From contig CAIOZY010000040.1 in assembly GCA_903862935.1 (NCBI GenBank), positions 1 to 64,000 on the forward strand: a stretch of 64,000 bases of DNA, in the 5' to 3' direction. The DNA comes from an uncultured Opitutaceae bacterium (GTDB taxonomy: Bacteria; Verrucomicrobiota; Verrucomicrobiia; Opitutales; Opitutaceae). Positions 1 through 64,000 of the stretch are shown one piece after another. The position numbers were made by a program, and so were the translations under genes. Below the pieces are notes generated by a model, which searched no databases, was not told the origin of the DNA, and was given only the letters and a program-made list of their open reading frames with translations. Each line of letters begins with the position of its first letter. Within the stretch, counting starts at the first letter, position 1.

Positions 1-2
1 AC

Positions 3-89
3 AGAAAAATGAAATTAATCCAGCGCCGTGCCTACGGCTTCCGTTCGTTCAACAACTACCGCCTGCGCGTCATCGCTCAATGCGGTTAA
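3..89 (+). pseudogene. C-terminal end of an ISL3-like transposase
   Basis: An open frame enters from the left edge and stops at a TAA at 87-89. It encodes 28 residues ending in a basic, aromatic tail (AYGFRSFNNYRLRVIAQCG) that I recognise as the usual C-terminus of ISL3-type DDE transposases. The start is outside the window, so I cannot tell whether the element is intact or a remnant. About 33 bases downstream, 122-143 reads as a possible terminal inverted repeat (reverse complement begins GGGTCTACAGGAAAGTTT). The family call rests on a short tail only and is moderate. Confidence 0.55.
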
Positions 90-121
90 CCTCAACTCAA
101 CCCCCCTCCACACACCCCGGT

Positions 122-143
122 CCCCAAACTTTCCTGTAGACCC
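122..143. repeat. possible terminal inverted repeat of the left-edge IS
   Basis: On the minus strand this stretch begins GGGTCTACAGGAAAG, which resembles the ends of several ISL3-family elements and sits just beyond the transposase stop. The partner repeat would lie left of the window, so this cannot be confirmed here. Confidence 0.3.
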
Positions 144-181
144 CCCACTTCGGCCTTATGCCACCTTGGCTGAGTGAAGAT

Positions 182-255
182 TGGTGCGGTCGGCGAGAAT
201 CGAACTCGCGAGACCTGCTTGGAAGGCAGGAGTTTTACCACTAAACTACGACCGC
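182..255 (-). tRNA. tRNA-Gly (anticodon TCC)
   Basis: The minus strand folds as a canonical tRNA. The acceptor stem GCGGTCG pairs with CGACCGC, the D-loop region contains TAGTTTAGTGGTAA, the anticodon loop is CTTCCAA (anticodon TCC, reading GGA), and the T-loop is GTTCGATTC. The discriminator base is A and the 3' CCA is encoded. The mature tRNA without CCA is 185-255. Confidence 0.95.
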
Positions 256-413
256 AGACGATCGATGGACGGTAGGCTCGCCCCGAGCGGGCTGGCAAGC
301 CAAGATGGCGCCGGGAAAAATTTGGCTGAAGCGTTTTTCCCGGGACGGAAGCCTCCCTGACCCACCTTGCGCTTGGCACCCGGTCGCCGAGTCGATAGCA
401 TGATAAGACTAAC

Positions 414-1958
414 ATGATGCGTGTCTTCACGGGCTTGTCGGCCAGCGGGCGCTGGCTGGCTGGCTCCCTGGCGGCTCTGGCCATCGCCCGGGGCCTTGCA
501 GGCCAGACCGACACCCTTTCGGTCTCCGTCGGGCAGGAGTTTGTCGTTGTGGATGGCGGCAAGGCGACCCGCCATCTGCCTTTTCTCGCCTCCTTCAACC
601 AGCGGCAGATCGTCACCTTCAGCCAGCACCCCGACGCCGTCCTGTTTCCGACAACGGACGGGATGGTCGTCTCCTCCGACGGCGGGCAGACCTGGCCCGA
701 CTACGTCCAGAGCCAAAGCTTCTACATCTCCGGGATGGCCCGGCTCCAGGATGGTAGCCTTCTGGCCATGAGCTACATCACCCAGCGGGTCGGGCCGACC
801 GACAACTCGGCGTACTACTGGACCTCGACCGATGGCGGAGCGAACTGGACGGCCCGGGTCGGCAACGTTCACGTGCCCCAGAGCCAGGTGGTCCGAGGGG
901 CCAACTGGGGTGGATTCGTCTTCCACCGCTCGATCCTCACAATGCCCGACGGGTCGCTCCGAGCCACCATGTACGGCAACTTTGTCGGCGACTCGAAGTT
1001 CCGCTCGATCTGGGTGCGCTCGGACGACGGGGGCGCGAACTGGACGTTCGTCTCCACGATCGCCTACAGCTCGACCGTCGGATCGGAGGGGTTCTGCGAG
1101 CCTGTCGTTGTCCGCGCCGCCGACGGCTCGCTGCTGGTCGTCATGCGGACCGGGTCGACCTCCTACCCCCTGTACCAGGCGAGGTCGACCGACGGCGGAC
1201 TCACCTGGAGCCAGCCGACCACGTTGCCCGGAATGGATCCCACGCAGACGCTGAGCGTCGACCCGGACCTCACCCTGATGGCCAACGGCACGCTGGTCCT
1301 CAGCTACGGGCGCCCCACGGTGAACCTGCTGTTTTCTCTCGACGGGAGCGGTTACTCCTGGGGTTGGCGAACCCTGCCGGGGTTCTCGGCGTCGGCATCG
1401 TGTTACACCGGCGTTCGCGAGGTCTCCGCAAACCGGCTGCTCCTGGTGACCGACAACGGAACCCGCACCGCTATCCTCGGCAAGTACGTCAATGTCATAC
1501 GGACCTCCCCCCAGGTGAGCACGAGTCCGCACGCGGTGAACCTCTCCTCAAGAGGTTTCGTCGGCCTCGGCAGCCAGGCGCTGGTTGCGGGCTTCACGAT
1601 CGACGGGGACGGGCCCGCCACAGTCCTTCTCCGCGCCGTGGGCCCGACCCTGCTGTCGTACGGCGTGAACGGCGTCCTCGTCCACCCGCTGCTGACGCTC
1701 TACGACAAGGACAGCGCCGTGATCGCGACCATCACCGGGTGGGGGGTAGCGCCGACGCCCGGGCGTTCCTCCGTTCCGAGCTTTCTGCAGCCGGCGACGG
1801 CGGACATCTTTTCCAGGCTCTACGCCTTCGCGCTGCCCGACGGCTCGACCGACAGCGCCATGGTCGTGACCCTGCCGCCCGGCTCCTACACGGCCCAGGT
1901 CACCGGTGCGGACGGCGGCACGGGAGTGGCCCTTGCGGAGATCTACGAGCTGCGCTGA
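414..1958 (+). CDS. secreted sialidase-like (BNR/Asp-box) protein
   Basis: This is a 514-residue protein with an N-terminal signal peptide (about residues 1-30, ending near ARGLAGQ). Four Asp-box repeats of the S-x-D-x-G-x-x-W type lie near residues 87, 138, 202 and 259 (SSDGGQTW, STDGGANW, SDDGGANW, STDGGLTW). They support a six-bladed sialidase-type beta-propeller that would act on extracellular glycans. From about residue 375 a separate C-terminal domain contains GFTIDGDGPATVLLRAVGPT and ends in GVALAEIYELR. I associate this tail with many exported Opitutaceae proteins and guess it is a beta-sandwich surface or sorting module. The substrate cannot be read from the sequence; I did not identify a complete Arg triad. 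The gene is monocistronic and convergent with the PhoH gene. Confidence 0.8.
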   Translation: MMRVFTGLSASGRWLAGSLAALAIARGLAGQTDTLSVSVGQEFVVVDGGKATRHLPFLASFNQRQIVTFSQHPDAVLFPTTDGMVVSSDGGQTWPDYVQSQSFYISGMARLQDGSLLAMSYITQRVGPTDNSAYYWTSTDGGANWTARVGNVHVPQSQVVRGANWGGFVFHRSILTMPDGSLRATMYGNFVGDSKFRSIWVRSDDGGANWTFVSTIAYSSTVGSEGFCEPVVVRAADGSLLVVMRTGSTSYPLYQARSTDGGLTWSQPTTLPGMDPTQTLSVDPDLTLMANGTLVLSYGRPTVNLLFSLDGSGYSWGWRTLPGFSASASCYTGVREVSANRLLLVTDNGTRTAILGKYVNVIRTSPQVSTSPHAVNLSSRGFVGLGSQALVAGFTIDGDGPATVLLRAVGPTLLSYGVNGVLVHPLLTLYDKDSAVIATITGWGVAPTPGRSSVPSFLQPATADIFSRLYAFALPDGSTDSAMVVTLPPGSYTAQVTGADGGTGVALAEIYELR

Positions 1959-1985
1959 GGGAGTCCGACCCCGCAGCCCCGGGCA

Positions 1986-3542
1986 TCAGAGCAGGTCCGC
2001 AGCGAGCTCCGCGAGCCGGGAGCGCTCGCCCTTGGTCAGCTTGATGTGGGCCGCCATGAGCTGGCCCTTCATGCGATTGTGGCAGTAGACCAGGCCGTTG
2101 CTCCGGGAGTCCACGTAGGGGTTGTCGATCTGGTCGGGGTCTCCGATCAGCACGATCTTGGAACCCTCGGAAATGCGCGTGATCACGGTCTTCGCCTCGT
2201 GCGGGGTGAGCTGCTGCGACTCGTCGAGGATGAAGAAGCGCCGGGCGATCGAGCGGCCGCGGATGAAACCCAAGGCCTCGATCTCGACGATTCCCGTCCG
2301 CAGCAGCCGCTCGTAGGGCTTGACCATCCCCGGGTAGCTGTGGCCGTTCTGGGAAGGCTGCTGCTGGCCCGGGCCGGACAGGACCCTCTCGTCCCTGCGC
2401 TTCTGCTTTTTCTTGGAGACCTTCTTCAGGGCGAACTGCGGTTCCTTTGGAGGGTGCGACGGGATCAGCAGCTCCAGGGCGTCGTAATAGGGCTGCAGCC
2501 ACGGCCGCATCTTCTCGTCTAGGGTCCCCGGCAGGAAGCCGATGTCGCGGCCCAGCGAGATCACCGGCCTCGAGATCGACAGCCCGTCGTAGCGGGAGAA
2601 GTCGTCGCAGACCTGGTGCAGGGCGCACACCACCGACAGCAGCGTCTTGCCCGTCCCCGCCTTGCCGAAGCAGGTGACCAGGTGGATCGACTCGTCCAGG
2701 AGCGCATCCATCAGGAACTGCTGCTCGAGGTTTCGCGGGCGGATCGGGATCCCGCCGGGCGCCTTGACGTACTCGGGGATCTTGAGCCTTCGCACCAGGC
2801 CCTCGGGGTAGACCCGGGCGGGCATCGTCTTGCCCTCGTCGGAGCGCAGCAGCACGTACTCGTTCACGAGGAGCCCCTTCGAGTCCTCGCGGCCCAGGCC
2901 GAACTGGCCCTCGGAGCAGAAGCGCTGCATCTCGTAGATCGTCAGCGGGATCTCCCGGTAGCTCGCCTCCTCCATGTCCTCAGGGACCTTGTCGTTGAGA
3001 TAGTCCTCGGACTCCAGGCCCAGCGCCCGGGCCTTCAGCTGCACGTTGACGTCCTTGGTGACGAGAATCGTCGGCGGAGGGAACTGCTCCTGGACGTAGA
3101 GGGCCGCCGCGATGATCCGGTTGTCCTTCTTGGTCAGGTCCGGCAGGATCGTGCGCAGCCGGTCCATCGCGGGCGAGTGGCGGCCCGAGTCCAGCAGGGG
3201 GTTGATGATGATGAACAGGTTGCCCCCGTTGGGCAGCTCGATTCCCTCGTGCATGGACCGGGCGTCCGGCAGCAGCCCCTGGAGAATCCGGTGGACCCAG
3301 CGGGCGTTGCGGCCGCGCTCGGTGTTCTGCTCGTTCTTGATCGAGTCGAGCTCCTCGAGGACCTCGACCGGGATCGCGAGGTTGTTCTCCTCGAACTTAA
3401 AGACCGACTGGGGGTCGTGAAGCAGGACGTTCGTGTCGAGCACGAAGGTCTTAATTTTCGCCGAAACCTTTATCCGCGGTTTGAGGGCCGAAGCCCCGCG
3501 CAGGTTTTCCATCGGTGATTGTGAGCGGGTTACACACATCAT
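1986..3542 (-). CDS. PIN-PhoH family ATPase
   Basis: This is a 518-residue two-domain protein. An N-terminal PIN ribonuclease-like domain (about residues 30-160, FVLDTNVLLHDP with its acidic residues) is followed by a PhoH-type P-loop ATPase. The Walker A motif GKAGTGKT lies near residue 293, the Walker B region FFILDESQ near 434, and IVLIGDPDQID follows. The PIN-PhoH architecture (YlaK/PhoH2 type) is linked to RNA unwinding and cleavage in studied relatives; the role here is inferred. Two starts are possible: ATG at 3542, or ATG at 3512 just ahead of the conserved part. Neither has a strong ribosome-binding site. The gene diverges from the phosphate-binding-like gene across about 114 bases. 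Confidence 0.9.
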   Translation of the reverse strand: MMCVTRSQSPMENLRGASALKPRIKVSAKIKTFVLDTNVLLHDPQSVFKFEENNLAIPVEVLEELDSIKNEQNTERGRNARWVHRILQGLLPDARSMHEGIELPNGGNLFIIINPLLDSGRHSPAMDRLRTILPDLTKKDNRIIAAALYVQEQFPPPTILVTKDVNVQLKARALGLESEDYLNDKVPEDMEEASYREIPLTIYEMQRFCSEGQFGLGREDSKGLLVNEYVLLRSDEGKTMPARVYPEGLVRRLKIPEYVKAPGGIPIRPRNLEQQFLMDALLDESIHLVTCFGKAGTGKTLLSVVCALHQVCDDFSRYDGLSISRPVISLGRDIGFLPGTLDEKMRPWLQPYYDALELLIPSHPPKEPQFALKKVSKKKQKRRDERVLSGPGQQQPSQNGHSYPGMVKPYERLLRTGIVEIEALGFIRGRSIARRFFILDESQQLTPHEAKTVITRISEGSKIVLIGDPDQIDNPYVDSRSNGLVYCHNRMKGQLMAAHIKLTKGERSRLAELAADLL

Positions 3543-3656
3543 GCACGATCCCGCCGATTTGTCGATTAGGAACGAAATTTATCGTGTCCCTAAGAGGGAC
3601 TTCTGCAGAATCGTAACACAAAGGCCACGCCGCCTCCCCCAACTCTTCTCGCAGCC

Positions 3657-4712
3657 ATGCCGACCCGAGCCGTTCCTTCCCTGTTCGCTCTCTGCCTGCG
3701 CACCCTGTGGATAGCGCCGATCCTAGCGTTTCTCTGCCGGGCCGCAGCCGGCGGAGTCGACCCGGCCATCCCCGCCTACCTCCCGGAGGGGCCTGCATCC
3801 GGCACGGTTTCCTGCTTGGGGGCGGACAATATGAACGGGATCCTGGACCGCTGGGCCCGGGCACTGGCGAGGATTCACCCGGGCCTCCGGCTCGAGGTCG
3901 CCCGCAATACCCGGCTTTCGGCCGAGGGTCTTGACGCGCTCCTCGAGGGCCGCACGCAGGTCGCGCCGTTTGTCCGAGAGATCTACCCGGCGGAACGCCG
4001 GCGGTTTCTCGAGCGGTTCGGGCACGAGCCCCTCCTGGTCTGGGTCGCGGGCGGAAGCTACGCCACCAAGCACAACACCCACGCGATCGCGATTTACGTC
4101 AACGCGGCCAACCCCCTGAAGGGAATCTCGCTCGGCCAGCTCGAGAGAATCTTCTCGGGCAGCGCGCCAGCCCCGATTCTGACTTGGGGCCAGCTCGGCC
4201 TCTCCGGCGAGTGGGCCGGCCGGCCGGTGCGCGCCTACGGGATGCCGCGCCTGCGCGGGACGGGGAACCCTCCGGGGATCGTCAATTACTTTGAGCAGCG
4301 GATTCTCGGGGGCAGGGAGTTCGGCGCCGGCGTGGCCGAAGTGCCCGACCGCGCCGGCGTGGAGTCCCTGGACGGCATCGTCCGGGCCGTCGCCTCGGAC
4401 CCAGGCGGAATCGGCTACAGCGGGTTCGGAAACCGGACCGGGGGCGTGAGGGCCGTTCCGGTCGCCGAGGCCGACACCGGACCCTTTGTTGCGGGGACGC
4501 CGGAAACGGTCGCGGACCGCACCTATCCCTTGAGCCGGCAGATCTACCTGTGTGTCAACCGTCTGCCCGGGCAGCCCCTGTCCGGGCCAATCCGCCAGCT
4601 CCTGCGCTATGCCCTGAGCCGGGAGGGCCAGGAGGACATCGCAGCCGACCCGGCGGGCTTCCTGCCGCTGTCTGCTGCAAACGCCCTGGCGGAACGCGCA
4701 AAGCTCGACTGA
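3657..4712 (+). CDS. PstS-like periplasmic substrate-binding protein
   Basis: This is a 351-residue exported protein with a signal peptide (about residues 1-31) and the fold signatures of phosphate-type binding proteins. These include an early GTVSCLGADNMNGILDRWA segment and the NPLKGISLGQLERIFSG motif, typical of PstS-like proteins. No pstCAB genes are adjacent, so it may be a stand-alone binding protein, a sensor or a periplasmic scavenger. The ligand is most likely phosphate but this is family-level inference. The gene is single, divergent from phoH and followed by a strong intrinsic terminator at 4750-4788. Confidence 0.8.
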   Translation: MPTRAVPSLFALCLRTLWIAPILAFLCRAAAGGVDPAIPAYLPEGPASGTVSCLGADNMNGILDRWARALARIHPGLRLEVARNTRLSAEGLDALLEGRTQVAPFVREIYPAERRRFLERFGHEPLLVWVAGGSYATKHNTHAIAIYVNAANPLKGISLGQLERIFSGSAPAPILTWGQLGLSGEWAGRPVRAYGMPRLRGTGNPPGIVNYFEQRILGGREFGAGVAEVPDRAGVESLDGIVRAVASDPGGIGYSGFGNRTGGVRAVPVAEADTGPFVAGTPETVADRTYPLSRQIYLCVNRLPGQPLSGPIRQLLRYALSREGQEDIAADPAGFLPLSAANALAERAKLD

Positions 4713-4749
4713 CAACCCGTTTCCGCCGGTTCGGACCTCTAAAAAAGAT

Positions 4750-4788
4750 GGGCGGGCCGCCTACCCCTAAGCGGCCCGCCCTGATTTT
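4750..4788 (+). terminator. intrinsic terminator after the PstS-like gene
   Basis: A perfect 11-bp GC-rich stem (GGGCGGGCCGC, 4750-4760, with GCGGCCCGCCC, 4771-4781) encloses a 10-base loop. It is followed by a T-rich tail, TGATTTTC. Confidence 0.8.
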
Positions 4789-5034
4789 CTTACTAACCCC
4801 AAATCTCCGCCGCTAAGCGGGGGAGAACGCACACTCTGACCGCCCCAGCCCCTAAAGGTTCCCCTGTCCTGGCCCATTCCCTCGAAAAAGTGGCCAAAAC
4901 CGCAGAACTTTTGATCCGGGCCGGTGTCAGAGGCCCAAGTCCCTCGCCCTTTCTACAGCGACATTGCATTTTGACCGGGAAAAGGGCTAGGATTCCTCCC
5001 GTCTCAACCCGGTTAACCCGAACCCCCTCCATCC
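4789..5034. other. intergenic region, no gene seen
   Basis: Together with the terminator, this makes a gap of about 320 bases between the PstS-like gene and the coiled-coil gene. It holds no credible ORF; the one minus-strand frame is compositionally unlike a protein. A weak promoter-like pair (TTGCAT at 4965, TAGGAT at 4988) could serve the downstream gene. No repeat or RNA structure stands out. Confidence 0.4.
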
Positions 5035-5847
5035 ATGTGGCAAAAACTTAAGGAACAACTTCCCGGCATCCTGCTCACCGCCGTACTGATCACCGCGGCC
5101 GCCTTTCTCATCCACTACCAGACCGTTAAGGAGATGACCGCGCGCCAGGACGCGGCGCTTGCGCCCCTGCGCGAGCAGAACGAGGCCCTCAAGGCCTCGG
5201 CCGAGGACAACCGCCAGCAGATCGCAGCGACCAACCAGCTGCTCAAGAACGCGATCTCGAAGCGGGAGGCCGACCTTTTCCGCACCGACGAGGAGATCCA
5301 GAAGCTCAATAACGAGCGGATGAGCGCGCTTGCGGAGGCGATCGCCAAGAAGGTGCAGCCCTACAACCCGCTGCCCAAGTCGCCCGAGGAGGCGGCCCGC
5401 ATGCAAAACGAGCAGGTCGACAAGGTGTCCTCGCGGATGGCCGACAAGATCAAGCCGATCCTGGACCAGATGGCCAACGACCAGCACCTGACCCGCGATT
5501 CGATCATGGATTACAGCCGCAAGATCTCCGACCAGGTCGGCGTGGTGCTCACCGCCGAGATGGCGAAGAACCAGAAGCTCAACAACAATCTCCAGCAGAC
5601 CCAGGCCACGGCCCAGGACGCGATCGCCCTGTCCCATGAGATCACGGCGCTTTACCTGAGCTCCTTCAAGGACCAGGGCCTTATCACCCGGCTGCTCACC
5701 CTTCCGGCAAACGTCGTCAAGGACGCTACCAGCCTGAGCATCGTCAACAGCAGCGAGCGCAAAAAAATCGAGGCGAGCCTGTTCGATCGGATGAACCAGA
5801 TCGAGAAGCGCCTGGGTGAGATCCAGGCCCAGAATCCGAAGAACTGA
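5035..5847 (+). CDS. membrane-anchored coiled-coil protein, function unknown
   Basis: This is a 270-residue protein with one N-terminal transmembrane segment (about residues 11-27, ILLTAVLITAAAFLI). A long, charged, Gln- and Glu-rich region (about 35-115) follows and reads as a coiled coil. The rest is mainly helical and rich in Lys, Asp and Gln, with a less polar stretch near 200-235. No catalytic motif is visible. The topology suggests a periplasmic or cytoplasmic tethered rod. The gene is followed after 29 bases by the quinone oxidoreductase gene on the same strand, which may be coincidental. I do not recognise the family. Confidence 0.75.
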   Translation: MWQKLKEQLPGILLTAVLITAAAFLIHYQTVKEMTARQDAALAPLREQNEALKASAEDNRQQIAATNQLLKNAISKREADLFRTDEEIQKLNNERMSALAEAIAKKVQPYNPLPKSPEEAARMQNEQVDKVSSRMADKIKPILDQMANDQHLTRDSIMDYSRKISDQVGVVLTAEMAKNQKLNNNLQQTQATAQDAIALSHEITALYLSSFKDQGLITRLLTLPANVVKDATSLSIVNSSERKKIEASLFDRMNQIEKRLGEIQAQNPKN

Positions 5848-5876
5848 CCGGCGCTGAGACGGCGCTAGCCCCTGAG

Positions 5877-6845
5877 ATGCTGGCTATCCGGATCCACGAG
5901 ATCGGCGGAGCCGACAAGCTTTGCGCCGATGAGATCCCTCTTCCCGTGCCAAAGCCCGGGGAGGTGCGCATCCGGGTCGAGGCCGCCGGGCTCAACTTCA
6001 TCGACACCTACAACCGCAGCGGGCTCTATCCCGTGCCGCTGCCGTTCACCCTGGGCCAGGAGGCGGCCGGGATCATCACCGCCCTCGGAGAGGGGGTTTC
6101 TGGGCTCAAGCCCGGGGACCGTGTGGCCACCGCCGGGGGGTCCGGCTGCTACGCCCAGGAGGCTGTCGCCCCCGCGTCCCGCGTGGTGCGCACGCCCGAG
6201 GGGATCAGCTCCCGGCAGGCGGCGGCTGTCCTCGCCCAGGGGGTGACGGCCCACTTCCTCGCCTGCGACACGTTTCCCTTGAAGCCGGGCGACACCGCCC
6301 TCGTCCACGCTGCAGCCGGGGGCGTGGGGCTGCTCCTCGTCCAGATTGCCAAGCTCCGGGGAGCCCGGGTGATCGCAACTGCGGGGACCGACGAGAAGGC
6401 GGCGATAGCCCGGGAGGCCGGGGCAGACGAGGTGATTGTCTACACCCGGGACGACTTCGCCGCCGCGACCCGGCGCCTAACGGGCGGGCGCGGCGTCGAC
6501 GTCGTCTATGACGGGGTCGGCAAGCAGACCTTCGCTGGGAGCCTCGACAGCCTGAGGCCGCGGGGCCTGCTTGCGACCTACGGGAACGCCAGCGGGGCGG
6601 TGCCGCCGTTTGCGCCGCTGCTGCTCGCGCAGAAGGGGTCCCTCTTCATCACCCGTCCTACGGCGGTCCACTACACGCAAACGCAGGCCGAACTCCAGGC
6701 CCGCGCCTCGGACTTGTTCGGGTGGATGGAGCGGGGCGAACTCAACGTCCGCGTGTGCGCCGAGTTTCCCCTGGCGCAGGCCGCGGAGGCCCACCGGGCC
6801 ATCGAGGGCCGGCGGACTACGGGCAAGGTTCTCCTTGTGCCGTAG
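5877..6845 (+). CDS. qor: NADPH:quinone oxidoreductase (zinc-less MDR family)
   Basis: This is a 322-residue medium-chain dehydrogenase/reductase of the QOR class. It begins with MLAIRIHEIGG and has the GroES-like N-terminal domain with the GLNFIDTYNRSGLYP motif diagnostic of quinone reductases. The Rossmann nucleotide-binding loop AAAGGVGLLLVQIAK lies near residue 143. The Cys and His zinc ligands of alcohol dehydrogenases are absent, as expected. It would reduce quinones or related enones with NADPH in the cytosol. Length is normal for the family. The gene is convergent with the S41 peptidase gene, with 18 bases between the stops. Confidence 0.93.
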   Translation: MLAIRIHEIGGADKLCADEIPLPVPKPGEVRIRVEAAGLNFIDTYNRSGLYPVPLPFTLGQEAAGIITALGEGVSGLKPGDRVATAGGSGCYAQEAVAPASRVVRTPEGISSRQAAAVLAQGVTAHFLACDTFPLKPGDTALVHAAAGGVGLLLVQIAKLRGARVIATAGTDEKAAIAREAGADEVIVYTRDDFAAATRRLTGGRGVDVVYDGVGKQTFAGSLDSLRPRGLLATYGNASGAVPPFAPLLLAQKGSLFITRPTAVHYTQTQAELQARASDLFGWMERGELNVRVCAEFPLAQAAEAHRAIEGRRTTGKVLLVP

Positions 6846-6863
6846 CGGCCGGCCCCGACGGGC

Positions 6864-9800
6864 TCAGTGCTTGTCCGGCCAGGTCGGAACCGGCGGGAGC
6901 GGAAGGGTCGGGCTCGCGGTCTTCAGGGCGTCCATCACCTCGGCGATGGCCCGGTCGAGCTGCTGGTCGTCGCCGGCAAACTCCTTGGCCGGGTCGTTGT
7001 CGACGTAGATGTCCGGCTCGACCCCGTGCCCCTCGATGACCCAGGACTTGCCGTCCTTCTGGTAGGGCCCGGACTCCGGGGTGGACAGGAATCCGCCGTC
7101 GGTGGCGATCGGTTGGAAGCCACGGATCCCGACGACCCCGCCCCAAGTGCGCTGGCCGATGATCTTGCCCATCTTCGCCGCGCGGAAGCGGTAGGGGAAA
7201 ATGTCGCCGTCGGAGGCCGAGAGCTGGTTGGCGAGCATCACCATCGGGCCGACCAGCATGTCCTTGGGGTTGGGCACCGGCTGGCCGTTGCGGGAGATCT
7301 CGATCATGACCATCTCGCGGCGGAGCCGCTCGAGGATCATGGGCGAGACGAACCCGCCGCCGTTGCCGCGGTCGTCGATGATCAGGGCGCGCTTGCCCAG
7401 CTGCGGGTAGAAGTGCTTCACGAACTCGTCCAGGCCCTCGAGCCCCATGTCGGGGATGTGGATGTAGCCGACCTGCCCGCCGGTCTTCGCCGAGACGGTT
7501 TCGGTGTTGTGGCGGACCCAGTTGTAGTAGTACAGGGGGGCCTCGTCCCCGATCGGGACCACGGTCACATCGCGGGCGCCCTCGTCCGCGGGCTTTGAGT
7601 TAACCCGCAGGACGACCTGCTTGCCGGCGGTTCCAATCAGCGAGGCGTAGATGTTCTCCATGGAGCGCACGGGCTTCCCGTCGACCGCCAGGATGAAGTC
7701 CCCCTCCTTGACGTTGACCCCGATCTCCGTGAGCGGCGAGCGGGTCGCCGCCTGCCAGTTCTCCCCGCTTAAGATCCGGTCGACCCGGTAGGCGCGGCTC
7801 GCCGGGTCGCGCGAGAGCTCGGCTCCCAACAGACCCGTCCTGATCCGCGGCGCCATCGGCCGGTCGCCGCCGCCCACGTAGGTGTGGCCGATGTGCAGCT
7901 CCGCGATCAGTTCGCCGATCAGGTAGGTCAGGTCGTTGCGGTGCTGCACGTACGGCAGGAGCGCCGCGTACTTGGCGCGCATCGCCGGCCAGTCGACCCC
8001 GTGCATGTTGGGGGCGTAGAAGTAGTCGCGCATGCGCCGCCAGGACTCGCTGTAGATCTCGGCCCACTCGGCGGGGCGGTCCAGGTGCATCTCCAGCCCG
8101 GCGAGCGGCACCTTGTCCTTCATCTCGACCTTGGCCGCGGGCATGTCCACGAAGGCGTAGTCCTTGCCCTCCCTCACAAGCATCTTCTTGCCGTCGGCCG
8201 TGATCTCAAAGCGCTCGGCTTTGCCGATCTCGGTCTCCTTGCGGTCCTTCAGGCTGAACGATGCGATCGTCCCGCCGCCGGGGCCCTCCGCGTCCTCGCC
8301 ACGGACGTCGAGCGGCTCGCTCATCGTCCGCAGATAGTAGACCGCGTCGCCGACCTGGCGCAGGCTCGAGTAGTTGGCCGGCGCGACGGGCAGCCCGACC
8401 ACCCGGTCGGCCAGGCCGTCGACATCCACCTTGACCGACACCGGCTTCGGCGGGGCCTTCTCGTCCTTCGCCTCGGCGGGCTTGGCCGATTCCTTGCCGA
8501 CGGCGACCTCGTCGCTCTGCGGCTTCAGGGGGGACTCGGTGTCCTTGGCAAGCGCGAGCAGGTAGACCCGCTGCATGTTGCTGTAGGAGTGGTTGAACTC
8601 GGTGTCGCTGAAGGTCGGATGGAAGTCGCGGCTCGAGGCGAACAGCAGGAACTTGCCGTCGTCGCTGAACCGGGGCGAGTCGGCCTCGTACCAGCTCTCG
8701 GTTGCCAGGTAGCCCTTCTTCGCCTCGAGCGAGTACAGGTGGATCCCCGACATGCCGTAGTCCTCCTCCTGGGTGTAGGCGACCCACAGGGAGTCAGGGG
8801 ACCAGACGTACTGGCTGAACTCCCGGCTCGGGTTCGCCGCGACCAGGGTCACCGCCTTGGTGTCCACCTCGACGTAGCGCAGGCGCTGGGCCCGGTCGCC
8901 CCAGAGGAGCTTCTTACTGTCGGGAGACCACACCGGCTTGAAGTAGGCCGTGTCGGCGCCCCGGGTCACCTGCACCGGCTCGCCGCGGCCGTCCTGGGGC
9001 CGCACGTACAGCTCGGTCTCGCCGGTGGCGTCGGACACGTAGGCGATCCACTTGCCGTCGGGCGACCACGAGGCCCCGCGCTCGTGCACCGCCGGGGTGT
9101 CCGTGAGGTTGCGCACCGCGCCGTGCTTGGCCGGCACCGTGAAGAGATCGCCGCGGGCGACCGCGACCACCCGCTTGCCGTCGGGGGCCGGATCGACCTC
9201 GGTGACGAACTTCGAGACATCCGTCAGGCCCCCGCGTTGCAGGGCGAGATCCTCCTGGACCGAGATGGGAACCGCGCGGGCCACCCCGGTCGCCAGGTCA
9301 AACAGCCAGATGCGGCCCGCCTGCTCGAAGGCGATCGCTCCCTTGCCGAGCGAGGGGAACTTGATGTCGTAGTCGGCGAAGTGCGTGTGCTGGGCCGTCT
9401 GCTTGGTGGCTAGGTCGTAGGAGAACAGGTTCATCCGACCGTCCCGGTCCGAGATGAAGTAGATGCGGTTGTTCGGCGCCCACATCGGGATGATGTCCTG
9501 GGCGGGGTTGTTCGTGATGTTCTCCAGGGAGCCCGTCTTGAAGTCGAAGATCCAGATATCGTCGGCCTGGCCGCCCCGGTACTGCTTCCAGGTTCGGAAT
9601 TCCCGGAAGATGCGGTTGTAGGCCATCTTGGAATCGTCCGGCGAGAAGGACATGAAGCCTCCCATGGGGACGGGGATCTGCCGGGGCAGGTCGGCGTCGG
9701 GCCCGACGGCGTAGAGCATGCCGACAAAGTCGTTGAACGAACGCATCCGGGAGCGGAAGACGACCGCCGGCTCCTTGTTCTTCCAGGCCATCACCAGGTT

Positions 9801-10175
9801 GTTCGGGCCCATCCGGTCGCTCAGGTCGTCGCGCCCGAGGGTCGCCGTGTAGGTCATGCGCCGCGGCGCCCCGCCGGAGGCCGGCATCTCGTAGACCTCC
9901 GTGTTGCCGTCGTACTGGGCGGTGAAGGCGAGGGTCGCGCCGTCGGGCGAGAACCGGGGGAACACCGCGTAGCCGGGGGTGTTCGTCAGGCGGCGGGCGA
10001 CCCCGCCCTCGTTGCCGACGGTGTACAGCTGTCCGGCGTACGAGAAGACAATCTGGCTGCCGTTGGTGGTGGGGAAGCGCAGCAGCCGGGTCTCGGCCGG
10101 GGCCCCTGGGGTTTGGGCGGCAAGCGCCGCGGCCGAAATCGCCGCGAGAGCAATAAGGCGGGGGGTGTAACGCAT
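6864..10175 (-). CDS. tricorn-type S41 peptidase with beta-propeller domains, secreted
   Basis: This is a protein of about 1103 residues. The ATG at 10175 opens a good signal peptide (RLIALAAISAAALAAQTPG), so the longer upstream frame is not used. The N-terminal half is built of WD40-like/PD40 propeller repeats (several copies of the FSPDG and WSPDSK type). A PDZ domain follows (EGDFILAVDGKPVRSMENI), then the S41 catalytic core with DDRGNGGG and the Ser-containing NQLSASDGDIFP. This is the bacterial tricorn-homologue architecture. It would degrade oligopeptides in the periplasm or outside the cell. An AGGA about 8 bases before the start is one of the few good ribosome-binding sites in the window. 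The gene diverges from a second exported peptidase across about 107 bases. Confidence 0.9.
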   Translation of the reverse strand: MRYTPRLIALAAISAAALAAQTPGAPAETRLLRFPTTNGSQIVFSYAGQLYTVGNEGGVARRLTNTPGYAVFPRFSPDGATLAFTAQYDGNTEVYEMPASGGAPRRMTYTATLGRDDLSDRMGPNNLVMAWKNKEPAVVFRSRMRSFNDFVGMLYAVGPDADLPRQIPVPMGGFMSFSPDDSKMAYNRIFREFRTWKQYRGGQADDIWIFDFKTGSLENITNNPAQDIIPMWAPNNRIYFISDRDGRMNLFSYDLATKQTAQHTHFADYDIKFPSLGKGAIAFEQAGRIWLFDLATGVARAVPISVQEDLALQRGGLTDVSKFVTEVDPAPDGKRVVAVARGDLFTVPAKHGAVRNLTDTPAVHERGASWSPDGKWIAYVSDATGETELYVRPQDGRGEPVQVTRGADTAYFKPVWSPDSKKLLWGDRAQRLRYVEVDTKAVTLVAANPSREFSQYVWSPDSLWVAYTQEEDYGMSGIHLYSLEAKKGYLATESWYEADSPRFSDDGKFLLFASSRDFHPTFSDTEFNHSYSNMQRVYLLALAKDTESPLKPQSDEVAVGKESAKPAEAKDEKAPPKPVSVKVDVDGLADRVVGLPVAPANYSSLRQVGDAVYYLRTMSEPLDVRGEDAEGPGGGTIASFSLKDRKETEIGKAERFEITADGKKMLVREGKDYAFVDMPAAKVEMKDKVPLAGLEMHLDRPAEWAEIYSESWRRMRDYFYAPNMHGVDWPAMRAKYAALLPYVQHRNDLTYLIGELIAELHIGHTYVGGGDRPMAPRIRTGLLGAELSRDPASRAYRVDRILSGENWQAATRSPLTEIGVNVKEGDFILAVDGKPVRSMENIYASLIGTAGKQVVLRVNSKPADEGARDVTVVPIGDEAPLYYYNWVRHNTETVSAKTGGQVGYIHIPDMGLEGLDEFVKHFYPQLGKRALIIDDRGNGGGFVSPMILERLRREMVMIEISRNGQPVPNPKDMLVGPMVMLANQLSASDGDIFPYRFRAAKMGKIIGQRTWGGVVGIRGFQPIATDGGFLSTPESGPYQKDGKSWVIEGHGVEPDIYVDNDPAKEFAGDDQQLDRAIAEVMDALKTASPTLPLPPVPTWPDKH

Positions 10176-10282
10176 GGGGCACATCCTGCGGCTCCCGCGG
10201 CGACTGCCAAGCAAATGTGGCGCCGCGCCCCCTCCCCCGTCCCGCTTGCCAGGGCCGCCGGAAACCTCAACCGTGGGGGCCG

Positions 10283-12451
10283 ATGAAGCCATCCCTCCTT
10301 CTCGGCCTGGCCCTTGCGCTCGGCGCCGCGCGGGTCGCCGCGGCCGGCGAATCTCCCCGCCAATGGGACTACCCCCCGGCGCCCCGGGGCGGGGTGGTCG
10401 ACGACTACTTCGGCACGAAGATCCCCGACCCCTACCGGTGGCTCGAGGAATTGGACTCCCCTCGGACCCGGGCCTGGGCGGCCGAGCAGAACACCCTGAC
10501 GTTCGGCTTCTTGGCGGGGATCCCCCAGCGACCCAGGATCCTAGCCCGGCTGACCCAGCTGTGGGACTACCCGAGGTGCGGCCTGCCCTTCAAGGAGGGC
10601 GGCTCCTATTTCTTCACGCGAAACAGCGGGCTGCAGAACCAGGGAATCGTCTACACCCAGGCCTCGCTCTCGGCCGAGCCGCGGGTCCTGCTCGACCCCA
10701 ACACGCTCTCTGAGGACGGGACGGTCGCCGTCACCTCCCTGGATGTCTCCCGCGACGGGCGATGGCTCGCCTACGGAGTCGCCTCCGGCGGGTCGGACTG
10801 GACCGAGTTCCGGGTCCGCGAGGTTGCGACCGGGCGCGACGCCCCCGACGTGATCCGCTGGGTCAAGTTTTCGGAGCCGGCGTGGACCCGCGACAACCGG
10901 GGGTTCTTCTACTCGCGCTTCCCCGAGGCAGCCGCGGATTCCGGAGGTCCCGGCGTCTTCGGGGAACTCTCCCACCAGCGCATCTATTACCACCGGCTCG
11001 GGACCGCGCAGGCCGACGACCGGCTCGTCTTCGAACTGCCCGGGCACCCGCTCTGGCTCTGCGGGACCTCGGTCACCGAGGACGGCCGCTACGCGGTCCT
11101 GACGGTCAGCCGGGGCGACTCGCACGACAACCTGCTGAGCGCGATCCCGCTCGGGGACCCCGGCTCGCCCGACGTGGGCGCAAGGCCGATCCCGCTCGTC
11201 GACCAGTGGAACGCGCAGTATTCCCTCGCCGGCAGCGACGGCCCGGTCCTGTACGTGCTTACGAACCTCGGGGCGCCGCGGCGCAGGCTCGTGGCGATCG
11301 ACGTCCGCTCGCCGGAACCGGGGAAGTGGAGGACTGTCGTCGCGGAGGGCCCCGAGGTGATCGAGGCGGCGGGCCTTATCGGGGGAAGGCTCGTCTTGCG
11401 AACCATGCAGGGGGCGAGCAGTCGGCTTGTGACCTGCGGCACGGACGGGTCGGGAGCCCGCCCGATAGGCCTTCCCGGAATCGGGTCGGTGCCCGGCTTC
11501 AGCGGCCACGCCGACGACTCCGAGCTGTTCTTCAGCTACACGGACTTCACCACTCCGCCGGCGGCCTGCCGGCACGACCTGTCGACGGGCAGGACCGAGC
11601 CCTTCGAGGCCTCCCGGCTCGTCTTCGACCCGTCGGCCTACGACACCCGACAGGTCTCCTACCCCTCCCGGGACGGAACGCCCATCACGATGTTCATCAC
11701 GTCGCGAAAGGGCCTCAAACGGGGAAAGCAGACCCCGGCCGTCCTCTACGGCTACGGGGGCTTCGACATCCCGATGACCCCGGCCTTCTCCCCCACGACC
11801 CTAGCCTGGCTCGAGATGGGCGGCATCTACGCCGTGCCCAACCTCAGGGGCGGCGGCGAGTATGGGCGGGACTGGCACGAGGCCGGGACGAAGGAGCGCA
11901 AGCAGAACGTCTTCGACGACTTCATCGCCGCGGCCCAGTGGCTGTTCGACCAGGGCTACACCTCACCCGGCCGCCTGGTGATCAGCGGCAGGAGCAACGG
12001 GGGCCTGCTGATCGGGGCGACCCTGAACCAGCGCCCGGACATCTGCCGGGTGGCCTGGCCGGGCGTCGGGGTGATGGACATGCTGCGCTTCCAGAGGTTC
12101 ACGATCGGCCACGCCTGGATCTCCGACTACGGGTCGAGCGACGATCCGGCGGGGTTCCGCTACCTGAAGGCCTACTCCCCGCTGCACACCGTCCGCAACG
12201 GGGCCCGCTATCCGGCGGTCCTGGTGACGACCGCCGATCGGGACGACCGCGTCTACCCGGCCCACTCCTTCAAGTACACGGCCCAGATGCAGGCCTCGGC
12301 CTACAACGGTCCCGGGGCGCTGCCGATCTTCCTGCGCTGCGAGACCCGGGCCGGGCACAGCACGGGCAAACCCACCTCGAAACTGATCGAGGAGGAGGCC
12401 GACAAGCTCGCCTTTGCGGCGCACTTCCTGGGTCTTGAGGCGCCGCCGTGA
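10283..12451 (+). CDS. prolyl oligopeptidase family protein (S9A), exported
   Basis: This is a 722-residue peptidase. The ATG at 10283 gives a signal peptide (KPSLLLGLALALGAARVAAA); the longer frame from 10217 lacks one. An N-terminal beta-propeller gate precedes a C-terminal alpha/beta hydrolase domain. The catalytic Ser is S571 in ISGRSNGG, the Asp lies in TADRDDRVYP, and the His in RAGHSTGKP. All three residues are in the usual S9A contexts. It would cleave proline-containing oligopeptides in the periplasm. It is transcribed divergently from the tricorn-type peptidase, so the two may be co-regulated in peptide use. Confidence 0.93.
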   Translation: MKPSLLLGLALALGAARVAAAGESPRQWDYPPAPRGGVVDDYFGTKIPDPYRWLEELDSPRTRAWAAEQNTLTFGFLAGIPQRPRILARLTQLWDYPRCGLPFKEGGSYFFTRNSGLQNQGIVYTQASLSAEPRVLLDPNTLSEDGTVAVTSLDVSRDGRWLAYGVASGGSDWTEFRVREVATGRDAPDVIRWVKFSEPAWTRDNRGFFYSRFPEAAADSGGPGVFGELSHQRIYYHRLGTAQADDRLVFELPGHPLWLCGTSVTEDGRYAVLTVSRGDSHDNLLSAIPLGDPGSPDVGARPIPLVDQWNAQYSLAGSDGPVLYVLTNLGAPRRRLVAIDVRSPEPGKWRTVVAEGPEVIEAAGLIGGRLVLRTMQGASSRLVTCGTDGSGARPIGLPGIGSVPGFSGHADDSELFFSYTDFTTPPAACRHDLSTGRTEPFEASRLVFDPSAYDTRQVSYPSRDGTPITMFITSRKGLKRGKQTPAVLYGYGGFDIPMTPAFSPTTLAWLEMGGIYAVPNLRGGGEYGRDWHEAGTKERKQNVFDDFIAAAQWLFDQGYTSPGRLVISGRSNGGLLIGATLNQRPDICRVAWPGVGVMDMLRFQRFTIGHAWISDYGSSDDPAGFRYLKAYSPLHTVRNGARYPAVLVTTADRDDRVYPAHSFKYTAQMQASAYNGPGALPIFLRCETRAGHSTGKPTSKLIEEEADKLAFAAHFLGLEAPP

Positions 12452-12467
12452 GCCGCCCCGCTCACGG
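12446..12467. terminator. hairpin between convergent genes, spanning both stop codons
   Basis: CCGTGAGC (12446-12453) pairs perfectly with GCTCACGG (12460-12467) across a six-base loop. The TGA of the S9 peptidase gene and the TGA of the NamZ-type gene both lie inside the stem arms. There is no T-tract, so it may be a bidirectional 3' end structure rather than a classical terminator. Confidence 0.4.
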
Positions 12468-13832
12468 GTAGATCCAGAACTTGCGGTTCTGCTGCTGGAA
12501 GGCCCGGTCCTGGGCCTGCCAGGCCCTGAGGTAGGCCGCCACGTCCACCTGCGCCCCGTGGGCCGCGATGTCCCGGAAGAAGGCCGTCGATCCCATCAGA
12601 CGCAGGAAGCCCTCGGCTGTCCCCTTCGAGGCGGCCGCAAACGGGTTCTTGGGCTCGAGCTTGCAGGCGAGCTTCATCAGGTAGAAGTCGAGTTCGGTCG
12701 GCCGCCACTCGTCCCAGTCGGTCACCTCCAGGTAGATGCCGGTCGCGGGCTGGCCGGTCCGGGCGTTGGGGACGCTCACGCGGCGGAACCGGACCCCGGA
12801 GACGGGCAGCGCCTCCAGTTCGCGCTCCAGCACGTCCAGCTTCACCGCCGGGTGATAGATTCCGCGGAACGGGTACTGGCTTCCGACCCCGTTGCTGAAC
12901 TTTCCGAGCTCGGTCCCCAGGCCTGTCATGGGGTAGCCGACGACCGCCGAAAAATCCGGCATGAAGGGCGAGGTCGGCACCCAGGTGAGCCCGGTCTCCG
13001 GCCAGCGCATGCTCCGCCTCCAGCCGCTCATCGGGACAACCGTGAGCCGCCCGCGGACCCGGGAGGCCTCGGGGATCCTCAGGACCCCAGGCGTTCCCTT
13101 GGCGAACAGCGCCAACTCCGCGATCGTCATGCCGTGCACGTAGGGCACGGGCAGCGAATTGACCAGGTTCGATCCGACGCACTGCGGGTCCAGGAGCGGG
13201 CCGTCCGCCTTGAGACCCCCGAGCGGGTTCGGCCGGTCCAGGACGATCACCTCGACCCCGTTCTCGAAGCATCCCTCCATCAGCTGCTCCATCGCGCCCG
13301 TGAAGGTGTAGGAGCGAACCCCGATGTCCTGCAAGTCCACGACGACGGCGTCGATCCCCTTCAGCTGCGCCTTCGTGGGCCGGTGGGTGCGGCCGTTGTA
13401 GAGCGAGAAGACCGTGAGCCCCGTCTTCGCGTCGACCTGGTCGCCGAAGATCTTGCCTGCCGGCACCGTCCCGTAGATGCCGTGCTCGGTCGCAAAGAGG
13501 GCGACCAGCTTGACCCCCGGGGCCGAGTGCAGCAGGTCGACTGTGGGGACTCCCCTGCGGTTCACCGCCGCCGGATGGGTCAGCAGGGCGATCCGCTTTC
13601 CGCGGAGCACGAGGTAGTTTCCGGACTCGAGCACATCGATCCCCGGCCTGACGTCGCTGGGGACCTCGACAGAGGGGATCGCCGGGGAGGGCGCGGGCCG
13701 CTGCGCCAGCGCGGCGACCGCCGGGGCCGCCTTCGGGGCCGGGACCGGCTGGTTCGCATGGCAGCCGGACAGGCAGAGGACCACCAGAAGGGCCAGCCGG
13801 CCCAGGCTCTGGATCCGGGTGAATCGGGGCAT
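12462..13832 (-). CDS. namZ: NamZ-type (DUF1343) exo-N-acetylmuramidase lipoprotein
   Basis: This is a 456-residue protein of the DUF1343 family, whose characterised member NamZ removes N-acetylmuramic acid from the non-reducing end of peptidoglycan fragments. Visible signatures are LLTHPAAVNRRG, ATEHGIYGTVPAG, VVDLQDIGVRSYTF and VLDRPNPLGG. The ATG at 13832 opens a lipoprotein signal with lipobox LSGC near residue 24, so the enzyme is probably lipid-anchored. A TTG at 13868 would overlap the glycerate kinase stop but adds nothing recognisable. The gene lies 33 bases downstream of glycerate kinase, likely in one transcript. A role in wall-sugar recycling is inferred from the family. Confidence 0.85.
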   Translation of the reverse strand: MPRFTRIQSLGRLALLVVLCLSGCHANQPVPAPKAAPAVAALAQRPAPSPAIPSVEVPSDVRPGIDVLESGNYLVLRGKRIALLTHPAAVNRRGVPTVDLLHSAPGVKLVALFATEHGIYGTVPAGKIFGDQVDAKTGLTVFSLYNGRTHRPTKAQLKGIDAVVVDLQDIGVRSYTFTGAMEQLMEGCFENGVEVIVLDRPNPLGGLKADGPLLDPQCVGSNLVNSLPVPYVHGMTIAELALFAKGTPGVLRIPEASRVRGRLTVVPMSGWRRSMRWPETGLTWVPTSPFMPDFSAVVGYPMTGLGTELGKFSNGVGSQYPFRGIYHPAVKLDVLERELEALPVSGVRFRRVSVPNARTGQPATGIYLEVTDWDEWRPTELDFYLMKLACKLEPKNPFAAASKGTAEGFLRLMGSTAFFRDIAAHGAQVDVAAYLRAWQAQDRAFQQQNRKFWIYP

Positions 13833-13864
13833 CGGAGAGGTGCTCACGGGAAAAACGGGCCGGA

Positions 13865-15025
13865 TCAAACCGCCTGGCGGACGGAGGCGGCCAAATTCGC
13901 GCCGCAGGCCTTCAGGGCCTCCGCCAGCGGGGTGCCGGGCGGGGTTATGGCGTGCAGAGACAATCCTGCCGGGGGCGCCCCCTGTTCAGCGACCTGACCG
14001 GCAAAGACGTGGACTGCCTTGCCGAGGGCGAGCGCCCTCGAGGCGACCGCCCCGGGCCCCTTCCCCTCGAGGGAACTCCGGTCGAAGCGGCCCTCGCCGG
14101 TGAGGACCGCGTCGGCCGCCGCGACCCGGGCATCGAGGTCGAGCCAGTCGGTGACCAGATCGAAGCCGGGAAGCAGGTGGGCCCCCGCCGCAACGATAAG
14201 CCCGAAGGAGAAGCCACCCGCGGCCCCGGCTCCGCTCGCCTCCATCAGCGACCGGTCCCTGCCGCAGTGCTCGCAGAGCAGTTCGGCCACGCGGGCCGTG
14301 CCGGCCTCAAGCCGGCCGTAGTCGCCGGGCTTGAGCCCCTTCTGCGAGGCGTACACGGCTGCGGCCCCGCGGGGGCCGAGCAGGGGGTTGGTGACGTCGC
14401 AGGCAATCCGAAGCGGCGGAATTGACGGGAAGGCCTCACCCTCGATCCGCTCCATTTCCGGCCAGAGGGCCGGGACCGGCGGGATGAGCTTGCGGCCGCC
14501 GGCGCCGCGGAACTCCAGGCCCAGAGCGCTCAGGGCTCCGAGGCCCAGGTCGTGGGTCGCGCTTCCGCCGATTCCAAGGATGACCGCCGCGGCGCCCAGC
14601 TCGGCCGCCGCCCGGATCAGCTGCCCGGTGCCGCGGGAACTCGCCTGCCACGGATCCCGCTGATCTCGCGGTAAAAGCGCCAGCCCGCTCGCGGAGGCCA
14701 TCTCGATCAGGGCGACCTTGCTATCGGCGGGAATGTGGCCCAGGTCGAGCCGCGCCCGGGCGGCCGCCGGGATCCGGGAAAGGGACACTAGGCCCACGGG
14801 GGCCTCGACCAGCCCCCCGCGGGGGCCGGTCACCGGGAAGGAGACGAGCTGCCCGCCCGCGGCGTGGGTGAGGATGTCTGCAAAACCCTCCCCTCCGTCG
14901 GTCAGCGGACACAGGTCGAGCTCCCAGTCGGGGTGGTTCGCGCGGACGGCCCGGGCCGCAAGTTCGCAGGCCTGCCGCGCCGCCAAGGCGTCCTTGAACT
15001 TGTCGAAAGCTACGAGGAGGCGCAT
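13865..15025 (-). CDS. glycerate kinase (GarK/GlxK family)
   Basis: This is a 386-residue enzyme starting MRLLVAFDKFKDALAARQA, the hallmark N-terminus of the GarK/GlxK family. DGGEGFADILTHAAGG and LGIGGSATHDLGLGAL are the other conserved loops. It phosphorylates glycerate with ATP in the cytosol, feeding glyoxylate or serine-derived carbon into glycolysis. Its length is normal. It ends just before the NamZ-type gene and starts 19 bases after the RNA methyltransferase gene on the same strand, so the three may be cotranscribed. Position of phosphorylation (2- or 3-) is not decided by sequence here. Confidence 0.92.
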   Translation of the reverse strand: MRLLVAFDKFKDALAARQACELAARAVRANHPDWELDLCPLTDGGEGFADILTHAAGGQLVSFPVTGPRGGLVEAPVGLVSLSRIPAAARARLDLGHIPADSKVALIEMASASGLALLPRDQRDPWQASSRGTGQLIRAAAELGAAAVILGIGGSATHDLGLGALSALGLEFRGAGGRKLIPPVPALWPEMERIEGEAFPSIPPLRIACDVTNPLLGPRGAAAVYASQKGLKPGDYGRLEAGTARVAELLCEHCGRDRSLMEASGAGAAGGFSFGLIVAAGAHLLPGFDLVTDWLDLDARVAAADAVLTGEGRFDRSSLEGKGPGAVASRALALGKAVHVFAGQVAEQGAPPAGLSLHAITPPGTPLAEALKACGANLAASVRQAV

Positions 15026-15044
15026 CGGTCGGTGTCGTGCAGGC

Positions 15045-15845
15045 TCATGGGGACGGCGGTCGCCGACGATCGGTTCCGGTCCGGGCGCCTGTCAACTCCC
15101 ACATCAGGACGGCTGCGGCGGTGGATACGTTGAGGGACTCGACCGCGCCGGCGCCGGGGATCGTGACGAGCCGGGTGCAGGCCGCTGCAGTCTCCGGCGA
15201 CAGCCCGCCCTCCTCGTTGCCCAGGACGAGGGCGAACGGGGGCGGGGGCGCCCCGCCGGGCCTCGGGGCTCCGAGGGACCGGGCGCTCTTGCCGCCGCTG
15301 GCGGCCGCCCCCACGACCTCGTAGCCGGCGCCTGCAAGCGCCTTCAAAAAAGCAGGCAGCGAGGAGACTCTCCTCACCTCGACACGCTCGAGTCCCCCCT
15401 CGGCGACCCGGTAGGCCGCGTCGTTCGGCCGGGCCGCGGTGGGAACGTCCGGGATCACGATCCGCTGGATCCCAAAAAACGCCGCAGTCCGCGCAATCGC
15501 GCCCAGGTTGTGGGCGTTGCCGATCCGGTCGAGCGCGAGGACTCGGTCGCCCTTTTGGGCCCAGGCCTGCGGCTCGCCCTCGACGACGGGCTCCAGCGCG
15601 GGCTCGTCCACGACCGCAACGATGCCACCGTGGTGGACCGTTCCGGCGACCTTCTCCATGTCGGCCGGCTCGAGGCAGCGGTAGATCTTGCGGGAGGCCG
15701 AGAGGGCGCGGCACAGGACCCCGATCTTGCGCCCGGTCGGGTAATCGAAGTAAAGCCGCCGGATCGAGCCCGCTTCCTTCTGGAAGCGAGCCCGCACGGC
15801 CGCCAGGCCGCAGATCTTCAGTTCGCCTTTTGTCGGTCTATCCAT
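15045..15845 (-). CDS. TrmH/SpoU family RNA 2'-O-methyltransferase
   Basis: This is a 266-residue SPOUT-class methyltransferase. An N-terminal substrate-binding part is followed by the three SpoU motifs: DRIGNAHNLGAIARTAAFFG (motif 1), ALVLGNEEGGLS (motif 2) and IPGAGAVESLNVSTAAAVL (motif 3), which form the trefoil-knot SAM site. It should methylate a ribose in tRNA or rRNA; the target nucleotide cannot be assigned. Between motifs 1 and 2 is a Pro/Gly-rich insert. It lies between the RlmM-like gene (25 bases upstream) and glycerate kinase on the same strand. Confidence 0.88.
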   Translation of the reverse strand: MDRPTKGELKICGLAAVRARFQKEAGSIRRLYFDYPTGRKIGVLCRALSASRKIYRCLEPADMEKVAGTVHHGGIVAVVDEPALEPVVEGEPQAWAQKGDRVLALDRIGNAHNLGAIARTAAFFGIQRIVIPDVPTAARPNDAAYRVAEGGLERVEVRRVSSLPAFLKALAGAGYEVVGAAASGGKSARSLGAPRPGGAPPPPFALVLGNEEGGLSPETAAACTRLVTIPGAGAVESLNVSTAAAVLMWELTGARTGTDRRRPPSP

Positions 15846-15870
15846 GCCGTGAGTGCGGTCCAGCCCATCG

Positions 15871-16893
15871 CTATTCGAGACGGCCGGCGATCGTAAACTC
15901 CTCGCGGTCGTGGAAAAGGTGCCGGATGCGCAGGCCGCTCAGCGCAGACAGCGGTGAGCCGGGAGCCCGCAGCTCCGCGAGGAGCCCCAGGGCGTCGACC
16001 CGGCCGAACTTGAGGTTCACGACGAGCCTCCGGCACCAGCGCCCCGCCACCCACGGCGAGACCAAGTCCTGCAGCACGTGGTGGGGATCCTCGAGCAGGT
16101 CGCAAAACAGCCAGTCGAAGACCTCCCCCGCGGCCGGCCGGAACCCGAAGGCATCGGCCCGGCGGTGGTCGATCCCGGGATGCCCCAGGGCGGCACCCTT
16201 CAGGGGCCCGTTGTCCACCGCGACAACCCGGGCCCCGTGGCGGGCCGCGCTGTAGCTCCAGCCCCCGGGGGCTGCGCCCAAGTCGGCCACCGTCTCGCCG
16301 GCCGAGGGCTCGGCCCCGAAAATCCCGTAGGCCTCCTCCACCTTCAGGTACGAGCGCGACGGGGCAGCGGGGTCGTCGGCCATGCGCCTGGGCCCGTTGA
16401 TCCAGGCCGTGCGCGCGACCCACGCCCGGTCGAATCCGCCGAACCAGACAAAAAGCCCGCGGGCCGGACCGACCCCCCATGGTGTCTCGGGCGAGGCGAG
16501 CCGGGCCACCCGGGACAACCGGGATGAGAGCGCCTCGCCGAAGGCCCGCTCGACCGCGCCGGCGCGGCGGCTCAAGCCCACGGTCTCGGGCGGGGCCCCC
16601 CAGAGGCTCGGCCAGGAGCCCTCCACGCGCTCCCCGCGCAGCGCCTCGGCGAAGTACTCGAGGATCTGCCGGGAGAGCGCGTTCACGGAGTCGCCCCGTA
16701 CCTCGACGGGCTCAGAGAGCACCCGGTGGGCGAAGGTGAGGTCCCGGAATGCGGGGGAAAGCTCCCCCGGCGGGACTTGCGCGCACAGGACCCATCCCGG
16801 CCCGCTCTCGGACACCGAGGCGCCCGCGGTTTTGAGCTCGCGCTCGAGCAGCCCTTCATAGCCGTCCTGGCAGGTGCACAGCATGGGGGTCAA
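15871..16893 (-). CDS. rlmM: RlmM-like 23S rRNA 2'-O-methyltransferase
   Basis: This is a 340-residue SAM-dependent methyltransferase. An N-terminal THUMP-like segment is followed by a Rossmann-fold RrmJ/FtsJ-type domain. The SAM loop is ADLGAAPGGWSYSA near residue 208. Candidate residues of the K-D-K-E tetrad lie in RSYLKVEEA, FCDLLEDP and VVNLKFG. This arrangement matches RlmM, which methylates C2498 of 23S rRNA in E. coli. The start may be ATG 16893 or ATG 16884. The E. coli gene is not next to SpoU, so the pairing of two RNA methyltransferases here is a local arrangement. Confidence 0.82.
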   Translation of the reverse strand: MTPMLCTCQDGYEGLLERELKTAGASVSESGPGWVLCAQVPPGELSPAFRDLTFAHRVLSEPVEVRGDSVNALSRQILEYFAEALRGERVEGSWPSLWGAPPETVGLSRRAGAVERAFGEALSSRLSRVARLASPETPWGVGPARGLFVWFGGFDRAWVARTAWINGPRRMADDPAAPSRSYLKVEEAYGIFGAEPSAGETVADLGAAPGGWSYSAARHGARVVAVDNGPLKGAALGHPGIDHRRADAFGFRPAAGEVFDWLFCDLLEDPHHVLQDLVSPWVAGRWCRRLVVNLKFGRVDALGLLAELRAPGSPLSALSGLRIRHLFHDREEFTIAGRLE

Positions 16894-16970
16894 AACTTCG
16901 GGTTGCAGTGGGGCTCGAACCGCCGTTTGAAAGGGCTGTCCATTGGTGTCGGTCTCTTTGCCCCCCGCCC

Positions 16971-17420
16971 ATGAAAATTGCGATCCTGTTCTTCCTGATC
17001 GGCGCCATCGCCGGAGGTTACGCCATGCGTGTCTACGACGAGCAGCACGGGGGCTTTAACCCGCGGCCCGCGGCCGCGCGCGTCGCCGACTCCCTCTCCG
17101 AGAAGCTGCGGCAGTGGCGCCTGAGCCCCGAGGAGGTCAAGGCCGACCTCGCGCGCACCGGCCAGATCGTTCGGGCCAACGCCGTCGTCGCCGAGTCGCG
17201 GATGTCCGACGCCAGAATCGCCGCCGTGGTGAAGGCGAAGTTCTTGATCGACCGCGACCTGTCGGCCCGCGACATCGCCGTCCAGGCCGCCGGCGGCCGC
17301 GTGACCCTCTCGGGCACCGTGTCGTCCCCCGACCTCGTGGCCCGGGCCGTGGCCCTGGCGCTCGACACCGAAGGCGTGCGCACGGTCGAGGCCCGGCTGA
17401 CCGCGGCGCCCCGACCCTAG
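16971..17420 (+). CDS. membrane-anchored BON-domain protein
   Basis: This is a 149-residue protein with an N-terminal hydrophobic anchor (KIAILFFLIGAIAGGYAM). The C-terminal BON domain spans about residues 80-145 (ARIAAVVKAKFLIDRDL, RVTLSGTVSSPDLVARAV). BON domains are small alpha/beta modules in exported proteins thought to contact membranes or ligands. ATG 16971 was chosen because it opens the signal anchor. Its TAG overlaps the valS stop on the opposite strand by three bases (17417-17420). The function beyond envelope association is unknown. Confidence 0.85.
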   Translation: MKIAILFFLIGAIAGGYAMRVYDEQHGGFNPRPAAARVADSLSEKLRQWRLSPEEVKADLARTGQIVRANAVVAESRMSDARIAAVVKAKFLIDRDLSARDIAVQAAGGRVTLSGTVSSPDLVARAVALALDTEGVRTVEARLTAAPRP

Positions 17421-20152
17421 CCCAGGGCCCTAAGGAGCCGCTCGACCTCGGTTTTCTTGGCCTGGAGCTCGGCGAGCTGCTTGCGCGCCCCCTCGATGAC
17501 CGCCGGAGGCGCCTTGCCCGCGAAGGCGGGGTTGGAGAGCCGGGCCTGCGTTGAGGAGATGTGCTGGGTCAACTTCTCGATCTCTTTGGCGAGCCGCTGC
17601 CTCTCGGCCCCGGCGTCGACCGCGCTCGCCAGGTCCAGGTAGAGGGTCCCCAGGGGCGTCACGACGGCGGGGGCGCTGTCGACCTGGTCGCGCCGCAGGA
17701 TCTCGGAGGCTCCGGCCATGCGCAGGAGCTTGCTCAAATTCGCCTCGATGGCGGCCCACCCCGGGTCCGCGGTTGTGACGAAGAACTTGGCGTCGCGCCG
17801 CCCCGCCAGGCCGTGCTCGGCCTTCAGGCCCCGGGCCTGGGAGACGAAGCCCTTCACCGACTCGACCGAGGCCGCCTGGGCAGCGTCGATGCAAATCCCG
17901 GCGCTTTTCAGGGCGAGCGCGAGCGCGTCGGCCGTCCCGACCCGGGCGTCCCGCATGAGCAGCGAGGCATCCGACCCCGTGTAGCCCAGCATCTGCCAGA
18001 GCTCCTCGGTGATGAACGGAATGAACGGGTGCAGGAGCAGCAGCGCCTGGCGCAGCACCAAGTCCTGGATCGACAGGCATATGTCCCGGGTGAGCTCGGA
18101 CTGGAGCTTGGACTTGGAGACCTCCACGTACCAGTCGCAGAAGTCGTTCCAGAAAAACCCGTACAGGGCCTGGACCGCGGCGCTGAACTCGAACTGTCCG
18201 AGCAGCCTCTCGACGTCGCGGGTGACCCCGACCAGCCGCTCGAGGATCGCGTGGTCGTCCGCGTCGAACCGGGAGCTGTCCAGCCGGGCGAGGATCGCGC
18301 CCAGGGAGGCGTTGTCGCCGGCCGGCCCGCTCATCTGGCGGAAGCGCGAGGCGTTCCACAGCTTGTTGCAGAAGTTCTTGCCGGACTCGATCCGGTCCTC
18401 CTGGAAGCGCAGGTCCTGGCCCTGCGGGGCGATCGAGATGATCCCGAAGCGCAGCCCGTCGGCTCCGTACCGGTTGATGAGGTCCAGGGGATCGGGGGAA
18501 TTGCCGAGCGACTTCGACATCTTCCTGCCCTGGGCGTCGCGGATGATGCCCGTGAAATAGACCTTCCGGAAGGGGATCCTGCGCTCGATCGGCTCGCCCG
18601 GCCGTATGAACTCGAGCCCGGCCATGATCATCCGGGCGACCCAGAAGAAGATGATGTCGGGTCCGGTGACCAGGGTCGACGTCGGGTAGAAGGCGTCGAA
18701 GCCGCTTTGCTCCATCGCGGCGGCGTCCGGCCACCCCAGGGTGGCGAACGGCCACAGCCACGACGAGGCCCAGGTGTCCAGGACGTCCTCCTCCTGCTCC
18801 CAGGTCTCGGGCTCGGGCGGGGCCTCCAGCCCCACGTGGACCTTGGCAGGGTCGCGCAGGTCGGCCTCGGAGAGGCTGTCGCGGTCAAGACCCTTGCGGT
18901 ACCAGACCGGGATGCGGTGCCCCCACCACAGCTGCCGGCTGATGCACCAGTCCTGGATGTTCTCGAGCCAGTGCAGGTACACCTTGGACCAGCGCTCCGG
19001 GTAGAACTCGATCAGCCCGTCGCGGACGGCAGCCTTGGCCTCCTCTACCTTCGGGTAGCGCAGCCACCACTGCCAGGTGAGCCGCGGCTCGATCGGCACG
19101 TCGGCCCGCTCGGAGTAGCCGACATTGTTGGCGTAGGCCTCCTCGCCGGCGAGCGCCCCGGCCTCCTTCAGCAGCTCCACGGCCTTCTTGCGGCCCGCGA
19201 AGCGGTCCAGCCCGGCGAGCCCGGGGCCGGCCAGGTCGTTCAAGACCCCGTTGGGATGGAGGACGTCGATCACCGGCAGCCCGTGGCGCCGGCCAATCTC
19301 AAAGTCGGTCTTGTCGTGGGCGGGCGTGATTTTGAGGGCGCCGGTCCCGAACTCGCGGTCGACCGCCGCGTCGGCGATGATTGGGATCTGCGCCCGGTTG
19401 AGCGGCCGCCACACCGTGCAGCCGACAAGGGCCCGGTAGCGCGGGTCGTCCGGGTGGACCGCGATCGCGACGTCGCCGGGGATCGTCTCGGGCCGGGTCG
19501 TCTTGACCGTGACAAACTCGCCGGGGCGGCCGGCGACCTCGTAGCGCACCTGCCACAGGGAGCCGTTCACCGGCTTCATGATGACCTCCTCGTCGGAGAG
19601 CGCCGTCTGCGAGGCCGGGCACCAGTTGACCATGCGCTTTCCGCGGTAGATCTGGCCCTTGCGGAACAGGTCGACGAAGACCGCCAGCACCGCGCGCGAG
19701 TACGACGCGTCCATCGTGAAGTGCGTCCTCTGCCAGTCGCATGAGGCGCCCAGCCGGCGCAGCTGCTCGAGGATGATGTCGCCCTTCTCCTTGCGCCAGT
19801 CCCACACCCGGGCGACGAACTTCTCCCGGCCCAGGTCCCGGCGGGTCATCTTCTGCTTGCGAAGCTCCCGCTCGACGACCGTCTGGGTCGCGATCCCCGC
19901 GTGGTCGGTTCCCGGGATCCACAGGGCCGAGCGGCCCTCGAGGCGTGCGCGGCGGATCAGGATGTCCTGGAGCGTGTTGTTGAGGACGTGCCCCATCGTC
20001 AGGACCCCCGTCACGTTGGGGGGCGGGATCACGATGCAGTAGGTCTCCCGGTCCCCTCCCGCCTTGCCGGCGAAGGCTCCCGCGTCCTGCCAGGCGGCGT
20101 ACCACTTCTTTTCGACCTCGCCGGGCTCGTAGCTCTTGTTGATTTCGGCCAT
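17417..20152 (-). CDS. valS: valyl-tRNA synthetase
   Basis: This is a 911-residue class I synthetase. The HIGH-type motif is NVTGVLTMGHVL near residue 45, and the KMSKS signature is GRKMSKSLGNSPDPLD near residue 540. The editing domain lies between them (TTRPETIPGDVAIAVHPDD). The C-terminus ends in a coiled-coil arm (LAKEIEKLTQHISSTQARL), the ValRS tRNA-clamping helix pair. It charges tRNA-Val in the cytosol and edits misactivated threonine. Length and domain order are normal. It diverges from glnD and is convergent with the BON gene. Confidence 0.98.
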   Translation of the reverse strand: MAEINKSYEPGEVEKKWYAAWQDAGAFAGKAGGDRETYCIVIPPPNVTGVLTMGHVLNNTLQDILIRRARLEGRSALWIPGTDHAGIATQTVVERELRKQKMTRRDLGREKFVARVWDWRKEKGDIILEQLRRLGASCDWQRTHFTMDASYSRAVLAVFVDLFRKGQIYRGKRMVNWCPASQTALSDEEVIMKPVNGSLWQVRYEVAGRPGEFVTVKTTRPETIPGDVAIAVHPDDPRYRALVGCTVWRPLNRAQIPIIADAAVDREFGTGALKITPAHDKTDFEIGRRHGLPVIDVLHPNGVLNDLAGPGLAGLDRFAGRKKAVELLKEAGALAGEEAYANNVGYSERADVPIEPRLTWQWWLRYPKVEEAKAAVRDGLIEFYPERWSKVYLHWLENIQDWCISRQLWWGHRIPVWYRKGLDRDSLSEADLRDPAKVHVGLEAPPEPETWEQEEDVLDTWASSWLWPFATLGWPDAAAMEQSGFDAFYPTSTLVTGPDIIFFWVARMIMAGLEFIRPGEPIERRIPFRKVYFTGIIRDAQGRKMSKSLGNSPDPLDLINRYGADGLRFGIISIAPQGQDLRFQEDRIESGKNFCNKLWNASRFRQMSGPAGDNASLGAILARLDSSRFDADDHAILERLVGVTRDVERLLGQFEFSAAVQALYGFFWNDFCDWYVEVSKSKLQSELTRDICLSIQDLVLRQALLLLHPFIPFITEELWQMLGYTGSDASLLMRDARVGTADALALALKSAGICIDAAQAASVESVKGFVSQARGLKAEHGLAGRRDAKFFVTTADPGWAAIEANLSKLLRMAGASEILRRDQVDSAPAVVTPLGTLYLDLASAVDAGAERQRLAKEIEKLTQHISSTQARLSNPAFAGKAPPAVIEGARKQLAELQAKKTEVERLLRALG

Positions 20153-20267
20153 GGGTTCTGTCCTGAATCGACGAGAAAACCGGCCGGCGCAAGCCGACGC
20201 AAGTGGTTAAAACGGGGAATTTCTCGCTTTGCGCGGGCAGCCACCCCGTGCACTCTGTACCGAATCC

Positions 20268-23063
20268 ATGCCAGAAACCCTCACCCAGCGCGCCGGCGAC
20301 CTCCTTGCCTTCGGCCCCGACACGCCGGCGCCGGAGCGCCTGGCCGCGTGCAAGCAGTTCCTCAAGGGCGAGGACGCGCTCCTTCGCGCGCGCCATGAGG
20401 CGGGCGCGCCCGGCCTGGAGATCGCCCGCACCAGGGCCGAGGTGATGGACACGATGGTCAGGAGGCTGTTCGACCAGGCGGTCGCCGCCTTCCCCCGGGG
20501 CGGGGACGCCCCTCCCCCGGCGGTCGCCCTGGTCGCCCTCGGCGGGTACGGCCGCGGCGAACTCTCCCCGTGGAGCGACCTGGACGTGATGCTGCTTTTC
20601 CCGGCGAAGACCAAGCCCGCGGTGATGGAACCGTATTGCGAGTACCTGAACCGGGCGGTCCTGTACGCCCTTTGGGACTGCGGCCTTAAGGTCGGGCACT
20701 CCAACCGCACTGTCGACCAGGTCTTCGCGGAGGCCGCCCGGGACATCCAGACGAAGACCTCGATCCTGGAGTCGCGCCTGGTCGCCGGCTCCTCGGGGCT
20801 GTACGAGTCCTTCGCGAAGGCCTACCGGACCTTCTACACGAGCGAGGCGCCGAAGGCCTACATTGCCGACCGGCTCGAGGACCAGGCCCACCGGAGGGGG
20901 AAGTTCGGCAACACCGTCTTCAACCAGGAGCCCGACGTCAAAAGCGGGGTCGGCGGGCTGCGCGACTACCAGAACGCCCTGTGGATGGCCCGGGTGAAGC
21001 TCGGGATCACCGAGATCGCCGAGCTGGCCGCCCAGAAGTACCTCAAGCCCGAGGAGGCCGCCGAGTTCACCAAGGGCTACGATTTTCTCCTGCGGGTCCG
21101 CAACGACCTGCATTTCATGAGCCCCCGGGCGACCGATATGCTGACGCTGGACTTGCAGCCGAAGGTCGCCTGGAACCTGGGCTACCGCCAGGCCGACTCG
21201 CTCACCCGGGTCGAGCGCTTCATGCAGGATTACTACCGGGCGGCTCAGTCGGTTTTCCGGATCGCGAAGCTGGTCGAAAGCCGGCTCGCCCTCACGATCG
21301 GCCGTGATTCCAAAGGGGCGAAGGTCCCCGTCCTGGAGAGCCTTCGGGCCAACCGCTTCCGCAAAAGCCAGCGCCTGGACGGCTTCATCCTGCGCGGGGG
21401 TGAACTCGCGGCCGGAAGCCCATCGGTCTTCGCCGAGGACCCCGTGCGGATGGTCCGGGTTTTCCGGCACTGCCAGCAGCTCGGGTGCTCGCTCGGGTTC
21501 GAGCTGGCCGAGCTCGTTCGCGAGTCGCTGCCCCTGATGGCCAACATCGCGGAGTCGGCCGACGCAGCCGTGTGCTTCCGGGCGATCCTGTCCGAGGTGG
21601 GGTCGGTCCACCCCACCCTGTCGAAGATGCATGAGCTGGGGGTCCTAGGACGGTTCGTGCCGGCCTTCGACGCGCTCACCTGCTACGTCCAGCACGAGTT
21701 CTACCACCGGTACACGGCTGACGTGCACACGTTGAACGCGATCCGGGAGCTCGACCGGATCTTCACGGAGGCCGAGCCGATCACCTTCCGGTATCGCGCG
21801 GTCTTGAGGGAGATCGAGGACCCGGCGCTGCTTTACCTGACGCTGCTCCTGCACGACATCGGCAAGGCCGAGGGCATCAAGGGCCACGCCGAAAGCGGGG
21901 TGCGGCTCGCCGGGCCGATCCTCAAGCGCTTCGCCGTGTCCCCGGCCGGGCAGGACCTGGTGCTTTTTGTAATAAAAAATCATCTCGCGATGGCACGATT
22001 CTGGCAGAAGCGTGATGTTGATGACCCCAGCACTGCCGCCGCATTCGCCGAAATCGTGGGTGACGCCGAGCACCTCAGGCATCTTTACGTGCACACCTTC
22101 TGCGACGCCCGCGGCACCTCTACGGACCTGTGGAACAGCTACAAGGACACCCTCCACGGGAAACTCTACCGCGCCACGCTCGAGCAGCTGAAGCTGGGCA
22201 AGGACTTGGAGGCCAGCCACAAGGCAAAGAAAATGAAGACCCAACAGGATCTGATCGCCCAGGCGATGCCCGGAATCAGCGACGACGAGATCGCCGCCCA
22301 TTTCAGCCTGCTGCCCGACCGCTACTTTGTGAACACGGATCCGGGCGAGATCGCCCTGCACATCCGCATGGTCAACCGGCTTCTGAAGTCGATCGCCACG
22401 GCCGACAGCGTCGGCACGCTCCGTCCGGTCGTCGAGTGGCAGGACGACCTGAACCGGTCGCTGACTGAGGTCAATGTTGTGACCTGGGACCGCACGGGGC
22501 TGTTCTACAAACTGGCGGGTGCCTTCAGCGTGGCAGGCCTGAACATCCTGGGGGCCCGCGTCATCACCCGAAGCGACCACATCGCCATCGACACCTTCTC
22601 CGTGATCGAGCCCGGCCGCGGGGTCGTGCAGAGCGCGGCCTCCCAGGAGACCTTCACCAAGACGATCGAGGCGGCCCTGGTCTCGAACCGAGACCTCTAC
22701 CCCGACATCGTCGCCCAGGCTAAGCGGATCGCGGCCACCCGGTACCTCTCACCTGTAAACCACGACGCCCTGCACAGCAGCTTTCCCCCGACGGTCGAGG
22801 TCTACCACGAGCTGTCCATGAAGCGGACCATTGTCGAGGTGCAGGCCCGGGACCAGCTGGGGCTTCTGTACCGGCTCGCCCGGACCATCTCCGAGCATGG
22901 CTTCGACATCACCTTCGCCCGGATCGGAACCGAGCGCGGGGTCGCGATCGACACCTTCTACATCGAGAGCGAGAACCACCAGGCAGTCGGCAACCCCGAG
23001 CGGCTCCACACCCTGCGCGCGGCCCTCGCCGAGGTGATCTCAGCGCCGCCGGCCGGCTCCTAG
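20268..23063 (+). CDS. glnD: GlnD, PII uridylyltransferase/uridylyl-removing enzyme
   Basis: This is a 931-residue bifunctional sensor of nitrogen status that adds and removes UMP on PII. The nucleotidyltransferase domain has GGYGRGELSPWSDLDV near residue 90. The HD uridylyl-removing domain has LLLHDIGKAEGIKGHAE near 528. Two C-terminal ACT domains (about 730-800 and 850-930; DRTGLFYKLAGAFSVAGLNI and ARDQLGLLYRLARTISEHGF) bind glutamine. The ATG at 20268 is preferred over one at 20229 because the extension is not family-like. No glnB or glnA is next to it here. Confidence 0.95.
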   Translation: MPETLTQRAGDLLAFGPDTPAPERLAACKQFLKGEDALLRARHEAGAPGLEIARTRAEVMDTMVRRLFDQAVAAFPRGGDAPPPAVALVALGGYGRGELSPWSDLDVMLLFPAKTKPAVMEPYCEYLNRAVLYALWDCGLKVGHSNRTVDQVFAEAARDIQTKTSILESRLVAGSSGLYESFAKAYRTFYTSEAPKAYIADRLEDQAHRRGKFGNTVFNQEPDVKSGVGGLRDYQNALWMARVKLGITEIAELAAQKYLKPEEAAEFTKGYDFLLRVRNDLHFMSPRATDMLTLDLQPKVAWNLGYRQADSLTRVERFMQDYYRAAQSVFRIAKLVESRLALTIGRDSKGAKVPVLESLRANRFRKSQRLDGFILRGGELAAGSPSVFAEDPVRMVRVFRHCQQLGCSLGFELAELVRESLPLMANIAESADAAVCFRAILSEVGSVHPTLSKMHELGVLGRFVPAFDALTCYVQHEFYHRYTADVHTLNAIRELDRIFTEAEPITFRYRAVLREIEDPALLYLTLLLHDIGKAEGIKGHAESGVRLAGPILKRFAVSPAGQDLVLFVIKNHLAMARFWQKRDVDDPSTAAAFAEIVGDAEHLRHLYVHTFCDARGTSTDLWNSYKDTLHGKLYRATLEQLKLGKDLEASHKAKKMKTQQDLIAQAMPGISDDEIAAHFSLLPDRYFVNTDPGEIALHIRMVNRLLKSIATADSVGTLRPVVEWQDDLNRSLTEVNVVTWDRTGLFYKLAGAFSVAGLNILGARVITRSDHIAIDTFSVIEPGRGVVQSAASQETFTKTIEAALVSNRDLYPDIVAQAKRIAATRYLSPVNHDALHSSFPPTVEVYHELSMKRTIVEVQARDQLGLLYRLARTISEHGFDITFARIGTERGVAIDTFYIESENHQAVGNPERLHTLRAALAEVISAPPAGS

Positions 23064-23108
23064 AAACACGTTGAGCCCGGGAGCGCGGGGCCCCAGTGTC
23101 GGCACCCG

Positions 23109-24788
23109 GTGGACGCCCGCGAGACCCTCCTTGACCTGGCCCGACTGGCCGCCCGAGCCGGCGCCGCGGACGCGGCCCTGGAGGAGATGCTGCGCCTGAT
23201 CGCCGACGCCCTGCGCGCCGACAGCGGTTCGGTTGCGCTCCTGAACCCCGACACGGGCCGCCTCGAGACCGAGACCCGGCTGGGGCTGGCCGGCGAGCCG
23301 GGGCCGCCGCTCGTGCCCGGCCAGGGGCTCGCCGGCTGGGTCGCCCTCCACGCAAAACCCGCGCTCGCTGCCGACGCCGCGGCCGACCCGCGCTACCGGG
23401 CGGACCGGCCCGGGGTGCGCTGCCAGATGGCGGCCCCGATGCTCTCGGCAAACGGACAGGTGCTGGGGGTCGTCACCCTCGACCGGGACCGGCCCGGCGC
23501 CTACCAGCCCGCGGACCTGAAGACCCTCGCGCAGCTCACGGAGGCAGGATGCGCCTCCCTGAGGCGGCTGTGGGAGATCGGGCACCTGCGTGGCAAGGCG
23601 CGGCAGCTCGAGACCCTGGTCGAAACCGGGCAGGCGCTCGTCGCCAAGGTCGCCCCCCAGGAGCTTCTGGACACGCTGACCCGGGACGCCCGGCTGATCT
23701 TCCAGGCGCGGGGCTGCGCCCTTTTCCTGTGCGGCCAGGGGACCGTCCAGCTCTCCTCCTACTGCGGCGAGCCGGGCACCACGCCGGCGTCCGGAGAATT
23801 GCCCGCCGACTCGTGCCTGGTCGCCTCGGCGATACGCACCCGCCGGGCGGTTTCCTTCGGGGACATACGCTCCCCGGAGTCGCTCGACCTGGCGGACCTG
23901 CCGCGCGACCCGGCCGTGCGCTCGGTCCTCACCTGCCCGCTCGCCTGCGAGGCGGAAATTCTCGGGGTTCTGGCGATATACCTCGGCCGCGTGCACCGGT
24001 TTGACAACGACGAGAAGCGCTTGGCCTGCGCCCTGGCGGGCCTAGGCGCAGTGGCCCTTCAGAACACGCGGCTTTACGGCCGGGTGTTCGAGGTCGAGGA
24101 GACGCTGCGCAAAAACGAGCGCCTGACGACCCTGGGGCTGCTCTCGGCCGAGATTGCCCACGAAATCCGCAACCCGCTGACGGTCCTCAAGCTCCTGCAC
24201 GGGGGCCTCGGGGCGGACCTGCCCGAGGGCGATCCGAGGCGGACGGATCTGCGCGTGATCGGCGAGAAGTTGGACCAGCTTGAGGGGATCGTGACCCGGG
24301 TCCTCGGAGTTGGGCGGGCCCCGGAGGGCTTGCAGACCCCGTGCTCGCTGGCCGAGATCGTCGAGGACACCCTGCTGCTCGTCCGGCTCAAGCTCGCCCA
24401 GGGCCGGGTCCGGGTCCGCTACACCCGCCCGGAACGGCCCCTGGTGGTCCGGGGCCGGAAGGGCCAGCTGCAGCAGGTGCTCCTGAACCTGATTATCAAC
24501 TCCCTGCACGCGATGCCGGACGGGGGCGAGGTGGCGATCTCGGTCGGCCCGGCCGAGGGCTGCCCGGTCCCGTCAGCGGTGATCGAGGTCGCCGACACCG
24601 GAAGCGGGGTGCCGGAGGCGATCCGCCCGCGCCTGTTCGACTCGTTCCTGTCGGGCCGGCCCGATGGCACGGGGCTCGGCCTGGCGATCGCCCGGCGCAT
24701 CGTCGAGAGCCACCGCGGCGAGATCGCGCTCAACGGGACGGGGCCCCGGGGGACCGCGTTCCGGATCACGCTGCCTCTGGCCGGCTAG
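23109..24788 (+). CDS. GAF-domain sensor histidine kinase
   Basis: This is a 559-residue cytosolic kinase with no membrane segment. Two GAF domains occupy about residues 10-160 and 170-325. HisKA has the phospho-His box LSAEIAHEIRNPLTVLKLL near residue 349. The HATPase domain shows N box LNLIINSLHAMPDGG, G1 VADTGSGVPEA and G2 GTGLGLAIA. The start is a GTG at 23109. No response regulator is adjacent, so its partner is elsewhere. It may form an operon with a small membrane-protein gene 12 bases downstream. The signal sensed by the GAF domains is unknown. Confidence 0.88.
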   Translation: MDARETLLDLARLAARAGAADAALEEMLRLIADALRADSGSVALLNPDTGRLETETRLGLAGEPGPPLVPGQGLAGWVALHAKPALAADAAADPRYRADRPGVRCQMAAPMLSANGQVLGVVTLDRDRPGAYQPADLKTLAQLTEAGCASLRRLWEIGHLRGKARQLETLVETGQALVAKVAPQELLDTLTRDARLIFQARGCALFLCGQGTVQLSSYCGEPGTTPASGELPADSCLVASAIRTRRAVSFGDIRSPESLDLADLPRDPAVRSVLTCPLACEAEILGVLAIYLGRVHRFDNDEKRLACALAGLGAVALQNTRLYGRVFEVEETLRKNERLTTLGLLSAEIAHEIRNPLTVLKLLHGGLGADLPEGDPRRTDLRVIGEKLDQLEGIVTRVLGVGRAPEGLQTPCSLAEIVEDTLLLVRLKLAQGRVRVRYTRPERPLVVRGRKGQLQQVLLNLIINSLHAMPDGGEVAISVGPAEGCPVPSAVIEVADTGSGVPEAIRPRLFDSFLSGRPDGTGLGLAIARRIVESHRGEIALNGTGPRGTAFRITLPLAG

Positions 24789-24800
24789 GAAACCCCTCCC

Positions 24801-24980
24801 ATGTTCAAGAAACGCACGCTTTACCTGCTGGCCGCTGTCTTAATCGCCGAGGCGGCCGTCTTTGTCCTGATGCCCAGTCGGATGCCCCGGGCCGCCCGGG
24901 CCATAGGCGCGGCGGTCAACGTGGCCGCGGCCGCGGCCCTGTGCCTGCTGGCCCGGCAGCGCGGGCCAGACCGCCCCTAG
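24801..24980 (+). CDS. small membrane protein, unknown function
   Basis: This is a 59-residue frame starting ATG 24801 and stopping TAG 24978-24980. It begins MFKKRTLYLLAAVLIAEAAV and has two hydrophobic segments (about residues 7-24 and 34-51) separated by a basic turn (SRMPRAARA), with a short charged tail. This is the pattern of a two-helix inner membrane protein. It starts 12 bases after the histidine kinase stop and is convergent with the HNH gene. Composition is membrane-like rather than random, but there is no homologue I can name. Confidence 0.5.
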   Translation: MFKKRTLYLLAAVLIAEAAVFVLMPSRMPRAARAIGAAVNVAAAAALCLLARQRGPDRP

Positions 24981-24987
24981 GGGCCGG

Positions 24988-25605
24988 TCACTCCTCCAGC
25001 TCGACATTCCAGTAGGCCAGGTCGAGGAAGTCCTTCCACAGCTCGTGGCGCTGGTTGCCCAGGACCAGCGAGATCACCGGGCGCCACTTCGGTCGCGAGG
25101 GCTTGCGGATCAGCCGCATGGAGGCCTCGTGCGGCAGGCGGTTCGCCTTGCGCGTGTTGCAGCGCACACACGAGCACACGATGTTCTCCCAGGTGGTCTT
25201 GCCCCCGTAGTTGCGCGGGATCACGTGGTCGAGGTTCAGCTGCTCCCGCGGCATGACCCGCGCGCAGTACTGGCAGGTGTTGCGGTCGCGTTCGAAGACG
25301 TTGTTGCGCGTGAGCTTGAGCTCCTTGCACGGGAGCCGGTCGAAGAAGGTCAGCAGGATCACCCGGGGAAGCCGGATCGTGCGGCTGGGGGTGTGCACCA
25401 TCTCGACCTCCGCAAGTGGTGGGTTGCTCTCTGAAAAGTCGATCCAGTCGAGCATCGAGAACGTCCTGAAGTCATCCTCCTGGTGGTGAACCACCTGGGC
25501 GTGCCCCCGGGCGAGAAGCCCAAACGCCCGGCGCGCTCCGATGATGTTCACCGCCTGCCACAGGCGGTTTAAAACCAGCACCGGTTGGTCGAGGACGGCC
25601 TCCAT
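24988..25605 (-). CDS. HNH endonuclease family protein
   Basis: This is a 205-residue protein with a central HNH nuclease module. The zinc-binding CQYCARVMP and CVRCNTRKANRL Cys pairs frame the catalytic LDHVIPRNYGGKTTWENIV core. The N-terminal part (VLVLNRLWQAVNIIGARRAF) matches the widespread chromosomal single-gene HNH family found in many environmental bacteria. These are not obviously part of restriction systems, and their role is unclear. No methyltransferase or phage gene is adjacent. It diverges from the permease gene. Confidence 0.88.
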   Translation of the reverse strand: MEAVLDQPVLVLNRLWQAVNIIGARRAFGLLARGHAQVVHHQEDDFRTFSMLDWIDFSESNPPLAEVEMVHTPSRTIRLPRVILLTFFDRLPCKELKLTRNNVFERDRNTCQYCARVMPREQLNLDHVIPRNYGGKTTWENIVCSCVRCNTRKANRLPHEASMRLIRKPSRPKWRPVISLVLGNQRHELWKDFLDLAYWNVELEE

Positions 25606-25714
25606 ACGGAGCCAAGGGGATAACGGCTAGGCGGCCCGAGTGTCAAGAGGGCCTCCAGTACGGGCTTGCTCGCGTAGTGGTCCAGCCGCGATGCTTCGGC
25701 CCGGGTACACCCAC

Positions 25715-27706
25715 ATGACCGAGCCCAACAAAGGCCCTTCGCTCAAGATCCTGCTCTTTGGGCGAGCCCGCTCGCTCGCCGACCGCGACCTGTTCCACAA
25801 CCTGTCGCTGGTGGCGCTGCTGGCCTGGGTCGGCCTTGGAGCCGACGGGCTGTCGTCGTCGTGCTACGGCCCCCCGGAGAGCTTCAAGGTCCTCGGCGCA
25901 AATCCCCACCTGAGCGTCTTCGTGGCGTTCGCCTGCGTGCTGACGATCCTGGCGATCTGCGCGAGCTACTCGCAGATCATCTCCCTGTTCCCGACCGGCG
26001 GCGGAGGCTACCTGGTGGCAAGCAAGCTCTTGTCGCCCGCCGCGGGGGTCGTCTCGGGGTGCGCCCTCCTGATCGACTACGTGCTGACGGTGACGATCTC
26101 GGTCGCCAGCGGTGCGGACGCCTTCTTCAGCCTGCTGCCCGAGTCATGGGCCGGGTGGAAGCTCGCGGTCGCGGTAACCGGCGTGATCGGGCTGACGCTC
26201 CTGAACATGCGCGGGGTGAAGGAGTCGGTGATGGTGCTCCTGCCGATCTTCGGGATCTTCATCCTGACCCACGCCGTGGTCGTCTTCTACCCGATCGTCT
26301 TCCACGCCTCAGCCCTGGGCGGTGCATTCGGCGCCACGATCGGGGAGGTCCACGCCGTGAGCTCCCAGGTCGGGTGGGTGGGGCTTATCGCGATCCTGCT
26401 CAAGTCCTACAGCATGGGCGCCGGCACGTACACGGGCATCGAGGCCGTGAGCAACGGCCTGCCGATCCTGCGCGAGCCCCGCGTGCGGACAGGCCGGCGC
26501 ACAATGGTCTACATGGGCACATCGCTGGCGATCACGGTCGCGGGGCTGCTGCTGGCCTACGTCCTGTATGCGGTCGGGCCCGAGCCCGGCAAGACCCTCA
26601 ACGCGGTCCTGTGCGAGCGCATGTCCGCCCACTGGCCGGCCGCCCTGAGCAAGCCGTTCATCCTGGTGACGCTCGCCTCCGAGGCGGCGCTGCTGATCGT
26701 TGCCGCCCAGACGGGATTCCTCGGGGGGCCCAGGGTGATGTCGAACCTCGCCCTCGACCGGTGGTTTCCGACCCAGTTTTCCAACTTGAGCGACCGGCTG
26801 GTGACCCAGAACGGGGTGGTCCTCATGGGGGCGGCGGCCCTGCTGGTGATGGTGATCACCAAGGGCTCCGTGGAGGTCCTGGTGGTCCTGTACTCGATCA
26901 ATGTCTTCATCACCTTCTCGCTCTCGCAGCTGGGCATGGTGGTCCACTGGTGGCAGGAGCGGCGGACGGAACCGGCGTGGCTGCGCCGGATCGCGGTCGC
27001 CGGCTTTGGGCTCACGCTCACCGTATTCATCCTGGTGTCCCTGACGGTCGTGAAGTTCTTCGAGGGCGGCTGGGCGACCCTGCTGGTGACCGCGCTTCTG
27101 GTCGCCGCCTCCTTTGCGATCAAGCGGCACTACCTGGCGGTCGGCGAGGAGCTGAAGCGCCTCGACGTCATCGTCGAGGCCGCCAACCTCGAGACCACCT
27201 CGCGCACCCCCGCCGCCGACGAGATCGACCCGAAGGCGCGGACAGCGATCATCCTGGTCAACGGCTACAACGGGCTCGGGCTGCACACGGTGTTGCAGGT
27301 CACCCGGGTCTTCGGGGACTCCTTCCGCAACTTCGTCTTCATCCTGGTCGGCGCGGTGGACGCCGGGAACTTCAAGGGGGCCGCCGAGATCGATGCGTTG
27401 CGCGCGCACACCACCGAGGGGGCCGAGCGCTACGTCGCCTGGCTGCGGGCCCGGGGCTACGGCGCGGACGCCTACACCTCGGTCAGCGCCGACGTCATGG
27501 GCGAGGTGATGGCCCTGGCGCAACAGGCCGCCGATCGGTACCCCAACCGGGTCTTCTTCGCCGGTCAGCTGCTCTTCACGTACGAGACGCTGACCAACCG
27601 GCTGCTGCACAACCACACGGCCTTCTCGCTGCAGCGGCGGTTCTTCCTTGCGAACCTGCCCTTTGTCATCCTGCCGATCCGCGTCGACTGGCAGCGCGCC
27701 TCCTAG
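25715..27706 (+). CDS. APC-superfamily permease with cytosolic C-terminal domain
   Basis: This is a 663-residue transporter with about 12 hydrophobic segments in residues 30-490. The signatures include GLGADGLSSSCYGPPESF in TM1 and ISLFPTGGGGYLVASKLL, typical of the amino acid-polyamine-cation superfamily. From about residue 500 a soluble domain follows (TAIILVNGYNGLGLHTVLQV), of the kind attached to the large APC permeases sometimes annotated as amino acid transporters. ATG 25715 was chosen over 25640 because the extra 25 residues are not membrane- or family-like. The substrate is unassigned; a cation or amino acid is most likely. Confidence 0.85.
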   Translation: MTEPNKGPSLKILLFGRARSLADRDLFHNLSLVALLAWVGLGADGLSSSCYGPPESFKVLGANPHLSVFVAFACVLTILAICASYSQIISLFPTGGGGYLVASKLLSPAAGVVSGCALLIDYVLTVTISVASGADAFFSLLPESWAGWKLAVAVTGVIGLTLLNMRGVKESVMVLLPIFGIFILTHAVVVFYPIVFHASALGGAFGATIGEVHAVSSQVGWVGLIAILLKSYSMGAGTYTGIEAVSNGLPILREPRVRTGRRTMVYMGTSLAITVAGLLLAYVLYAVGPEPGKTLNAVLCERMSAHWPAALSKPFILVTLASEAALLIVAAQTGFLGGPRVMSNLALDRWFPTQFSNLSDRLVTQNGVVLMGAAALLVMVITKGSVEVLVVLYSINVFITFSLSQLGMVVHWWQERRTEPAWLRRIAVAGFGLTLTVFILVSLTVVKFFEGGWATLLVTALLVAASFAIKRHYLAVGEELKRLDVIVEAANLETTSRTPAADEIDPKARTAIILVNGYNGLGLHTVLQVTRVFGDSFRNFVFILVGAVDAGNFKGAAEIDALRAHTTEGAERYVAWLRARGYGADAYTSVSADVMGEVMALAQQAADRYPNRVFFAGQLLFTYETLTNRLLHNHTAFSLQRRFFLANLPFVILPIRVDWQRAS

Positions 27707-27729
27707 CGCCCGCCTTCCCCTTGCGCCCG

Positions 27730-28692
27730 CTAGAAGCGGTAGACGCAGGCGTACATCAGGAGCGCGTTCACGGCGAGGACCGCCAGCGCGACCGGGGCCT
27801 GGGCCCTGATGACGGCGTGGCGGTCGTCCAGTTCGAGCAACATCGCAGGGACCACGTTGAAATTGGCCGCCATCGGGGTGAGCAGCGTCCCGCAGTAGCC
27901 GGAGAGCATGCCCAGGGCAGCCATGATCGCGGGGTTTCCCCCGTGACCGTGCACGATCAGCGGCAGGCCCACCCCGAGGGTCACCACCGGGAAGGCTGCG
28001 AAGGCGTTGCCGAGGCAGACCGTGAAGAGCGCCATCCCCAGGCAGTACGCCGCGACCGCCACGGCCGGGTACTGTGTGGGAAGAACCTGGGCGACGATCC
28101 CGGCCACGGTCTCCCCCACCCCGGCCCGCGCGAAAAGCCCCCCCAGGGCCGCCAGCAGCTGCGGCAGGATGAGGGCCCAGCCCACGGTCTGGACGAGCCG
28201 GCTTCCCTCAGCCGCCGGGGCCTGGGCCCGCGCCCGGGTGATCCTCATCGCCAGCAGAAGCGCCACCGCGGCCCCGAGCCCGACCGAGACGACGGCCGCG
28301 TTCCCGGGGAGAATCAGCCTGACTTCTCCCCAGTGCAGCCGGGACAGGACCAGGGTGCCGGCGACTGCGGTCGCCGGGATCATCAGGGCCGGCCAGAAGA
28401 CGCGGTTGCCGAGCCGTTGCGCATGCGCAAGCCGCTCGTCGCGGGAGGTCGTCTCCTCGCTCGGGGTTCCCACCCGCCCCAAGGCGGCCAGGGCCACCAG
28501 GACAAGAAGGATGTAGCCCGTGACGACGGGAGGGATGGCCCTCCCGGCGACGAAAATGACCCCGAGCAGCCCCCAGAAGACGGCCGAGCCGACCCTCCGG
28601 CCATGGCGGGGGTCGGCAGCAATCCGCACCGCGATCACCCCGAGCATGAGCCCGGCCAGCACATAGAACCTCTCGAGAGTCAGCAGCGTCAC
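27730..28692 (-). CDS. DUF979 membrane protein of the 5-oxoproline operon
   Basis: This is a 320-residue integral membrane protein with about nine hydrophobic segments. It starts at GTG 28692, overlapping the DUF969 stop in a GTGA, so the two are translationally coupled. It ends LLMYACVYRF. Motifs such as LGMLSGYCGTLLTPMAANF resemble ion-coupled permeases. DUF969 and DUF979 genes are often found together beside 5-oxoprolinase or pyroglutamyl peptidase genes, so a two-component permease for 5-oxoproline or a related acid is the likely role. This is inference from context; transport has not been shown from sequence. Confidence 0.8.
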   Translation of the reverse strand: MTLLTLERFYVLAGLMLGVIAVRIAADPRHGRRVGSAVFWGLLGVIFVAGRAIPPVVTGYILLVLVALAALGRVGTPSEETTSRDERLAHAQRLGNRVFWPALMIPATAVAGTLVLSRLHWGEVRLILPGNAAVVSVGLGAAVALLLAMRITRARAQAPAAEGSRLVQTVGWALILPQLLAALGGLFARAGVGETVAGIVAQVLPTQYPAVAVAAYCLGMALFTVCLGNAFAAFPVVTLGVGLPLIVHGHGGNPAIMAALGMLSGYCGTLLTPMAANFNVVPAMLLELDDRHAVIRAQAPVALAVLAVNALLMYACVYRF

Positions 28693-29378
28693 GCGTCCCC
28701 CCCGGGTTTCCGCGCCGGATACCTCAGGCTGAGGCGCTGGTCCAGGGCTCGCGCCCGCCAGGCCATCGCAACGAAGGCGGCGATGGCTGTCGGGATCCCC
28801 CAAAGCGCCATCGACCAGACGCCCACCTCGATCCCCAGCCCATCGAAGAACCCCTTCATCAGGAGGATTCCCCCGACCGCGACAAAGATGTCCTCGCCGA
28901 AGAAGTTGCCGACGTTGTCGGCGGCGGCCGCGTGGGCGCGGATATCCTGCGAATCCTTGTCGGAGAGCTCCGGCGCCCTCACCCGGGCGGCGGCCTCCGC
29001 CATCGGGGCCACCAGCGGGCGCACCGCCCCGGCGTGGCCGCCGATACTGACCCCCAGGGCAATCGAGACCTGGCGTACCGCCGTGTACAGGAGGATGACC
29101 CGGCCGGCCGTGGCTGCCCCGGCGCGGCGGATCAGGGCCTCTGAGCGCTCCCTCAGGCCATGCCTCTCGAGAAGTCCCACCACGGGAAGCATCAGGATGA
29201 TCGGCAGCGTCATGTAGCGGCTGTCGACGAAGAGGGCCCCGAACTGGGCGAGGATCGCGTTGAAGGACATTCCGGCGGCAAAACCGGTTACAAGCCCGGC
29301 GGCGACGACGACGAGCAGCGGGTTTGCGCGGAAGGCAAAGCCGAGCACCACCACCAGGATTCCGACGAGCTTGATCAT
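28689..29378 (-). CDS. DUF969 membrane protein of the 5-oxoproline operon
   Basis: This is a 229-residue membrane protein with about six hydrophobic segments. It begins MIKLVGILVVVLGFAFRANP and has the conserved AADNVGNFFGEDIFVAVGGI loop of the DUF969 family. It starts in an ATGA overlap with the pxpA stop and ends in a GTGA overlap with DUF979. The tight coupling suggests one complex made in fixed ratio. It is the likely partner subunit of the DUF979 protein in uptake of the PxpABC substrate. Confidence 0.8.
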   Translation of the reverse strand: MIKLVGILVVVLGFAFRANPLLVVVAAGLVTGFAAGMSFNAILAQFGALFVDSRYMTLPIILMLPVVGLLERHGLRERSEALIRRAGAATAGRVILLYTAVRQVSIALGVSIGGHAGAVRPLVAPMAEAAARVRAPELSDKDSQDIRAHAAAADNVGNFFGEDIFVAVGGILLMKGFFDGLGIEVGVWSMALWGIPTAIAAFVAMAWRARALDQRLSLRYPARKPGGDA

Positions 29379-30169
29379 CGCAGGAACGAAGCCAGGGGCC
29401 TGGCGCCGAAGCCGGCCGCCGCCAGCGCTGCCCGGAGCTTGCGGGCCAGCTCAAGCGCATGGGGCCCGTCGCCGTGGATGCAGAGGGTGTCCGCCTCGAC
29501 CGGGACCTCGGTCCCTCCCCGGGCCAGGACCGTGCCCCGCTCGAGCAGGCGCACGGCCTGCTCCAGAGCGGCCCCGGGGCTTGCGAGCAGGGCTCCGGGA
29601 ATCCCGCGCGGAGTGAGCGACCCGTCGGGCTCGTAGGAGCGGTCCGCGAAGGCCTCGCTGGCCACGCGCAGCCCGCGGGCGCGGCCGGCCTCGAGGAGCC
29701 GCCCGCCCGAGAGCCCCACGAGGATCAGGCGGGGATCCGACTGGAAAACCGCCCCGGCGATCGCGTCGGCGATCGCGCGGTCGCGGGAGGCGATCGCGTA
29801 GAGGGCCCCGTGCGGCTTGACGTGGGTCAGGGTGGCCCCCGACCCGGCCGCGATGAGGGCGAGGGCTCCCACCTGGGCCGAGACGAGGCTCGCGGCCCCG
29901 GCGGGGCTGACCGGAAGCTCCCGCCTGCCGAAGTTCTGCCGGTCGGCAAATCCTGGATGGGCCCCGAGCGCGACCCCGTGGCGGAGGGCGAGGGAAACCG
30001 CCTCGCGCATGCTCGCCTCGTCCCCGGCGTGGGCCCCGCACGCGATGTTGGCCGAGGTGACGAGCGGCATCAGCTCCGCGTCGGAACCCGCCCCCTCGCC
30101 CAGGTCCGCGTTGATGTCGACAAAAAGCCGGCGCGGCGCGGGGTTCGTTGGGGAGGAAGTCGGGGTCAT
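29375..30169 (-). CDS. pxpA: 5-oxoprolinase subunit A (LamB/YcsF family)
   Basis: This is a 264-residue LamB/YcsF protein. PxpA works with PxpB and PxpC to hydrolyse 5-oxoproline to glutamate with ATP. Visible family motifs are VDINADLGEG near the N-terminus, SANIACGAHAGD and HVKPHGALYAIASRD. The start is ATG 30169, which lies inside a much longer open frame that runs antisense-like through pxpC; only the portion from 30169 is protein-like. It sits 29 bases after the pxpC stop. Confidence 0.93.
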   Translation of the reverse strand: MTPTSSPTNPAPRRLFVDINADLGEGAGSDAELMPLVTSANIACGAHAGDEASMREAVSLALRHGVALGAHPGFADRQNFGRRELPVSPAGAASLVSAQVGALALIAAGSGATLTHVKPHGALYAIASRDRAIADAIAGAVFQSDPRLILVGLSGGRLLEAGRARGLRVASEAFADRSYEPDGSLTPRGIPGALLASPGAALEQAVRLLERGTVLARGGTEVPVEADTLCIHGDGPHALELARKLRAALAAAGFGARPLASFLR

Positions 30170-30198
30170 TCCTGCGGCCTTGTGGGGTCGGGGCCGCT

Positions 30199-31131
30199 TC
30201 AGGCGAACTTTTGGGCGATTCCCCGGCGCAGCAAGGTGAAACTGTGCTCGCGCTCGATCGCCGCCGCGTGGGCCTGCGCAAGCCCGACTTCGCGGAAGCG
30301 GACATGGTCGTTCGGGCGCAGCTGCGCGAGCAGCGGCAGGTCCGGCCCTATCGCGTGCGCGGCCCGGGCATAGCCTCCGAGGGTCTGCGCGTCGGACAAC
30401 AGCACGATCGGTCGGCCGTCGGGCGGGACCTGGACGGTTCCCGGAGCCACCGGGGCGGAGACAAGACTGCCGGCCGGGGGAGCCCCCGGAAGGGCCGGCT
30501 CCTCCAGGCGGATTCCCATGCGGTCGGAATGGGAGCCCACCCGGAAGCGGCCCGCGACCAGGCCCTGGAACAGCTCGGGCCCGGCGCTGCCGCGCAGGAT
30601 CCTCACCACCGGCTCGGCGGAGTACTCCGGGATCATCCGGGGGTCGGGCGCCCAGCGCGGCGGGGCGGCCAGGCGCCGGACCGGCTCCCCAGCCCCCAGG
30701 AGGTCCCCGTCCCTCAGCGGCCTTCCCTGCCAGCCGCCAAATCCCGCCGAAAGGCAGGTGCCCCGGCCCCCCAAGACGGGTTCCACGGCGATCCCGCCGG
30801 CAACGGCTAGGTACCCGCGGCAGCCTCGGCGGCACGCCCCGAAGCGAAGCCGCTCGCCCGCCGCAAGCTCGAAGGGATGCCACGAGGGAACCCCGTCGAA
30901 CTCCGCGCCGCAGAGGGCCAGGACCGTCCTGTCCGCAAACTCGAGCTCGGGCCCGGCCAGCGTGATCTCGAACGCCGCGGACGACTCCGGGTTTCCCACC
31001 AGCAGGTTCGCGACCCGCAGGGCGAATGGGTCCGCGGCGCCGCCGAGCGGCACACCGCAGGCCCGGTGCCCCGCGCGGCCCAGGTCCTGCACGGTCGTCA
31101 GCATCCCCGCCCGGATGACGGTCACTTCCAT
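30199..31131 (-). CDS. pxpC: 5-oxoprolinase subunit C (KipA/AHS2 family)
   Basis: This is a 310-residue protein of the biotin-dependent carboxyltransferase-like AHS2 family. It begins [20 protein letters not shown] with [19 protein letters not shown], the usual N-terminal block. DRMGIRLEE and [19 protein letters not shown] are further conserved stretches. It pairs with PxpB to activate 5-oxoproline. Its start overlaps the pxpB end by 10 bases. Confidence 0.93.
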
Positions 31132-31811
31132 TTTGCAAACTCCCCCTCGGAGATCGGTCTGAAGCGCACGGTGTCCCCCGCGCGCAGGAGCGCGGGCTCC
31201 CCCCGGGCCGGGTCGAACAGGACAAGCGGGGTGCGGCCGATCAGGTGCCAGCCCCCCGGGGTCGCGAAGGGGTAGACCCCCGTCTGGGAGCCGCCGATCC
31301 CCACCGATCCGGCGGGGACTCGGGGACGCGGTGTTGCCCTGCGCGGCGTAGCGAGCCGTTCAGGAAGGCCCCCCAGATAGGGAAATCCCGGGACAAACCC
31401 GATCGCGTGGACCCGGTAGTCGGCCCCGCTGTGGAGCGCAACCGCATCAGCCTCCGAGAGCCCCGCCCCCGCGGCCACCTCGGGAAGGTCCGGCCCGGAC
31501 CTTCCCCCGTAGCAGACGGGGATCTCGACCCGCCGGCCCCCGGGAAATTTGTCGCGACTGCCCGCGCTGGCCGCGCGGGCCTCGACCCAGGAACAGACCT
31601 CGTCAAATGGGGGTCTCCCTCCCTTTCCGAGCCGCAGCGGATCGTAGAAGACGGCGATCGTGTTGTAGGCCGGGACGATGTCCTCGATTCCCTCCGCTCG
31701 GGACGCCTCGAGGCCCTGCGCCAGGCCGAGCACCTGCTGGAGAATCTCCCCGCCGGTCCCCTCGCCCAAAACCACCAGGGCCGCCGCATCACCCAGGGGC
31801 TCGATCCTCAC
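31122..31811 (-). CDS. pxpB: 5-oxoprolinase subunit B (KipI/AHS1 family)
   Basis: This is a 229-residue AHS1/KipI-type protein. It begins [18 protein letters not shown], contains [15 protein letters not shown], and has the family block [22 protein letters not shown]. It is the first gene of the five-gene unit pxpB-pxpC-pxpA-DUF969-DUF979, all overlapping or closely spaced. It removes 5-oxoproline, an unavoidable damage product of glutamine and glutamate, and may also allow its use as nutrient. Confidence 0.92.
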
Positions 31812-31907
31812 GGCCCGAGTCCCCCCGCCTGCTCCCTCGTCTCATTCATGCGCGCAGTCCCTAGTCCCTGGCGCAGGATCCGGCGACACATTTTATCGGG
31901 TGAGCCC

Positions 31908-34280
31908 CTACTCCCCGCGGCGAAACGCTCCCCTCATGCCCGCTGAGACGATCAGGAGCGTCACCAGGGAACTGCCAGGCATGAGGATCGCGGCAACCAG
32001 GGGGTTCATGCGGCCGGCCACGGCGAGCCCGACAGCCGCGGCGTTGTAGGCGACAGAAAAGGCGAGGATGAAAAACTGGGTCCGGCGCCGCCTCGCGTTG
32101 ACCGCAAACAGGGCCCGGATTCCCCCGATTCCCTGGCCCAGGTAATAGAAGTCCGCGCGCTCCTCGAGGATTCCCCGGTGGATGACCGGGGTTCCCCGGC
32201 ACAGAGCCCGGTCGAAGGCCAGGCTGTCGTTCGCCCCGTCGCCGAGCATGAGCGCATCCGAGGCACCGTGCCACCCCATCCAGCTCGCCTTGCCCTCCGG
32301 GCTCATCTCACCCAGGGCCCGGGTCGGTTCGATCCCCACCTGCCGGGCGAGCTCATCGACCTTGCCCTTGCGGTCGCCGCTCAGGATGAAGATCTCCAGG
32401 CCCGATCCGGACAGGGCCTCGAGTTCCGCCCGGACATCCGGCCGGGCGGTATCGCGAAAGACGAAGCGGGCGACGGGCTTTCCATCGCGGGCGAACTCGG
32501 AGCCGGCCTCGCCGTCCTTTTTCGTCCGCCACCCCGCCCTGCCCAGGCTCCACACGGTCCCGCCCTCGGAGGTCAGCTCCAGTCCAAAACCCGGGGTCTC
32601 GCGGACCTCGCCGGCGCAGGGCTCACCCGCCCCCGCCGAGAGCAGGTTCTCAAGGAGGCACTGGCCCACCGGGTGGGCGCTGTCGCGAACGAGGGCGAGC
32701 AGCGCTGAGCGCTCCGGCGGAGCGAGTCTCCCCAGCTCCTCCGGGTTCTGCAAAACGGGCGTCTCGAGGGTCAGGGTCCCGGTCTTGTCGAAGACAATCT
32801 TCCTGACGCTTCCGAGACTGGACCACAGTCCGGCGTCCCGGACAAAAACCCCGCGACGGCGGAGCGCGGTCGCGGCCATCTCGTCGGCCAGAGGGAACGC
32901 GAGCCCGATCGCGCAGGGGCAGGAGACGACCAGGACCGCGGTGGTGACCGACCAGGTCCGGGGACCGTCGCCGGTGCGGGCAAACCAGAAGATTCCCGCC
33001 CCGACCGCGGCAATGAACACCCCGATAAGGTAACCGCGGACGATCCGCTCGAGCAGCCGGTGGCGGACTCCCTCGCGCGAGGAGGGCTTGAGCAGCTGCG
33101 CCAGGAGCGACTCGCCCCAGGGCTGCAGGGCCTCGAGCTTGAGTTCGGAGCGCCCGACGTTCAGCGCCCCCGACGGCACGCGGGCGCCCTCGCGGCACAG
33201 CCGCGGCTCCGGCTCTCCGCTGACGGAGGCAAGGGAAAGGCTCCCCTCCTTGCCCAGCAGGCGCGACTCGACCGGCACGGTCTGGCCAGGCGGGATGAGA
33301 AAGCTGTCGCCTCGGACAAGGGACTCCGGGGGTACCCCCCTTAGGGCGCCCCCCGGACCCACGGCCTGGACAAGCGCCGGCTTCGGGTGGCGGCCGAGAA
33401 GGCGGCGGCGGTTGCGCTCGACTGCGGCGACCTGGGCCCAGCGCCCGATCAGCATCAGCAGGATGAAGGTCCCCACAAAGTCGAAGTACACGAACCGGGA
33501 CTGGCCGGTGAGCCATCCGTAGACCGAGCCCAGGTAGGCGCCCAGGATCCCGACCGCGATCGGCAGATCGATGTGGAGTGCCCGAACCCTCAGAGCCCCC
33601 CAGGCCCGGGCCAGGAAATAGCTGCCCCCGACCAGGAAGGACAGGGTGGCAAACACCAGGGCGAGGACTCCGAACAGGCCCGCGTAGGGGAACGTCTCCT
33701 CCATGCCGAAGTACGCCGGCAGGGCGAAGAGCATGATGTTCATCGCGAAGGCCGCGCACAGGCCGATCCTGCGGATCAGGGCCCGGCTCTCGGAGTCCGA
33801 CCTCAAGGGGTCCGGCGGCCCCAGCAGGTACCCGAAGGTTTGCAGCGTGCGCGCGAATTTTTCCGCCGAGAACTCCCCAGGCGCCCAGCGCAGGCGCATC
33901 GAGCCCAACTGGGCGTTGACGATCACGGACCGGCCCCCGGTCTCCTCACGGAACAGCCGCTCGATCAGCCACACGCACCCGGCGCAGGACACCCCCTGGA
34001 TGTCGAGCTCGAGCTCGGGCCGCGATCCGGCCCCCTCGGCCGTGCGCTGCGCGGCCTCGAGCCAGGCATAGTCCCGGGGCTGGAAGACCGCGGCGTCGGC
34101 CGGGGCGGTCACGGAGTCCTTGATCCGGTAGTAGCCGTCCAGCCCGCGCTCGCGCACCAGCCGGTTCACGTAGGCGCACCCCGCGCAGCAGAAGCCCGAC
34201 TCGCGCATCCGCTCGTCGATAAGCGGTGCCCCGCAGTGCCGGCAGACCGGGGCCGGCTTCGCTTTGGGTATGGCGCTCAC
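31908..34280 (-). CDS. ccoI: CcoI/FixI copper-transporting P1B-type ATPase
   Basis: This is a protein of about 790 residues starting at GTG 34280. An N-terminal Cys-rich zinc-finger-like segment (CRHCGAP, CCAGCAYV) is followed by an HMA domain with GVSCAGCVWL. The P-type core has the actuator loop SVSGEPEP, membrane metal site VSCPCAIGL, phosphorylation motif DKTGTLTLE, nucleotide motif SAHPVG and hinge GDGANDS. The Cys-rich N-terminus plus HMA is the CcoI type, which exports copper needed to build the CuB centre of cbb3 oxidase. It is the last gene of the cbb3 operon, 11 bases after the SafE-like gene. A longer upstream frame to 34463 is not protein-like. Confidence 0.93.
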   Translation of the reverse strand: MSAIPKAKPAPVCRHCGAPLIDERMRESGFCCAGCAYVNRLVRERGLDGYYRIKDSVTAPADAAVFQPRDYAWLEAAQRTAEGAGSRPELELDIQGVSCAGCVWLIERLFREETGGRSVIVNAQLGSMRLRWAPGEFSAEKFARTLQTFGYLLGPPDPLRSDSESRALIRRIGLCAAFAMNIMLFALPAYFGMEETFPYAGLFGVLALVFATLSFLVGGSYFLARAWGALRVRALHIDLPIAVGILGAYLGSVYGWLTGQSRFVYFDFVGTFILLMLIGRWAQVAAVERNRRRLLGRHPKPALVQAVGPGGALRGVPPESLVRGDSFLIPPGQTVPVESRLLGKEGSLSLASVSGEPEPRLCREGARVPSGALNVGRSELKLEALQPWGESLLAQLLKPSSREGVRHRLLERIVRGYLIGVFIAAVGAGIFWFARTGDGPRTWSVTTAVLVVSCPCAIGLAFPLADEMAATALRRRGVFVRDAGLWSSLGSVRKIVFDKTGTLTLETPVLQNPEELGRLAPPERSALLALVRDSAHPVGQCLLENLLSAGAGEPCAGEVRETPGFGLELTSEGGTVWSLGRAGWRTKKDGEAGSEFARDGKPVARFVFRDTARPDVRAELEALSGSGLEIFILSGDRKGKVDELARQVGIEPTRALGEMSPEGKASWMGWHGASDALMLGDGANDSLAFDRALCRGTPVIHRGILEERADFYYLGQGIGGIRALFAVNARRRRTQFFILAFSVAYNAAAVGLAVAGRMNPLVAAILMPGSSLVTLLIVSAGMRGAFRRGE

Positions 34281-34291
34281 GCAGGGCCGCT

Positions 34292-34990
34292 TTAGAAGCA
34301 GCAGACAAACGAGGCCGGGTCCGGCCCGGGCAGTCCCAGGGTCGCCCTCAGGCGCCAGGCAATCACAAGTGCGGCCGCCAGGCCCAAAGCCATCCGCAAC
34401 CGCTGCGTCCACTGCGGCGACAGATGCCCCCCCGCCCAGAGGAAGCGCGATTGGACAAACCAAAGCAGCGGCACCGTGCCGAGCCCGAAGGCGAGCATGA
34501 ACTCGACCCCCATCAGGGCCGAGCCGGACAGCAGCGCCAGTGCGAGGACCGCGTACAGGGGCCCGCAGGGAAGCAGCGGGGTCGCAAGGCCCAGGACGGC
34601 CGCGGCCCTAAGGGTCGAGCCCCCCTGGAGCCACCCGCGCAGCCTGAGAAGCGGTCCCCCCAGGGCCCCGATCCGGGACAGGTGCCGGTCCCATCGGAAC
34701 GCGAGCCCCACGAAGAAAAGGACGAACACCCAAGGCAGCCAGCGCAGCGCCGAGTGGGACACCCACGACAGGGGCTCCCGGCCAAGTCCGCCGGCCAAAG
34801 CGCCAAGCGCCGAGTAGGAGGCCATGCGGCAGAGGTGGTAGGCGGTGCTCGCGGGGTGGCCGTCGTCGGTGCCGGTGCGCTGGGGCATGACCGCGCAGGC
34901 GAGCGGGCCGCACATGCCAGCGCAGTGAAGGCTGGTGACCAGGCCGGCCACGAAGGCCGTCGCCGGAGAGTTGACCGCTGCAAAATCCAT
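34292..34990 (-). CDS. SafE/DsbD-like membrane protein of the cbb3 operon
   Basis: This is a 232-residue membrane protein with about six hydrophobic segments. It begins with the family hallmark FVAGLVTSLHCAGMCGPLAC and has a second Cys-containing half-motif, ATPLLPCGPLYAVLAL. These paired Cys/Pro motifs match the sulfite-exporter/UreH-like branch of the DsbD superfamily. Such genes are regularly found beside ccoI and are thought to handle copper or thiol chemistry during cbb3 assembly. The protein ends in FVCCF, a Cys pair. The role is context-based inference. Confidence 0.85.
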   Translation of the reverse strand: MDFAAVNSPATAFVAGLVTSLHCAGMCGPLACAVMPQRTGTDDGHPASTAYHLCRMASYSALGALAGGLGREPLSWVSHSALRWLPWVFVLFFVGLAFRWDRHLSRIGALGGPLLRLRGWLQGGSTLRAAAVLGLATPLLPCGPLYAVLALALLSGSALMGVEFMLAFGLGTVPLLWFVQSRFLWAGGHLSPQWTQRLRMALGLAAALVIAWRLRATLGLPGPDPASFVCCF

Positions 34991-35006
34991 AGAGTGGGCG
35001 TGGGGA

Positions 35007-35150
35007 CTACCGGGCCGGGGAGCCTGCGACCGGCACCTCCGCCACCGGGTGGCGCGAGGCCAAGGTAAGCCAGGCAGCCCAAGCCGCAAGGTGCAACCCT
35101 ATCGCGACGACGATCCAGATCCAGAATCGCGAGCGTTTGCCCTCAGCCAT
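35007..35150 (-). CDS. small single-span membrane protein in the cbb3 operon
   Basis: This is a 47-residue protein starting ATG 35150 inside the ccoG stop region, with an 8-base overlap. It reads MAEGKRSRFWIWIVVAIGLH and continues hydrophobic to about residue 30, then ends in a short polar tail. Position and topology resemble the small FixH/CcoH-like or subunit proteins seen between ccoG and the SafE-like gene in other cbb3 operons. It is much shorter than normal FixH, so that identity is not supported. The tight overlap with ccoG supports it being a real gene. Confidence 0.6.
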   Translation of the reverse strand: MAEGKRSRFWIWIVVAIGLHLAAWAAWLTLASRHPVAEVPVAGSPAR

Positions 35151-36591
35151 GGCCGCCCCCGGCCCGCTCGGATTCGTCCTCCCGCAGCAGCTGCGGGTCC
35201 GGGCCGAGGAATTCGGCCTGGCGCTCAAGTTGGAAAGTCCCCGCGCTGTCCTGGACGACCGTCCTGAAGGTGAAGGGGCCGCTGTAGGAGCCGCGGGGCT
35301 GCTGGAGGATCAGCGGCTCGACCACCTCTCCGAGGGCCGGGACCTCGACCTGCCCGGTGAGACCGGATCGGACGAGCCCGTCGGGGCCACCCCGCAGGCT
35401 CAGGGTGTAGCGCGCCGGCTCGGTGGTCTTGTTGACCAGGCGGACCAGGAACTGGTTGCGGACGAACCGGGCGTCGACGATGTACGGGGCCCCGATCATG
35501 CGGGTCACCCCGAGGACCGCCGGGTGCAGGGTCGACAGGCCCCAGGAGGCGACTCCCATCCCGACCGCCAGGAGGAAGGCGTACACGCCCAGCCTCGGGC
35601 GGATCCACCGGGTCGCCTTGCCCGCGAGCCCGTTGGGGGAGTCGTACCGGACCAGCCCCTTCGGGCGGTGCAGCCGGACCATCACCTCGTCGCAGGCGTC
35701 AATGCACGCCGCGCAGCCGACGCACTCCAGCTGGAGGCCGTTGCGGATGTCGATTCCGGTCGGGCAGACCTGGACGCACCGGTTGCACGCGACGCAGTCG
35801 CCCGGGGCCGCGCCGGGCTTCTTGTGGGCGTCGGTTACCGTCATGCGGGGCTCGCCCCGGCCGGCGTCGTAGCCGATCACCAAGGTGTTCTCGTCAACCA
35901 GGGCCGATTGCAGCCGCCCGTACGGGCAGATGACGATGCACAGCTGCTCGCGAAACCAGGAGAAGTTGAAGTACAGGATTCCCGTGGCGACCGCCATGAA
36001 CACGAAGGTGCTCCAGTGCTCGGCCGGTGCCGCGCGCATCATCGCCCACACGTGCGGGATCGAGACGAAGTAGGCCAGGAACAGGTGGGCGACGCCAGCG
36101 GCGGCCAGAATGTAGAGCGCGTGCTTGGCCGTGGCCCTGAGAACCCTCGGGGCGGTCCACGGGGAACTCGCGAGCGCGCGGCGGCGCACGGCGTCCCCAT
36201 CGATCATCCGCTCGATCCCGCGGAAGATGTGCTCGAGGAACACCGTCTGGGGGCAGGCCCAACCGCACCAGACCCGGCCCAGCAGCGCCGTCAGAAAGAA
36301 CAGCAAAAATCCCAGCCCCGTGATGAGGAAGAACATCAGCCACACGTCCTGGGCCGCGAGCGTGAACCCGAACAGGTGGAAGCGGCGGGTGGCGATGTCC
36401 AGGAAGACGGCCGGGTAGCCGCCCACCTTGACCCAGGGAAGCAGGATGTAGACGGCGATCAGGACGGCCGCCGAGATCCGGCGTGCCAGGGTGAAGCGGC
36501 CCCGCACGTCGGCCGGGTAAAGAATGCGGCGAGACCCGTCGTCGCGGATCGTCGTCACCGAATCCAGGTTCGGGGACAGGTGGGTTGACAT
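35143..36591 (-). CDS. ccoG: CcoG, cbb3 oxidase assembly ferredoxin/copper reductase
   Basis: This is a 482-residue membrane protein starting ATG 36591. It has about five transmembrane segments in the first 230 residues, including GRVWCGWACPQTVF and LCIVICPYGRLQ, where Cys-Pro motifs lie. Two 4Fe-4S ligand clusters follow (CVACNRCVQVCP and CVGCAACIDACD). The C-terminal third is an immunoglobulin-like domain (VRLVNKTTEPARYTLSL). This is the CcoG/RdxA architecture; the family reduces Cu(II) to Cu(I) for CcoI-dependent delivery to cbb3 oxidase. The position in the operon agrees. Confidence 0.95.
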   Translation of the reverse strand: MSTHLSPNLDSVTTIRDDGSRRILYPADVRGRFTLARRISAAVLIAVYILLPWVKVGGYPAVFLDIATRRFHLFGFTLAAQDVWLMFFLITGLGFLLFFLTALLGRVWCGWACPQTVFLEHIFRGIERMIDGDAVRRRALASSPWTAPRVLRATAKHALYILAAAGVAHLFLAYFVSIPHVWAMMRAAPAEHWSTFVFMAVATGILYFNFSWFREQLCIVICPYGRLQSALVDENTLVIGYDAGRGEPRMTVTDAHKKPGAAPGDCVACNRCVQVCPTGIDIRNGLQLECVGCAACIDACDEVMVRLHRPKGLVRYDSPNGLAGKATRWIRPRLGVYAFLLAVGMGVASWGLSTLHPAVLGVTRMIGAPYIVDARFVRNQFLVRLVNKTTEPARYTLSLRGGPDGLVRSGLTGQVEVPALGEVVEPLILQQPRGSYSGPFTFRTVVQDSAGTFQLERQAEFLGPDPQLLREDESERAGGGHG

Positions 36592-36628
36592 GGCCTGAAA
36601 GGGGCCGCGGCCCCGACGGGATCCGCCG

Positions 36629-37210
36629 CTACTTGGCGGCGGGCTGGACCGACATCGGCTCACCTTCCTGGTGGTAACTCAGGACGTAGGCGACGACTTC
36701 AGTGATTTTCTTCTGACCGAGAACCGGGCCCCAGGTGGGCATTCCCTTGACCAGGACCCCGTTCGTGACGGTGTGAACCAAATCCGTCGGCCGGCCGCCG
36801 TGGATCCAGACCTGGCGGCGCAGGTTGGCCCCGATTCCGCCGTCGTCGATCCCGCGCAGGCTCTCCTTGTGGCAGCTCACGCACATCGTCATGAACGTGG
36901 CCTTTCCGGCCGCGGTCATGACCGGGTTGCGGCTCATCTTCCACAGGCTCGCGTCGTCGAGCTGGCCGGAGGCCATCGAGGCGAGCTTGGCGGCCTCGAC
37001 CTGGGCCATCTCGCGCTCGATCCGCTGGTGGTCGTTCGGGCCGGTGCGGAACCACTCGTAGTAGGCCCAGTAGCCAAGCCAGAACACGATCGTGACGTAC
37101 AGGGTGACAAGCCACCAGTTCGGCAGGCGTTTGTCGAACTCCTGGATTCCGTCGAAGGAGTGGGGACGCAGGGCGTCTTCAGCGGTCGGTTTCGGCTGGT
37201 TGGGATTCAT
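36629..37210 (-). CDS. ccoP: CcoP-like cbb3 oxidase subunit III with a single haem c
   Basis: This is a 193-residue membrane cytochrome. One transmembrane helix lies near residues 32-50 (WWLVTLYVTIVFWLGYWAYY) and one CXXCH haem site is CVSCH near residue 111. Classical CcoP has two CXXCH sites in about 300 residues; only one is present here. The N-terminal HSFDGIQEFDKRLPNWW is typical CcoP. The C-terminus has VLVKGMPTWGPVLG, whose Met can be the axial ligand. The start overlaps the ccoQ end by 32 bases. It would pass electrons from soluble cytochromes to the CcoO domain. Confidence 0.9.
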   Translation of the reverse strand: MNPNQPKPTAEDALRPHSFDGIQEFDKRLPNWWLVTLYVTIVFWLGYWAYYEWFRTGPNDHQRIEREMAQVEAAKLASMASGQLDDASLWKMSRNPVMTAAGKATFMTMCVSCHKESLRGIDDGGIGANLRRQVWIHGGRPTDLVHTVTNGVLVKGMPTWGPVLGQKKITEVVAYVLSYHQEGEPMSVQPAAK

Positions 37211-37382
37211 GGCTGGCCGGCGGGGTTGCGGCGTTGAAGGGTAGGTTTTCGAAGTGTTCGATCTGCGGGCGCTTCATGCGGATGGCGCGCCAGCACACCG
37301 TGAGAAAGATGGAGGCGGCCACGACGAAGGCCGCGATCGTGAAGATCGCGGCGGATTCGGCGTAGACCACGCGGGTGAACAT
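37179..37382 (-). CDS. ccoQ: CcoQ-like small cbb3 oxidase subunit
   Basis: This is a 67-residue protein starting ATG 37382, 14 bases after the ccoNO stop. It begins MFTRVVYAESAAIF and has one hydrophobic helix (about residues 10-32) followed by a polar, basic tail. Length, topology and position between ccoNO and ccoP are those of CcoQ/FixQ, which stabilises the oxidase. It lies at the 3' end of a longer frame whose upstream part is a shadow of ccoNO. Confidence 0.8.
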   Translation of the reverse strand: MFTRVVYAESAAIFTIAAFVVAASIFLTVCWRAIRMKRPQIEHFENLPFNAATPPASHESQPAETDR

Positions 37383-37396
37383 GGCGTTTTTTCTTG

Positions 37397-39718
37397 TCAG
37401 TCGGCCAGCTTCGGCGCGGAGCCCGTGGGCTTCACGGCCTCGTACTTTCCGAGGTGCTGCAGGTAGGCGATCAGGGCGATGATCTCGCGGTCGGCGGCGA
37501 CATAGGCGCCCGCCTCCCGCAGGTCCTTGGCGATCACCTTCTGCTGGGCGGAGACCGAGGCGGCGATCTGCGCGTCGGTCCAGGCCGGGTACGGGACCCC
37601 GAGCTGGCGTTGGACGGCGATCTTGCGAGGCAGGGTGCTCGTGTCCAGGGCGTTGGCCAGGAGCCACGGGAAGTTCGGCATGTTGGAGCCGGCCGAGATC
37701 GACCGCGGGTTCTCCATGTGGCGCAGGTGCCACACGTTGGGGTACTTGCCGCCCACGCGGGCCAGGTCAGGGCCATTTCGCTTGGAACCCCACTGGAACG
37801 GATGGTCGTAGATCGACTCGCCCAGGCGAGAGTAGTCGCCGTAGCGCATGACGTCCGGCACGAGGGTGCGGATCATCTGCGAGTGGCACAGGTAGCAGCC
37901 CTCCCTTACGTAGAGGTCGCGGCCAGCCAGCTCGAGCGGGGTGTAGGGGATCTGGCGGCGGTCCTCCACGTTGGCGGCCCTGTTGGTGATGACCGTGGGG
38001 ATGATCTGGATCATGCCGCCGGCCACGACCGCCAGGAAGGTCAGGATCGTGAACGGCATCGAGTTGACGAGCAGCTTGTCGTACCAGTCGCCCCACTTGC
38101 GGCCGCGGGAGCCGAAGTGCGCGTAGGCCATGACCGTGCAGATCATTGCGCCCACAAGGCCCGCGATGCTCACGAAGTCGTGGCCGAACATCCACACGCA
38201 GACAAATCCCACGCCGAATACGGAGAAAAGGACCGGCGGGTTGAAAAACGATCCGACGAGCGACAGTTGCCCGGCATCGGCATGGGCGGGCTCCTCGGAG
38301 ACCTCGATCGACCCGTTTACGGGCTCGGCCCCGCGCACCGTCTTCCACACGTTGAAGGCGAGCATCAGCCAGCCGGTGAGATAAAGCCCGCCGCCGATCA
38401 CGCGCATGAGCATCATCGGCCGGATCGCATTAACCGTGTCCAGGAAGTTGGGATAGGCCAGGATCGTCCCGTTCTCGGCCGTGGCATTGAGCATCAGCCC
38501 CTGCGTGATGCCGCTCGTCCACATGGCGCCGACATAGAGGAGGATGCCGACCAGCCCGACCCAGAAGTGAAGGTTCGCGAGCGACTGGCTGTACAGGGGC
38601 TTGTTCCACAGGCGGGGCAGCAGCCAGTAGATCATGCCGGCGGCCATGAAGCCGTTCCAGCCGAGGGTCCCGGCGTGAACGTGGGCAATGATCCAGTCGG
38701 TGTAGTGGGCGAGGGCGTTGACGGACTTGATCGCCAGCATCGGACCCTCGAAGGTCGACATCCCGTAGAAGGTCACGCCAGCGGCGAAGAACTTGAGCAC
38801 CGGGTCGGCCCGCACGCGGTCCCAGGCGCCGCGCATCGTGAGCAGGCCGTTGAGCATGCCGCCCCAGGATGGGGCCCAGAGCATGAGGGAGAAGGTCATC
38901 CCGAGGGTCTGGAGCCATCCCGGAAGGGCGGTATTGAGCAGGTGGTGGGGGCCCGCCCAGATGTAGACGAAGACCAGCGACCAGAAATGCACGACCGACA
39001 GGCGGTACGAGTACACGGGGCGCTCCGCGGCCTTCGGCACAAAATAGTACATGATCCCGAGGATCGGGGTCGTCAGGAAGAACGCCACGGCGTTGTGCCC
39101 GTACCACCACTGCACCAGGGCATTCTGCACGCCGCCGAAAAGCGAGTAGCTGTGGGTCCAGCTTGTCGGGATGGCCAGGTGGTTGACGATGTAGAGCATC
39201 GCCACGGTGATGATGGTGGCGATGTAGAACCAGATCGCGACATACAGGCTGGGCTCCCGGCGCCGGGCGAGGGTCCAGAAGAAGTTGACCGCGAAAACAA
39301 CCCACATCAGGACGACGGCGACGTTGATCGGCCAGATTAGCTCGGCGTACTCCTGCCCCCGCGTCAGGCCGAAGGGCAGCGTGCACGCCGCCGAGACGAT
39401 GATCGCCTGCCAGCCCCAGAAGTGCAGTGAGGACAGGAAATCGCTCGCCAGCCGGGCCTTCACCAGACGCTGGGTGGAGTAGTAGATCCCCGCGAACATC
39501 ATGTTGCCCACGAGGGCAAAGATGGCCGCATTGGTGTGCAGCGGGCGCAGGTGGCTCCAGGTCAGCCAGGACGTGCTGAAGTTCAGCTGCCAGAAGTTGA
39601 GCTGGGAGGCCACAAGGACGCCGGCTAGCATGCCCACGGCGCCCCAAATGACGCTCGCAAGCAGGAACTGGCGGACGACCCGGTCGTTGAATTCGATCGT
39701 GATCTTTTTGTCCGACAT
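37397..39718 (-). CDS. ccoNO: fused CcoN-CcoO cbb3 oxidase subunits I and II
   Basis: This is a 773-residue fusion. The first part (about residues 1-500) is CcoN with about 12 helices; haem and CuB ligands appear in HLRPLHTNAAIFALVG, WWYGHNAVAFFL, GPHHLLNT and HVHAGTLGWNG. Two extra helices lead to a periplasmic CcoO domain with one haem site, CYLCH, near residue 610. The CcoO segment REGCYLCHSQMIRTLVPDV is canonical. It reduces oxygen with high affinity in the inner membrane. Fused ccoNO genes occur in some lineages, including Verrucomicrobia, so the fusion is unusual but not new. Confidence 0.96.
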   Translation of the reverse strand: MSDKKITIEFNDRVVRQFLLASVIWGAVGMLAGVLVASQLNFWQLNFSTSWLTWSHLRPLHTNAAIFALVGNMMFAGIYYSTQRLVKARLASDFLSSLHFWGWQAIIVSAACTLPFGLTRGQEYAELIWPINVAVVLMWVVFAVNFFWTLARRREPSLYVAIWFYIATIITVAMLYIVNHLAIPTSWTHSYSLFGGVQNALVQWWYGHNAVAFFLTTPILGIMYYFVPKAAERPVYSYRLSVVHFWSLVFVYIWAGPHHLLNTALPGWLQTLGMTFSLMLWAPSWGGMLNGLLTMRGAWDRVRADPVLKFFAAGVTFYGMSTFEGPMLAIKSVNALAHYTDWIIAHVHAGTLGWNGFMAAGMIYWLLPRLWNKPLYSQSLANLHFWVGLVGILLYVGAMWTSGITQGLMLNATAENGTILAYPNFLDTVNAIRPMMLMRVIGGGLYLTGWLMLAFNVWKTVRGAEPVNGSIEVSEEPAHADAGQLSLVGSFFNPPVLFSVFGVGFVCVWMFGHDFVSIAGLVGAMICTVMAYAHFGSRGRKWGDWYDKLLVNSMPFTILTFLAVVAGGMIQIIPTVITNRAANVEDRRQIPYTPLELAGRDLYVREGCYLCHSQMIRTLVPDVMRYGDYSRLGESIYDHPFQWGSKRNGPDLARVGGKYPNVWHLRHMENPRSISAGSNMPNFPWLLANALDTSTLPRKIAVQRQLGVPYPAWTDAQIAASVSAQQKVIAKDLREAGAYVAADREIIALIAYLQHLGKYEAVKPTGSAPKLAD

Positions 39719-39745
39719 GGGGGTAAGGAAAAAACGGGAATCAAC

Positions 39746-39919
39746 TCACCGACCGTCGTGCTCCCGCTTGGCGAGCACGGGCCTCTCCTCGTCCAGCGGG
39801 AGCAGGGAGTCGCGCTCGGCGCTGCTCAGGTTGCCACGGGCGTGCTCGCGCAGGAAGAAGATGACGAAGGTGAAGACCAGGCACAGGCTGATCGTTAGCG
39901 TGAGCGGAATTACGGCCAT
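39746..39919 (-). CDS. ccoS: CcoS-like cbb3 oxidase assembly protein
   Basis: This is a 57-residue protein starting ATG 39919 and stopping TGA 39746-39748. It begins MAVIPLTLTISLCLVFTFVI, a single hydrophobic helix, followed by the polar block SSAERDSLLPLDEERP, which is characteristic of CcoS (cofactor insertion into cbb3 oxidase). It is the first gene of the operon and starts 27 bases before ccoNO. Its upstream region (39920-40044) holds an inverted repeat and candidate regulator motifs. Confidence 0.8.
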   Translation of the reverse strand: MAVIPLTLTISLCLVFTFVIFFLREHARGNLSSAERDSLLPLDEERPVLAKREHDGR

Positions 39920-39964
39920 GGAGGGAAGTAGGATTACGAGGAGAGGCGTTGCAGTTTAGTCACC

Positions 39965-40009
39965 CCTGCACAGTCGGTCTGCGCACGGGTTGCCTAGAAC
40001 TGTGCAGAT
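39965..40009. promoter_or_regulatory. inverted repeat upstream of the cbb3 operon
   Basis: CTGCACAGT (39966-39974) and ACTGTGCAG (39999-40007) form a perfect 9-base inverted repeat with centres 33 bases apart, about three helical turns. A third copy of the core on the minus strand, TGCGCAGA, is at 39978-39985. It lies 46-90 bases before the ccoS start. The core matches the motif seen before other genes of the window (see findings). A regulator site is likely; the protein is unknown. Confidence 0.5.
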
Positions 40010-40044
40010 CTTGTTTGGGGCGCCTAACCTGCGGCCCCGGAAGC

Positions 40045-40713
40045 TCAGTCCAACTGCTGGGTTTCGACCCAGCGCACGGCGTGGCGGACGAGGGCTGTCG
40101 CATCCTTGAGCGCAAGCTTGCCCTTGATGTGGGCGCGGTGCACATCGACCGTCTTGGAGCTCAGGTGCAGCTGAATTGCAATTTCGCGGGTGCTCTTGCC
40201 CTGCCCGATCAGCTGGAACACCTCGAACTCCCGGTCGCTCAGCTTTTCGATCGGCGAGTGGGAGCCGCGGGGCTTCGGGGAAGACAGGCCGTCGAGGATC
40301 CGCTCGGACATCTTCGGACTCACGTAGATGCGCCCTGAAATCACCTCCCGGATGGCCGCGAGGAGGTTCTCCCCACCGGCTTCCTTCATAATGTAACCCC
40401 GGGCGCCGGCCCTGAGCGCCCGCTCAGCGTAGATCACCTCGTCGTGCATCGATACAACCAGAATCGGCAGGTCCGGTCGCGATGCCCTCAGGTCCTTGAT
40501 GAACTCCAGCCCGCTGCGCCCCGGCATGGTGATGTCGCTCAAGACCAGGTCCGGGCGGAACCGGGTCACTTCGGCGGCCGCGGAGACCGGGTCTCCCGCC
40601 TCGCCCCCGACGACCAGGTCGGGCTGCCGGTTGATCAGCTGCGCGAGCCCCGCCCGCATGAACGGGTGGTCGTCCACGATGAGGATCTTCTTCTTTCGGG
40701 ACGAGGCCTTCAT
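40045..40713 (-). CDS. NarL/FixJ-type response regulator
   Basis: This is a 222-residue regulator with a receiver domain (phospho-acceptor D60 in LVLSDITMPG) and a C-terminal LuxR-type HTH (about residues 155-215, LSDREFEVFQLIGQGKS, TVDVHRAHIKGKL). ATG 40713 overlaps the upstream kinase stop in an ATGA, so it is probably the direct partner of the REC-histidine kinase. It is the last gene of a four-gene phosphorelay and lies just upstream of the cbb3 operon on the same strand, which makes control of that operon a reasonable but unproven guess. Confidence 0.93.
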   Translation of the reverse strand: MKASSRKKKILIVDDHPFMRAGLAQLINRQPDLVVGGEAGDPVSAAAEVTRFRPDLVLSDITMPGRSGLEFIKDLRASRPDLPILVVSMHDEVIYAERALRAGARGYIMKEAGGENLLAAIREVISGRIYVSPKMSERILDGLSSPKPRGSHSPIEKLSDREFEVFQLIGQGKSTREIAIQLHLSSKTVDVHRAHIKGKLALKDATALVRHAVRWVETQQLD

Positions 40714-41762
40714 GGGTTTCGCGAAAGCACACAAGCGACGGTGACCCCCTGGCCACGCTTCGAGATGACGGTGAGCTCGGCTCCGATGACGGCCGCCCGG
40801 TGCTTCATCACCTCAAGGCCCAGCCCCCTGCCCTTCGCTCCGGTGATCCCCTTGCCGTCGTCCCAGATCCGCAGCTCCACGCAGGCGTCGGTGTCCGCAA
40901 GCCGGATTGTCACCTGGCTCGCGTTAGAGTGCTTCATCGCGTTGTTAACGGCCTCCTGGGCGATGCGGTAAAGGTGGCCGGCGGCAACACGGCTGGGGAT
41001 GGCGACCGGCGACGGGCAGTCCAGCCGGCACTTGAGGCTCCCCAACGAGTTGACCTGCTCGGCGAGCTCAGCCAGGCCCGCCTGGAGCGCGTCGGGCTCA
41101 TCGCTGACCGGCACGAGCCCCCGGGCGAGAAAGCGGGTCTGGGCAATCGCCTCGCGCAGCATTTTGCCCATCTGGTCGAGCCGCCGGGAGAATTCCGGCT
41201 GCGCGCGGCCGGCGTCCGCCTTGAGTCCCGCGCACAGCAGCTCGATCGCCGTCAGCTGCTGGCCCAGCCCGTCGTGCAGGTCGGAGCCGATCCGGCGGCG
41301 CTCCAGTTCGCCGATCTCAAGCACCTTGGACTCGAGCCTGCGGCTCTCCGCATAGGCCTTCGCAAGGGCCTTCTCCTGGGCAAGGGTGCCCAGAGCCCTG
41401 CGAACAACCGCCGGGAGCAGGTCGAGCATCCCGGAGTCTTTCATCACGTAGTCGAGCGCCCCCTGCTTCATCACGTCGACGGCGACCTTCTCGTCGCCTT
41501 GGCCCGTCACGACGATAAAGGGAACCGGAGATGCCGCCTGGCGGAGCCTGCTCAGGAGCGCCGCCCCTCCCAGATCCCTCATCTTCAAATCGAGCAGCAT
41601 CAGGTCCGGGGTGTGCTCTGCCAGCCACACCAGGGCCGCGGTCCCGGACCCGGCGGTGTCGACGTCGAAGCCGTCGCTGCGAAGAACCTCAGCCATGAGC
41701 ACAAGCAGGCCCACGTCGTCATCGACGACCAGGATCCGTGGGGGCTTGGCGGATCCGGACAT
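40710..41762 (-). CDS. receiver-histidine kinase hybrid (NarX-type kinase core)
   Basis: This is a 350-residue soluble protein. An N-terminal receiver domain (D58 in LMLLDLKM) is followed by a HisKA_3-type dimerisation domain with phospho-His H163 in GSDLHDGLGQQLTAIELL. The C-terminal HATPase has EAVNNAMKHSNAS and DDGKGITG. A kinase whose only input domain is a receiver is set up to be switched by another kinase. It lies between the single-domain regulator and the NarL-type regulator, consistent with a relay kinase. There is no sensor or membrane domain. Confidence 0.9.
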   Translation of the reverse strand: MSGSAKPPRILVVDDDVGLLVLMAEVLRSDGFDVDTAGSGTAALVWLAEHTPDLMLLDLKMRDLGGAALLSRLRQAASPVPFIVVTGQGDEKVAVDVMKQGALDYVMKDSGMLDLLPAVVRRALGTLAQEKALAKAYAESRRLESKVLEIGELERRRIGSDLHDGLGQQLTAIELLCAGLKADAGRAQPEFSRRLDQMGKMLREAIAQTRFLARGLVPVSDEPDALQAGLAELAEQVNSLGSLKCRLDCPSPVAIPSRVAAGHLYRIAQEAVNNAMKHSNASQVTIRLADTDACVELRIWDDGKGITGAKGRGLGLEVMKHRAAVIGAELTVISKRGQGVTVACVLSRNP

Positions 41763-41777
41763 CCTGCGGACCTCCGC

Positions 41778-42221
41778 TCAGTTGGCGTGCACCGGGGGCA
41801 CGATCAGCATGGACATGAACTGGCCCAGGCGCCGGATGGCGTCGGCAAACTTGTCGTAGTCTACCGGCTTCTGGATGTACACGCTGCACCCCAGCTCGTG
41901 GCACCGTGAGACCTCTCTTTGGTCGTCGGTCGTCGTCAGCATGATCACCGGCAGCTTCCTCAGTTCTGGGTCCGCCTTGATCCGGCGCAGGACCTCGACC
42001 CCGTCGACCTTGGGCATGCGGATATCGAGGAGCACCAGGTACATCTGCCCGTCCTGAATGGTCCGACCCGGGCCCTGGCGGAAAAGAAAATCGAGGACCG
42101 CCTGGCCATCGCGAAAATGCTCGACCCGGTTGTTCCAGCCGGCCGCCTCGAGATTCTGCCGGACGAGGATGGCATGCCCCTCGTCGTCGTCGACGATGAG
42201 AACCACGGGGGCCTTATTCAT
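41778..42221 (-). CDS. single-domain response regulator
   Basis: This is a 147-residue stand-alone receiver. Acidic pocket residues are in LIVDDDEGH, the phospho-acceptor is D66 in [13 protein letters not shown], and K is in the [11 protein letters not shown] motif. The Rcp1-like form has no output domain and commonly shuttles phosphate between kinases. Its start lies 8 bases inside the upstream PAS kinase gene. It probably receives phosphate from that kinase and passes it to the REC-kinase 15 bases downstream; this order is inferred from the gene order. Confidence 0.9.
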
Positions 42222-43434
42222 TGAGGTTCAAAGCGGTCGGTTGCGCCACGGGAAGGGAGATCAGGAATGTAGAACCAACCCCAACCCGGCTCTCAACGCA
42301 AATTTTTCCCCCCTGCCGCTCCAGCACGCGCTGGGCTATCGTAAGGCCCAGTCCCTCCCCCGGCGGGGTCCTGTCGGGATCCAGCCGGTGAAAAATCTCA
42401 AAGGCCTTGCTCTGGTGCTCCGGGGCGATGCCTATCCCGTTGTCGGCAATGGAGTAAATGGCCTGACCATCCTCGACGCGCCCCGCGATCGATATCCTCA
42501 AGGACCGGTCCGGGTCGCGGTACTTGACCGCGTTGTCAATCAGGTTGGCAAACACCTGGCTGGTCTGCACGGCGTCGCCGAGACAGGCCGGTAGCGCCCC
42601 GACACTCATCTCCGCCTTCGCCGCATCGAGCTGGAACTCCATCGAGGCGAGGACCCCGGCTACGAGCGAGTTCATCTCGAGCGGCTGGATCACGAAGGCG
42701 ACGCGCCCTAAGCGCGAAAAACGGAGGAGCCCGTTGAGGAGCATCTCCATCTTCATGACGCCCGCCGTTATAAATCTAAGCGCTTGGGGAATAGATACTT
42801 CAACCGGATCATGGAGGACCTCCTGCGGCACCGCCCCCCCCTTGGCATCCGCCGCGGCCGACCGGATCCTCTCGCAGGCACGGGCAAGCTGCTTGCTGAA
42901 CCCCTGCACGTTCACCAGGGGTGAGCGAAGGTCATGCGAGACAGTGTAGACGATCGTCTCAAGCTCCCGGTTCTTCTCAGCTAGGTCGGCGGCAAACTTG
43001 CGCAGCTGCTCCTCGGCGGCCTTTCGCTGGGTGATGTCGGTGCGGATGGCGACGAACTGGACGGGCTTCCCTTGGGCATCGAGCCGGGGATAGATCGTGG
43101 TGTCGACCCAGTACAGGGAGCCGTCCTTGGCCCGGTTGCGAATCTCCCCGTGCCAGGTCCGGCCCGAGCGGATCGTCTCCCACAGCACGCGGAAAAACTC
43201 CGCGGGATGGTGCCCGGAGTTGATGACCCGGTGGTCCCGTCCGATCAACTCCTCCCGGGAGTACTGGGAGACCGCGCAGAACTTGTCGTTTACGTTTGTG
43301 ATACGCCCCTCGGCGTCGGTGACCGCGACGATCGAGTGCTCGTCGAGGGCTGCCTTGATGTCCTGCAGCTCTGCCAACGCCGCCCTCAGGCGCTGCTCGG
43401 CGGGCTCTGGTCCAGATCGTTTGGGTGCTGCCAC
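42214..43434 (-). CDS. PAS-domain sensor histidine kinase
   Basis: This is a soluble kinase of about 406 residues. One PAS domain ([18 protein letters not shown], then [15 protein letters not shown] and a PAC segment, [18 protein letters not shown]) precedes HisKA with [17 protein letters not shown]. HATPase boxes are [21 protein letters not shown] and [12 protein letters not shown]. It belongs to the phytochrome-like, Rcp1-partner kinases without a chromophore domain. The start is uncertain: GTG 43434 or TTG 43473; the added 13 residues do not look domain-like. No Cys pattern in the PAS domain suggests haem or flavin directly. Confidence 0.88.
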
Positions 43435-43491
43435 GAGGGCGATGGCGTAGCAGACGGCGGCCCCAGAGCGCAAGGGCGGAGGAGATTATCC

Positions 43492-43506
43492 TAGGGAATT
43501 TCCCTA
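43492..43506. promoter_or_regulatory. palindrome between divergent sensor kinase and PocR-AraC genes
   Basis: TAGGGAA and TTCCCTA form a perfect inverted repeat around one central T. It sits in the roughly 90-130 base divergent region, upstream of both starts, so an operator serving one or both genes is plausible. The binding protein is not known. Confidence 0.4.
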
Positions 43507-43564
43507 CCCAGATATGGTCCGGGCTCCAATTTCCGTAGCCCGCCCCCTCTGCTATGGTCTGCCC

Positions 43565-44533
43565 ATGCAATTGACCACGTCCCACATGCTCTCAGCCCCG
43601 GTCCTGGACCGGGCCGACCAAGACCTGGTCAGCCACCTGCAGAAGTCGGAAATCTTCCGCGACTATCAGAAGGCCTTCGAGGCCGCCACGGGACTCCCCC
43701 TCGCCCTGCGCTCCGCCGGTTCGTTCCAGGCGCCGCTGCACGGCTCCCGGATGGTCAATCCGCTGTGCAGCTTGATGAAGTCTGCCAACAAGACCTGCTC
43801 GGCTTGCCTGCAGCTCCAGCAGCAGGTGGAGAATGCAGCCCAAGACCAGGCAGCGACGATCGAGTGTTTCGCCGGGCTTGCCGACTCGGCCGTGCCGGTG
43901 CGCGTCGGAGAGCGGGTGGCCGCCTACCTGCAGACCGGCCAAGTGCTGCTGCGGCAGCCCTCGGAAGCCCATTTCCGCCAGGTCGAGCGCCAACTCGCCG
44001 CCTTGGGCGACGACCACGACCCCCGCAGCCTGCGGCAGGCGTACTTCAATACCCGGGTGGTTACCCGCCAGCAGTACGAGTCGATCCTGCGCCTGCTGGC
44101 AATCTTCGCCGAGCACCTTGCGGGGCTCAGTAACCAATTGATGGTCAAGACTGCTGCAGCCGAGGAGCCCGCTGTTGCCAGGGCCCGGGCCTTCATCGCC
44201 GAGCGCCAGAGCGAGCCGGTCTCCCTCTCCGAGGTCGCGCGCGCCGTGAACATGAGCGCCTTCTACTTCTGCAAGATTTTCAAGCGGGCGACGGGCCTGA
44301 CCTTCACCGAGTATCTGGCCCGGGTGCGGGTCGAAACCGTCAAGCAGGTTCTCCTCGATCCGCACAAGCGGGTGAGCGAGGCCGCCTACGCCGCCGGCTT
44401 CCAGTCCCTTTCGCAGTTCAACCGCGTCTTCCGCCGGATTACCGGGGAGGCTCCGTCGGAGTACAAGCAGCGCCTGCACGGCACAACTAGCGTCCCGCTG
44501 GGCATCCCGGCGCGCCTGACGTACGCGGCCTGA
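43565..44533 (+). CDS. PocR-domain AraC family regulator (first copy)
   Basis: This is a 322-residue regulator. The N-terminal PocR sensory domain (about residues 20-175) carries Cys 68, 78, 81 and 101 in NPLCSLMKSANKTCSACLQL and IECFAGL. The C-terminal AraC double HTH (about 210-310) has VARAVNMSAFYFCKIFKRA and AYAAGFQSLSQFNRVFRRI. PocR domains are thought to bind small hydrocarbon derivatives, and the Cys set could bind a metal or sense redox; neither is shown here. ATG 43565 is favoured over 43514. It is a paralogue of the gene at 52098-53027, with closely matching Cys-containing and HTH segments. Confidence 0.9.
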   Translation: MQLTTSHMLSAPVLDRADQDLVSHLQKSEIFRDYQKAFEAATGLPLALRSAGSFQAPLHGSRMVNPLCSLMKSANKTCSACLQLQQQVENAAQDQAATIECFAGLADSAVPVRVGERVAAYLQTGQVLLRQPSEAHFRQVERQLAALGDDHDPRSLRQAYFNTRVVTRQQYESILRLLAIFAEHLAGLSNQLMVKTAAAEEPAVARARAFIAERQSEPVSLSEVARAVNMSAFYFCKIFKRATGLTFTEYLARVRVETVKQVLLDPHKRVSEAAYAAGFQSLSQFNRVFRRITGEAPSEYKQRLHGTTSVPLGIPARLTYAA

Positions 44534-44632
44534 ACAGGTTTTTTTCGGCGCGCAAGCTCAGAAAAAATTTTTGCAATTATTTCTGTTCATTTCGCGCGAG
44601 GCAGTGGTAGTGTGCGCGCGGTGAGGACGATT

Positions 44633-44646
44633 TTGATTTTGATCAA
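44633..44646. promoter_or_regulatory. perfect FNR/ANR-type box upstream of nrdJ
   Basis: TTGAT-TTTG-ATCAA matches the FNR consensus (TTGAT, four bases, ATCAA) exactly. Its centre is about 124 bases before the nrdJ start. Induction of an oxygen-independent reductase by an FNR-type factor when oxygen is low would make sense. No fnr-like gene is in the window. Confidence 0.7.
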
Positions 44647-44656
44647 TCGCGGAGCG

Positions 44657-44728
44657 AGCCTGCAGGCGAAAACCTGCGCAGGCTTGCCCACCCTCGCGGC
44701 GGCCTGAGCGCCGCGAGAAAAAGCGAGG
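44657..44728 (+). other. structured leader candidate upstream of nrdJ
   Basis: Two hairpins are readable. The first pairs AGCCTGCAGG (44657-44666) with CCTG and CAGGCT (44673-44684), with a two-base bulge and a CGAAAA loop. The second pairs CTCGCGGCG (44693-44701) with CGCCGCGAG (44709-44717) and is followed by AAAAAGCG. CCTCGC at 44692-44697 could instead pair with GCGAGG at 44723-44728. The elements of a cobalamin riboswitch were looked for and not found. It may be attenuator-like or simply 5' UTR structure; if transcription starts near 44681 only the second hairpin is in the RNA. Confidence 0.35.
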
Positions 44729-44763
44729 CGATCTCTACCCCTTCTCGGCAAAATTCTTTTTTC

Positions 44764-47322
44764 ATGAACAGCTCTTTTCACTCGAACTCCCGCGTCCAAC
44801 CCTCAGGAATCGGCCCCGCGCCGCTGATGAAAGGAGACCGCATTCTGAATCGCGCGATTGTCCCGGAGGCGCGCGCCGTCGTGAAGCGCGACGGCAGCCG
44901 TGCGCACTTCGACCTGAGCAAGATCACCCGCGCAATAGCGCTCGCTTTCTTCGACGTCCGCAATCCCGAGACACCGAACCGCTACCGTAACGACCCGCTC
45001 GCCTGCTACGGCCTCGACAGTGAAACGTTCGCAACGGTCAACGAGATCGCCTCGCACGTATCGCAGATGCTCGAGCTGTACTACCGAGACGGCAAGCACC
45101 CGACGATCGACCAGATCCAAGACGCCGTCGAAAAGTCGATCGCGGCCGCGGGACACTGGGACGTCGCGCGATCGTTCGTGCTGTACCGGGCACGCCACGC
45201 CGAGAGACGCCTGACGCGCTACACCGACAACGGCCTGTCGGACTACATCATGATGGCCAAGTACGCCCGGTACCGGCCCGAGCTTCACCGTCGCGAGACC
45301 TACGCCCAGGGCGTCGACCGGGTGCTCGACATGCACCTTCAATTCTTCAGCTCCAAGATCGGGCGGGCCGCACCGACCGAGTTGCCCGCCGACGTGGCCA
45401 AGCTCGCCGGGGCCAACGCAGAGATCCTTGCGTCAACCTGCACGGGGAAGGACTTGGGGCGGATCATACGGGACGTCTTCGCCGAGGTTTCACAGAAGCG
45501 CGTCCTTCCGAGCATGCGCTCCCTGCAGTTCGGCGGACCCGCGATCCTCACCAACCAGTCGCGGATGTTCAACTGCAGCTTCTCGAACGTGGACCGGATC
45601 GAGTTTTTCCGGGGCTACTTCTTCCTGCTACTCAGCGGCTGCGGAGTGGGCTTCTCGGTCCAGAAGCACCACATCGCGATGCTCCCGACGCTTCCGGCCA
45701 GGCGGCCCGAGCACGACCTGCCCGTTCTGCACTACACCATCGCCGACACGATCGAGGGCTGGGCCGATGCGCTGAATTCCCTGATCCTGTCCTACTACGA
45801 GGGCCGCAAGATCGAGTTCAACTACTCGGCCATCCGGCCGAGGGGTTCCCCGCTGAAGACCTCAGGCGGCAGGGCGCCCGGCCACCTTCCCCTAAAGGAG
45901 GCCTTGGGCCGCATCGACGGAATCCTCTCCCAGGCCGTCGGCCGCGCGCTGCGCCCGATCGAGGTCTATGACATGAACATGTTCATCGCGCGGGCGGTCC
46001 TGGCCGGGGGGATCCGTCGCTCGGCGACGATCTGCCTGTTCTCGCCCGACGACACCGAGATGCTTAACGCGAAGACGGGCAACTGGTTTGAGAAGCACCC
46101 GCAGCGTTCCGCCTCGAACAATTCCGCCGTTCTTTCCCGCAGCCAGGAGCAGGTCGAGCACTTCCGCAAGCTGTTCCAAGCCCAGAAGGAGTTCGGCGAG
46201 CCGGGCTTCTACTTCTGCGACAACCCCGATGCCGGCTGCAATCCCTGCGCCGAGATTGGGCTGGTGCCGGTGGTCAACTGGACCCTTGAGCCGGGCGAGC
46301 TGGAGAAGCTCTACGCCGGCGGCTACACTGGGGATTTCCCGGGCACGGTCCGGCTGTCGGGATTCCAGCACTGCAATCTGACGACGATTAACGGCGGGAC
46401 GGTCAGCACCGCGGAGGACTTCTATCGGTCCTGCATCTCCGCCACCGTGATCGGCACCCTCCAGGCCGCGTACTCCGACATGCCGTATCTCGGCCCGGTG
46501 ACGAGGCTTATCAACGAGCACGATGCCCTGCTCGGCGTTTCGATCTGCGGCTACATGGACAACCCGAAGATCCTCTTCGACGCGGATGTTCTGAACCAGG
46601 GGGCCCGGCTGTGCCGGGCCACGAACAAGTTCATCGCGACCCTAATCGGCATTCGGCCAGCCGCGCGCATCTGCACGACCAAGCCCGAGGGTACGGCGAG
46701 CCTGTTGCTCAACGCCGCGTCAGGTATCCATCCCCACCACGCCCGCCGCTACTTCCGGCGAGTGCAGGCCAATCGCAAGGAGCCGATCTACTCGTTTTTC
46801 CGCCAGGTCAATCCGCAGATGACCGAGTCATCGGTCTACAACCCGGACACCGACGACGTGATCACGTTTCCGGTGGAGGCACCCCGCCAGGCTATCATCC
46901 GCAAGGATCTCAATGCCAAGCAGTTCCTTGAACTCGTGCGGCTGGTTCAGCAGGCGTGGGTCCTCGTCGGAGCCGCGGATGACACCCGCAATCCTGAGGT
47001 CACCCACAACGTCTCGAACACCTGCACTGTCCGCAACGACGAGTGGAGCGAGGTCGCAGACTTCATCTGGGAGAACCGGGCCTATTTCACGGGAATTGCC
47101 CTGCTCCAGGAGGCCGGAGACAAGACCTACCCGCAGGCCCCTCGCGAGGAAGTGTTGACCGAGACCGACATCGCGCGGTGGAACTCGCTGCGCCCGCAGC
47201 GGGTCGACTACACCCAGATGAGGGAAGATTCCGATGAAACCGAGCTCAAGGAAACCGTCGCCTGCGCTGGCGGAGCCTGCGAGGTCGATCCGCTTATGCG
47301 GGCCGGTTCGGTTTCGAAATAG
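44764..47322 (+). CDS. nrdJ: adenosylcobalamin-dependent ribonucleotide reductase (class II)
   Basis: This is an 852-residue class II reductase. An ATP-cone-like N-terminal domain (AVVKRDGSRAHFDLSKITRA) precedes the catalytic barrel with the active-site block NPCAEIGL, the FNCSFSNV segment with its redox Cys, and TTKPEGTASLLLNAASGIHP. The C-terminus, ACAGGACEVDP, holds the external redox Cys pair. It makes deoxyribonucleotides without oxygen, using adenosylcobalamin. A later ATG at 44830 is an alternative start. It sits after a perfect FNR box and is followed by the phosphoribosyltransferase gene, whose ATG lies 89 bases inside nrdJ. Confidence 0.94.
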   Translation: MNSSFHSNSRVQPSGIGPAPLMKGDRILNRAIVPEARAVVKRDGSRAHFDLSKITRAIALAFFDVRNPETPNRYRNDPLACYGLDSETFATVNEIASHVSQMLELYYRDGKHPTIDQIQDAVEKSIAAAGHWDVARSFVLYRARHAERRLTRYTDNGLSDYIMMAKYARYRPELHRRETYAQGVDRVLDMHLQFFSSKIGRAAPTELPADVAKLAGANAEILASTCTGKDLGRIIRDVFAEVSQKRVLPSMRSLQFGGPAILTNQSRMFNCSFSNVDRIEFFRGYFFLLLSGCGVGFSVQKHHIAMLPTLPARRPEHDLPVLHYTIADTIEGWADALNSLILSYYEGRKIEFNYSAIRPRGSPLKTSGGRAPGHLPLKEALGRIDGILSQAVGRALRPIEVYDMNMFIARAVLAGGIRRSATICLFSPDDTEMLNAKTGNWFEKHPQRSASNNSAVLSRSQEQVEHFRKLFQAQKEFGEPGFYFCDNPDAGCNPCAEIGLVPVVNWTLEPGELEKLYAGGYTGDFPGTVRLSGFQHCNLTTINGGTVSTAEDFYRSCISATVIGTLQAAYSDMPYLGPVTRLINEHDALLGVSICGYMDNPKILFDADVLNQGARLCRATNKFIATLIGIRPAARICTTKPEGTASLLLNAASGIHPHHARRYFRRVQANRKEPIYSFFRQVNPQMTESSVYNPDTDDVITFPVEAPRQAIIRKDLNAKQFLELVRLVQQAWVLVGAADDTRNPEVTHNVSNTCTVRNDEWSEVADFIWENRAYFTGIALLQEAGDKTYPQAPREEVLTETDIARWNSLRPQRVDYTQMREDSDETELKETVACAGGACEVDPLMRAGSVSK

Positions 47323-47947
47323 AACTCAGGCTGGCAGACTCCTTGCTGGAAAATTGGCGGCCCACGCGGGCCGCCCCACTTTGTTGGTGCTCGGACTCCC
47401 CCGCGGGGGCGTGCCTGTTGCCGCAGCCGTTGCGGAGGCCCTTGGGGCACCGCTCGATGCGCTCGTCGTCCGAAAACTGGGTGTGCCTGGCCACGAGGAG
47501 CTCGCCATGGGGGCAATCGCCTCTGGCGGAATACGGGTGCTAAATGAGCGGGTCCTCGCATCGCTGTGCCTCAGCCCAGCCGCGGTGGAGCGGGTGGCAT
47601 CCCTTGAGTTGGCCGAGGTAGAGCGGCGGGAGCTTCAGTACCGGGGCGTGCGCCCCTTTCCCGACGTGCGGGGAAAAACGGTGATCGTTGTGGACGACGG
47701 CGCCGCCACGGGCGCGACGATTCGCGCGGCGGTGGCCGTCCTGCGGCGCTCCGGGGCCGGGCGGATCGTCGCGGCCGCTCCGGTCGCATCTCCCGAGGCG
47801 GCGGCACAACTGGCCCAGGAGGCCGATGCCTTCGTCTGCGTCATCTGCCCGGAGGACTTCGCCGCGGTCGGCCAGTGGTACGAGGATTTCTCCCCAACCC
47901 AGGACTCCGAGGTGCAGACTTCTCTCCGTGCAAGCAGTGCACAATAA
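47234..47947 (+). CDS. phosphoribosyltransferase family protein
   Basis: This is a 237-residue protein. Its conserved part begins at FRNRTQAGRLL and has LVLGLPRGGVPVAAAVAEAL, VVRKLGVPGHEELAMGAIAS and the PRPP loop TVIVVDDGAATGATIRA. The family is often found with stress and hypoxia genes; the substrate is unknown. The only ATG, 47234, lies 89 bases inside nrdJ in another frame and adds about 26 residues with no family match. Either translation begins there, or a non-ATG start nearer 47300 is used. It is followed after about 97 bases by a cytochrome gene. Confidence 0.85.
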   Translation: MKPSSRKPSPALAEPARSIRLCGPVRFRNRTQAGRLLAGKLAAHAGRPTLLVLGLPRGGVPVAAAVAEALGAPLDALVVRKLGVPGHEELAMGAIASGGIRVLNERVLASLCLSPAAVERVASLELAEVERRELQYRGVRPFPDVRGKTVIVVDDGAATGATIRAAVAVLRRSGAGRIVAAAPVASPEAAAQLAQEADAFVCVICPEDFAAVGQWYEDFSPTQDSEVQTSLRASSAQ

Positions 47948-47950
47948 AAC

Positions 47951-47966
47951 GCAAAAGTTGCGCAGA
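47951..47966 (+). promoter_or_regulatory. island motif upstream of first small cytochrome c
   Basis: GCAAAAGTTGCGCAGA, about 79 bases before the cytochrome start, has the A-rich plus TGCGCAG form found before several genes of the island. Confidence 0.4.
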
Positions 47967-48044
47967 ATTGAAAGTCGACAGACCCGCGGGGCCGCCGTGC
48001 AGTTAATGAAGTCGCTCTCTATACAAACCCCAGGATTACCCACC

Positions 48045-48371
48045 ATGAAAAAGACCCTCATCGTCACTTCTGTGATTTCGGCCCTGCTTGTTGGCGCGGC
48101 CTCCGCCCGCGCCGCCGAAGCGGCCGAGCTGTGGACCAAGAACTGCGCGGCCTGCCACGGCAAAGAAGGCGCTGGCAAGGCGAAGCTCGGCACCAAGGAT
48201 CTCTCCGTCGCTGCCAAGCAGGACAGCTTCTCGGATGAGAAGCTCTTCACCGAACTCAAGGACGGCATGAAAGACAGCGACGGCAAGGTCAGGATGAAGC
48301 CCTTCGCCGCAAAGCTGTCCGACGCGGACCTGAAGGCGCTGGTCGCCTACGTCCGCACGCTGAAGAAGTGA
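48045..48371 (+). CDS. small periplasmic cytochrome c (first copy)
   Basis: This is a 108-residue class I-like monohaem cytochrome. The signal peptide spans about residues 1-23 (TLIVTSVISALLVGAASARA). The haem site is NCAACHGK at residues 33-40, with a likely axial Met in RMKPFAAKL. ATG 48045 was chosen because an upstream in-frame ATG at 48006 only lengthens the leader. It is a paralogue of the cytochrome at 53660 (both have AELWTKNCAxCHGK). It probably carries electrons to the cbb3 oxidase. The TGA overlaps the next start by one base, so the two are coupled. Confidence 0.92.
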   Translation: MKKTLIVTSVISALLVGAASARAAEAAELWTKNCAACHGKEGAGKAKLGTKDLSVAAKQDSFSDEKLFTELKDGMKDSDGKVRMKPFAAKLSDADLKALVAYVRTLKK

Positions 48372-48892
48372 TGCAAGCGGCGGAAACCCCGCCTCCCTCA
48401 CTCGCCGTCATCGGCAGCGCACGCCGGGATGGCAACACCGCAGCCCTCGTCCACCGGTTGGTGGAGGGGCTTAGGTGCGACATCATCGACCTTCAAGACA
48501 CGCCGATGCTGCCGTTTTCCTATGGGCAACGGCAGCCCGAGGATCCGTTCTTTTCGATCGTCGAGCGCATGACCCGAGCTCCGGTCACGATCTTCGCCAC
48601 GCCAGTGTACTGGTTCTCGTACTCGGCCGTGATGAAGGCCTTCATCGACCGGTTCTCGGACCTGGCGGATCCGAATCAGGATCTGGGGCAGCGGCTGCGG
48701 GGGCGGCGGTTCGTCCTGCTAGCCTCCGGTGCCGATCCGACGTTGGAGCCGGCGCTCAACCTGGCCTTCACGGAATTTTGCCACTGCCTCGGGGCCCATT
48801 GTCTGGCCCAGCTGTATGCGAGGGAGACGGGCCCGTTCATCGACGAGGCCTCAGTCGCGCTGGTGAGGCATCACTTGGGCGAGGGATCCTAG
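48371..48892 (+). CDS. NAD(P)H-dependent FMN reductase-like flavoprotein
   Basis: This is a 173-residue flavodoxin-fold protein. The FMN-phosphate loop is IGSARRDGNTAALVHRL near the N-terminus, followed by the ATPVYWFSYSAVMKAFIDR motif of the NADPH-dependent FMN reductase family. Length is normal. ATG 48371 overlaps the cytochrome stop (TGATG), so it is cotranscribed with the cytochrome gene. The physiological acceptor is unknown; flavin, quinone or a small metal ion are family possibilities. It is convergent with the GNAT gene. Confidence 0.88.
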   Translation: MQAAETPPPSLAVIGSARRDGNTAALVHRLVEGLRCDIIDLQDTPMLPFSYGQRQPEDPFFSIVERMTRAPVTIFATPVYWFSYSAVMKAFIDRFSDLADPNQDLGQRLRGRRFVLLASGADPTLEPALNLAFTEFCHCLGAHCLAQLYARETGPFIDEASVALVRHHLGEGS

Positions 48893-48896
48893 CGCC

Positions 48897-49439
48897 CTAG
48901 ATCTTCCGGGTGAGGTCGAGGGTCGCCATGATCCCCCCGGTGAGGGGATCGGTCGACAGAATGAATCCATGCCGGCGGAAGATGTTCATCATCGGCCCAT
49001 TGTCCGGGTTTACCTGACCCCAAAGGGTCGTTAGACCGCGACGGCGGGCCGTCGACACCAGGATACGCAGGAGCGCGGTCGCTATGCCGCGCCCTCTCAT
49101 CGTCTCGCGAACGACAAAGGCCACTTCGGCGGACCGCCCTGGCGGCTCCAGGCAGTAGCGCGCAACGGCGTGGAAGACCTCGCCCCGCGGGCTGCTCGCG
49201 AAGACCCCCACGGCGCAATCGCGGTTCTGGTCGACGCCGACCAGCTCCGAAGCGCGTTCCGTGCTCATCTCCGAGATTTGGAACCCGTATCGCTCCTGGA
49301 TCGTCTCCGGGGTGTGGGACTTGAAGAAGGCTTGGAGGCGCTTGTCGTCGCCAGCGTGAAGCAGCCGCACCCGGCACGGCGTCCGGCCGAACCGCACGGA
49401 AAACGGCTTGAACTCAAACTGGGGTGAGGGGTCGGCCAT
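48897..49439 (-). CDS. GNAT family N-acetyltransferase
   Basis: This is a 180-residue acetyltransferase starting ATG 49439. The acetyl-CoA binding motif lies in VRETMRGRGIATALLRIL, with beta-bulge strand residues VAFVV before it and a C-terminal WGQVNPDNGPMMNIFRRHGF block. The N-terminal SHTPETIQERYGFQ segment matches the GNAT type attached to acetyl-CoA synthetase-like enzymes, here free-standing. The acceptor is unknown. The motif before it, at 49498-49515, is co-directional. The gene diverges from the first Cys-protein gene. Confidence 0.85.
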   Translation of the reverse strand: MADPSPQFEFKPFSVRFGRTPCRVRLLHAGDDKRLQAFFKSHTPETIQERYGFQISEMSTERASELVGVDQNRDCAVGVFASSPRGEVFHAVARYCLEPPGRSAEVAFVVRETMRGRGIATALLRILVSTARRRGLTTLWGQVNPDNGPMMNIFRRHGFILSTDPLTGGIMATLDLTRKI

Positions 49440-49497
49440 AGCGCCGGTCCTATTCTCCCCATTCCCCGTGTTCCCATCTCCGCATCGCTTTGGAAAC

Positions 49498-49515
49498 ACT
49501 GCGCATTTCTTGCAA
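49498..49515 (-). promoter_or_regulatory. island motif upstream of GNAT gene
   Basis: On the minus strand this reads TTGCAAGAAATGCGCAGT, about 59 bases before the GNAT start. It has the same A-rich plus TGCGCAG form as the other sites listed. Confidence 0.4.
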
Positions 49516-49596
49516 CTCGGACACGCGCCAAATTCCACGCAGCCTTGGCCAACTCCTGCGGAGCCAGACCGACGAGAAACAAGGAAGATCCACCCG

Positions 49597-50073
49597 TTGA
49601 ACCTGCGTTATCTCCGCGCCTGCGAGGTTCTAAGCCCCGCGGTCCGATCGGGCTGGGAAGGGCTGCTGCGTGCGGACCCGGTCTGGTCCCAAAACGTCGA
49701 GCCAGGGGCAATGGAGCGGCTGATGGATAACGTCCTTGCGCAGCTGTGGTTGATGCTCGAGGCCCGTCCCGAGGCGAGACCAACACGGCCCAAGCCTAGC
49801 GTCGAATTTCCCAAGTGGAAAGGGGGCGGATGCCGGGTCGGCCCGCTGCTCGTTTTTCTTGGTCAAGGCAAGCGGGTACTCGAGTCCATCGCACAGCAGG
49901 CGGAGGCGGGCCTGACCGAACTCGGGACCTCCGAGATAGCCGGGCATCGTGCCGAGTTGCTCCTAGTGTACGACCTCGTGCTTCAGAGCGAGATCGAGCG
50001 GATCTGCGGCTCCTGCCGCGACGGCGCAGGGTGTCCGCTGTGCAGCGCGGGGCGGCACTGGTCCCGGGCTTAA
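49597..50073 (+). CDS. small Cys-containing protein of unknown family (first copy)
   Basis: This is a 158-residue protein with no signal or membrane segment. It starts at TTG 49597, about 11 bases after AAGGA. Visible features are a helical N-terminus with RSGWEGLLRA (W20-E21), a central GGCRVGPLLVFLGQGK (C79), and EIERICGSC (C137, C140) followed by GCPLC (C146, C149). The paralogue at 51640 shares W20-E21, the Cys plus PLLV segment, and the EIE plus CxxC end. I do not recognise the family; a metal-binding or redox sensor is a reasonable guess. The N-terminal helices resemble RsbRD-type signalling domains only weakly. It stops at 50071-50073, inside an island motif. Confidence 0.75.
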   Translation: MNLRYLRACEVLSPAVRSGWEGLLRADPVWSQNVEPGAMERLMDNVLAQLWLMLEARPEARPTRPKPSVEFPKWKGGGCRVGPLLVFLGQGKRVLESIAQQAEAGLTELGTSEIAGHRAELLLVYDLVLQSEIERICGSCRDGAGCPLCSAGRHWSRA

Positions 50074-50084
50074 AAATGCGGAGG
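50068..50084 (+). promoter_or_regulatory. island motif upstream of the CoA-transferase gene
   Basis: GCTTAAAAATGCGGAGG, about 59 bases before the 50143 start, matches the A-rich plus TGCGNAG form with G for C. A TAGACT at 50125-50130 could be the promoter -10 element. Confidence 0.35.
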
Positions 50085-50142
50085 CTTCACCAACGGATGC
50101 GCAATCCGCTGGGGGAGGATGTGATAGACTGTCAGGCTCACC

Positions 50143-51471
50143 ATGAGAGCCTACACTCCCTCCTCCTTCTGGACGCGTATGCGCAGCAAGGCCGTATCGG
50201 CAGCAGACGCTGTGGCCACGCTAAAAAGCGGCACCTCCGTCTTCCTGCACGGTGCGGTCGCGACGCCGACCCCGCTTGTCGAGGCGCTAGCCGCCCGGCA
50301 CGACCTGGCCGACGTGCGCATCTATCACCTGCACACCGCGGGTCCAGCGCCGTTCGCCGATCCCGGCCGCGAGGCGGAATTCCGCTCCGTGTCGCTCTTC
50401 ACGGGGCAGCCTCTGAGGAAGCCGGTCGAGGAAGGTCGCGCCGACTTTGTTCCAATTTTCCTGTCTGATGTCCCCGGCCTGTTCATCTCGGGGGACGAGC
50501 AGCTCGACGCCGCGCTCCTGCAGCTTTCGCCTCCTGACGAGCACGGGATGTGCTCGCTGGGCACCTCGTGCGACGCGGCCAAGGCCGCCGCTGAGACCGC
50601 CCGCATCGTGATCGCGGAGATCAACGAACAGATGCCGCGCACCCACGGCAACAACGTCGTGCCCTTCAGCAGGATCCATTCGTTTGTCGCCACCGACCGC
50701 CACCTTCACGAGCACCATCCCGAGCCTGAGAGCGAGATCGAGGCAAAGATCGGCGAGTGCATCGCCGACCTGGTCGAGGACGGCTCGACCCTGCAGATGG
50801 GCATCGGGGGAATCCCGGACGCAGCGCTCGCGCGGCTCGGCAACAAGCACGACCTGGGGATCCACAGCGAGATGTTCTCCGACCGGGTGGTCGACCTCGT
50901 GCGCTCAGGGGCAGTGACGAACCGCCTGAAGGCCGTGGGCCAGGGCCGAATTGTCACCAGCTTCATCAACGGCACCCGGAAGCTCTTCGACTTCGTCAAC
51001 GACAATCCCCTGGTAGCCTTCTACCCGTGCGACTGGACAAACGACACGCACATCATCCGCCAGAATCCGAAGGTGATCGCGATCAATTCAGCCGTTCAGA
51101 TTGATCTCACCGGCCAGGTCTGCGCCGACTCGATCGGGCACCGGATCTACTCAGGGATCGGCGGCCAGATGGACTTCATCCGTGGCGCCGCATTGTCCCC
51201 AGGGGGAAAGCCGATCATCGCGCTCCCGTCAACAGCCCTCAAGGGCAAGACCTCACGGATCGTGAAAGAGCTCACGCCCGGAGCGGGCGTCGTGACGACG
51301 CGCGGGCACGTCCACTGGATCGTGACCGAGTACGGCGCAGTGAATCTCCACGGCAAGACCCTCCGGGAGCGCGGAGCTGCTCTGATCTCGATCGCGCATC
51401 CGGATTTCCGAAAGGAACTGGAGCGGGATCTGCGGGAAGTCCGCCACTTCGCACCCACGGCGAAGCTCTAA
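50143..51471 (+). CDS. acetyl-CoA hydrolase/CoA-transferase family protein
   Basis: This is a 442-residue class I CoA-transferase of the acetyl-CoA hydrolase / 4-hydroxybutyrate CoA-transferase family. The catalytic Glu is probably E243 in GIHSEMFSD, the usual context. QMGIGGIPDAALARLGNKHD and SGIGGQMDFIRGAALSPGG are family blocks. It would move CoA between acetate and another acid such as butyrate or succinate; the exact pair is not decided. In a low-oxygen cluster it fits acetate excretion or salvage. It ends in a strong terminator at 51481-51513. Confidence 0.9.
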   Translation: MRAYTPSSFWTRMRSKAVSAADAVATLKSGTSVFLHGAVATPTPLVEALAARHDLADVRIYHLHTAGPAPFADPGREAEFRSVSLFTGQPLRKPVEEGRADFVPIFLSDVPGLFISGDEQLDAALLQLSPPDEHGMCSLGTSCDAAKAAAETARIVIAEINEQMPRTHGNNVVPFSRIHSFVATDRHLHEHHPEPESEIEAKIGECIADLVEDGSTLQMGIGGIPDAALARLGNKHDLGIHSEMFSDRVVDLVRSGAVTNRLKAVGQGRIVTSFINGTRKLFDFVNDNPLVAFYPCDWTNDTHIIRQNPKVIAINSAVQIDLTGQVCADSIGHRIYSGIGGQMDFIRGAALSPGGKPIIALPSTALKGKTSRIVKELTPGAGVVTTRGHVHWIVTEYGAVNLHGKTLRERGAALISIAHPDFRKELERDLREVRHFAPTAKL

Positions 51472-51480
51472 AGGCCCCAC

Positions 51481-51513
51481 AATGCGCGCCGCCTAGTCGG
51501 CGCGCATTATTTC
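51481..51513 (+). terminator. intrinsic terminator after the CoA-transferase gene
   Basis: AATGCGCGCCG (51481-51491) pairs perfectly with CGGCGCGCATT (51498-51508) across a six-base loop, followed by ATTTCG. Confidence 0.75.
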
Positions 51514-51558
51514 GATGTCCTTGCTCCCCGGCGCCTGCCGGTGAGCGCCGGGCCCGGC

Positions 51559-51573
51559 CAAAATATGCGCACC
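51559..51573 (+). promoter_or_regulatory. island motif upstream of second Cys-protein gene
   Basis: CAAAATATGCGCACC, about 67 bases before the 51640 start. Its first 12 bases are identical to the site at 54123-54134. A GATACT at 51628-51633 lies almost at the start codon. Confidence 0.4.
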
Positions 51574-51639
51574 AAGACATGCATACGCTTGGCCAAGGGG
51601 CGCGGAGCCAGCCCCGCCTAGCCAAGCGATACTGCCACC

Positions 51640-52092
51640 ATGCAAGCCTCTCTCGTTCGCGCCCTGCGAGCGCAACGCCCGCGGATACGCACCCGCTGGG
51701 AGGACTTGCTGCGGGCAGAGCGCTCGAACTCGCCGCTCGCCAATCCCGACACCCTGGTGCACCTGCTCGACATGACCCTTGACGAGCTGCTCGCGGCCTT
51801 CAGCGCCTCTGAGGCGCGGCGCAGGCCGGCACGCCACCCTGACATTGTGTGCATGTGCGGCCGGAACCCGCTGCTCGTTTACTTTGCATCCGGGCGGCAG
51901 GCGATCCGCGAGGCACTGGTCCTCGCGCAGGCAGCGATGCCCGCGCTGGACCCCGTTGAGCGGGATTCGGCCTTCGCCGATCTGGAGGCAATTTACGGCC
52001 ACATCGCCCACCGCGAAATCGAGTCGTTCTGCGCCGTCTGTCAGTTCAGGCAGGGAGCCGGGTCGGCCCAGGCCGTCGCCGAGGCTCGCTGA
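51640..52092 (+). CDS. small Cys-containing protein of unknown family (second copy)
   Basis: This is a 150-residue cytosolic protein, paralogous to the one at 49597. RTRWEDLLRAER (W20-E21) aligns without shift. CMCGRNPLLVYFASGR (C71, C73) matches the central PLLV segment of the paralogue, and EIESFCAVC (C131, C134) matches its EIERICGSC. The extra C-terminal Cys pair of the first copy is absent. It starts at ATG 51640, preceded by CACC rather than a ribosome-binding site. The function is unknown; the conserved Cys set suggests metal binding or thiol sensing. It is convergent with the second PocR-AraC gene. Confidence 0.75.
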   Translation: MQASLVRALRAQRPRIRTRWEDLLRAERSNSPLANPDTLVHLLDMTLDELLAAFSASEARRRPARHPDIVCMCGRNPLLVYFASGRQAIREALVLAQAAMPALDPVERDSAFADLEAIYGHIAHREIESFCAVCQFRQGAGSAQAVAEAR

Positions 52093-52097
52093 GCGGG

Positions 52098-53027
52098 TCA
52101 GCTGTCGGCGTTCCGCAGGTTCCGCGCCGAGCCATCAAGGCGGTCGCGATAAACCGACGGCGCCTCTCCGGCCACCCGGCGGAAGACCCGGTTGAACTGG
52201 GACAGGGACTGAAAGCCGGCCTCGTAGGCTGCCTCGCTCACCCGCTTGTGTGGGTTGAGGAGCAGGTTCTTCACTTTCTCCACTCGGACGCGCGCAAGGT
52301 AGTCGGTGAAGGTGAGGCCCGTGGCCTTGCGGAAACTCTTGCAAAAGTAATAGGCGCTCATGTTGACCGCGCGGGCAACATCCGTGAGTGCGATCTCCTC
52401 GGCATGGTGCTCGGCAATAAACAGGCGGGCTCGGCCGACCGCGGGTGACTCGGTGGATTCCTCCTGCACCATGAGCCGGTTGCTCAGGGTGGCCAGGTGC
52501 TGGGCAAAGATGACCAGCAGCCGCAGGATCGACTCGTACTGCTTCCTAGTCACGACCCGGGTGTGGAAGAACGCCTCTTCCAGGCGTTGGAGATCGATGT
52601 CGGCACCGAACTTGAGCACGGTCCGAGCGGCGCGGTTAAACTGCCCGCCGTTCGGCTGCTGCAAGAAGATCTGGCCGGTCTGCAGGAAGGCGACGAGGTT
52701 CTCCCCCACCCGGACCGGTACCGCCGAGTCACACATCCCGGCAAAGCACCGGAGAGTCTTCGGCTCGATGCGGGCTTCCTCCTCCACCCTCTTTTGCAGC
52801 TGCAGGCAGGCCGAGCAGCTGCGGTTTGCACCGGCCATTATCGCACAAAACTCATTCTCCTTCGGGTCCCCGCGGTGGGGCAGATCAAAGGAATCCAGCG
52901 ACCGCAGCGTCAGAGGAAGCCCTGTCGTCTCGCGGAAAGCCCGTTCGTAATCACGGTAAATCTGGGACCTGCGCAACTGCTCAACGAGGTTGCGCTTGTC
53001 GCGAACAGAAATATCCGGCACGGGCAT
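52098..53027 (-). CDS. PocR-domain AraC family regulator (second copy)
   Basis: This is a 309-residue regulator starting ATG 53027. The N-terminal PocR domain has Cys 61, 71, 74, 94 and 99 (NEFCAIMAGANRSCSACLQL, LRCFAGMCD). The C-terminal AraC HTH pair has VARAVNMSAYYFCKSFRKA and AGFQSLSQFNRVFRRV. It parallels the copy at 43565 through its whole length, so the two arose by duplication. It diverges from the universal stress protein gene across about 120 bases that contain one island motif. Confidence 0.9.
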   Translation of the reverse strand: MPVPDISVRDKRNLVEQLRRSQIYRDYERAFRETTGLPLTLRSLDSFDLPHRGDPKENEFCAIMAGANRSCSACLQLQKRVEEEARIEPKTLRCFAGMCDSAVPVRVGENLVAFLQTGQIFLQQPNGGQFNRAARTVLKFGADIDLQRLEEAFFHTRVVTRKQYESILRLLVIFAQHLATLSNRLMVQEESTESPAVGRARLFIAEHHAEEIALTDVARAVNMSAYYFCKSFRKATGLTFTDYLARVRVEKVKNLLLNPHKRVSEAAYEAGFQSLSQFNRVFRRVAGEAPSVYRDRLDGSARNLRNADS

Positions 53028-53094
53028 GGCGTATTTCACCTTAGGGAGGAGGTTGCGAGGCCGCAAGCGCGTTATGCCAAAAACCGCCTAAAGG

Positions 53095-53113
53095 TTGCCA
53101 AACTGTGCGGAGA
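53095..53113 (+). promoter_or_regulatory. island motif upstream of universal stress protein gene
   Basis: TTGCCAAACTGTGCGGAGA, 38-54 bases before the 53149 start, in the divergent region with the second PocR-AraC gene. TAACCT at 53133-53138 is a possible -10 element. Confidence 0.4.
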
Positions 53114-53148
53114 CGCTCGGCGGAAGGCGCCCTAACCTCTTGTTCACC

Positions 53149-53625
53149 ATGAAGACCATACTTGCCCCCGTGGACTTTTCCGGTGCCACTGAGACCGTTC
53201 TCGCGACTGCGGGCACCCTCGCGAAGGCGCTGAATGGACGGGTCGTCCTCATGCATGTCGTGCGGCCTCCCGCAATGATCAACGAGTACGCCCCCGAGAT
53301 TGAGCGGCTCACTGAGCTAGCCGAGAAGACGGCAGTCGAGCAGATGGACCACTGGCGGGCTGACCTGCGCGGTCGTGGCGTCGAAACCGAGGTCGTTCAT
53401 GCCGTTGGATCGCCCGTGGCCAAGATTCTGGACGAGGCAAACGAGCTATCGGCGGACCTGATCGTCATGGGCTCCCACGGCCATGGGGCCCTGTACGGGC
53501 TCCTGGTCGGCAGCACGGCGGGCGGCATCCTAAAGAAGGCCACCTGCCCGGTGATGATCGTGCCGCCTGCGGACAGGCCTCACGCCGCGGTGCCTGCGGA
53601 AGCTGTGACCAGCCACGCCCGGTGA
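53149..53625 (+). CDS. universal stress protein (UspA family)
   Basis: This is a 158-residue UspA-type protein. It begins MKTILAPVDFSGATETVLAT with the first strand and Asp, and has the ATP-binding block GSHGHGALYGLLVGSTAGG followed by TCPVMIVPP. This is the nucleotide-binding form of the family. Such proteins help survival under starvation or low oxygen. ATG 53149 is preferred to 53095. It is transcribed away from the second PocR-AraC gene and is convergent with the second cytochrome. Confidence 0.93.
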   Translation: MKTILAPVDFSGATETVLATAGTLAKALNGRVVLMHVVRPPAMINEYAPEIERLTELAEKTAVEQMDHWRADLRGRGVETEVVHAVGSPVAKILDEANELSADLIVMGSHGHGALYGLLVGSTAGGILKKATCPVMIVPPADRPHAAVPAEAVTSHAR

Positions 53626-53659
53626 CCCGGCCGTAGGTGGTTTGAGCGGACCAAATCGG

Positions 53660-53998
53660 TTACTTCTGCAGCGAACGGACGTAACCGACGAGGGACTTGA
53701 CCTCGGCGTCCGACAGGACGCTGCCGAAGGCCTTCATCTTCTCCTCGCCGTTATCACCCTTGTAGCCCTCTTTGATCCGGGCCGCGGCCTGATCATCGGT
53801 GAAGCTCTTCTGGTACTCAGCGCTCGTCATGTCCTTGACGTGCTTCATGTGACCGGCCTTGGTGTGCCCGGCGCCGTCCTTGCCATGGCAGGAGGCGCAA
53901 TTCTTGGTCCAGAGTTCGGCGGACTCAGCAGCGCGTGCCACCGAGGCGCATAGGACTAGGGCGGAGAGTAATCCAGCGTACTTCGTGATCGATTTCAT
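53660..53998 (-). CDS. small periplasmic cytochrome c (second copy)
   Basis: This is a 112-residue monohaem cytochrome starting ATG 53998. The signal peptide covers about residues 1-23, the haem site is NCASCHGK at residues 33-40, and the probable axial Met is in EKMKAFGSVL. Compared with the copy at 48045 it has a His-rich loop, GHTKAGHMKHV. It may carry electrons between the pentahaem module and an oxidase or reductase. It diverges from the pentahaem gene across about 200 bases. Confidence 0.92.
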   Translation of the reverse strand: MKSITKYAGLLSALVLCASVARAAESAELWTKNCASCHGKDGAGHTKAGHMKHVKDMTSAEYQKSFTDDQAAARIKEGYKGDNGEEKMKAFGSVLSDAEVKSLVGYVRSLQK

Positions 53999-54121
53999 GA
54001 TGTTAGTTTTGAGATTCTGGGGTTGGGTGACCGGCCACCGATGAAATGACCCGCAGGCCGCCTGTCGAGAGAAAGTGTGCGCCGGCCTCGGATTAGCCCA
54101 GTAATTCCTCTGGATCAGACC

Positions 54122-54137
54122 GCAAAATATGCGCTGA
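54122..54137 (+). promoter_or_regulatory. island motif upstream of the pentahaem operon
   Basis: GCAAAATATGCGCTGA, 61-76 bases before the 54198 start. Twelve bases (CAAAATATGCGC) are identical to the site at 51559. Confidence 0.4.
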
Positions 54138-54163
54138 GATCCGCAAAGGATGGGAAGCCTCCC

Positions 54164-54192
54164 CCGGGGGCCTAGTCTAAGCTGGCCCCCGG
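54164..54192 (+). other. hairpin just before the pentahaem cytochrome start
   Basis: CCGGGGGCC (54164-54172) pairs perfectly with GGCCCCCGG (54184-54192) across an 11-base loop containing TAGTCT. It ends five bases before the ATG and would cover the ribosome-binding region if transcribed. TAGTCT might instead be the -10 element of the promoter, in which case the stem would not be in the RNA. Confidence 0.4.
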
Positions 54193-54197
54193 ATCCG

Positions 54198-54932
54198 ATG
54201 AGCGAAGAATCCAAGACCTCCCTGGCCCTCGGCACCCTGACTGTCGTTTTCGCGGCGCTCGCGATCGCCTTTGCCCGGGTCCCTGCCCCGGTCCCGGCCC
54301 CCCCGCGCCAGCCCTTGGTCGTTCCCGCAAACCTGGCCGGCGTCCTGCCGCCGGGCACCGTCCGCATCTCGGCCGCGCAGCTGATCAAGAGCGGCGGGGA
54401 CACCTCCGGGCTAGACTGCTACGCCTGCCACCACAAGGACCAGCCTCCCGTGATCAAGGTTGAGGCTGACCGCCGTATCATCCTCCCGAAGGAGCACTCC
54501 GACCTGATCTTCGGCATGCGCAACTGCGCCGAGTGTCACCCAGCCGACAAGCCGGTGAAGCTCGAATACGCCGAGGACGGGACCGTCGTCGTGCCCGAAG
54601 CACACCGCGGCCTCCTGGCCATGGCCCACGGGCGCAACTTCCGCAACGAGAACTGCTTCAACTGCCACGACCAAGACCAGCTGAACCAGCTGCACACCGC
54701 CGACGGCACCAAGGTCAAGTTCGAGGACGCCACCCTGCTGTGTGCCGGATGCCACGGGCCGACCTACCGGGATTGGGAGGCGGGCATCCACGGCCGCACG
54801 AGCGGGTACTGGGACCGCTCGGCCGGCCCGATCGTCCGTCAGCAGTGCGCCTCCTGCCACGATCCCCACGCCCCCGCGTTCACCGGGCTTATCCCGATGC
54901 CCGGCCCCCACTTCCGCGCCCGAGACAAGTAA
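54198..54932 (+). CDS. membrane-anchored pentahaem cytochrome c
   Basis: This is a 244-residue protein. An N-terminal anchor (about residues 9-27, LALGTLTVVFAALAIAFAR) holds a periplasmic domain with five CXXCH sites at C74, C110, C153, C182 and C217. The first is CYACHH and the last CASCHDPH. Extra His residues spaced between sites can serve as second haem ligands. The spacing resembles the cytochrome c3-like and NrfH/DsrJ-like electron-transfer proteins. It is the first gene of a three-gene respiratory module with the Fe-S and NrfD genes. ATG 54198 is chosen over 54150 because it precedes the anchor directly. Confidence 0.9.
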   Translation: MSEESKTSLALGTLTVVFAALAIAFARVPAPVPAPPRQPLVVPANLAGVLPPGTVRISAAQLIKSGGDTSGLDCYACHHKDQPPVIKVEADRRIILPKEHSDLIFGMRNCAECHPADKPVKLEYAEDGTVVVPEAHRGLLAMAHGRNFRNENCFNCHDQDQLNQLHTADGTKVKFEDATLLCAGCHGPTYRDWEAGIHGRTSGYWDRSAGPIVRQQCASCHDPHAPAFTGLIPMPGPHFRARDK

Positions 54933-54945
54933 ACCAGACCGCACC

Positions 54946-55875
54946 ATGTCAGATCCGTCCACCGACACAGGCGTCACCCGCCGCAGCTTCCTGCGCACCT
55001 CGACGGTGCTGGCAGCGGGCGCGGCGGCCGTGGCCGCCGGGATCGCCCCGCTCCGCAAGCTCGGCCAGTTCAGTTCCGTCGACGAGTTTCTCCAGAAGCA
55101 CTACAAGGAGCTCACCCCCGAGGAGATGAAGACGGTGCTCTCCCGGATCGAGACCGAGGTCGAGCGCCAGTACGGCATTCGCCCGCACGTCCGCGACTAT
55201 AAGCCGATGAACGGCGTGGAATACGTCTACGCCCTGAACCTCACCCGCTGCGTAGGCTGCCGCAAGTGCGTGCATGCCTGCGTCGCCGAGAACAACCAGT
55301 CCCGCAACCCCGAGATCCAGTACATCCGGGTTCTGAAGATGCCCAACGACGGCACCTTCGACCTGGAGAAGAGCGACCCGGTCTACACGGCAAAGGCCGT
55401 TCCGGAAGCGGGCTCGTTCTACATGCCGGTGCAGTGCCACCACTGTAAGAACCCGCCCTGCGTGAGGGTATGCCCGGTGAAGGCAACCTGGCAGGAGCCG
55501 GACGGCATCACGGTCGTTGACTACAACTGGTGCATCGGGTGCCGGTACTGCGAGGCGGCCTGTCCGTATTTCGCGCGCCGGTTCAACTGGTCCACGCCCT
55601 CGATCCCCAAGGAGCAGATGAACACCAATATGTCCTACCTGGGGAACCGCCCCCGGTACAAGGGCGTGATGGAGAAGTGCCACTTCTGCATCCAGCGGAC
55701 CCGCGCGGGCCGGTACCCGGCCTGTCTCGAGGTCTGCCCCACCGGCTCGCGCAAATTCGGCAACATTCTGGATCCGAACAGTGAGGTCTCCTACATTCTC
55801 AAGAACAAGCGGGTGCTGATCCTCAAGGAGGAGCTCGGAACCCTGCCGCGCTTCTTCTACTACTTCGACGTCTGA
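54946..55875 (+). CDS. Tat-exported 4Fe-4S dicluster protein (DsrO/NrfC-like)
   Basis: This is a 309-residue protein. A Tat signal (TRRSFLRTST, residues 11-20) is followed by four Fe-S ligand groups: CVGCRKCVHAC, CHHCKNPPCVRVCP, CIGCRYCEAACP and CHFCIQRT with a later CLEVCP. These are the four clusters of the DmsB/NrfC/HybA superfamily. It should move electrons between the NrfD quinone site and the pentahaem protein on the periplasmic face. It lies 13 bases after the pentahaem gene and 7 before the NrfD gene. No molybdopterin catalytic subunit is present. Confidence 0.93.
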   Translation: MSDPSTDTGVTRRSFLRTSTVLAAGAAAVAAGIAPLRKLGQFSSVDEFLQKHYKELTPEEMKTVLSRIETEVERQYGIRPHVRDYKPMNGVEYVYALNLTRCVGCRKCVHACVAENNQSRNPEIQYIRVLKMPNDGTFDLEKSDPVYTAKAVPEAGSFYMPVQCHHCKNPPCVRVCPVKATWQEPDGITVVDYNWCIGCRYCEAACPYFARRFNWSTPSIPKEQMNTNMSYLGNRPRYKGVMEKCHFCIQRTRAGRYPACLEVCPTGSRKFGNILDPNSEVSYILKNKRVLILKEELGTLPRFFYYFDV

Positions 55876-55882
55876 GCGCACC

Positions 55883-57094
55883 ATGAAGAGCTACCTGACC
55901 TTCCTCCGCCGCTGCTTCCAGGCCGCCTTCATTGGGGACTGGCGCTACTACACCTGGCTCGGGGTTCTGACCGTGCTGTGTTTCTTCGGCCTGAACGCGT
56001 ACGCCAATCAGTTTGTCTCCGGCTTGGGCACGACCGGCATGACCGACCAGGTTTCCTGGGGAGTGTACATCGCCAACTTCACCTTCCTCGTCGGAATGGC
56101 CGCCGCGGCGGTCATGCTCGTAATTCCGGTCCACATCTACAAGAACGAGGACCTGCACGACCTGGTGATCTTCGGGGAACTCCTCGCGGTCGCGGCGATC
56201 CTGATGTGCCTGGCCTTCGTCACGGTGGACCTTGGCCGCCCGGACCGCTTCTGGCACCTGATCCCAGGAATCGGCATCTTCCATTTCCCCGGCTCGATGC
56301 TGAGCTGGGACGTGCTGGTGCTTAACGGCTACCTGCTGCTGAACCTCCACATCTGCGGCTACCTGATCTACTGCCGCTACTGCGGGCGCCGCCCGGGAAA
56401 GTGGTTCTACGCCCCGTTTGTCTTTATCGGCATCGGCTGGGCGGTCTCGATTCACACGATTACCGCTTTCCTCTATGTGGGCCTCGGCGGCCGGCCGTTC
56501 TGGAACTCCGCGGTCCTTGGGCCCCGCTTCCTTGCCTCGGCATTCACCGCAGGACCCGCCTTCATCATCTTATCGCTGCAGCTGATCCGGCGCTTTACCG
56601 AGTACCGGATCACGGACAAGGGGCTGATGGCGCTGCGCTCGATTGTTCAGGTGGCGATGCTGGTCAACCTCTTCTTGCTCGTAAACGAGGTCTTCAACGA
56701 GTTCTACACGAGCGACCGCGCAGCCGCCTCCTCCTACTATTTGTTCCTCGGGCTCCACGGCCACCATGCCCTCGTTCCGTGGATCTGGACTGCAGTCACC
56801 TTCAACGTAATCTCGGCTGTCCTGCTCGTGCTGCCCGTCTCACGCCGCATGGGCTGGCTTAACGTGGCGTGTGGCCTCGCCGTGGTCGGCATCTGGATCG
56901 AGAAGGGCATGGGCATGGTGATCCCGGGTTTCATTCCGACCCCCCTAGGGGAGATGGTCGAATACACCCCGACGCTCAACGAAGTCCTGGTCTGCGTCGG
57001 AATCTGGGCCTTCGGGCTGGCGTGCTTCACGGTGTTCCTGCGGATGACGATCCCTATCCTGACGGGCAAGGTTTCCTCGGAAAACGCGAAATGA
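55883..57094 (+). CDS. NrfD/PsrC-family integral membrane quinone subunit
   Basis: This is a 403-residue protein with about ten hydrophobic helices, of the NrfD/PsrC/DsrP superfamily. It has the typical WGVYIANFTFLVGMAAAAVM helix with a trailing HIYKNEDLHD loop, and GRPDRFWHLIPG. It should exchange electrons with menaquinone and, with the Fe-S and pentahaem proteins, form a membrane electron-transfer complex like DsrJOP or Qrc. The length exceeds the ~320 of minimal NrfD and is closer to the ten-helix DsrP/HybB type. It ends in an ATGA overlap with the next gene. Confidence 0.92.
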   Translation: MKSYLTFLRRCFQAAFIGDWRYYTWLGVLTVLCFFGLNAYANQFVSGLGTTGMTDQVSWGVYIANFTFLVGMAAAAVMLVIPVHIYKNEDLHDLVIFGELLAVAAILMCLAFVTVDLGRPDRFWHLIPGIGIFHFPGSMLSWDVLVLNGYLLLNLHICGYLIYCRYCGRRPGKWFYAPFVFIGIGWAVSIHTITAFLYVGLGGRPFWNSAVLGPRFLASAFTAGPAFIILSLQLIRRFTEYRITDKGLMALRSIVQVAMLVNLFLLVNEVFNEFYTSDRAAASSYYLFLGLHGHHALVPWIWTAVTFNVISAVLLVLPVSRRMGWLNVACGLAVVGIWIEKGMGMVIPGFIPTPLGEMVEYTPTLNEVLVCVGIWAFGLACFTVFLRMTIPILTGKVSSENAK

Positions 57095-57603
57095 GGCGGT
57101 CCCTTCCCCAGCCGACCCCCGCTCAGGCGCGCGAGTCGCTGAATGCCCACGTTGTTGCGAGGGGCGCAGAGCTCAGGCAGAAGTACGGCCCTCAGATCGG
57201 GATCGCCGAGTTGCACCGGATCCTCGCCGACCGCGACTTCGTCCGCTACCCGTGCGAGATTGCCTTCGACGCGGCACCCCTGGAGCCGGGGGAGCTGGCC
57301 TACCCGAACCCGAAGGGCGAGCGCCCCGAGGACGGGTTCGTCCTGTGCCTCCACCCGGACCTCGCGGCGCATCCCTTTGGGGTGCCGTTTATCGCGCTCT
57401 ACCAGCTGGTCGCCGTCAACTATGGAGCCTTCGCGGCCCCGGACGACGCCGAGGCTTTTGGGGCCGCCGCGCTGGGGCTCGACAAGGAAGACTACTACCG
57501 TGCCCTGTGCGAATTGGCCGACGCGCTCGGAGGCGGCGAACCCTCCGACGAGGACTGCGGGTCGGGATGCGGGGGCGGCTGCTCCTGCGGCTCCCACTCC
57601 TAA
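57091..57603 (+). CDS. protein with Cys-rich C-terminus, coupled to the NrfD gene
   Basis: This is a 170-residue cytosolic protein. Its ATG overlaps the NrfD stop by four bases, so it is made with the NrfD complex. The body is mixed alpha/beta (IAELHRILADRDFVRYPCEI, GFVLCLHPDLAAHPFGVPF) with no motif I recognise. The last residues, CGSGCGGGCSCGSHS, contain four Cys and a His and look like a metal-binding tail. It may be a chaperone or metal donor for the redox complex, or for the [NiFe] hydrogenase encoded just beyond; this is inference. It is convergent with the nickel transporter ATPase gene. Confidence 0.75.
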   Translation: MRRSLPQPTPAQARESLNAHVVARGAELRQKYGPQIGIAELHRILADRDFVRYPCEIAFDAAPLEPGELAYPNPKGERPEDGFVLCLHPDLAAHPFGVPFIALYQLVAVNYGAFAAPDDAEAFGAAALGLDKEDYYRALCELADALGGGEPSDEDCGSGCGGGCSCGSHS

Positions 57604-57633
57604 GGATCGATCCCGGGGATTCCTGTCCCTCCG

Positions 57634-58386
57634 TCAGTGGGGGTGGTGGTGTTGCAGGATGTGCGGACGCTCCAAGCCGTGGGCGAGCATCAGCACCTCG
57701 TCGCCGAGAAGGGTGCGGGGCGGACCATCAGCCACAACCGAGCCTCCGTCGATCAGGATCGCCCGCGTGCACAACTCGACGACAAGCTCGAGGTCGTGGG
57801 TCGCGATGATCTTTGTGGTTGGAATGTTCCGCAGCAGCTCCTTGAGCTCCCGCTTGCCCCGCGGGTCCAAGTCGCTCGTCGGCTCGTCCAGGACCAGGAC
57901 GCGCGGCGTGCAGGCCAGAACCCCCGCCAAGCAGACCCTCCTCTTCTCCCCCCCGCTCAGGTGATGTGGAGCCCTCTGCTCAAAGCCGCTCAGTCCAACC
58001 TTTCCCAGAGCCTCTGCAACGCGGCCGGGCACGGAGGCGTCGTCCCCAAACTGCTGGGGGCCAAAGGCCACGTCCTCGTAGACCGTGGGGCAGAACAGCT
58101 GGTCGTCGGCGTCCTGGAAGAGCAGCCCGACGTCCCGGCGGACGGCTGCCAGATTGTCCTCGGTCACCGGCCGGCCAAAAACGGTAACTGCCGGCACCGC
58201 CGGGAGCCGGTCTGGAAGAATCCCATTGAGGTGCATGAGCAGCGTGGACTTTCCCGCGCCGTTCGGCCCAATGAGCGCCACGCATTCGCCCTCGGAGACT
58301 GAGAAACTGATCCCGCGCAGCGCCTCCGCCCCGTCGGGATAGCGGAACCGGAGATTGCGCAGCTCGACTGCGGTAGGAGGACTCAT
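57634..58386 (-). CDS. nikO: nickel/cobalt ECF-type transporter ATPase
   Basis: This is a 250-residue CbiO/NikO-type ATPase starting ATG 58386. Walker A is LIGPNGAGKSTLL, the Q-loop is LLFQDADDQLF, the signature is LSGGEKRRVCLAG and Walker B is VLVLDEPTSDLDP. The C-terminus ends in HHHPH, a His-rich tail. It overlaps the NikQ stop in an ATGA. It energises nickel uptake in the NikMNQO system. Nickel rather than cobalt is inferred from its place behind the [NiFe] hydrogenase genes; the family alone does not decide. Confidence 0.9.
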   Translation of the reverse strand: MSPPTAVELRNLRFRYPDGAEALRGISFSVSEGECVALIGPNGAGKSTLLMHLNGILPDRLPAVPAVTVFGRPVTEDNLAAVRRDVGLLFQDADDQLFCPTVYEDVAFGPQQFGDDASVPGRVAEALGKVGLSGFEQRAPHHLSGGEKRRVCLAGVLACTPRVLVLDEPTSDLDPRGKRELKELLRNIPTTKIIATHDLELVVELCTRAILIDGGSVVADGPPRTLLGDEVLMLAHGLERPHILQHHHPH

Positions 58387-58985
58387 CTCCACCCCCTTGC
58401 GCACATCGCGGCGTGAATCCGCTCCGCGCGTTCCGTGGACCGCACGAAAAGCCGGCCGACAACCGAGGCGAGCGACTTCCATGCGTGACTCCTCCCGACC
58501 CCATAGGTCCGGCAGGCCCTTGCCCGGCGCATCCGCTCTCCCTCCTCTGCCAGGACGAACAGGTAGCGGTACATGAGGGCTAGGGTTGTCACCAGGAGGG
58601 CCGGCACACGGACCCTCCTAAGGACCCGCAGCAGGTCCGCGAACGGCGTCGTGTTGGAGAGCAGGATCACGGTCAGCAGGCACAGCGTCGCCTTCACCAC
58701 GATCAAGGCGAAGATGCGCACCCCCCCCTCCTGGAGGAGTGCCAGGAGCGCCACCCCAAGAGCGAGCGGCTCGAGGAGGAGAAGCCTCTTCAGCAAGAAA
58801 AGCACCGGGATCCGGCTTAAGGCGACCACGGCGATGAGCACCACGCCGACCGGGATAAACGCCCTCGGGGTTGTGACCGTCGCCACGAGAAGGGCCAGGG
58901 CCGCCGCCAGTTTGGCCCACGCCGGGAGGCGGTGGACCGGGCTGTCGATCCGGCTGTGGGGATCGAGGCTGAAGATCATGTGCAC
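58383..58985 (-). CDS. nikQ: nickel/cobalt ECF transporter T component
   Basis: This is a 200-residue CbiQ/NikQ-type membrane protein with about five helices. It begins FSLDPHSRIDSPVHRLPAWA and ends in the conserved coupling region RRARACRTYGVGRSHAWKS with ERAERIHAAMCARG. These ARG-type motifs contact the ATPase. It lies four bases after the NikMN stop and overlaps the NikO start by four bases. Confidence 0.9.
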   Translation of the reverse strand: MHMIFSLDPHSRIDSPVHRLPAWAKLAAALALLVATVTTPRAFIPVGVVLIAVVALSRIPVLFLLKRLLLLEPLALGVALLALLQEGGVRIFALIVVKATLCLLTVILLSNTTPFADLLRVLRRVRVPALLVTTLALMYRYLFVLAEEGERMRRARACRTYGVGRSHAWKSLASVVGRLFVRSTERAERIHAAMCARGWR

Positions 58986-58989
58986 TCCA

Positions 58990-59940
58990 TCAGCGGGGTT
59001 CCGTTCGGGTCCTGGGTATCAAGACCCGCGCAGTCACAAAGGCGAGAAGGAAGACGAGAACGGTGCCGATGGCCCCGGCAAAAGAGGTGGCCAGCGGCGC
59101 CGACCTTACCCAGGACAGCCGGTATTCGGCCAGAGGTGCCGCGGCGAGCGGGGCGGCGGCAGCGCGGTGGGCAAACCCGAGCGTCTCGGCAACCCGCTCC
59201 AGCCCATCGGGCCAAGCACAGGCAAACGGTGAGACGAACAACGCAAGCCCGAGCGAGATCAGCAACCCGTAGGCCGCGACCTGCCGATAGCTGAGGGGCC
59301 CGGAAGCCGGAGCCGACGGGTCGACGAGATCGGGGCGGGTTCTCTGGATGGCGACCACAACCAGGACGGTGATCGCCGCCTCGCCCAAACCGATTAGCAG
59401 GTGCACGTTGACCATCGCCGGGAAGACGATGGTCCACGGAGCCGTGCCGGAAAGCGCCAACTCCCCCGCGGCCAGAACGGCGGCGAGCACAGCCGAGCAC
59501 CAGGCCGCGAAAGCGGCACCCATGATGACGCCGCGCAGCCCGCCCGCCAGCTTCTGCACGACCCGGTAGATGGCATAGCCTCCCACCCCACCCACAACCC
59601 CCATGTTGAAGATGTTCGCGCCGAGCGAGAGCAGCCCCCCGTCGGCAAACACCAGGCACTGGACGATGAGGACCGCTGTCAGGACCAGCACGGCCGCCCC
59701 CGGGCCGAGCAGGACCGCTATGAGCACCGATCCCAGGAGGTGCCCCGAGGTGCCCCCCGCGATTGGAAAATTGAGCATCTGGGCGGCAAAGACGAATGCC
59801 GCCGCGAGCCCCATGAGCGGTACTCTGCGCCGCGGCAGCCGCCGCCTAAGCTGGCGCACCGACAATCCGAGCGCACACCCCGACAACACGGCACCGGTGA
59901 CCATGGTCTTGCCGTCGAGGAACCCGTCGGGGATGTGCAT
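58990..59940 (-). CDS. nikMN: NikM-NikN fused substrate-binding component
   Basis: This is a 316-residue protein. The N-terminal CbiM/NikM part begins MHIPDGFLDG, whose first residues form the metal-binding site, with about seven helices and NFPIAGGTSGHLLG, NMGVVGGVGG and HLLIGLGEAAIT. From about residue 225 a CbiN/NikN-like (PDGLE) domain follows, with FACAWPDGLERVAETLGF and a final helix. NikM and NikN fusions are common for nickel. It follows the maturation protease gene by about 90 bases. Confidence 0.9.
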   Translation of the reverse strand: MHIPDGFLDGKTMVTGAVLSGCALGLSVRQLRRRLPRRRVPLMGLAAAFVFAAQMLNFPIAGGTSGHLLGSVLIAVLLGPGAAVLVLTAVLIVQCLVFADGGLLSLGANIFNMGVVGGVGGYAIYRVVQKLAGGLRGVIMGAAFAAWCSAVLAAVLAAGELALSGTAPWTIVFPAMVNVHLLIGLGEAAITVLVVVAIQRTRPDLVDPSAPASGPLSYRQVAAYGLLISLGLALFVSPFACAWPDGLERVAETLGFAHRAAAAPLAAAPLAEYRLSWVRSAPLATSFAGAIGTVLVFLLAFVTARVLIPRTRTEPR

Positions 59941-60028
59941 GGGCCGGTTATGCCGGGGTCAGAGAGCCCGATAAACCTAAAAAATAGGGGCCAGAACGCG
60001 GGAAAGGAGCCCGGTTCCGCTCAAGGGC

Positions 60029-60460
60029 CTAGGAGAGGATCTCCCAAACGCGGGCTAGGGCTTCGGAGAGACCCTCGCGGGCGGCAGCGGACAGACCCTG
60101 GCGGTATTCGAAGTCCCCAACGGGGACCGTCACCCACCAGGCCGGAGGGCAGCGCCCAAACAGGACCTTTGCAAGGCACAGAAGCGAGCGCGGGTCCGCG
60201 GCATGGGTCATGACCCCACCCTCCCCCTCCGGCTCAAGGGGACTCACCCGGACGGGCCCATATCCCCCGGCAGCTGCGTCAACGAAGACTACTCTCTGGG
60301 CAGTCGAGACGGCCGACGCGAGCTCAGGCCCCAGCTGGTGGCAGGCTATCGCGCTCAAACCCGGGCGTTCCCAAGCTGTCACCGCCGCAGCGGCCTCCTG
60401 TCCCAGACCATCGTCACCGCGAAGGGTGTTGCCGTAACCGATGACGAGGTCGGATCCCAT
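60029..60460 (-). CDS. hoxW: [NiFe]-hydrogenase maturation protease
   Basis: This is a 143-residue HycI/HoxW-type endopeptidase. The family's N-terminal GYGNTLRGDDGLG carries one metal-binding acidic residue; others are probably D in VVFVDAAAGG and H in MTHAADP. It cuts the C-terminal extension from the large subunit after nickel is inserted, and is 1 base away from that gene's stop (shared base 60460), so the coupling is direct. The exact specificity for HoxH is inferred from position. Confidence 0.9.
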   Translation of the reverse strand: MGSDLVIGYGNTLRGDDGLGQEAAAAVTAWERPGLSAIACHQLGPELASAVSTAQRVVFVDAAAGGYGPVRVSPLEPEGEGGVMTHAADPRSLLCLAKVLFGRCPPAWWVTVPVGDFEYRQGLSAAAREGLSEALARVWEILS

Positions 60461-61884
60461 CAGTCTCGGGAGGTCTCGCTCAAGACCTCACCTCCCGGGC
60501 CGACCAGCCGGACCTGAAGGGGCATCTGCCCCGCGGCATGGGTGGAGCAGCTCAGGCAGGGGTCGTAGCAGCGGATTCCCGCCTCGACCCGGTTGAGCAG
60601 CGGCTCGGTGATTTGGTTGTCGTGGAGGTAGTGGCGGGCGATTTGCGCCACGGTGCGGTTCATTGCCAGGTTATTCTGCCCAGTAGCAATGATGAGGTTC
60701 ACCCGCTGGACGATGCCGGAGCCGTCGACCGTGTAGTGGTGGAAGAGCGTCCCTCGGGGCGCCTCACTCACGCCCACCCCGTCGAGCTGGTTGATCCCGG
60801 CGTCGGCCCTAAGGTCCCCGCCGAGGATCTCGGGGTCGGCCATGTACTGCTCGATCTGCTCCAGGCAGGCGACCAGCTCGATGAGCCGGGCGTAGTGGTA
60901 GAGGAAGGAGGAGGTGACAGCTCCGTGGCCGAGGCTCCGGAAGTGCCTGAGCTCCTTGTCGGCCCGCGGGGTCCCCATGCGGTCGCACACGTTCAGTCGC
61001 GCCAGCGGACCGACGCGGTACATCCCCTCGGAGTCCCCGAGCGGGCGGTAGTACGGGCTCTTGAGGTAGGAAAACGAGTGGACGGCCTCGCCGATGTACT
61101 GTGCGTAGTCGCGCGGCTCCAGCTGGTCGGCAATCACGTTGCGGCTCGAATCCACAAAACGCACCTTGCCCCCGTGGTGCTCCCAGCTGCCGTCCGGAGC
61201 CACAAGGCCCATGAACAGCGACGGGAAGTTGCCGAAGATCTTCACCTCGCGCTCATGGGTGTCGAGCACCCGCTTGAACAGCTCGAGCGCGGTGTTCGTC
61301 GTGGCATTGGCCTCGGGAAGCCAGTTAAGGATGCGGGCCCTGCCCTGCTCCGATAGCGAGCTGCGGACGCCGCCCGGGACGGCCCAAGCCGGATGGATCT
61401 TCTTTCCCCCCAGGATCTCGATGACTTCCTGGCCAAACTGCCGCAGACGGATCCCCGCGCGGGCGAGTTCCGGGTTGGCGGCGATCAGCCCGAAGACGTT
61501 GCGGGTCTGCGGCGGGGTGTCCCAGCCCAGCAGGAAGTCGGGCGAACTCAGGTGGAAGAAGCTCAGCGCGTGGGACTGGATCAGCTGGCCCAGGTTCATG
61601 AGACGGCGCAGCTTGTCCGCAGTCGGCGGGATGGCTACCGCCATGATCGCATCCCCGGCCCTGGCCGAGGCGAGCAGGTGGCTCACCGGGCAGATGCCGC
61701 AGATGCGCCCGCAGATGCCCGGCATTTCCGAGTAGGGCCGGCCTTCGCAGAACTTCTCGAACCCGCGGAATTCGACAACGTGGAATTCGGCGTCCGACAC
61801 GTTGCCGGAATCATCGAGATAGATGCTGATCTTGGCGTGACCCTCGATCCGCGTGACGGGGTCGATTAAGATGTGCTTTGCCAT
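60460..61884 (-). CDS. hoxH: HoxH, [NiFe]-hydrogenase large subunit
   Basis: This is a 474-residue subunit. The N-terminal nickel ligands are in [15 protein letters not shown] near residue 60, and [13 protein letters not shown] precedes them. The C-terminal ligands are DPCLSCSTH near residue 445, followed by about 24 residues ([13 protein letters not shown] onward), the extension removed by the protease encoded next. Group 3 (cytosolic, pyridine nucleotide-linked) assignment follows from the motifs and from HoxU and HoxF genes upstream. It oxidises or evolves hydrogen. Confidence 0.95.
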
Positions 61885-61919
61885 GAATCGGTGTGCGGGG
61901 GTGGCGAATGCGGGGGCAC

Positions 61920-62468
61920 TCAGCCAAATTTAATGTCCTTACCTTCAAGCTTGGGTGTCTGTCCTGCCAGGAGCGCGCCGACCAGCGCCTTGATACGGTC
62001 TGCCGGCGGCGGGCAGCCGGGCAGGTAGTAATCGACGTGGATGACCTCTTGGAGCGGCATGACATGCTCCAGAAGCTCCGGCACGATCCCCTTGAGCTTC
62101 GGGATACGGCCGGTCGAGTCAGCGAGCTCAATGTAGGCCCTCTGCAGGACGTTCTCCGCGTTGCCTAGGCCAAGTTGGTTGCGCATCGCCGTGACGTTGC
62201 CCGTGACCGCACAGTCGCCAAAGGCCACCACCGTCTTTGTCCGGCGGCGGATCTTGTGGGCCATCTCAACGTGCTCTTCGTTGCAGACGGCCCCTTCGAT
62301 AAGCACCAGGTCTACTCCTTCCGGATACTCCTTGGCGTCCACGACGGGGCTGAAGACCAGCTCCACCTTGGGCGCGAGGTCGATGAGGAACTCGTCCAGG
62401 TCCAGAAAGGACATGTGGCAGCCCGCACAGCCGCCCATCCATACCGTTGCAAGTCTTAGGGGATCCAT
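61920..62468 (-). CDS. hoxY: HoxY, [NiFe]-hydrogenase small subunit
   Basis: This is a 182-residue cytosolic small subunit starting ATG 62468. Fe-S ligands appear in [39 protein letters not shown] and [12 protein letters not shown], the proximal 4Fe-4S cluster set. There is no Tat signal, unlike membrane-bound uptake hydrogenases, which fits group 3d. It overlaps the hoxU end by 13 bases and is followed by hoxH after 35 bases. Confidence 0.94.
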
Positions 62469-63172
62469 TGTTTTTTCTCCCGGGCCGTGATGATGAATTC
62501 GAGTTTCTCGCGGTCGTGCTCCATCTCGCCCACCGTGGCGCCGCGCTGGAATAGGGCCCCGGTCGGGCAGGCCATGACGCATTTGCCGCACGAGGTGCAG
62601 CTGTCCGCCTCGCCCCAGGGCTGGATTAGGTCGGCGATGATCTGGGACCTGGCGCCGCGCCCTGCCGTGTTAAGCGTCCCGGCTCCTTCCACGTGCCAGC
62701 ACACCCGCACGCACCGCGTGCACAGGATGCACCGGTTGTGGTCCATGCCGTACCGCGGGTGCGTGGTGTCCACGGCCCACTTCGGGAACAGGTAGTCGTA
62801 TCTGACGTGGTCCATCCCGTGGTTGTACGCCAGGGTCTGCAGCTCGCAGTGGTTGTTCGACACGCAGACCGAGCAGACGTGATTGCGCTCGGCAAAGAGC
62901 AGCTCGAGGTTGATCCGGCGGTACTTGCGGATCCGCTCCGTGTCGGTCCGCACGTTCATGCCTTCCACAACCTTGGTTGTGCAGGCGGGCAGCAGCTTCG
63001 GGATTCCGACCGCCTCCACAAGGCACAGGCGGCAGGCGCCTATGTCGTAGACGCCCTCCAGATGGCACAGGGTCGGGATCTTGATTCCAGCCTCGGTGGC
63101 CGCATCGAGGATCGTCGCGTCGTCCGCGGCGCTGACCTCGTTGCCGTCAATCGTGAGGGTTTTGGCGCACAT
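62456..63172 (-). CDS. hoxU: HoxU, diaphorase Fe-S subunit
   Basis: This is a 238-residue subunit related to the N-terminus of NuoG. It has a 2Fe-2S set (GACRLCLVEAV with C and ACTTK), the His-Cys motif region NHVCSVCVSNNHCELQ, and two 4Fe-4S groups (CILCTRCVRVCW and CTSCGKCVMACP). It relays electrons between HoxF and the HoxYH hydrogenase. It starts 14 bases after the hoxF stop. Confidence 0.93.
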   Translation of the reverse strand: MCAKTLTIDGNEVSAADDATILDAATEAGIKIPTLCHLEGVYDIGACRLCLVEAVGIPKLLPACTTKVVEGMNVRTDTERIRKYRRINLELLFAERNHVCSVCVSNNHCELQTLAYNHGMDHVRYDYLFPKWAVDTTHPRYGMDHNRCILCTRCVRVCWHVEGAGTLNTAGRGARSQIIADLIQPWGEADSCTSCGKCVMACPTGALFQRGATVGEMEHDREKLEFIITAREKKQWIP

Positions 63173-63186
63173 GATTGTTCCTGGTG

Positions 63187-64000
63187 TTAGGTGGCCCTGG
63201 ACCCCGCGGGGACGGCCGATTCTGTGCCGGGGCGTCCGAGCGTGTCGGGCTGGAGGCGTTCCGTGTATTCGCCGCGGAAAAACCGCAGCGTACTCATGAC
63301 CGGGTTAGGCGCAGTCTGTCCCAAGCCACATAGGCTCGTGTGCTTGACCATGTCGCACAGCTCCTCGAGTTTCGCCAGATCCTCGGCGGTCGCCTTCCGG
63401 GCGACGATCTTGCTCAGCAAATGGTGCATCTGTGCGGTTCCGGCCCGGCACGGGACGCATTTGCCGCACGACTCGTCCATGCAGAACTCCATGAAGAACC
63501 GGGCGACGTCGACCATGTCGGTCGCCTGGTCCATCACGATCATGCCTCCCGACCCCATGATGGAGCCGAGCTTGCTCAAGGACTCGTAGTCAACCGGCGT
63601 GTCGAGAGACCCTGCCGGTATGCAGCCGCCGGACGGTCCACCCGTCTGCACAGCCTTGATCGTGCCGCCATCGGGGGCTCCACCGCCCATGTCCTCGACG
63701 ATGTCGCGCAGTTTGGTCCCCATCGGTACTTCGATGAGCCCGGTGTTCTTGATCTTGCCCGCGAGGGCGAAGACCTTCGTCCCCTTGCTCTTCTCGGTCC
63801 CGATTCCCGCGAACCACTCGGCCCCGTTGCGAACGATCGCCGGGACGTTCGCAAAGGTTTCAACGTTGTTGATGAGCGTCGGGCAGTTCCACAGACCCTT
63901 CTCCGCCGGGAATGGGGGCCGCGGGCGCGGCGTTCCGCGCTTGCCCTCGACCGAGGCCATGAGAGCCGTCTCTTCGCCGCAGACAAACGCTCCGGCACCC
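63187..64000 (-). CDS. hoxF: HoxF/NuoF-type NADH-binding flavoprotein subunit, 5' truncated
   Basis: The right-hand edge cuts this gene, so about 271 C-terminal residues are seen. Starting from the edge it reads [20 protein letters not shown], which is part of the FMN/NADH-binding region of NuoF/HoxF, then [17 protein letters not shown]. The 4Fe-4S cluster ligands are [13 protein letters not shown] and [13 protein letters not shown], with C-terminal [10 protein letters not shown]. It oxidises or reduces NAD at FMN. The length of the missing N-terminal part, including any HoxE or thioredoxin-like domain, is unknown. Confidence 0.92.

Follow-up and report, generated by a model that had tools for sequence, protein, structure and literature searches.

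A 21-bp direct repeat with a registered -10 box as a candidate operator of PocR-AraC regulators in Opitutaceae

The window analysed here is a stretch of 64,000 nucleotides from an uncultured Opitutaceae bacterium, and the features of interest in it are collected in Table 1. The original prediction held that an island in this DNA encodes two AraC proteins with PocR sensor domains. This is borne out: both proteins score above the Pfam cut-offs, and no other PocR protein was found in the genome. The recognition helices of the two proteins are nearly identical. Scored against the NCBIfam PocR equivalog NF047788 they reach 91.2 and 80 bits, far below its cut-off of 500. The HTH part of PocR-AraC2 matches AraC-family structures by sequence, while its N-terminal 191 residues match no solved structure by sequence at E 1; a structure model of the protein was discarded as poor (two-sequence alignment, mean pLDDT 45.3). 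In all of the 43 homologues aligned, four cysteines (C61, C71, C74, C94) are unchanged. The cluster was considered as a diagnostic of oxygen sensing and rejected, because it is present in two PocR domains of other architectures, in one of them minus a single Cys. Homologues of CysB are found tail to tail with PocR-AraC genes. A model of CysB (mean pLDDT 72.3) is helical; with nothing found by Foldseek at E <= 0.001, and with mostly designed or unrelated helical proteins among the VIA-align matches, we assign it to no fold family.

Table 1. Regulator genes, Cys protein genes, candidate operators and target operon in the window
Feature	Position	Strand	Score (bits)	-10 region	Remarks
PocR-AraC1	43514-44533	+			PF10114, PF12833, PF00165; second candidate regulator
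PocR-AraC2	52098-53027	-			PF10114, PF12833, PF00165; preferred candidate regulator
CysA	49597-50073	+			29% identity to CysB; TTG start
CysB	51640-52092	+			small Cys protein, no Pfam or NCBIfam match; convergent with PocR-AraC2
Candidate operator	39983-40013	-	28.2	TAAACT, in register	CAAGATCTGC..CAACCCGTGC; 12/12 pattern match
Candidate operator	47931-47961	+	20.0	usual-register -10 absent; GCGGGG at +25 to +30	12/12 pattern match; before cytochrome c (48045-48371)
Candidate operator	49482-49512	-	31.4	GAGAAT at +25 to +30	before GNAT acetyltransferase (48897-49439)
Candidate operator	49529-49559	+	22.1		before CysA
Candidate operator	50070-50100	+	21.8	TAGACT	before CoA-transferase (50143-51471)
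Candidate operator	51573-51603	+	21.4	GATACT	before CysB
Candidate operator	53078-53108	+	21.3	TAACCT	between PocR-AraC2 and universal stress protein gene (53149-53625)
Candidate operator	54123-54153	+	26.4	TAAGCT	before pentahaem cytochrome/FeS/NrfD operon
Pentahaem cytochrome, FeS protein and NrfD genes	54198-57094	+			target operon

A motif consisting of an A-rich stretch followed by TGCGCAG or an alternative sequence had been proposed to recur at eight positions before genes of the island and in their direction. The motif is real and recurrent, but it is only half of a larger element, in which two direct repeats CAANNNNTGCG stand 21 bp apart. The full unit is CAANNNNTGC-N11-CAANNNNTGC, and a -10 box follows the repeat pair at constant spacing. 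Taken alone the half-motif in its earlier wording is weak, AAANNNTGCGCAGA having three matches in the genome against one for the reversed form. Seven of the eight proposed positions fall on gene-directed sites; the remaining one, 39965, is out of register and so makes no separate site. At 51559 there is a half-site, but its own 31-mer scores -2.9 bits, and the 21-bp pair is the one at 51573, 14 bp downstream and 36 nt ahead of the CysB start, to which the upstream copy is an extra half-site. The 12 identical bases said to be common to two sites are there, as CAAAATATGCGC near 51559 and 54122.

A weight-matrix scan finds eight sites in the window. The 39983 site precedes a 57-aa ORF (39746-39919, minus strand), itself upstream of cbb3 oxidase genes; this ORF has no Pfam match at E 0.01, and its earlier name, ccoS, finds no confirmation. 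The 47931 site reaches into the end of the ORF lying upstream, the 49482 site lies 42 nt ahead of the GNAT start, and the 54123 site lies 44 nt ahead of the ATG at 54198, a position kept in other Verrucomicrobia. Orthologues of the CoA-transferase have sites in 4 of the 11 genomes looked at. The 49529 site (plus strand) was missing from the original list.

With a spacing of 21 bp the window contains two repeat pairs without mismatch and seven with one mismatch, compared to totals of 0 and 8 for 19 other spacings together and 0 and 3 for the reversed pattern at 21 bp; of these nine pairs, two fall within coding sequence and a third is the 47931 site read on the opposite strand. In the whole genome the pattern with up to one mismatch is not enriched (40 against 37 for the reversed pattern), and we therefore turned to exact matches, to a weight matrix and to features outside the pattern. 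The matrix was built from listed matches in other genomes, those of the genome itself being excluded, and trained on 104 distinct 31-mers chosen by hand. Apparent conserved coding sequence (a recurring NVCELVANFC-like family) and some other matches were left out by eye, so the training set is a selected one. In a scan of 430 kb, for which 12 of the 21 pieces had been picked because they contained a pattern match, the matrix gave 31 sites at a threshold of 14 bits, where the reversed matrix gave 3; at 18 bits the counts were 23 and 0. For 400 kb of this genome chosen independently of the motif the corresponding counts were 5 against 6 and 2 against 0, which is near background. The quarter of the genome covered holds at least 29 sites.

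The element is conserved among relatives. The 120 genomes of the family contain 231 exact matches against 36 of the reversed pattern. A sample of the order gave 35 against 5 in 15 family genomes and 61 against 27 in 162 others, with P values that are too small because the compared genomes are mutually related. For a test independent of the motif 80 loci were fetched by protein: the 26 Opitut-named loci had 62 sites and no reversed ones, the 28 other Verrucomicrobia-named loci 19 and none, and the remaining 26 loci one of each. Orthologues of HemN carry a site in 15 of 30 cases (reversed 0), the other 15 being without one at 14 bits; 5 of the 30 have a site on the other strand. A strict TAnnnT stands 24-26 behind the site in only 2 of these 30 genes, and many show ATACT there.

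The position of the -10 box was read from features outside the pattern. Of 97 aligned sites, 71 have A at +26 and 72 have T at +30, and TAnnnT begins at +25 in 33 and at any other start in at most 5. The loci fetched by protein rather than by motif give the same positions (A at +26 in 65 of 82, T at +30 in 64 of 82). The proximal half-site lies where the -35 would be, with the -10 at a fixed distance. With its GCAGC extension the downstream half-site would cover that -35 box, and counting from the -10 would put the operator at about -67 to -32. Judged from the DNA sequence, head-to-tail half-sites at 21 bp, overlap with the -35 and a registered -10 are the geometry of an AraC/XylS class II activator.

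Two classical systems are built in this way. AraC at araBAD (araI1-I2) uses half-sites arranged head to tail at 21-bp intervals, of which the proximal lies beside the -35, whereas its half-site sequence and its sensor domain differ from those considered here. The sites of XylS likewise have a 21-bp period. At the Pm promoter of TOL plasmid pWW0, two monomers of this activator with two HTH motifs bind two 15-bp direct repeats, and the sites of XylS and RNA polymerase overlap (PMC5481539). XylS shares the paired direct repeats with the present element but answers to benzoates and serves one pathway; the present element stands at many promoters, has a different half-site and is associated with a PocR sensor domain. 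The PocR proteins of Salmonella and Lactobacillus reuteri combine a PocR domain with an AraC-type HTH (PMC3162504), as do the two proteins of the island. Their targets are propanediol/glycerol and B12 genes, whereas the candidate targets here are respiratory or fermentative. The part of the L. reuteri text searched describes no PocR operator (PMC3162504).

We hold it quite probable that an AraC-family class II activator, most likely PocR-AraC2, uses the motif as its operator to activate genes at low oxygen. The genomic neighbourhood points to this protein. Of the 150 matches listed, 14 have a PocR gene (these genes also as listed) no more than 1.5 kb away, where 0.17 would be expected. Sites also recur immediately next to PocR genes: 4 genomes show one 127-157 bp upstream of the PocR domain, and 8 show one about 870-1000 bp past it. 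A homologue of PocR-AraC2 at E <= 1e-40 is present in 91 of the 120 family genomes, and the density of matches follows it: 2.59 per genome in the 75 genomes with a strong homologue (control 0.36), 0.94 in the 16 with an intermediate one (control 0.25) and 0.76 in the 29 with none (control 0.17). Exact matches occur in 57 of the 75 genomes of the first group, the other 18 having none, and also in 14 of the 29 of the last, several of which are incomplete. Both the homologues (18 of 26 positive genomes) and the motif are mostly found in the family.

The operator might be of the AraC type and yet be bound by another AraC-family protein, the PocR genes being near by virtue of a shared respiratory cluster. 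A search of the genome turned up seven AraC-type HTH proteins, and three genomes that are 98-100% complete (G035, G177 and G200) have a good site but no PocR protein, with at best 31-36% identity to the HTH domain. The recurrence of sites right beside PocR genes, the density that tracks PocR-AraC2 and the concentration of both its homologues and the motif in the family argue against such a protein, and we regard it as unlikely.

The candidate regulon proposed for the PocR-AraC proteins is supported by the geometry, by the presence of both proteins in the island, by the clustering at PocR genes and by the linked density, but it extends beyond the island. Genes with a site include those for c-type cytochromes, HemN, 2-oxoacid:ferredoxin oxidoreductases, hydrogenases, CoA-transferase and universal stress protein, and from these annotations the regulon reads as one of the micro-oxic/anaerobic type, respiratory and fermentative. 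Comparable kinds of targets (HemN, hydrogenase, ferredoxin oxidoreductase, Usp) are known from FNR/ArcA-type regulons, whereas the DNA element is a different one and the regulator family appears to be unrelated. A target list so similar to an FNR regulon, together with a perfect FNR-like box TTGATTTTGATCAA at 44633 before a ribonucleotide-reductase-like gene, might suggest that the sites belong to an FNR-like protein, or else to the NarL/FixJ-type response regulator of the island (40045-40713), whose gene is close to the 39983 site. We find this very improbable: direct repeats spaced 21 bp and lying over the -35 resemble AraC sites, the element differs from the FNR box, 430 kb contain one exact TTGATNNNNATCAA box (that at 44633), and the sole protein of the Crp/FNR family whose HTH is matched in full is without an N-terminal Cys cluster. 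That the motif arose by chance in GC-rich intergenic DNA, as the near-control counts of the half-motif and of the one-mismatch pattern might be taken to mean, is hardly credible when the exact pattern, the matrix scans, the fixed -10 and the orthologue tests all exceed their controls and parts of this genome taken independently of the motif stay near background.

For the PocR-AraC reading the following mechanism is proposed. Two monomers would bind head to tail on half-sites of about CAANNNNTGCGCAG, 21 bp or two helix turns apart; they would most likely be PocR-AraC2, perhaps jointly with its paralogue PocR-AraC1. Since the sites precede genes for micro-oxic/anaerobic respiration, haem, 2-oxoacid:ferredoxin and hydrogenase functions and fermentation, the regulator probably activates its targets at shortage of oxygen or electron acceptors, as FNR/ArcA do elsewhere.

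In the literature accessible to our search this regulon is not described, and as far as that literature goes the switching of Verrucomicrobiota between oxygen and no oxygen is little charted. The analysis yields an explicit candidate operator placed in register with its promoter, together with a set of target promoters, two candidate regulators and a putative partner protein, and with these the question of low-oxygen switching becomes testable. A PocR-AraC regulator could have an FNR-like role in Opitutaceae. A bolder and tentative version, to which we give rather less than even weight, is that the PocR-AraC pair has replaced FNR as a family-wide low-oxygen master switch, which would sense redox state or oxygen through its Cys-bearing PocR domain and be tuned by the convergent CysB, itself a target. 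If the reading is true, a PocR-domain protein would be a broad respiratory regulator, in a group for which the literature found names propanediol, glycerol and B12 genes as targets.

The original prediction described an A-rich stretch followed by TGCGCAG before several genes of the respiratory island. The motif is indeed there, but each instance is one half of a longer element. When the window is read beside the upstream regions of orthologous pentahaem operons from other Verrucomicrobia, the full element is seen to consist of two directly repeated copies of CAANNNNTGC whose starts are 21 bp apart; we call this 31-mer the operator. At this spacing the window holds two perfect pairs and seven with a single mismatch. 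All other spacings between 15 and 34 bp, 19 of them, add up to none and eight, and searching at 21 bp with the pattern reversed yields none and three. Since one of the seven one-mismatch pairs is operator 47931 read on the opposite strand and two lie inside coding DNA, the number of sites was taken from a scan with a weight matrix trained on matches from other genomes, which finds eight operators in the window.

Features of the window (operators are named by start coordinate)
Feature	Coordinates	Strand	Remarks
cbb3 oxidase gene	37397-39718	-	catalytic and FixO/CcoO subunits in one 773-aa protein (COX1 plus FixO)
Short ORF	39746-39919		missed by the gene caller
PocR-AraC1	43514-44533	+	PocR sensor domain, AraC-type HTH
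FNR-like box	44633-44646		perfect, TTGATTTTGATCAA
CysA	49597-50073	+	uncalled
CysB	51640-52092	+	convergent with PocR-AraC2
PocR-AraC2	52098-53027	-	PocR sensor domain, AraC-type HTH
Pentahaem operon	54198-57094	+	cytochrome/FeS/NrfD; ATG 54198 likelier than 54150 (gene caller, closest relatives)
Operators	39983, 47931, 49482, 49529, 50070, 51573, 53078, 54123		31-mers

The exact pattern has nine matches in the 3.35-Mb genome; allowing one mismatch gives no excess over the reverse in the whole genome (40 vs. 37). With G after the first TGC there are 231 matches in 120 genomes of the family Opitutaceae against 36 for the backwards pattern. A sample of the order gave 35 matches (control 5) in 15 family genomes and 61 (control 27) in 162 genomes outside the family. 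Positions which the pattern leaves free are non-random, e.g., directly after TGCG (C 0.79, A 0.64). In 430 kb of the genome, scanned as 21 pieces of which 12 were selected for containing a pattern match, the matrix finds 31 sites at ≥14 bits and 23 at ≥18 bits, the reversed matrix 3 and 0. Equal abundance in random intergenic regions had been named as an observation that would speak against a regulon. It was not what we found: 14 sites of ≥17 bits lie between 39,983 and 100,419 on the contig and none of ≥14 bits between 104,001 and 224,000, and 400 kb not selected for the motif gave 5 vs. 6 reversed at 14 bits and 2 vs. 0 at 18 bits. Of these two sites, one is within coding DNA and one precedes a gene for a multihaem cytochrome of b561 type.

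The sites are placed as promoter elements would be. All but one of the 28 sites of ≥17 bits found in this genome are intergenic, and 24 have a called start 22-170 nt downstream on their own strand; the exceptions are accounted for by the short ORF, CysA, a contig end and a 577-nt gap. An alignment of 97 sites (27 from this genome, 70 from 11 others) extends the second half-site as GCAGC and shows that 33 of them have a TAnnnT box whose start is exactly 25 bases past the 31-mer, no other position exceeding 5; bases downstream of the 31-mer had not been used in the search. In the window A at +26 and T at +30 follow seven of the eight operators, the exception being 47931. Among 82 sites in 80 loci fetched by protein rather than motif, though some come from genomes that also supplied the matrix, 65 have the A and 64 the T. 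A -10 in this register would put the second half-site in the -35 place, i.e., a class II layout. AraC itself uses a class II layout with a half-site at the -35 place. The class II layout is also that of XylS (PMC5481539).

The operators also recur at orthologous promoters. Among those of the 80 protein-fetched loci with enough sequence, the FeS gene has a correctly oriented site in its upstream 1.5 kb in 16 of 24 Opitut-named loci, in 8 of the 28 named for other Verrucomicrobia and in none of the 20 remaining; the reversed matrix gives none in any group. HemN orthologues occur in 87 of the 120 genomes, and of the best 30 of these 15 have a site of ≥14 bits before the gene (reversed matrix 0, other strand 5); the strict TAnnnT follows just 2 and many others have ATACT. 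In 20 stretches from 11 genomes, selected for PocR genes and matches, sites precede HemN orthologues in six genomes, and those of CoA-transferase, Usp and CysB in four each; for orthologues of cytochromes, cbb3 oxidase, hydrogenase and pyruvate:ferredoxin oxidoreductase the numbers are smaller or vary. In four MAG loci named Pedosphaera or Verrucomicrobia (L007, L010, L012, L014) the region before the pentahaem gene shows, by eye, a 21-bp repeat. All but L007 have a strict CAANNNN(T/C)G pair with this spacing, and in some the half-site is a variant closer to CAANNNATGGNNAGC; such variants are useful material for studying co-evolution of operator and HTH.

Which protein binds the operator? In the genome (95.6% complete) we found seven AraC-type HTH proteins and two PocR domains, both in AraC-type proteins of the window, PocR-AraC1 and PocR-AraC2. 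Among 150 matches listed for the family, 14 are no more than 1.5 kb away from a listed PocR gene (0.17 expected) and 32 no more than 15 kb (1.7 expected). Two arrangements recur among the matches listed: in four genomes a site precedes the PocR domain by 127-157 bp and points away from it, and in eight genomes (nine matches) a site some 870-1000 bp past the domain points toward the gene; the window has both. Genomes with a strong AraC2 homologue (75) average 2.59 matches (control 0.36), those with an intermediate one (16) 0.94 (0.25) and those with none (29) 0.76 (0.17). Across a phylum sample of 240 genomes, 26 have an AraC2 homologue, and 18 of these belong to the family. A further link is that the genes for HemN and a PocR protein are at most about 2 kb apart in G190, G240, G251 and G272. 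Because their HTH helices are nearly all common, AraC1 and AraC2 may share operators and respond to different inputs. The PocR cysteines were rejected as a hallmark of these proteins, being non-specific to them.

Against the PocR-AraC proteins stand three near-complete genomes, G035, G177 and G200, in which a protein search found no PocR and which have one good site each. The gene that follows the site is, respectively, unplaced, a globin gene and one for a multihaem cytochrome; the globin site (L292:3263; G177 is 98% complete) is strong and has a -10 TATGGT in exact register. Furthermore, no exact match was found in 18 of the 75 genomes whose AraC2 homologue is strong, and half of the HemN genes tested (best 30 of 87) have no site of ≥14 bits. 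We still consider PocR-AraC proteins the likely binders; that the regulon and its type of operator exist is in our judgement close to certain.

CysA and CysB are related small Cys proteins, both downstream of an operator, with no match in Pfam or NCBIfam. The window site lying beyond the PocR domain is predicted to drive CysB. Fetched loci contain 26 distinct CysB homologues, counting that of the window and some incomplete proteins, and by their coordinates 19 end within 100 bp of a PocR-AraC gene, tail to tail; the Cys proteins are possibly a partner of the regulator.

Putative targets in the window are cytochrome c, CoA-transferase, Usp, GNAT, CysA, CysB and the pentahaem operon. Elsewhere in the genome they include NuoA, two 2-oxoacid:ferredoxin oxidoreductase-type proteins, HemN, ferredoxin, multihaem cytochromes, a pyridine-nucleotide/DHO-dehydrogenase-like Fe-S protein, a HoxE/NuoE-like gene (first of the hydrogenase genes extending into the window), the [NiFe] hydrogenase small subunit, EF-G, a transketolase-like enzyme, an aminotransferase and several proteins of doubtful or unknown family. 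Other genomes add glutamyl-tRNA reductase, ferrochelatase, an AIR-synthase-type (HypE-like) protein, globin, a multicopper oxidase with cytochrome c domain and less telling ones, e.g., a TonB-like protein. It should be noted that the cbb3 fusion is conserved, as locus L220 has a 772-aa protein 83% identical to it, and that the FNR-like box, the sole exact one in 430 kb, precedes a gene for an 852-aa ATP-cone, adenosylcobalamin-type ribonucleotide-reductase-like protein.

The theme shared by the putative targets is life at little or no oxygen, from which we infer that the signal would be oxygen or redox state and that the regulon likely has a low-oxygen role. The class of activator is known; what would be new is an AraC-type activator system serving a broad respiratory regulon.
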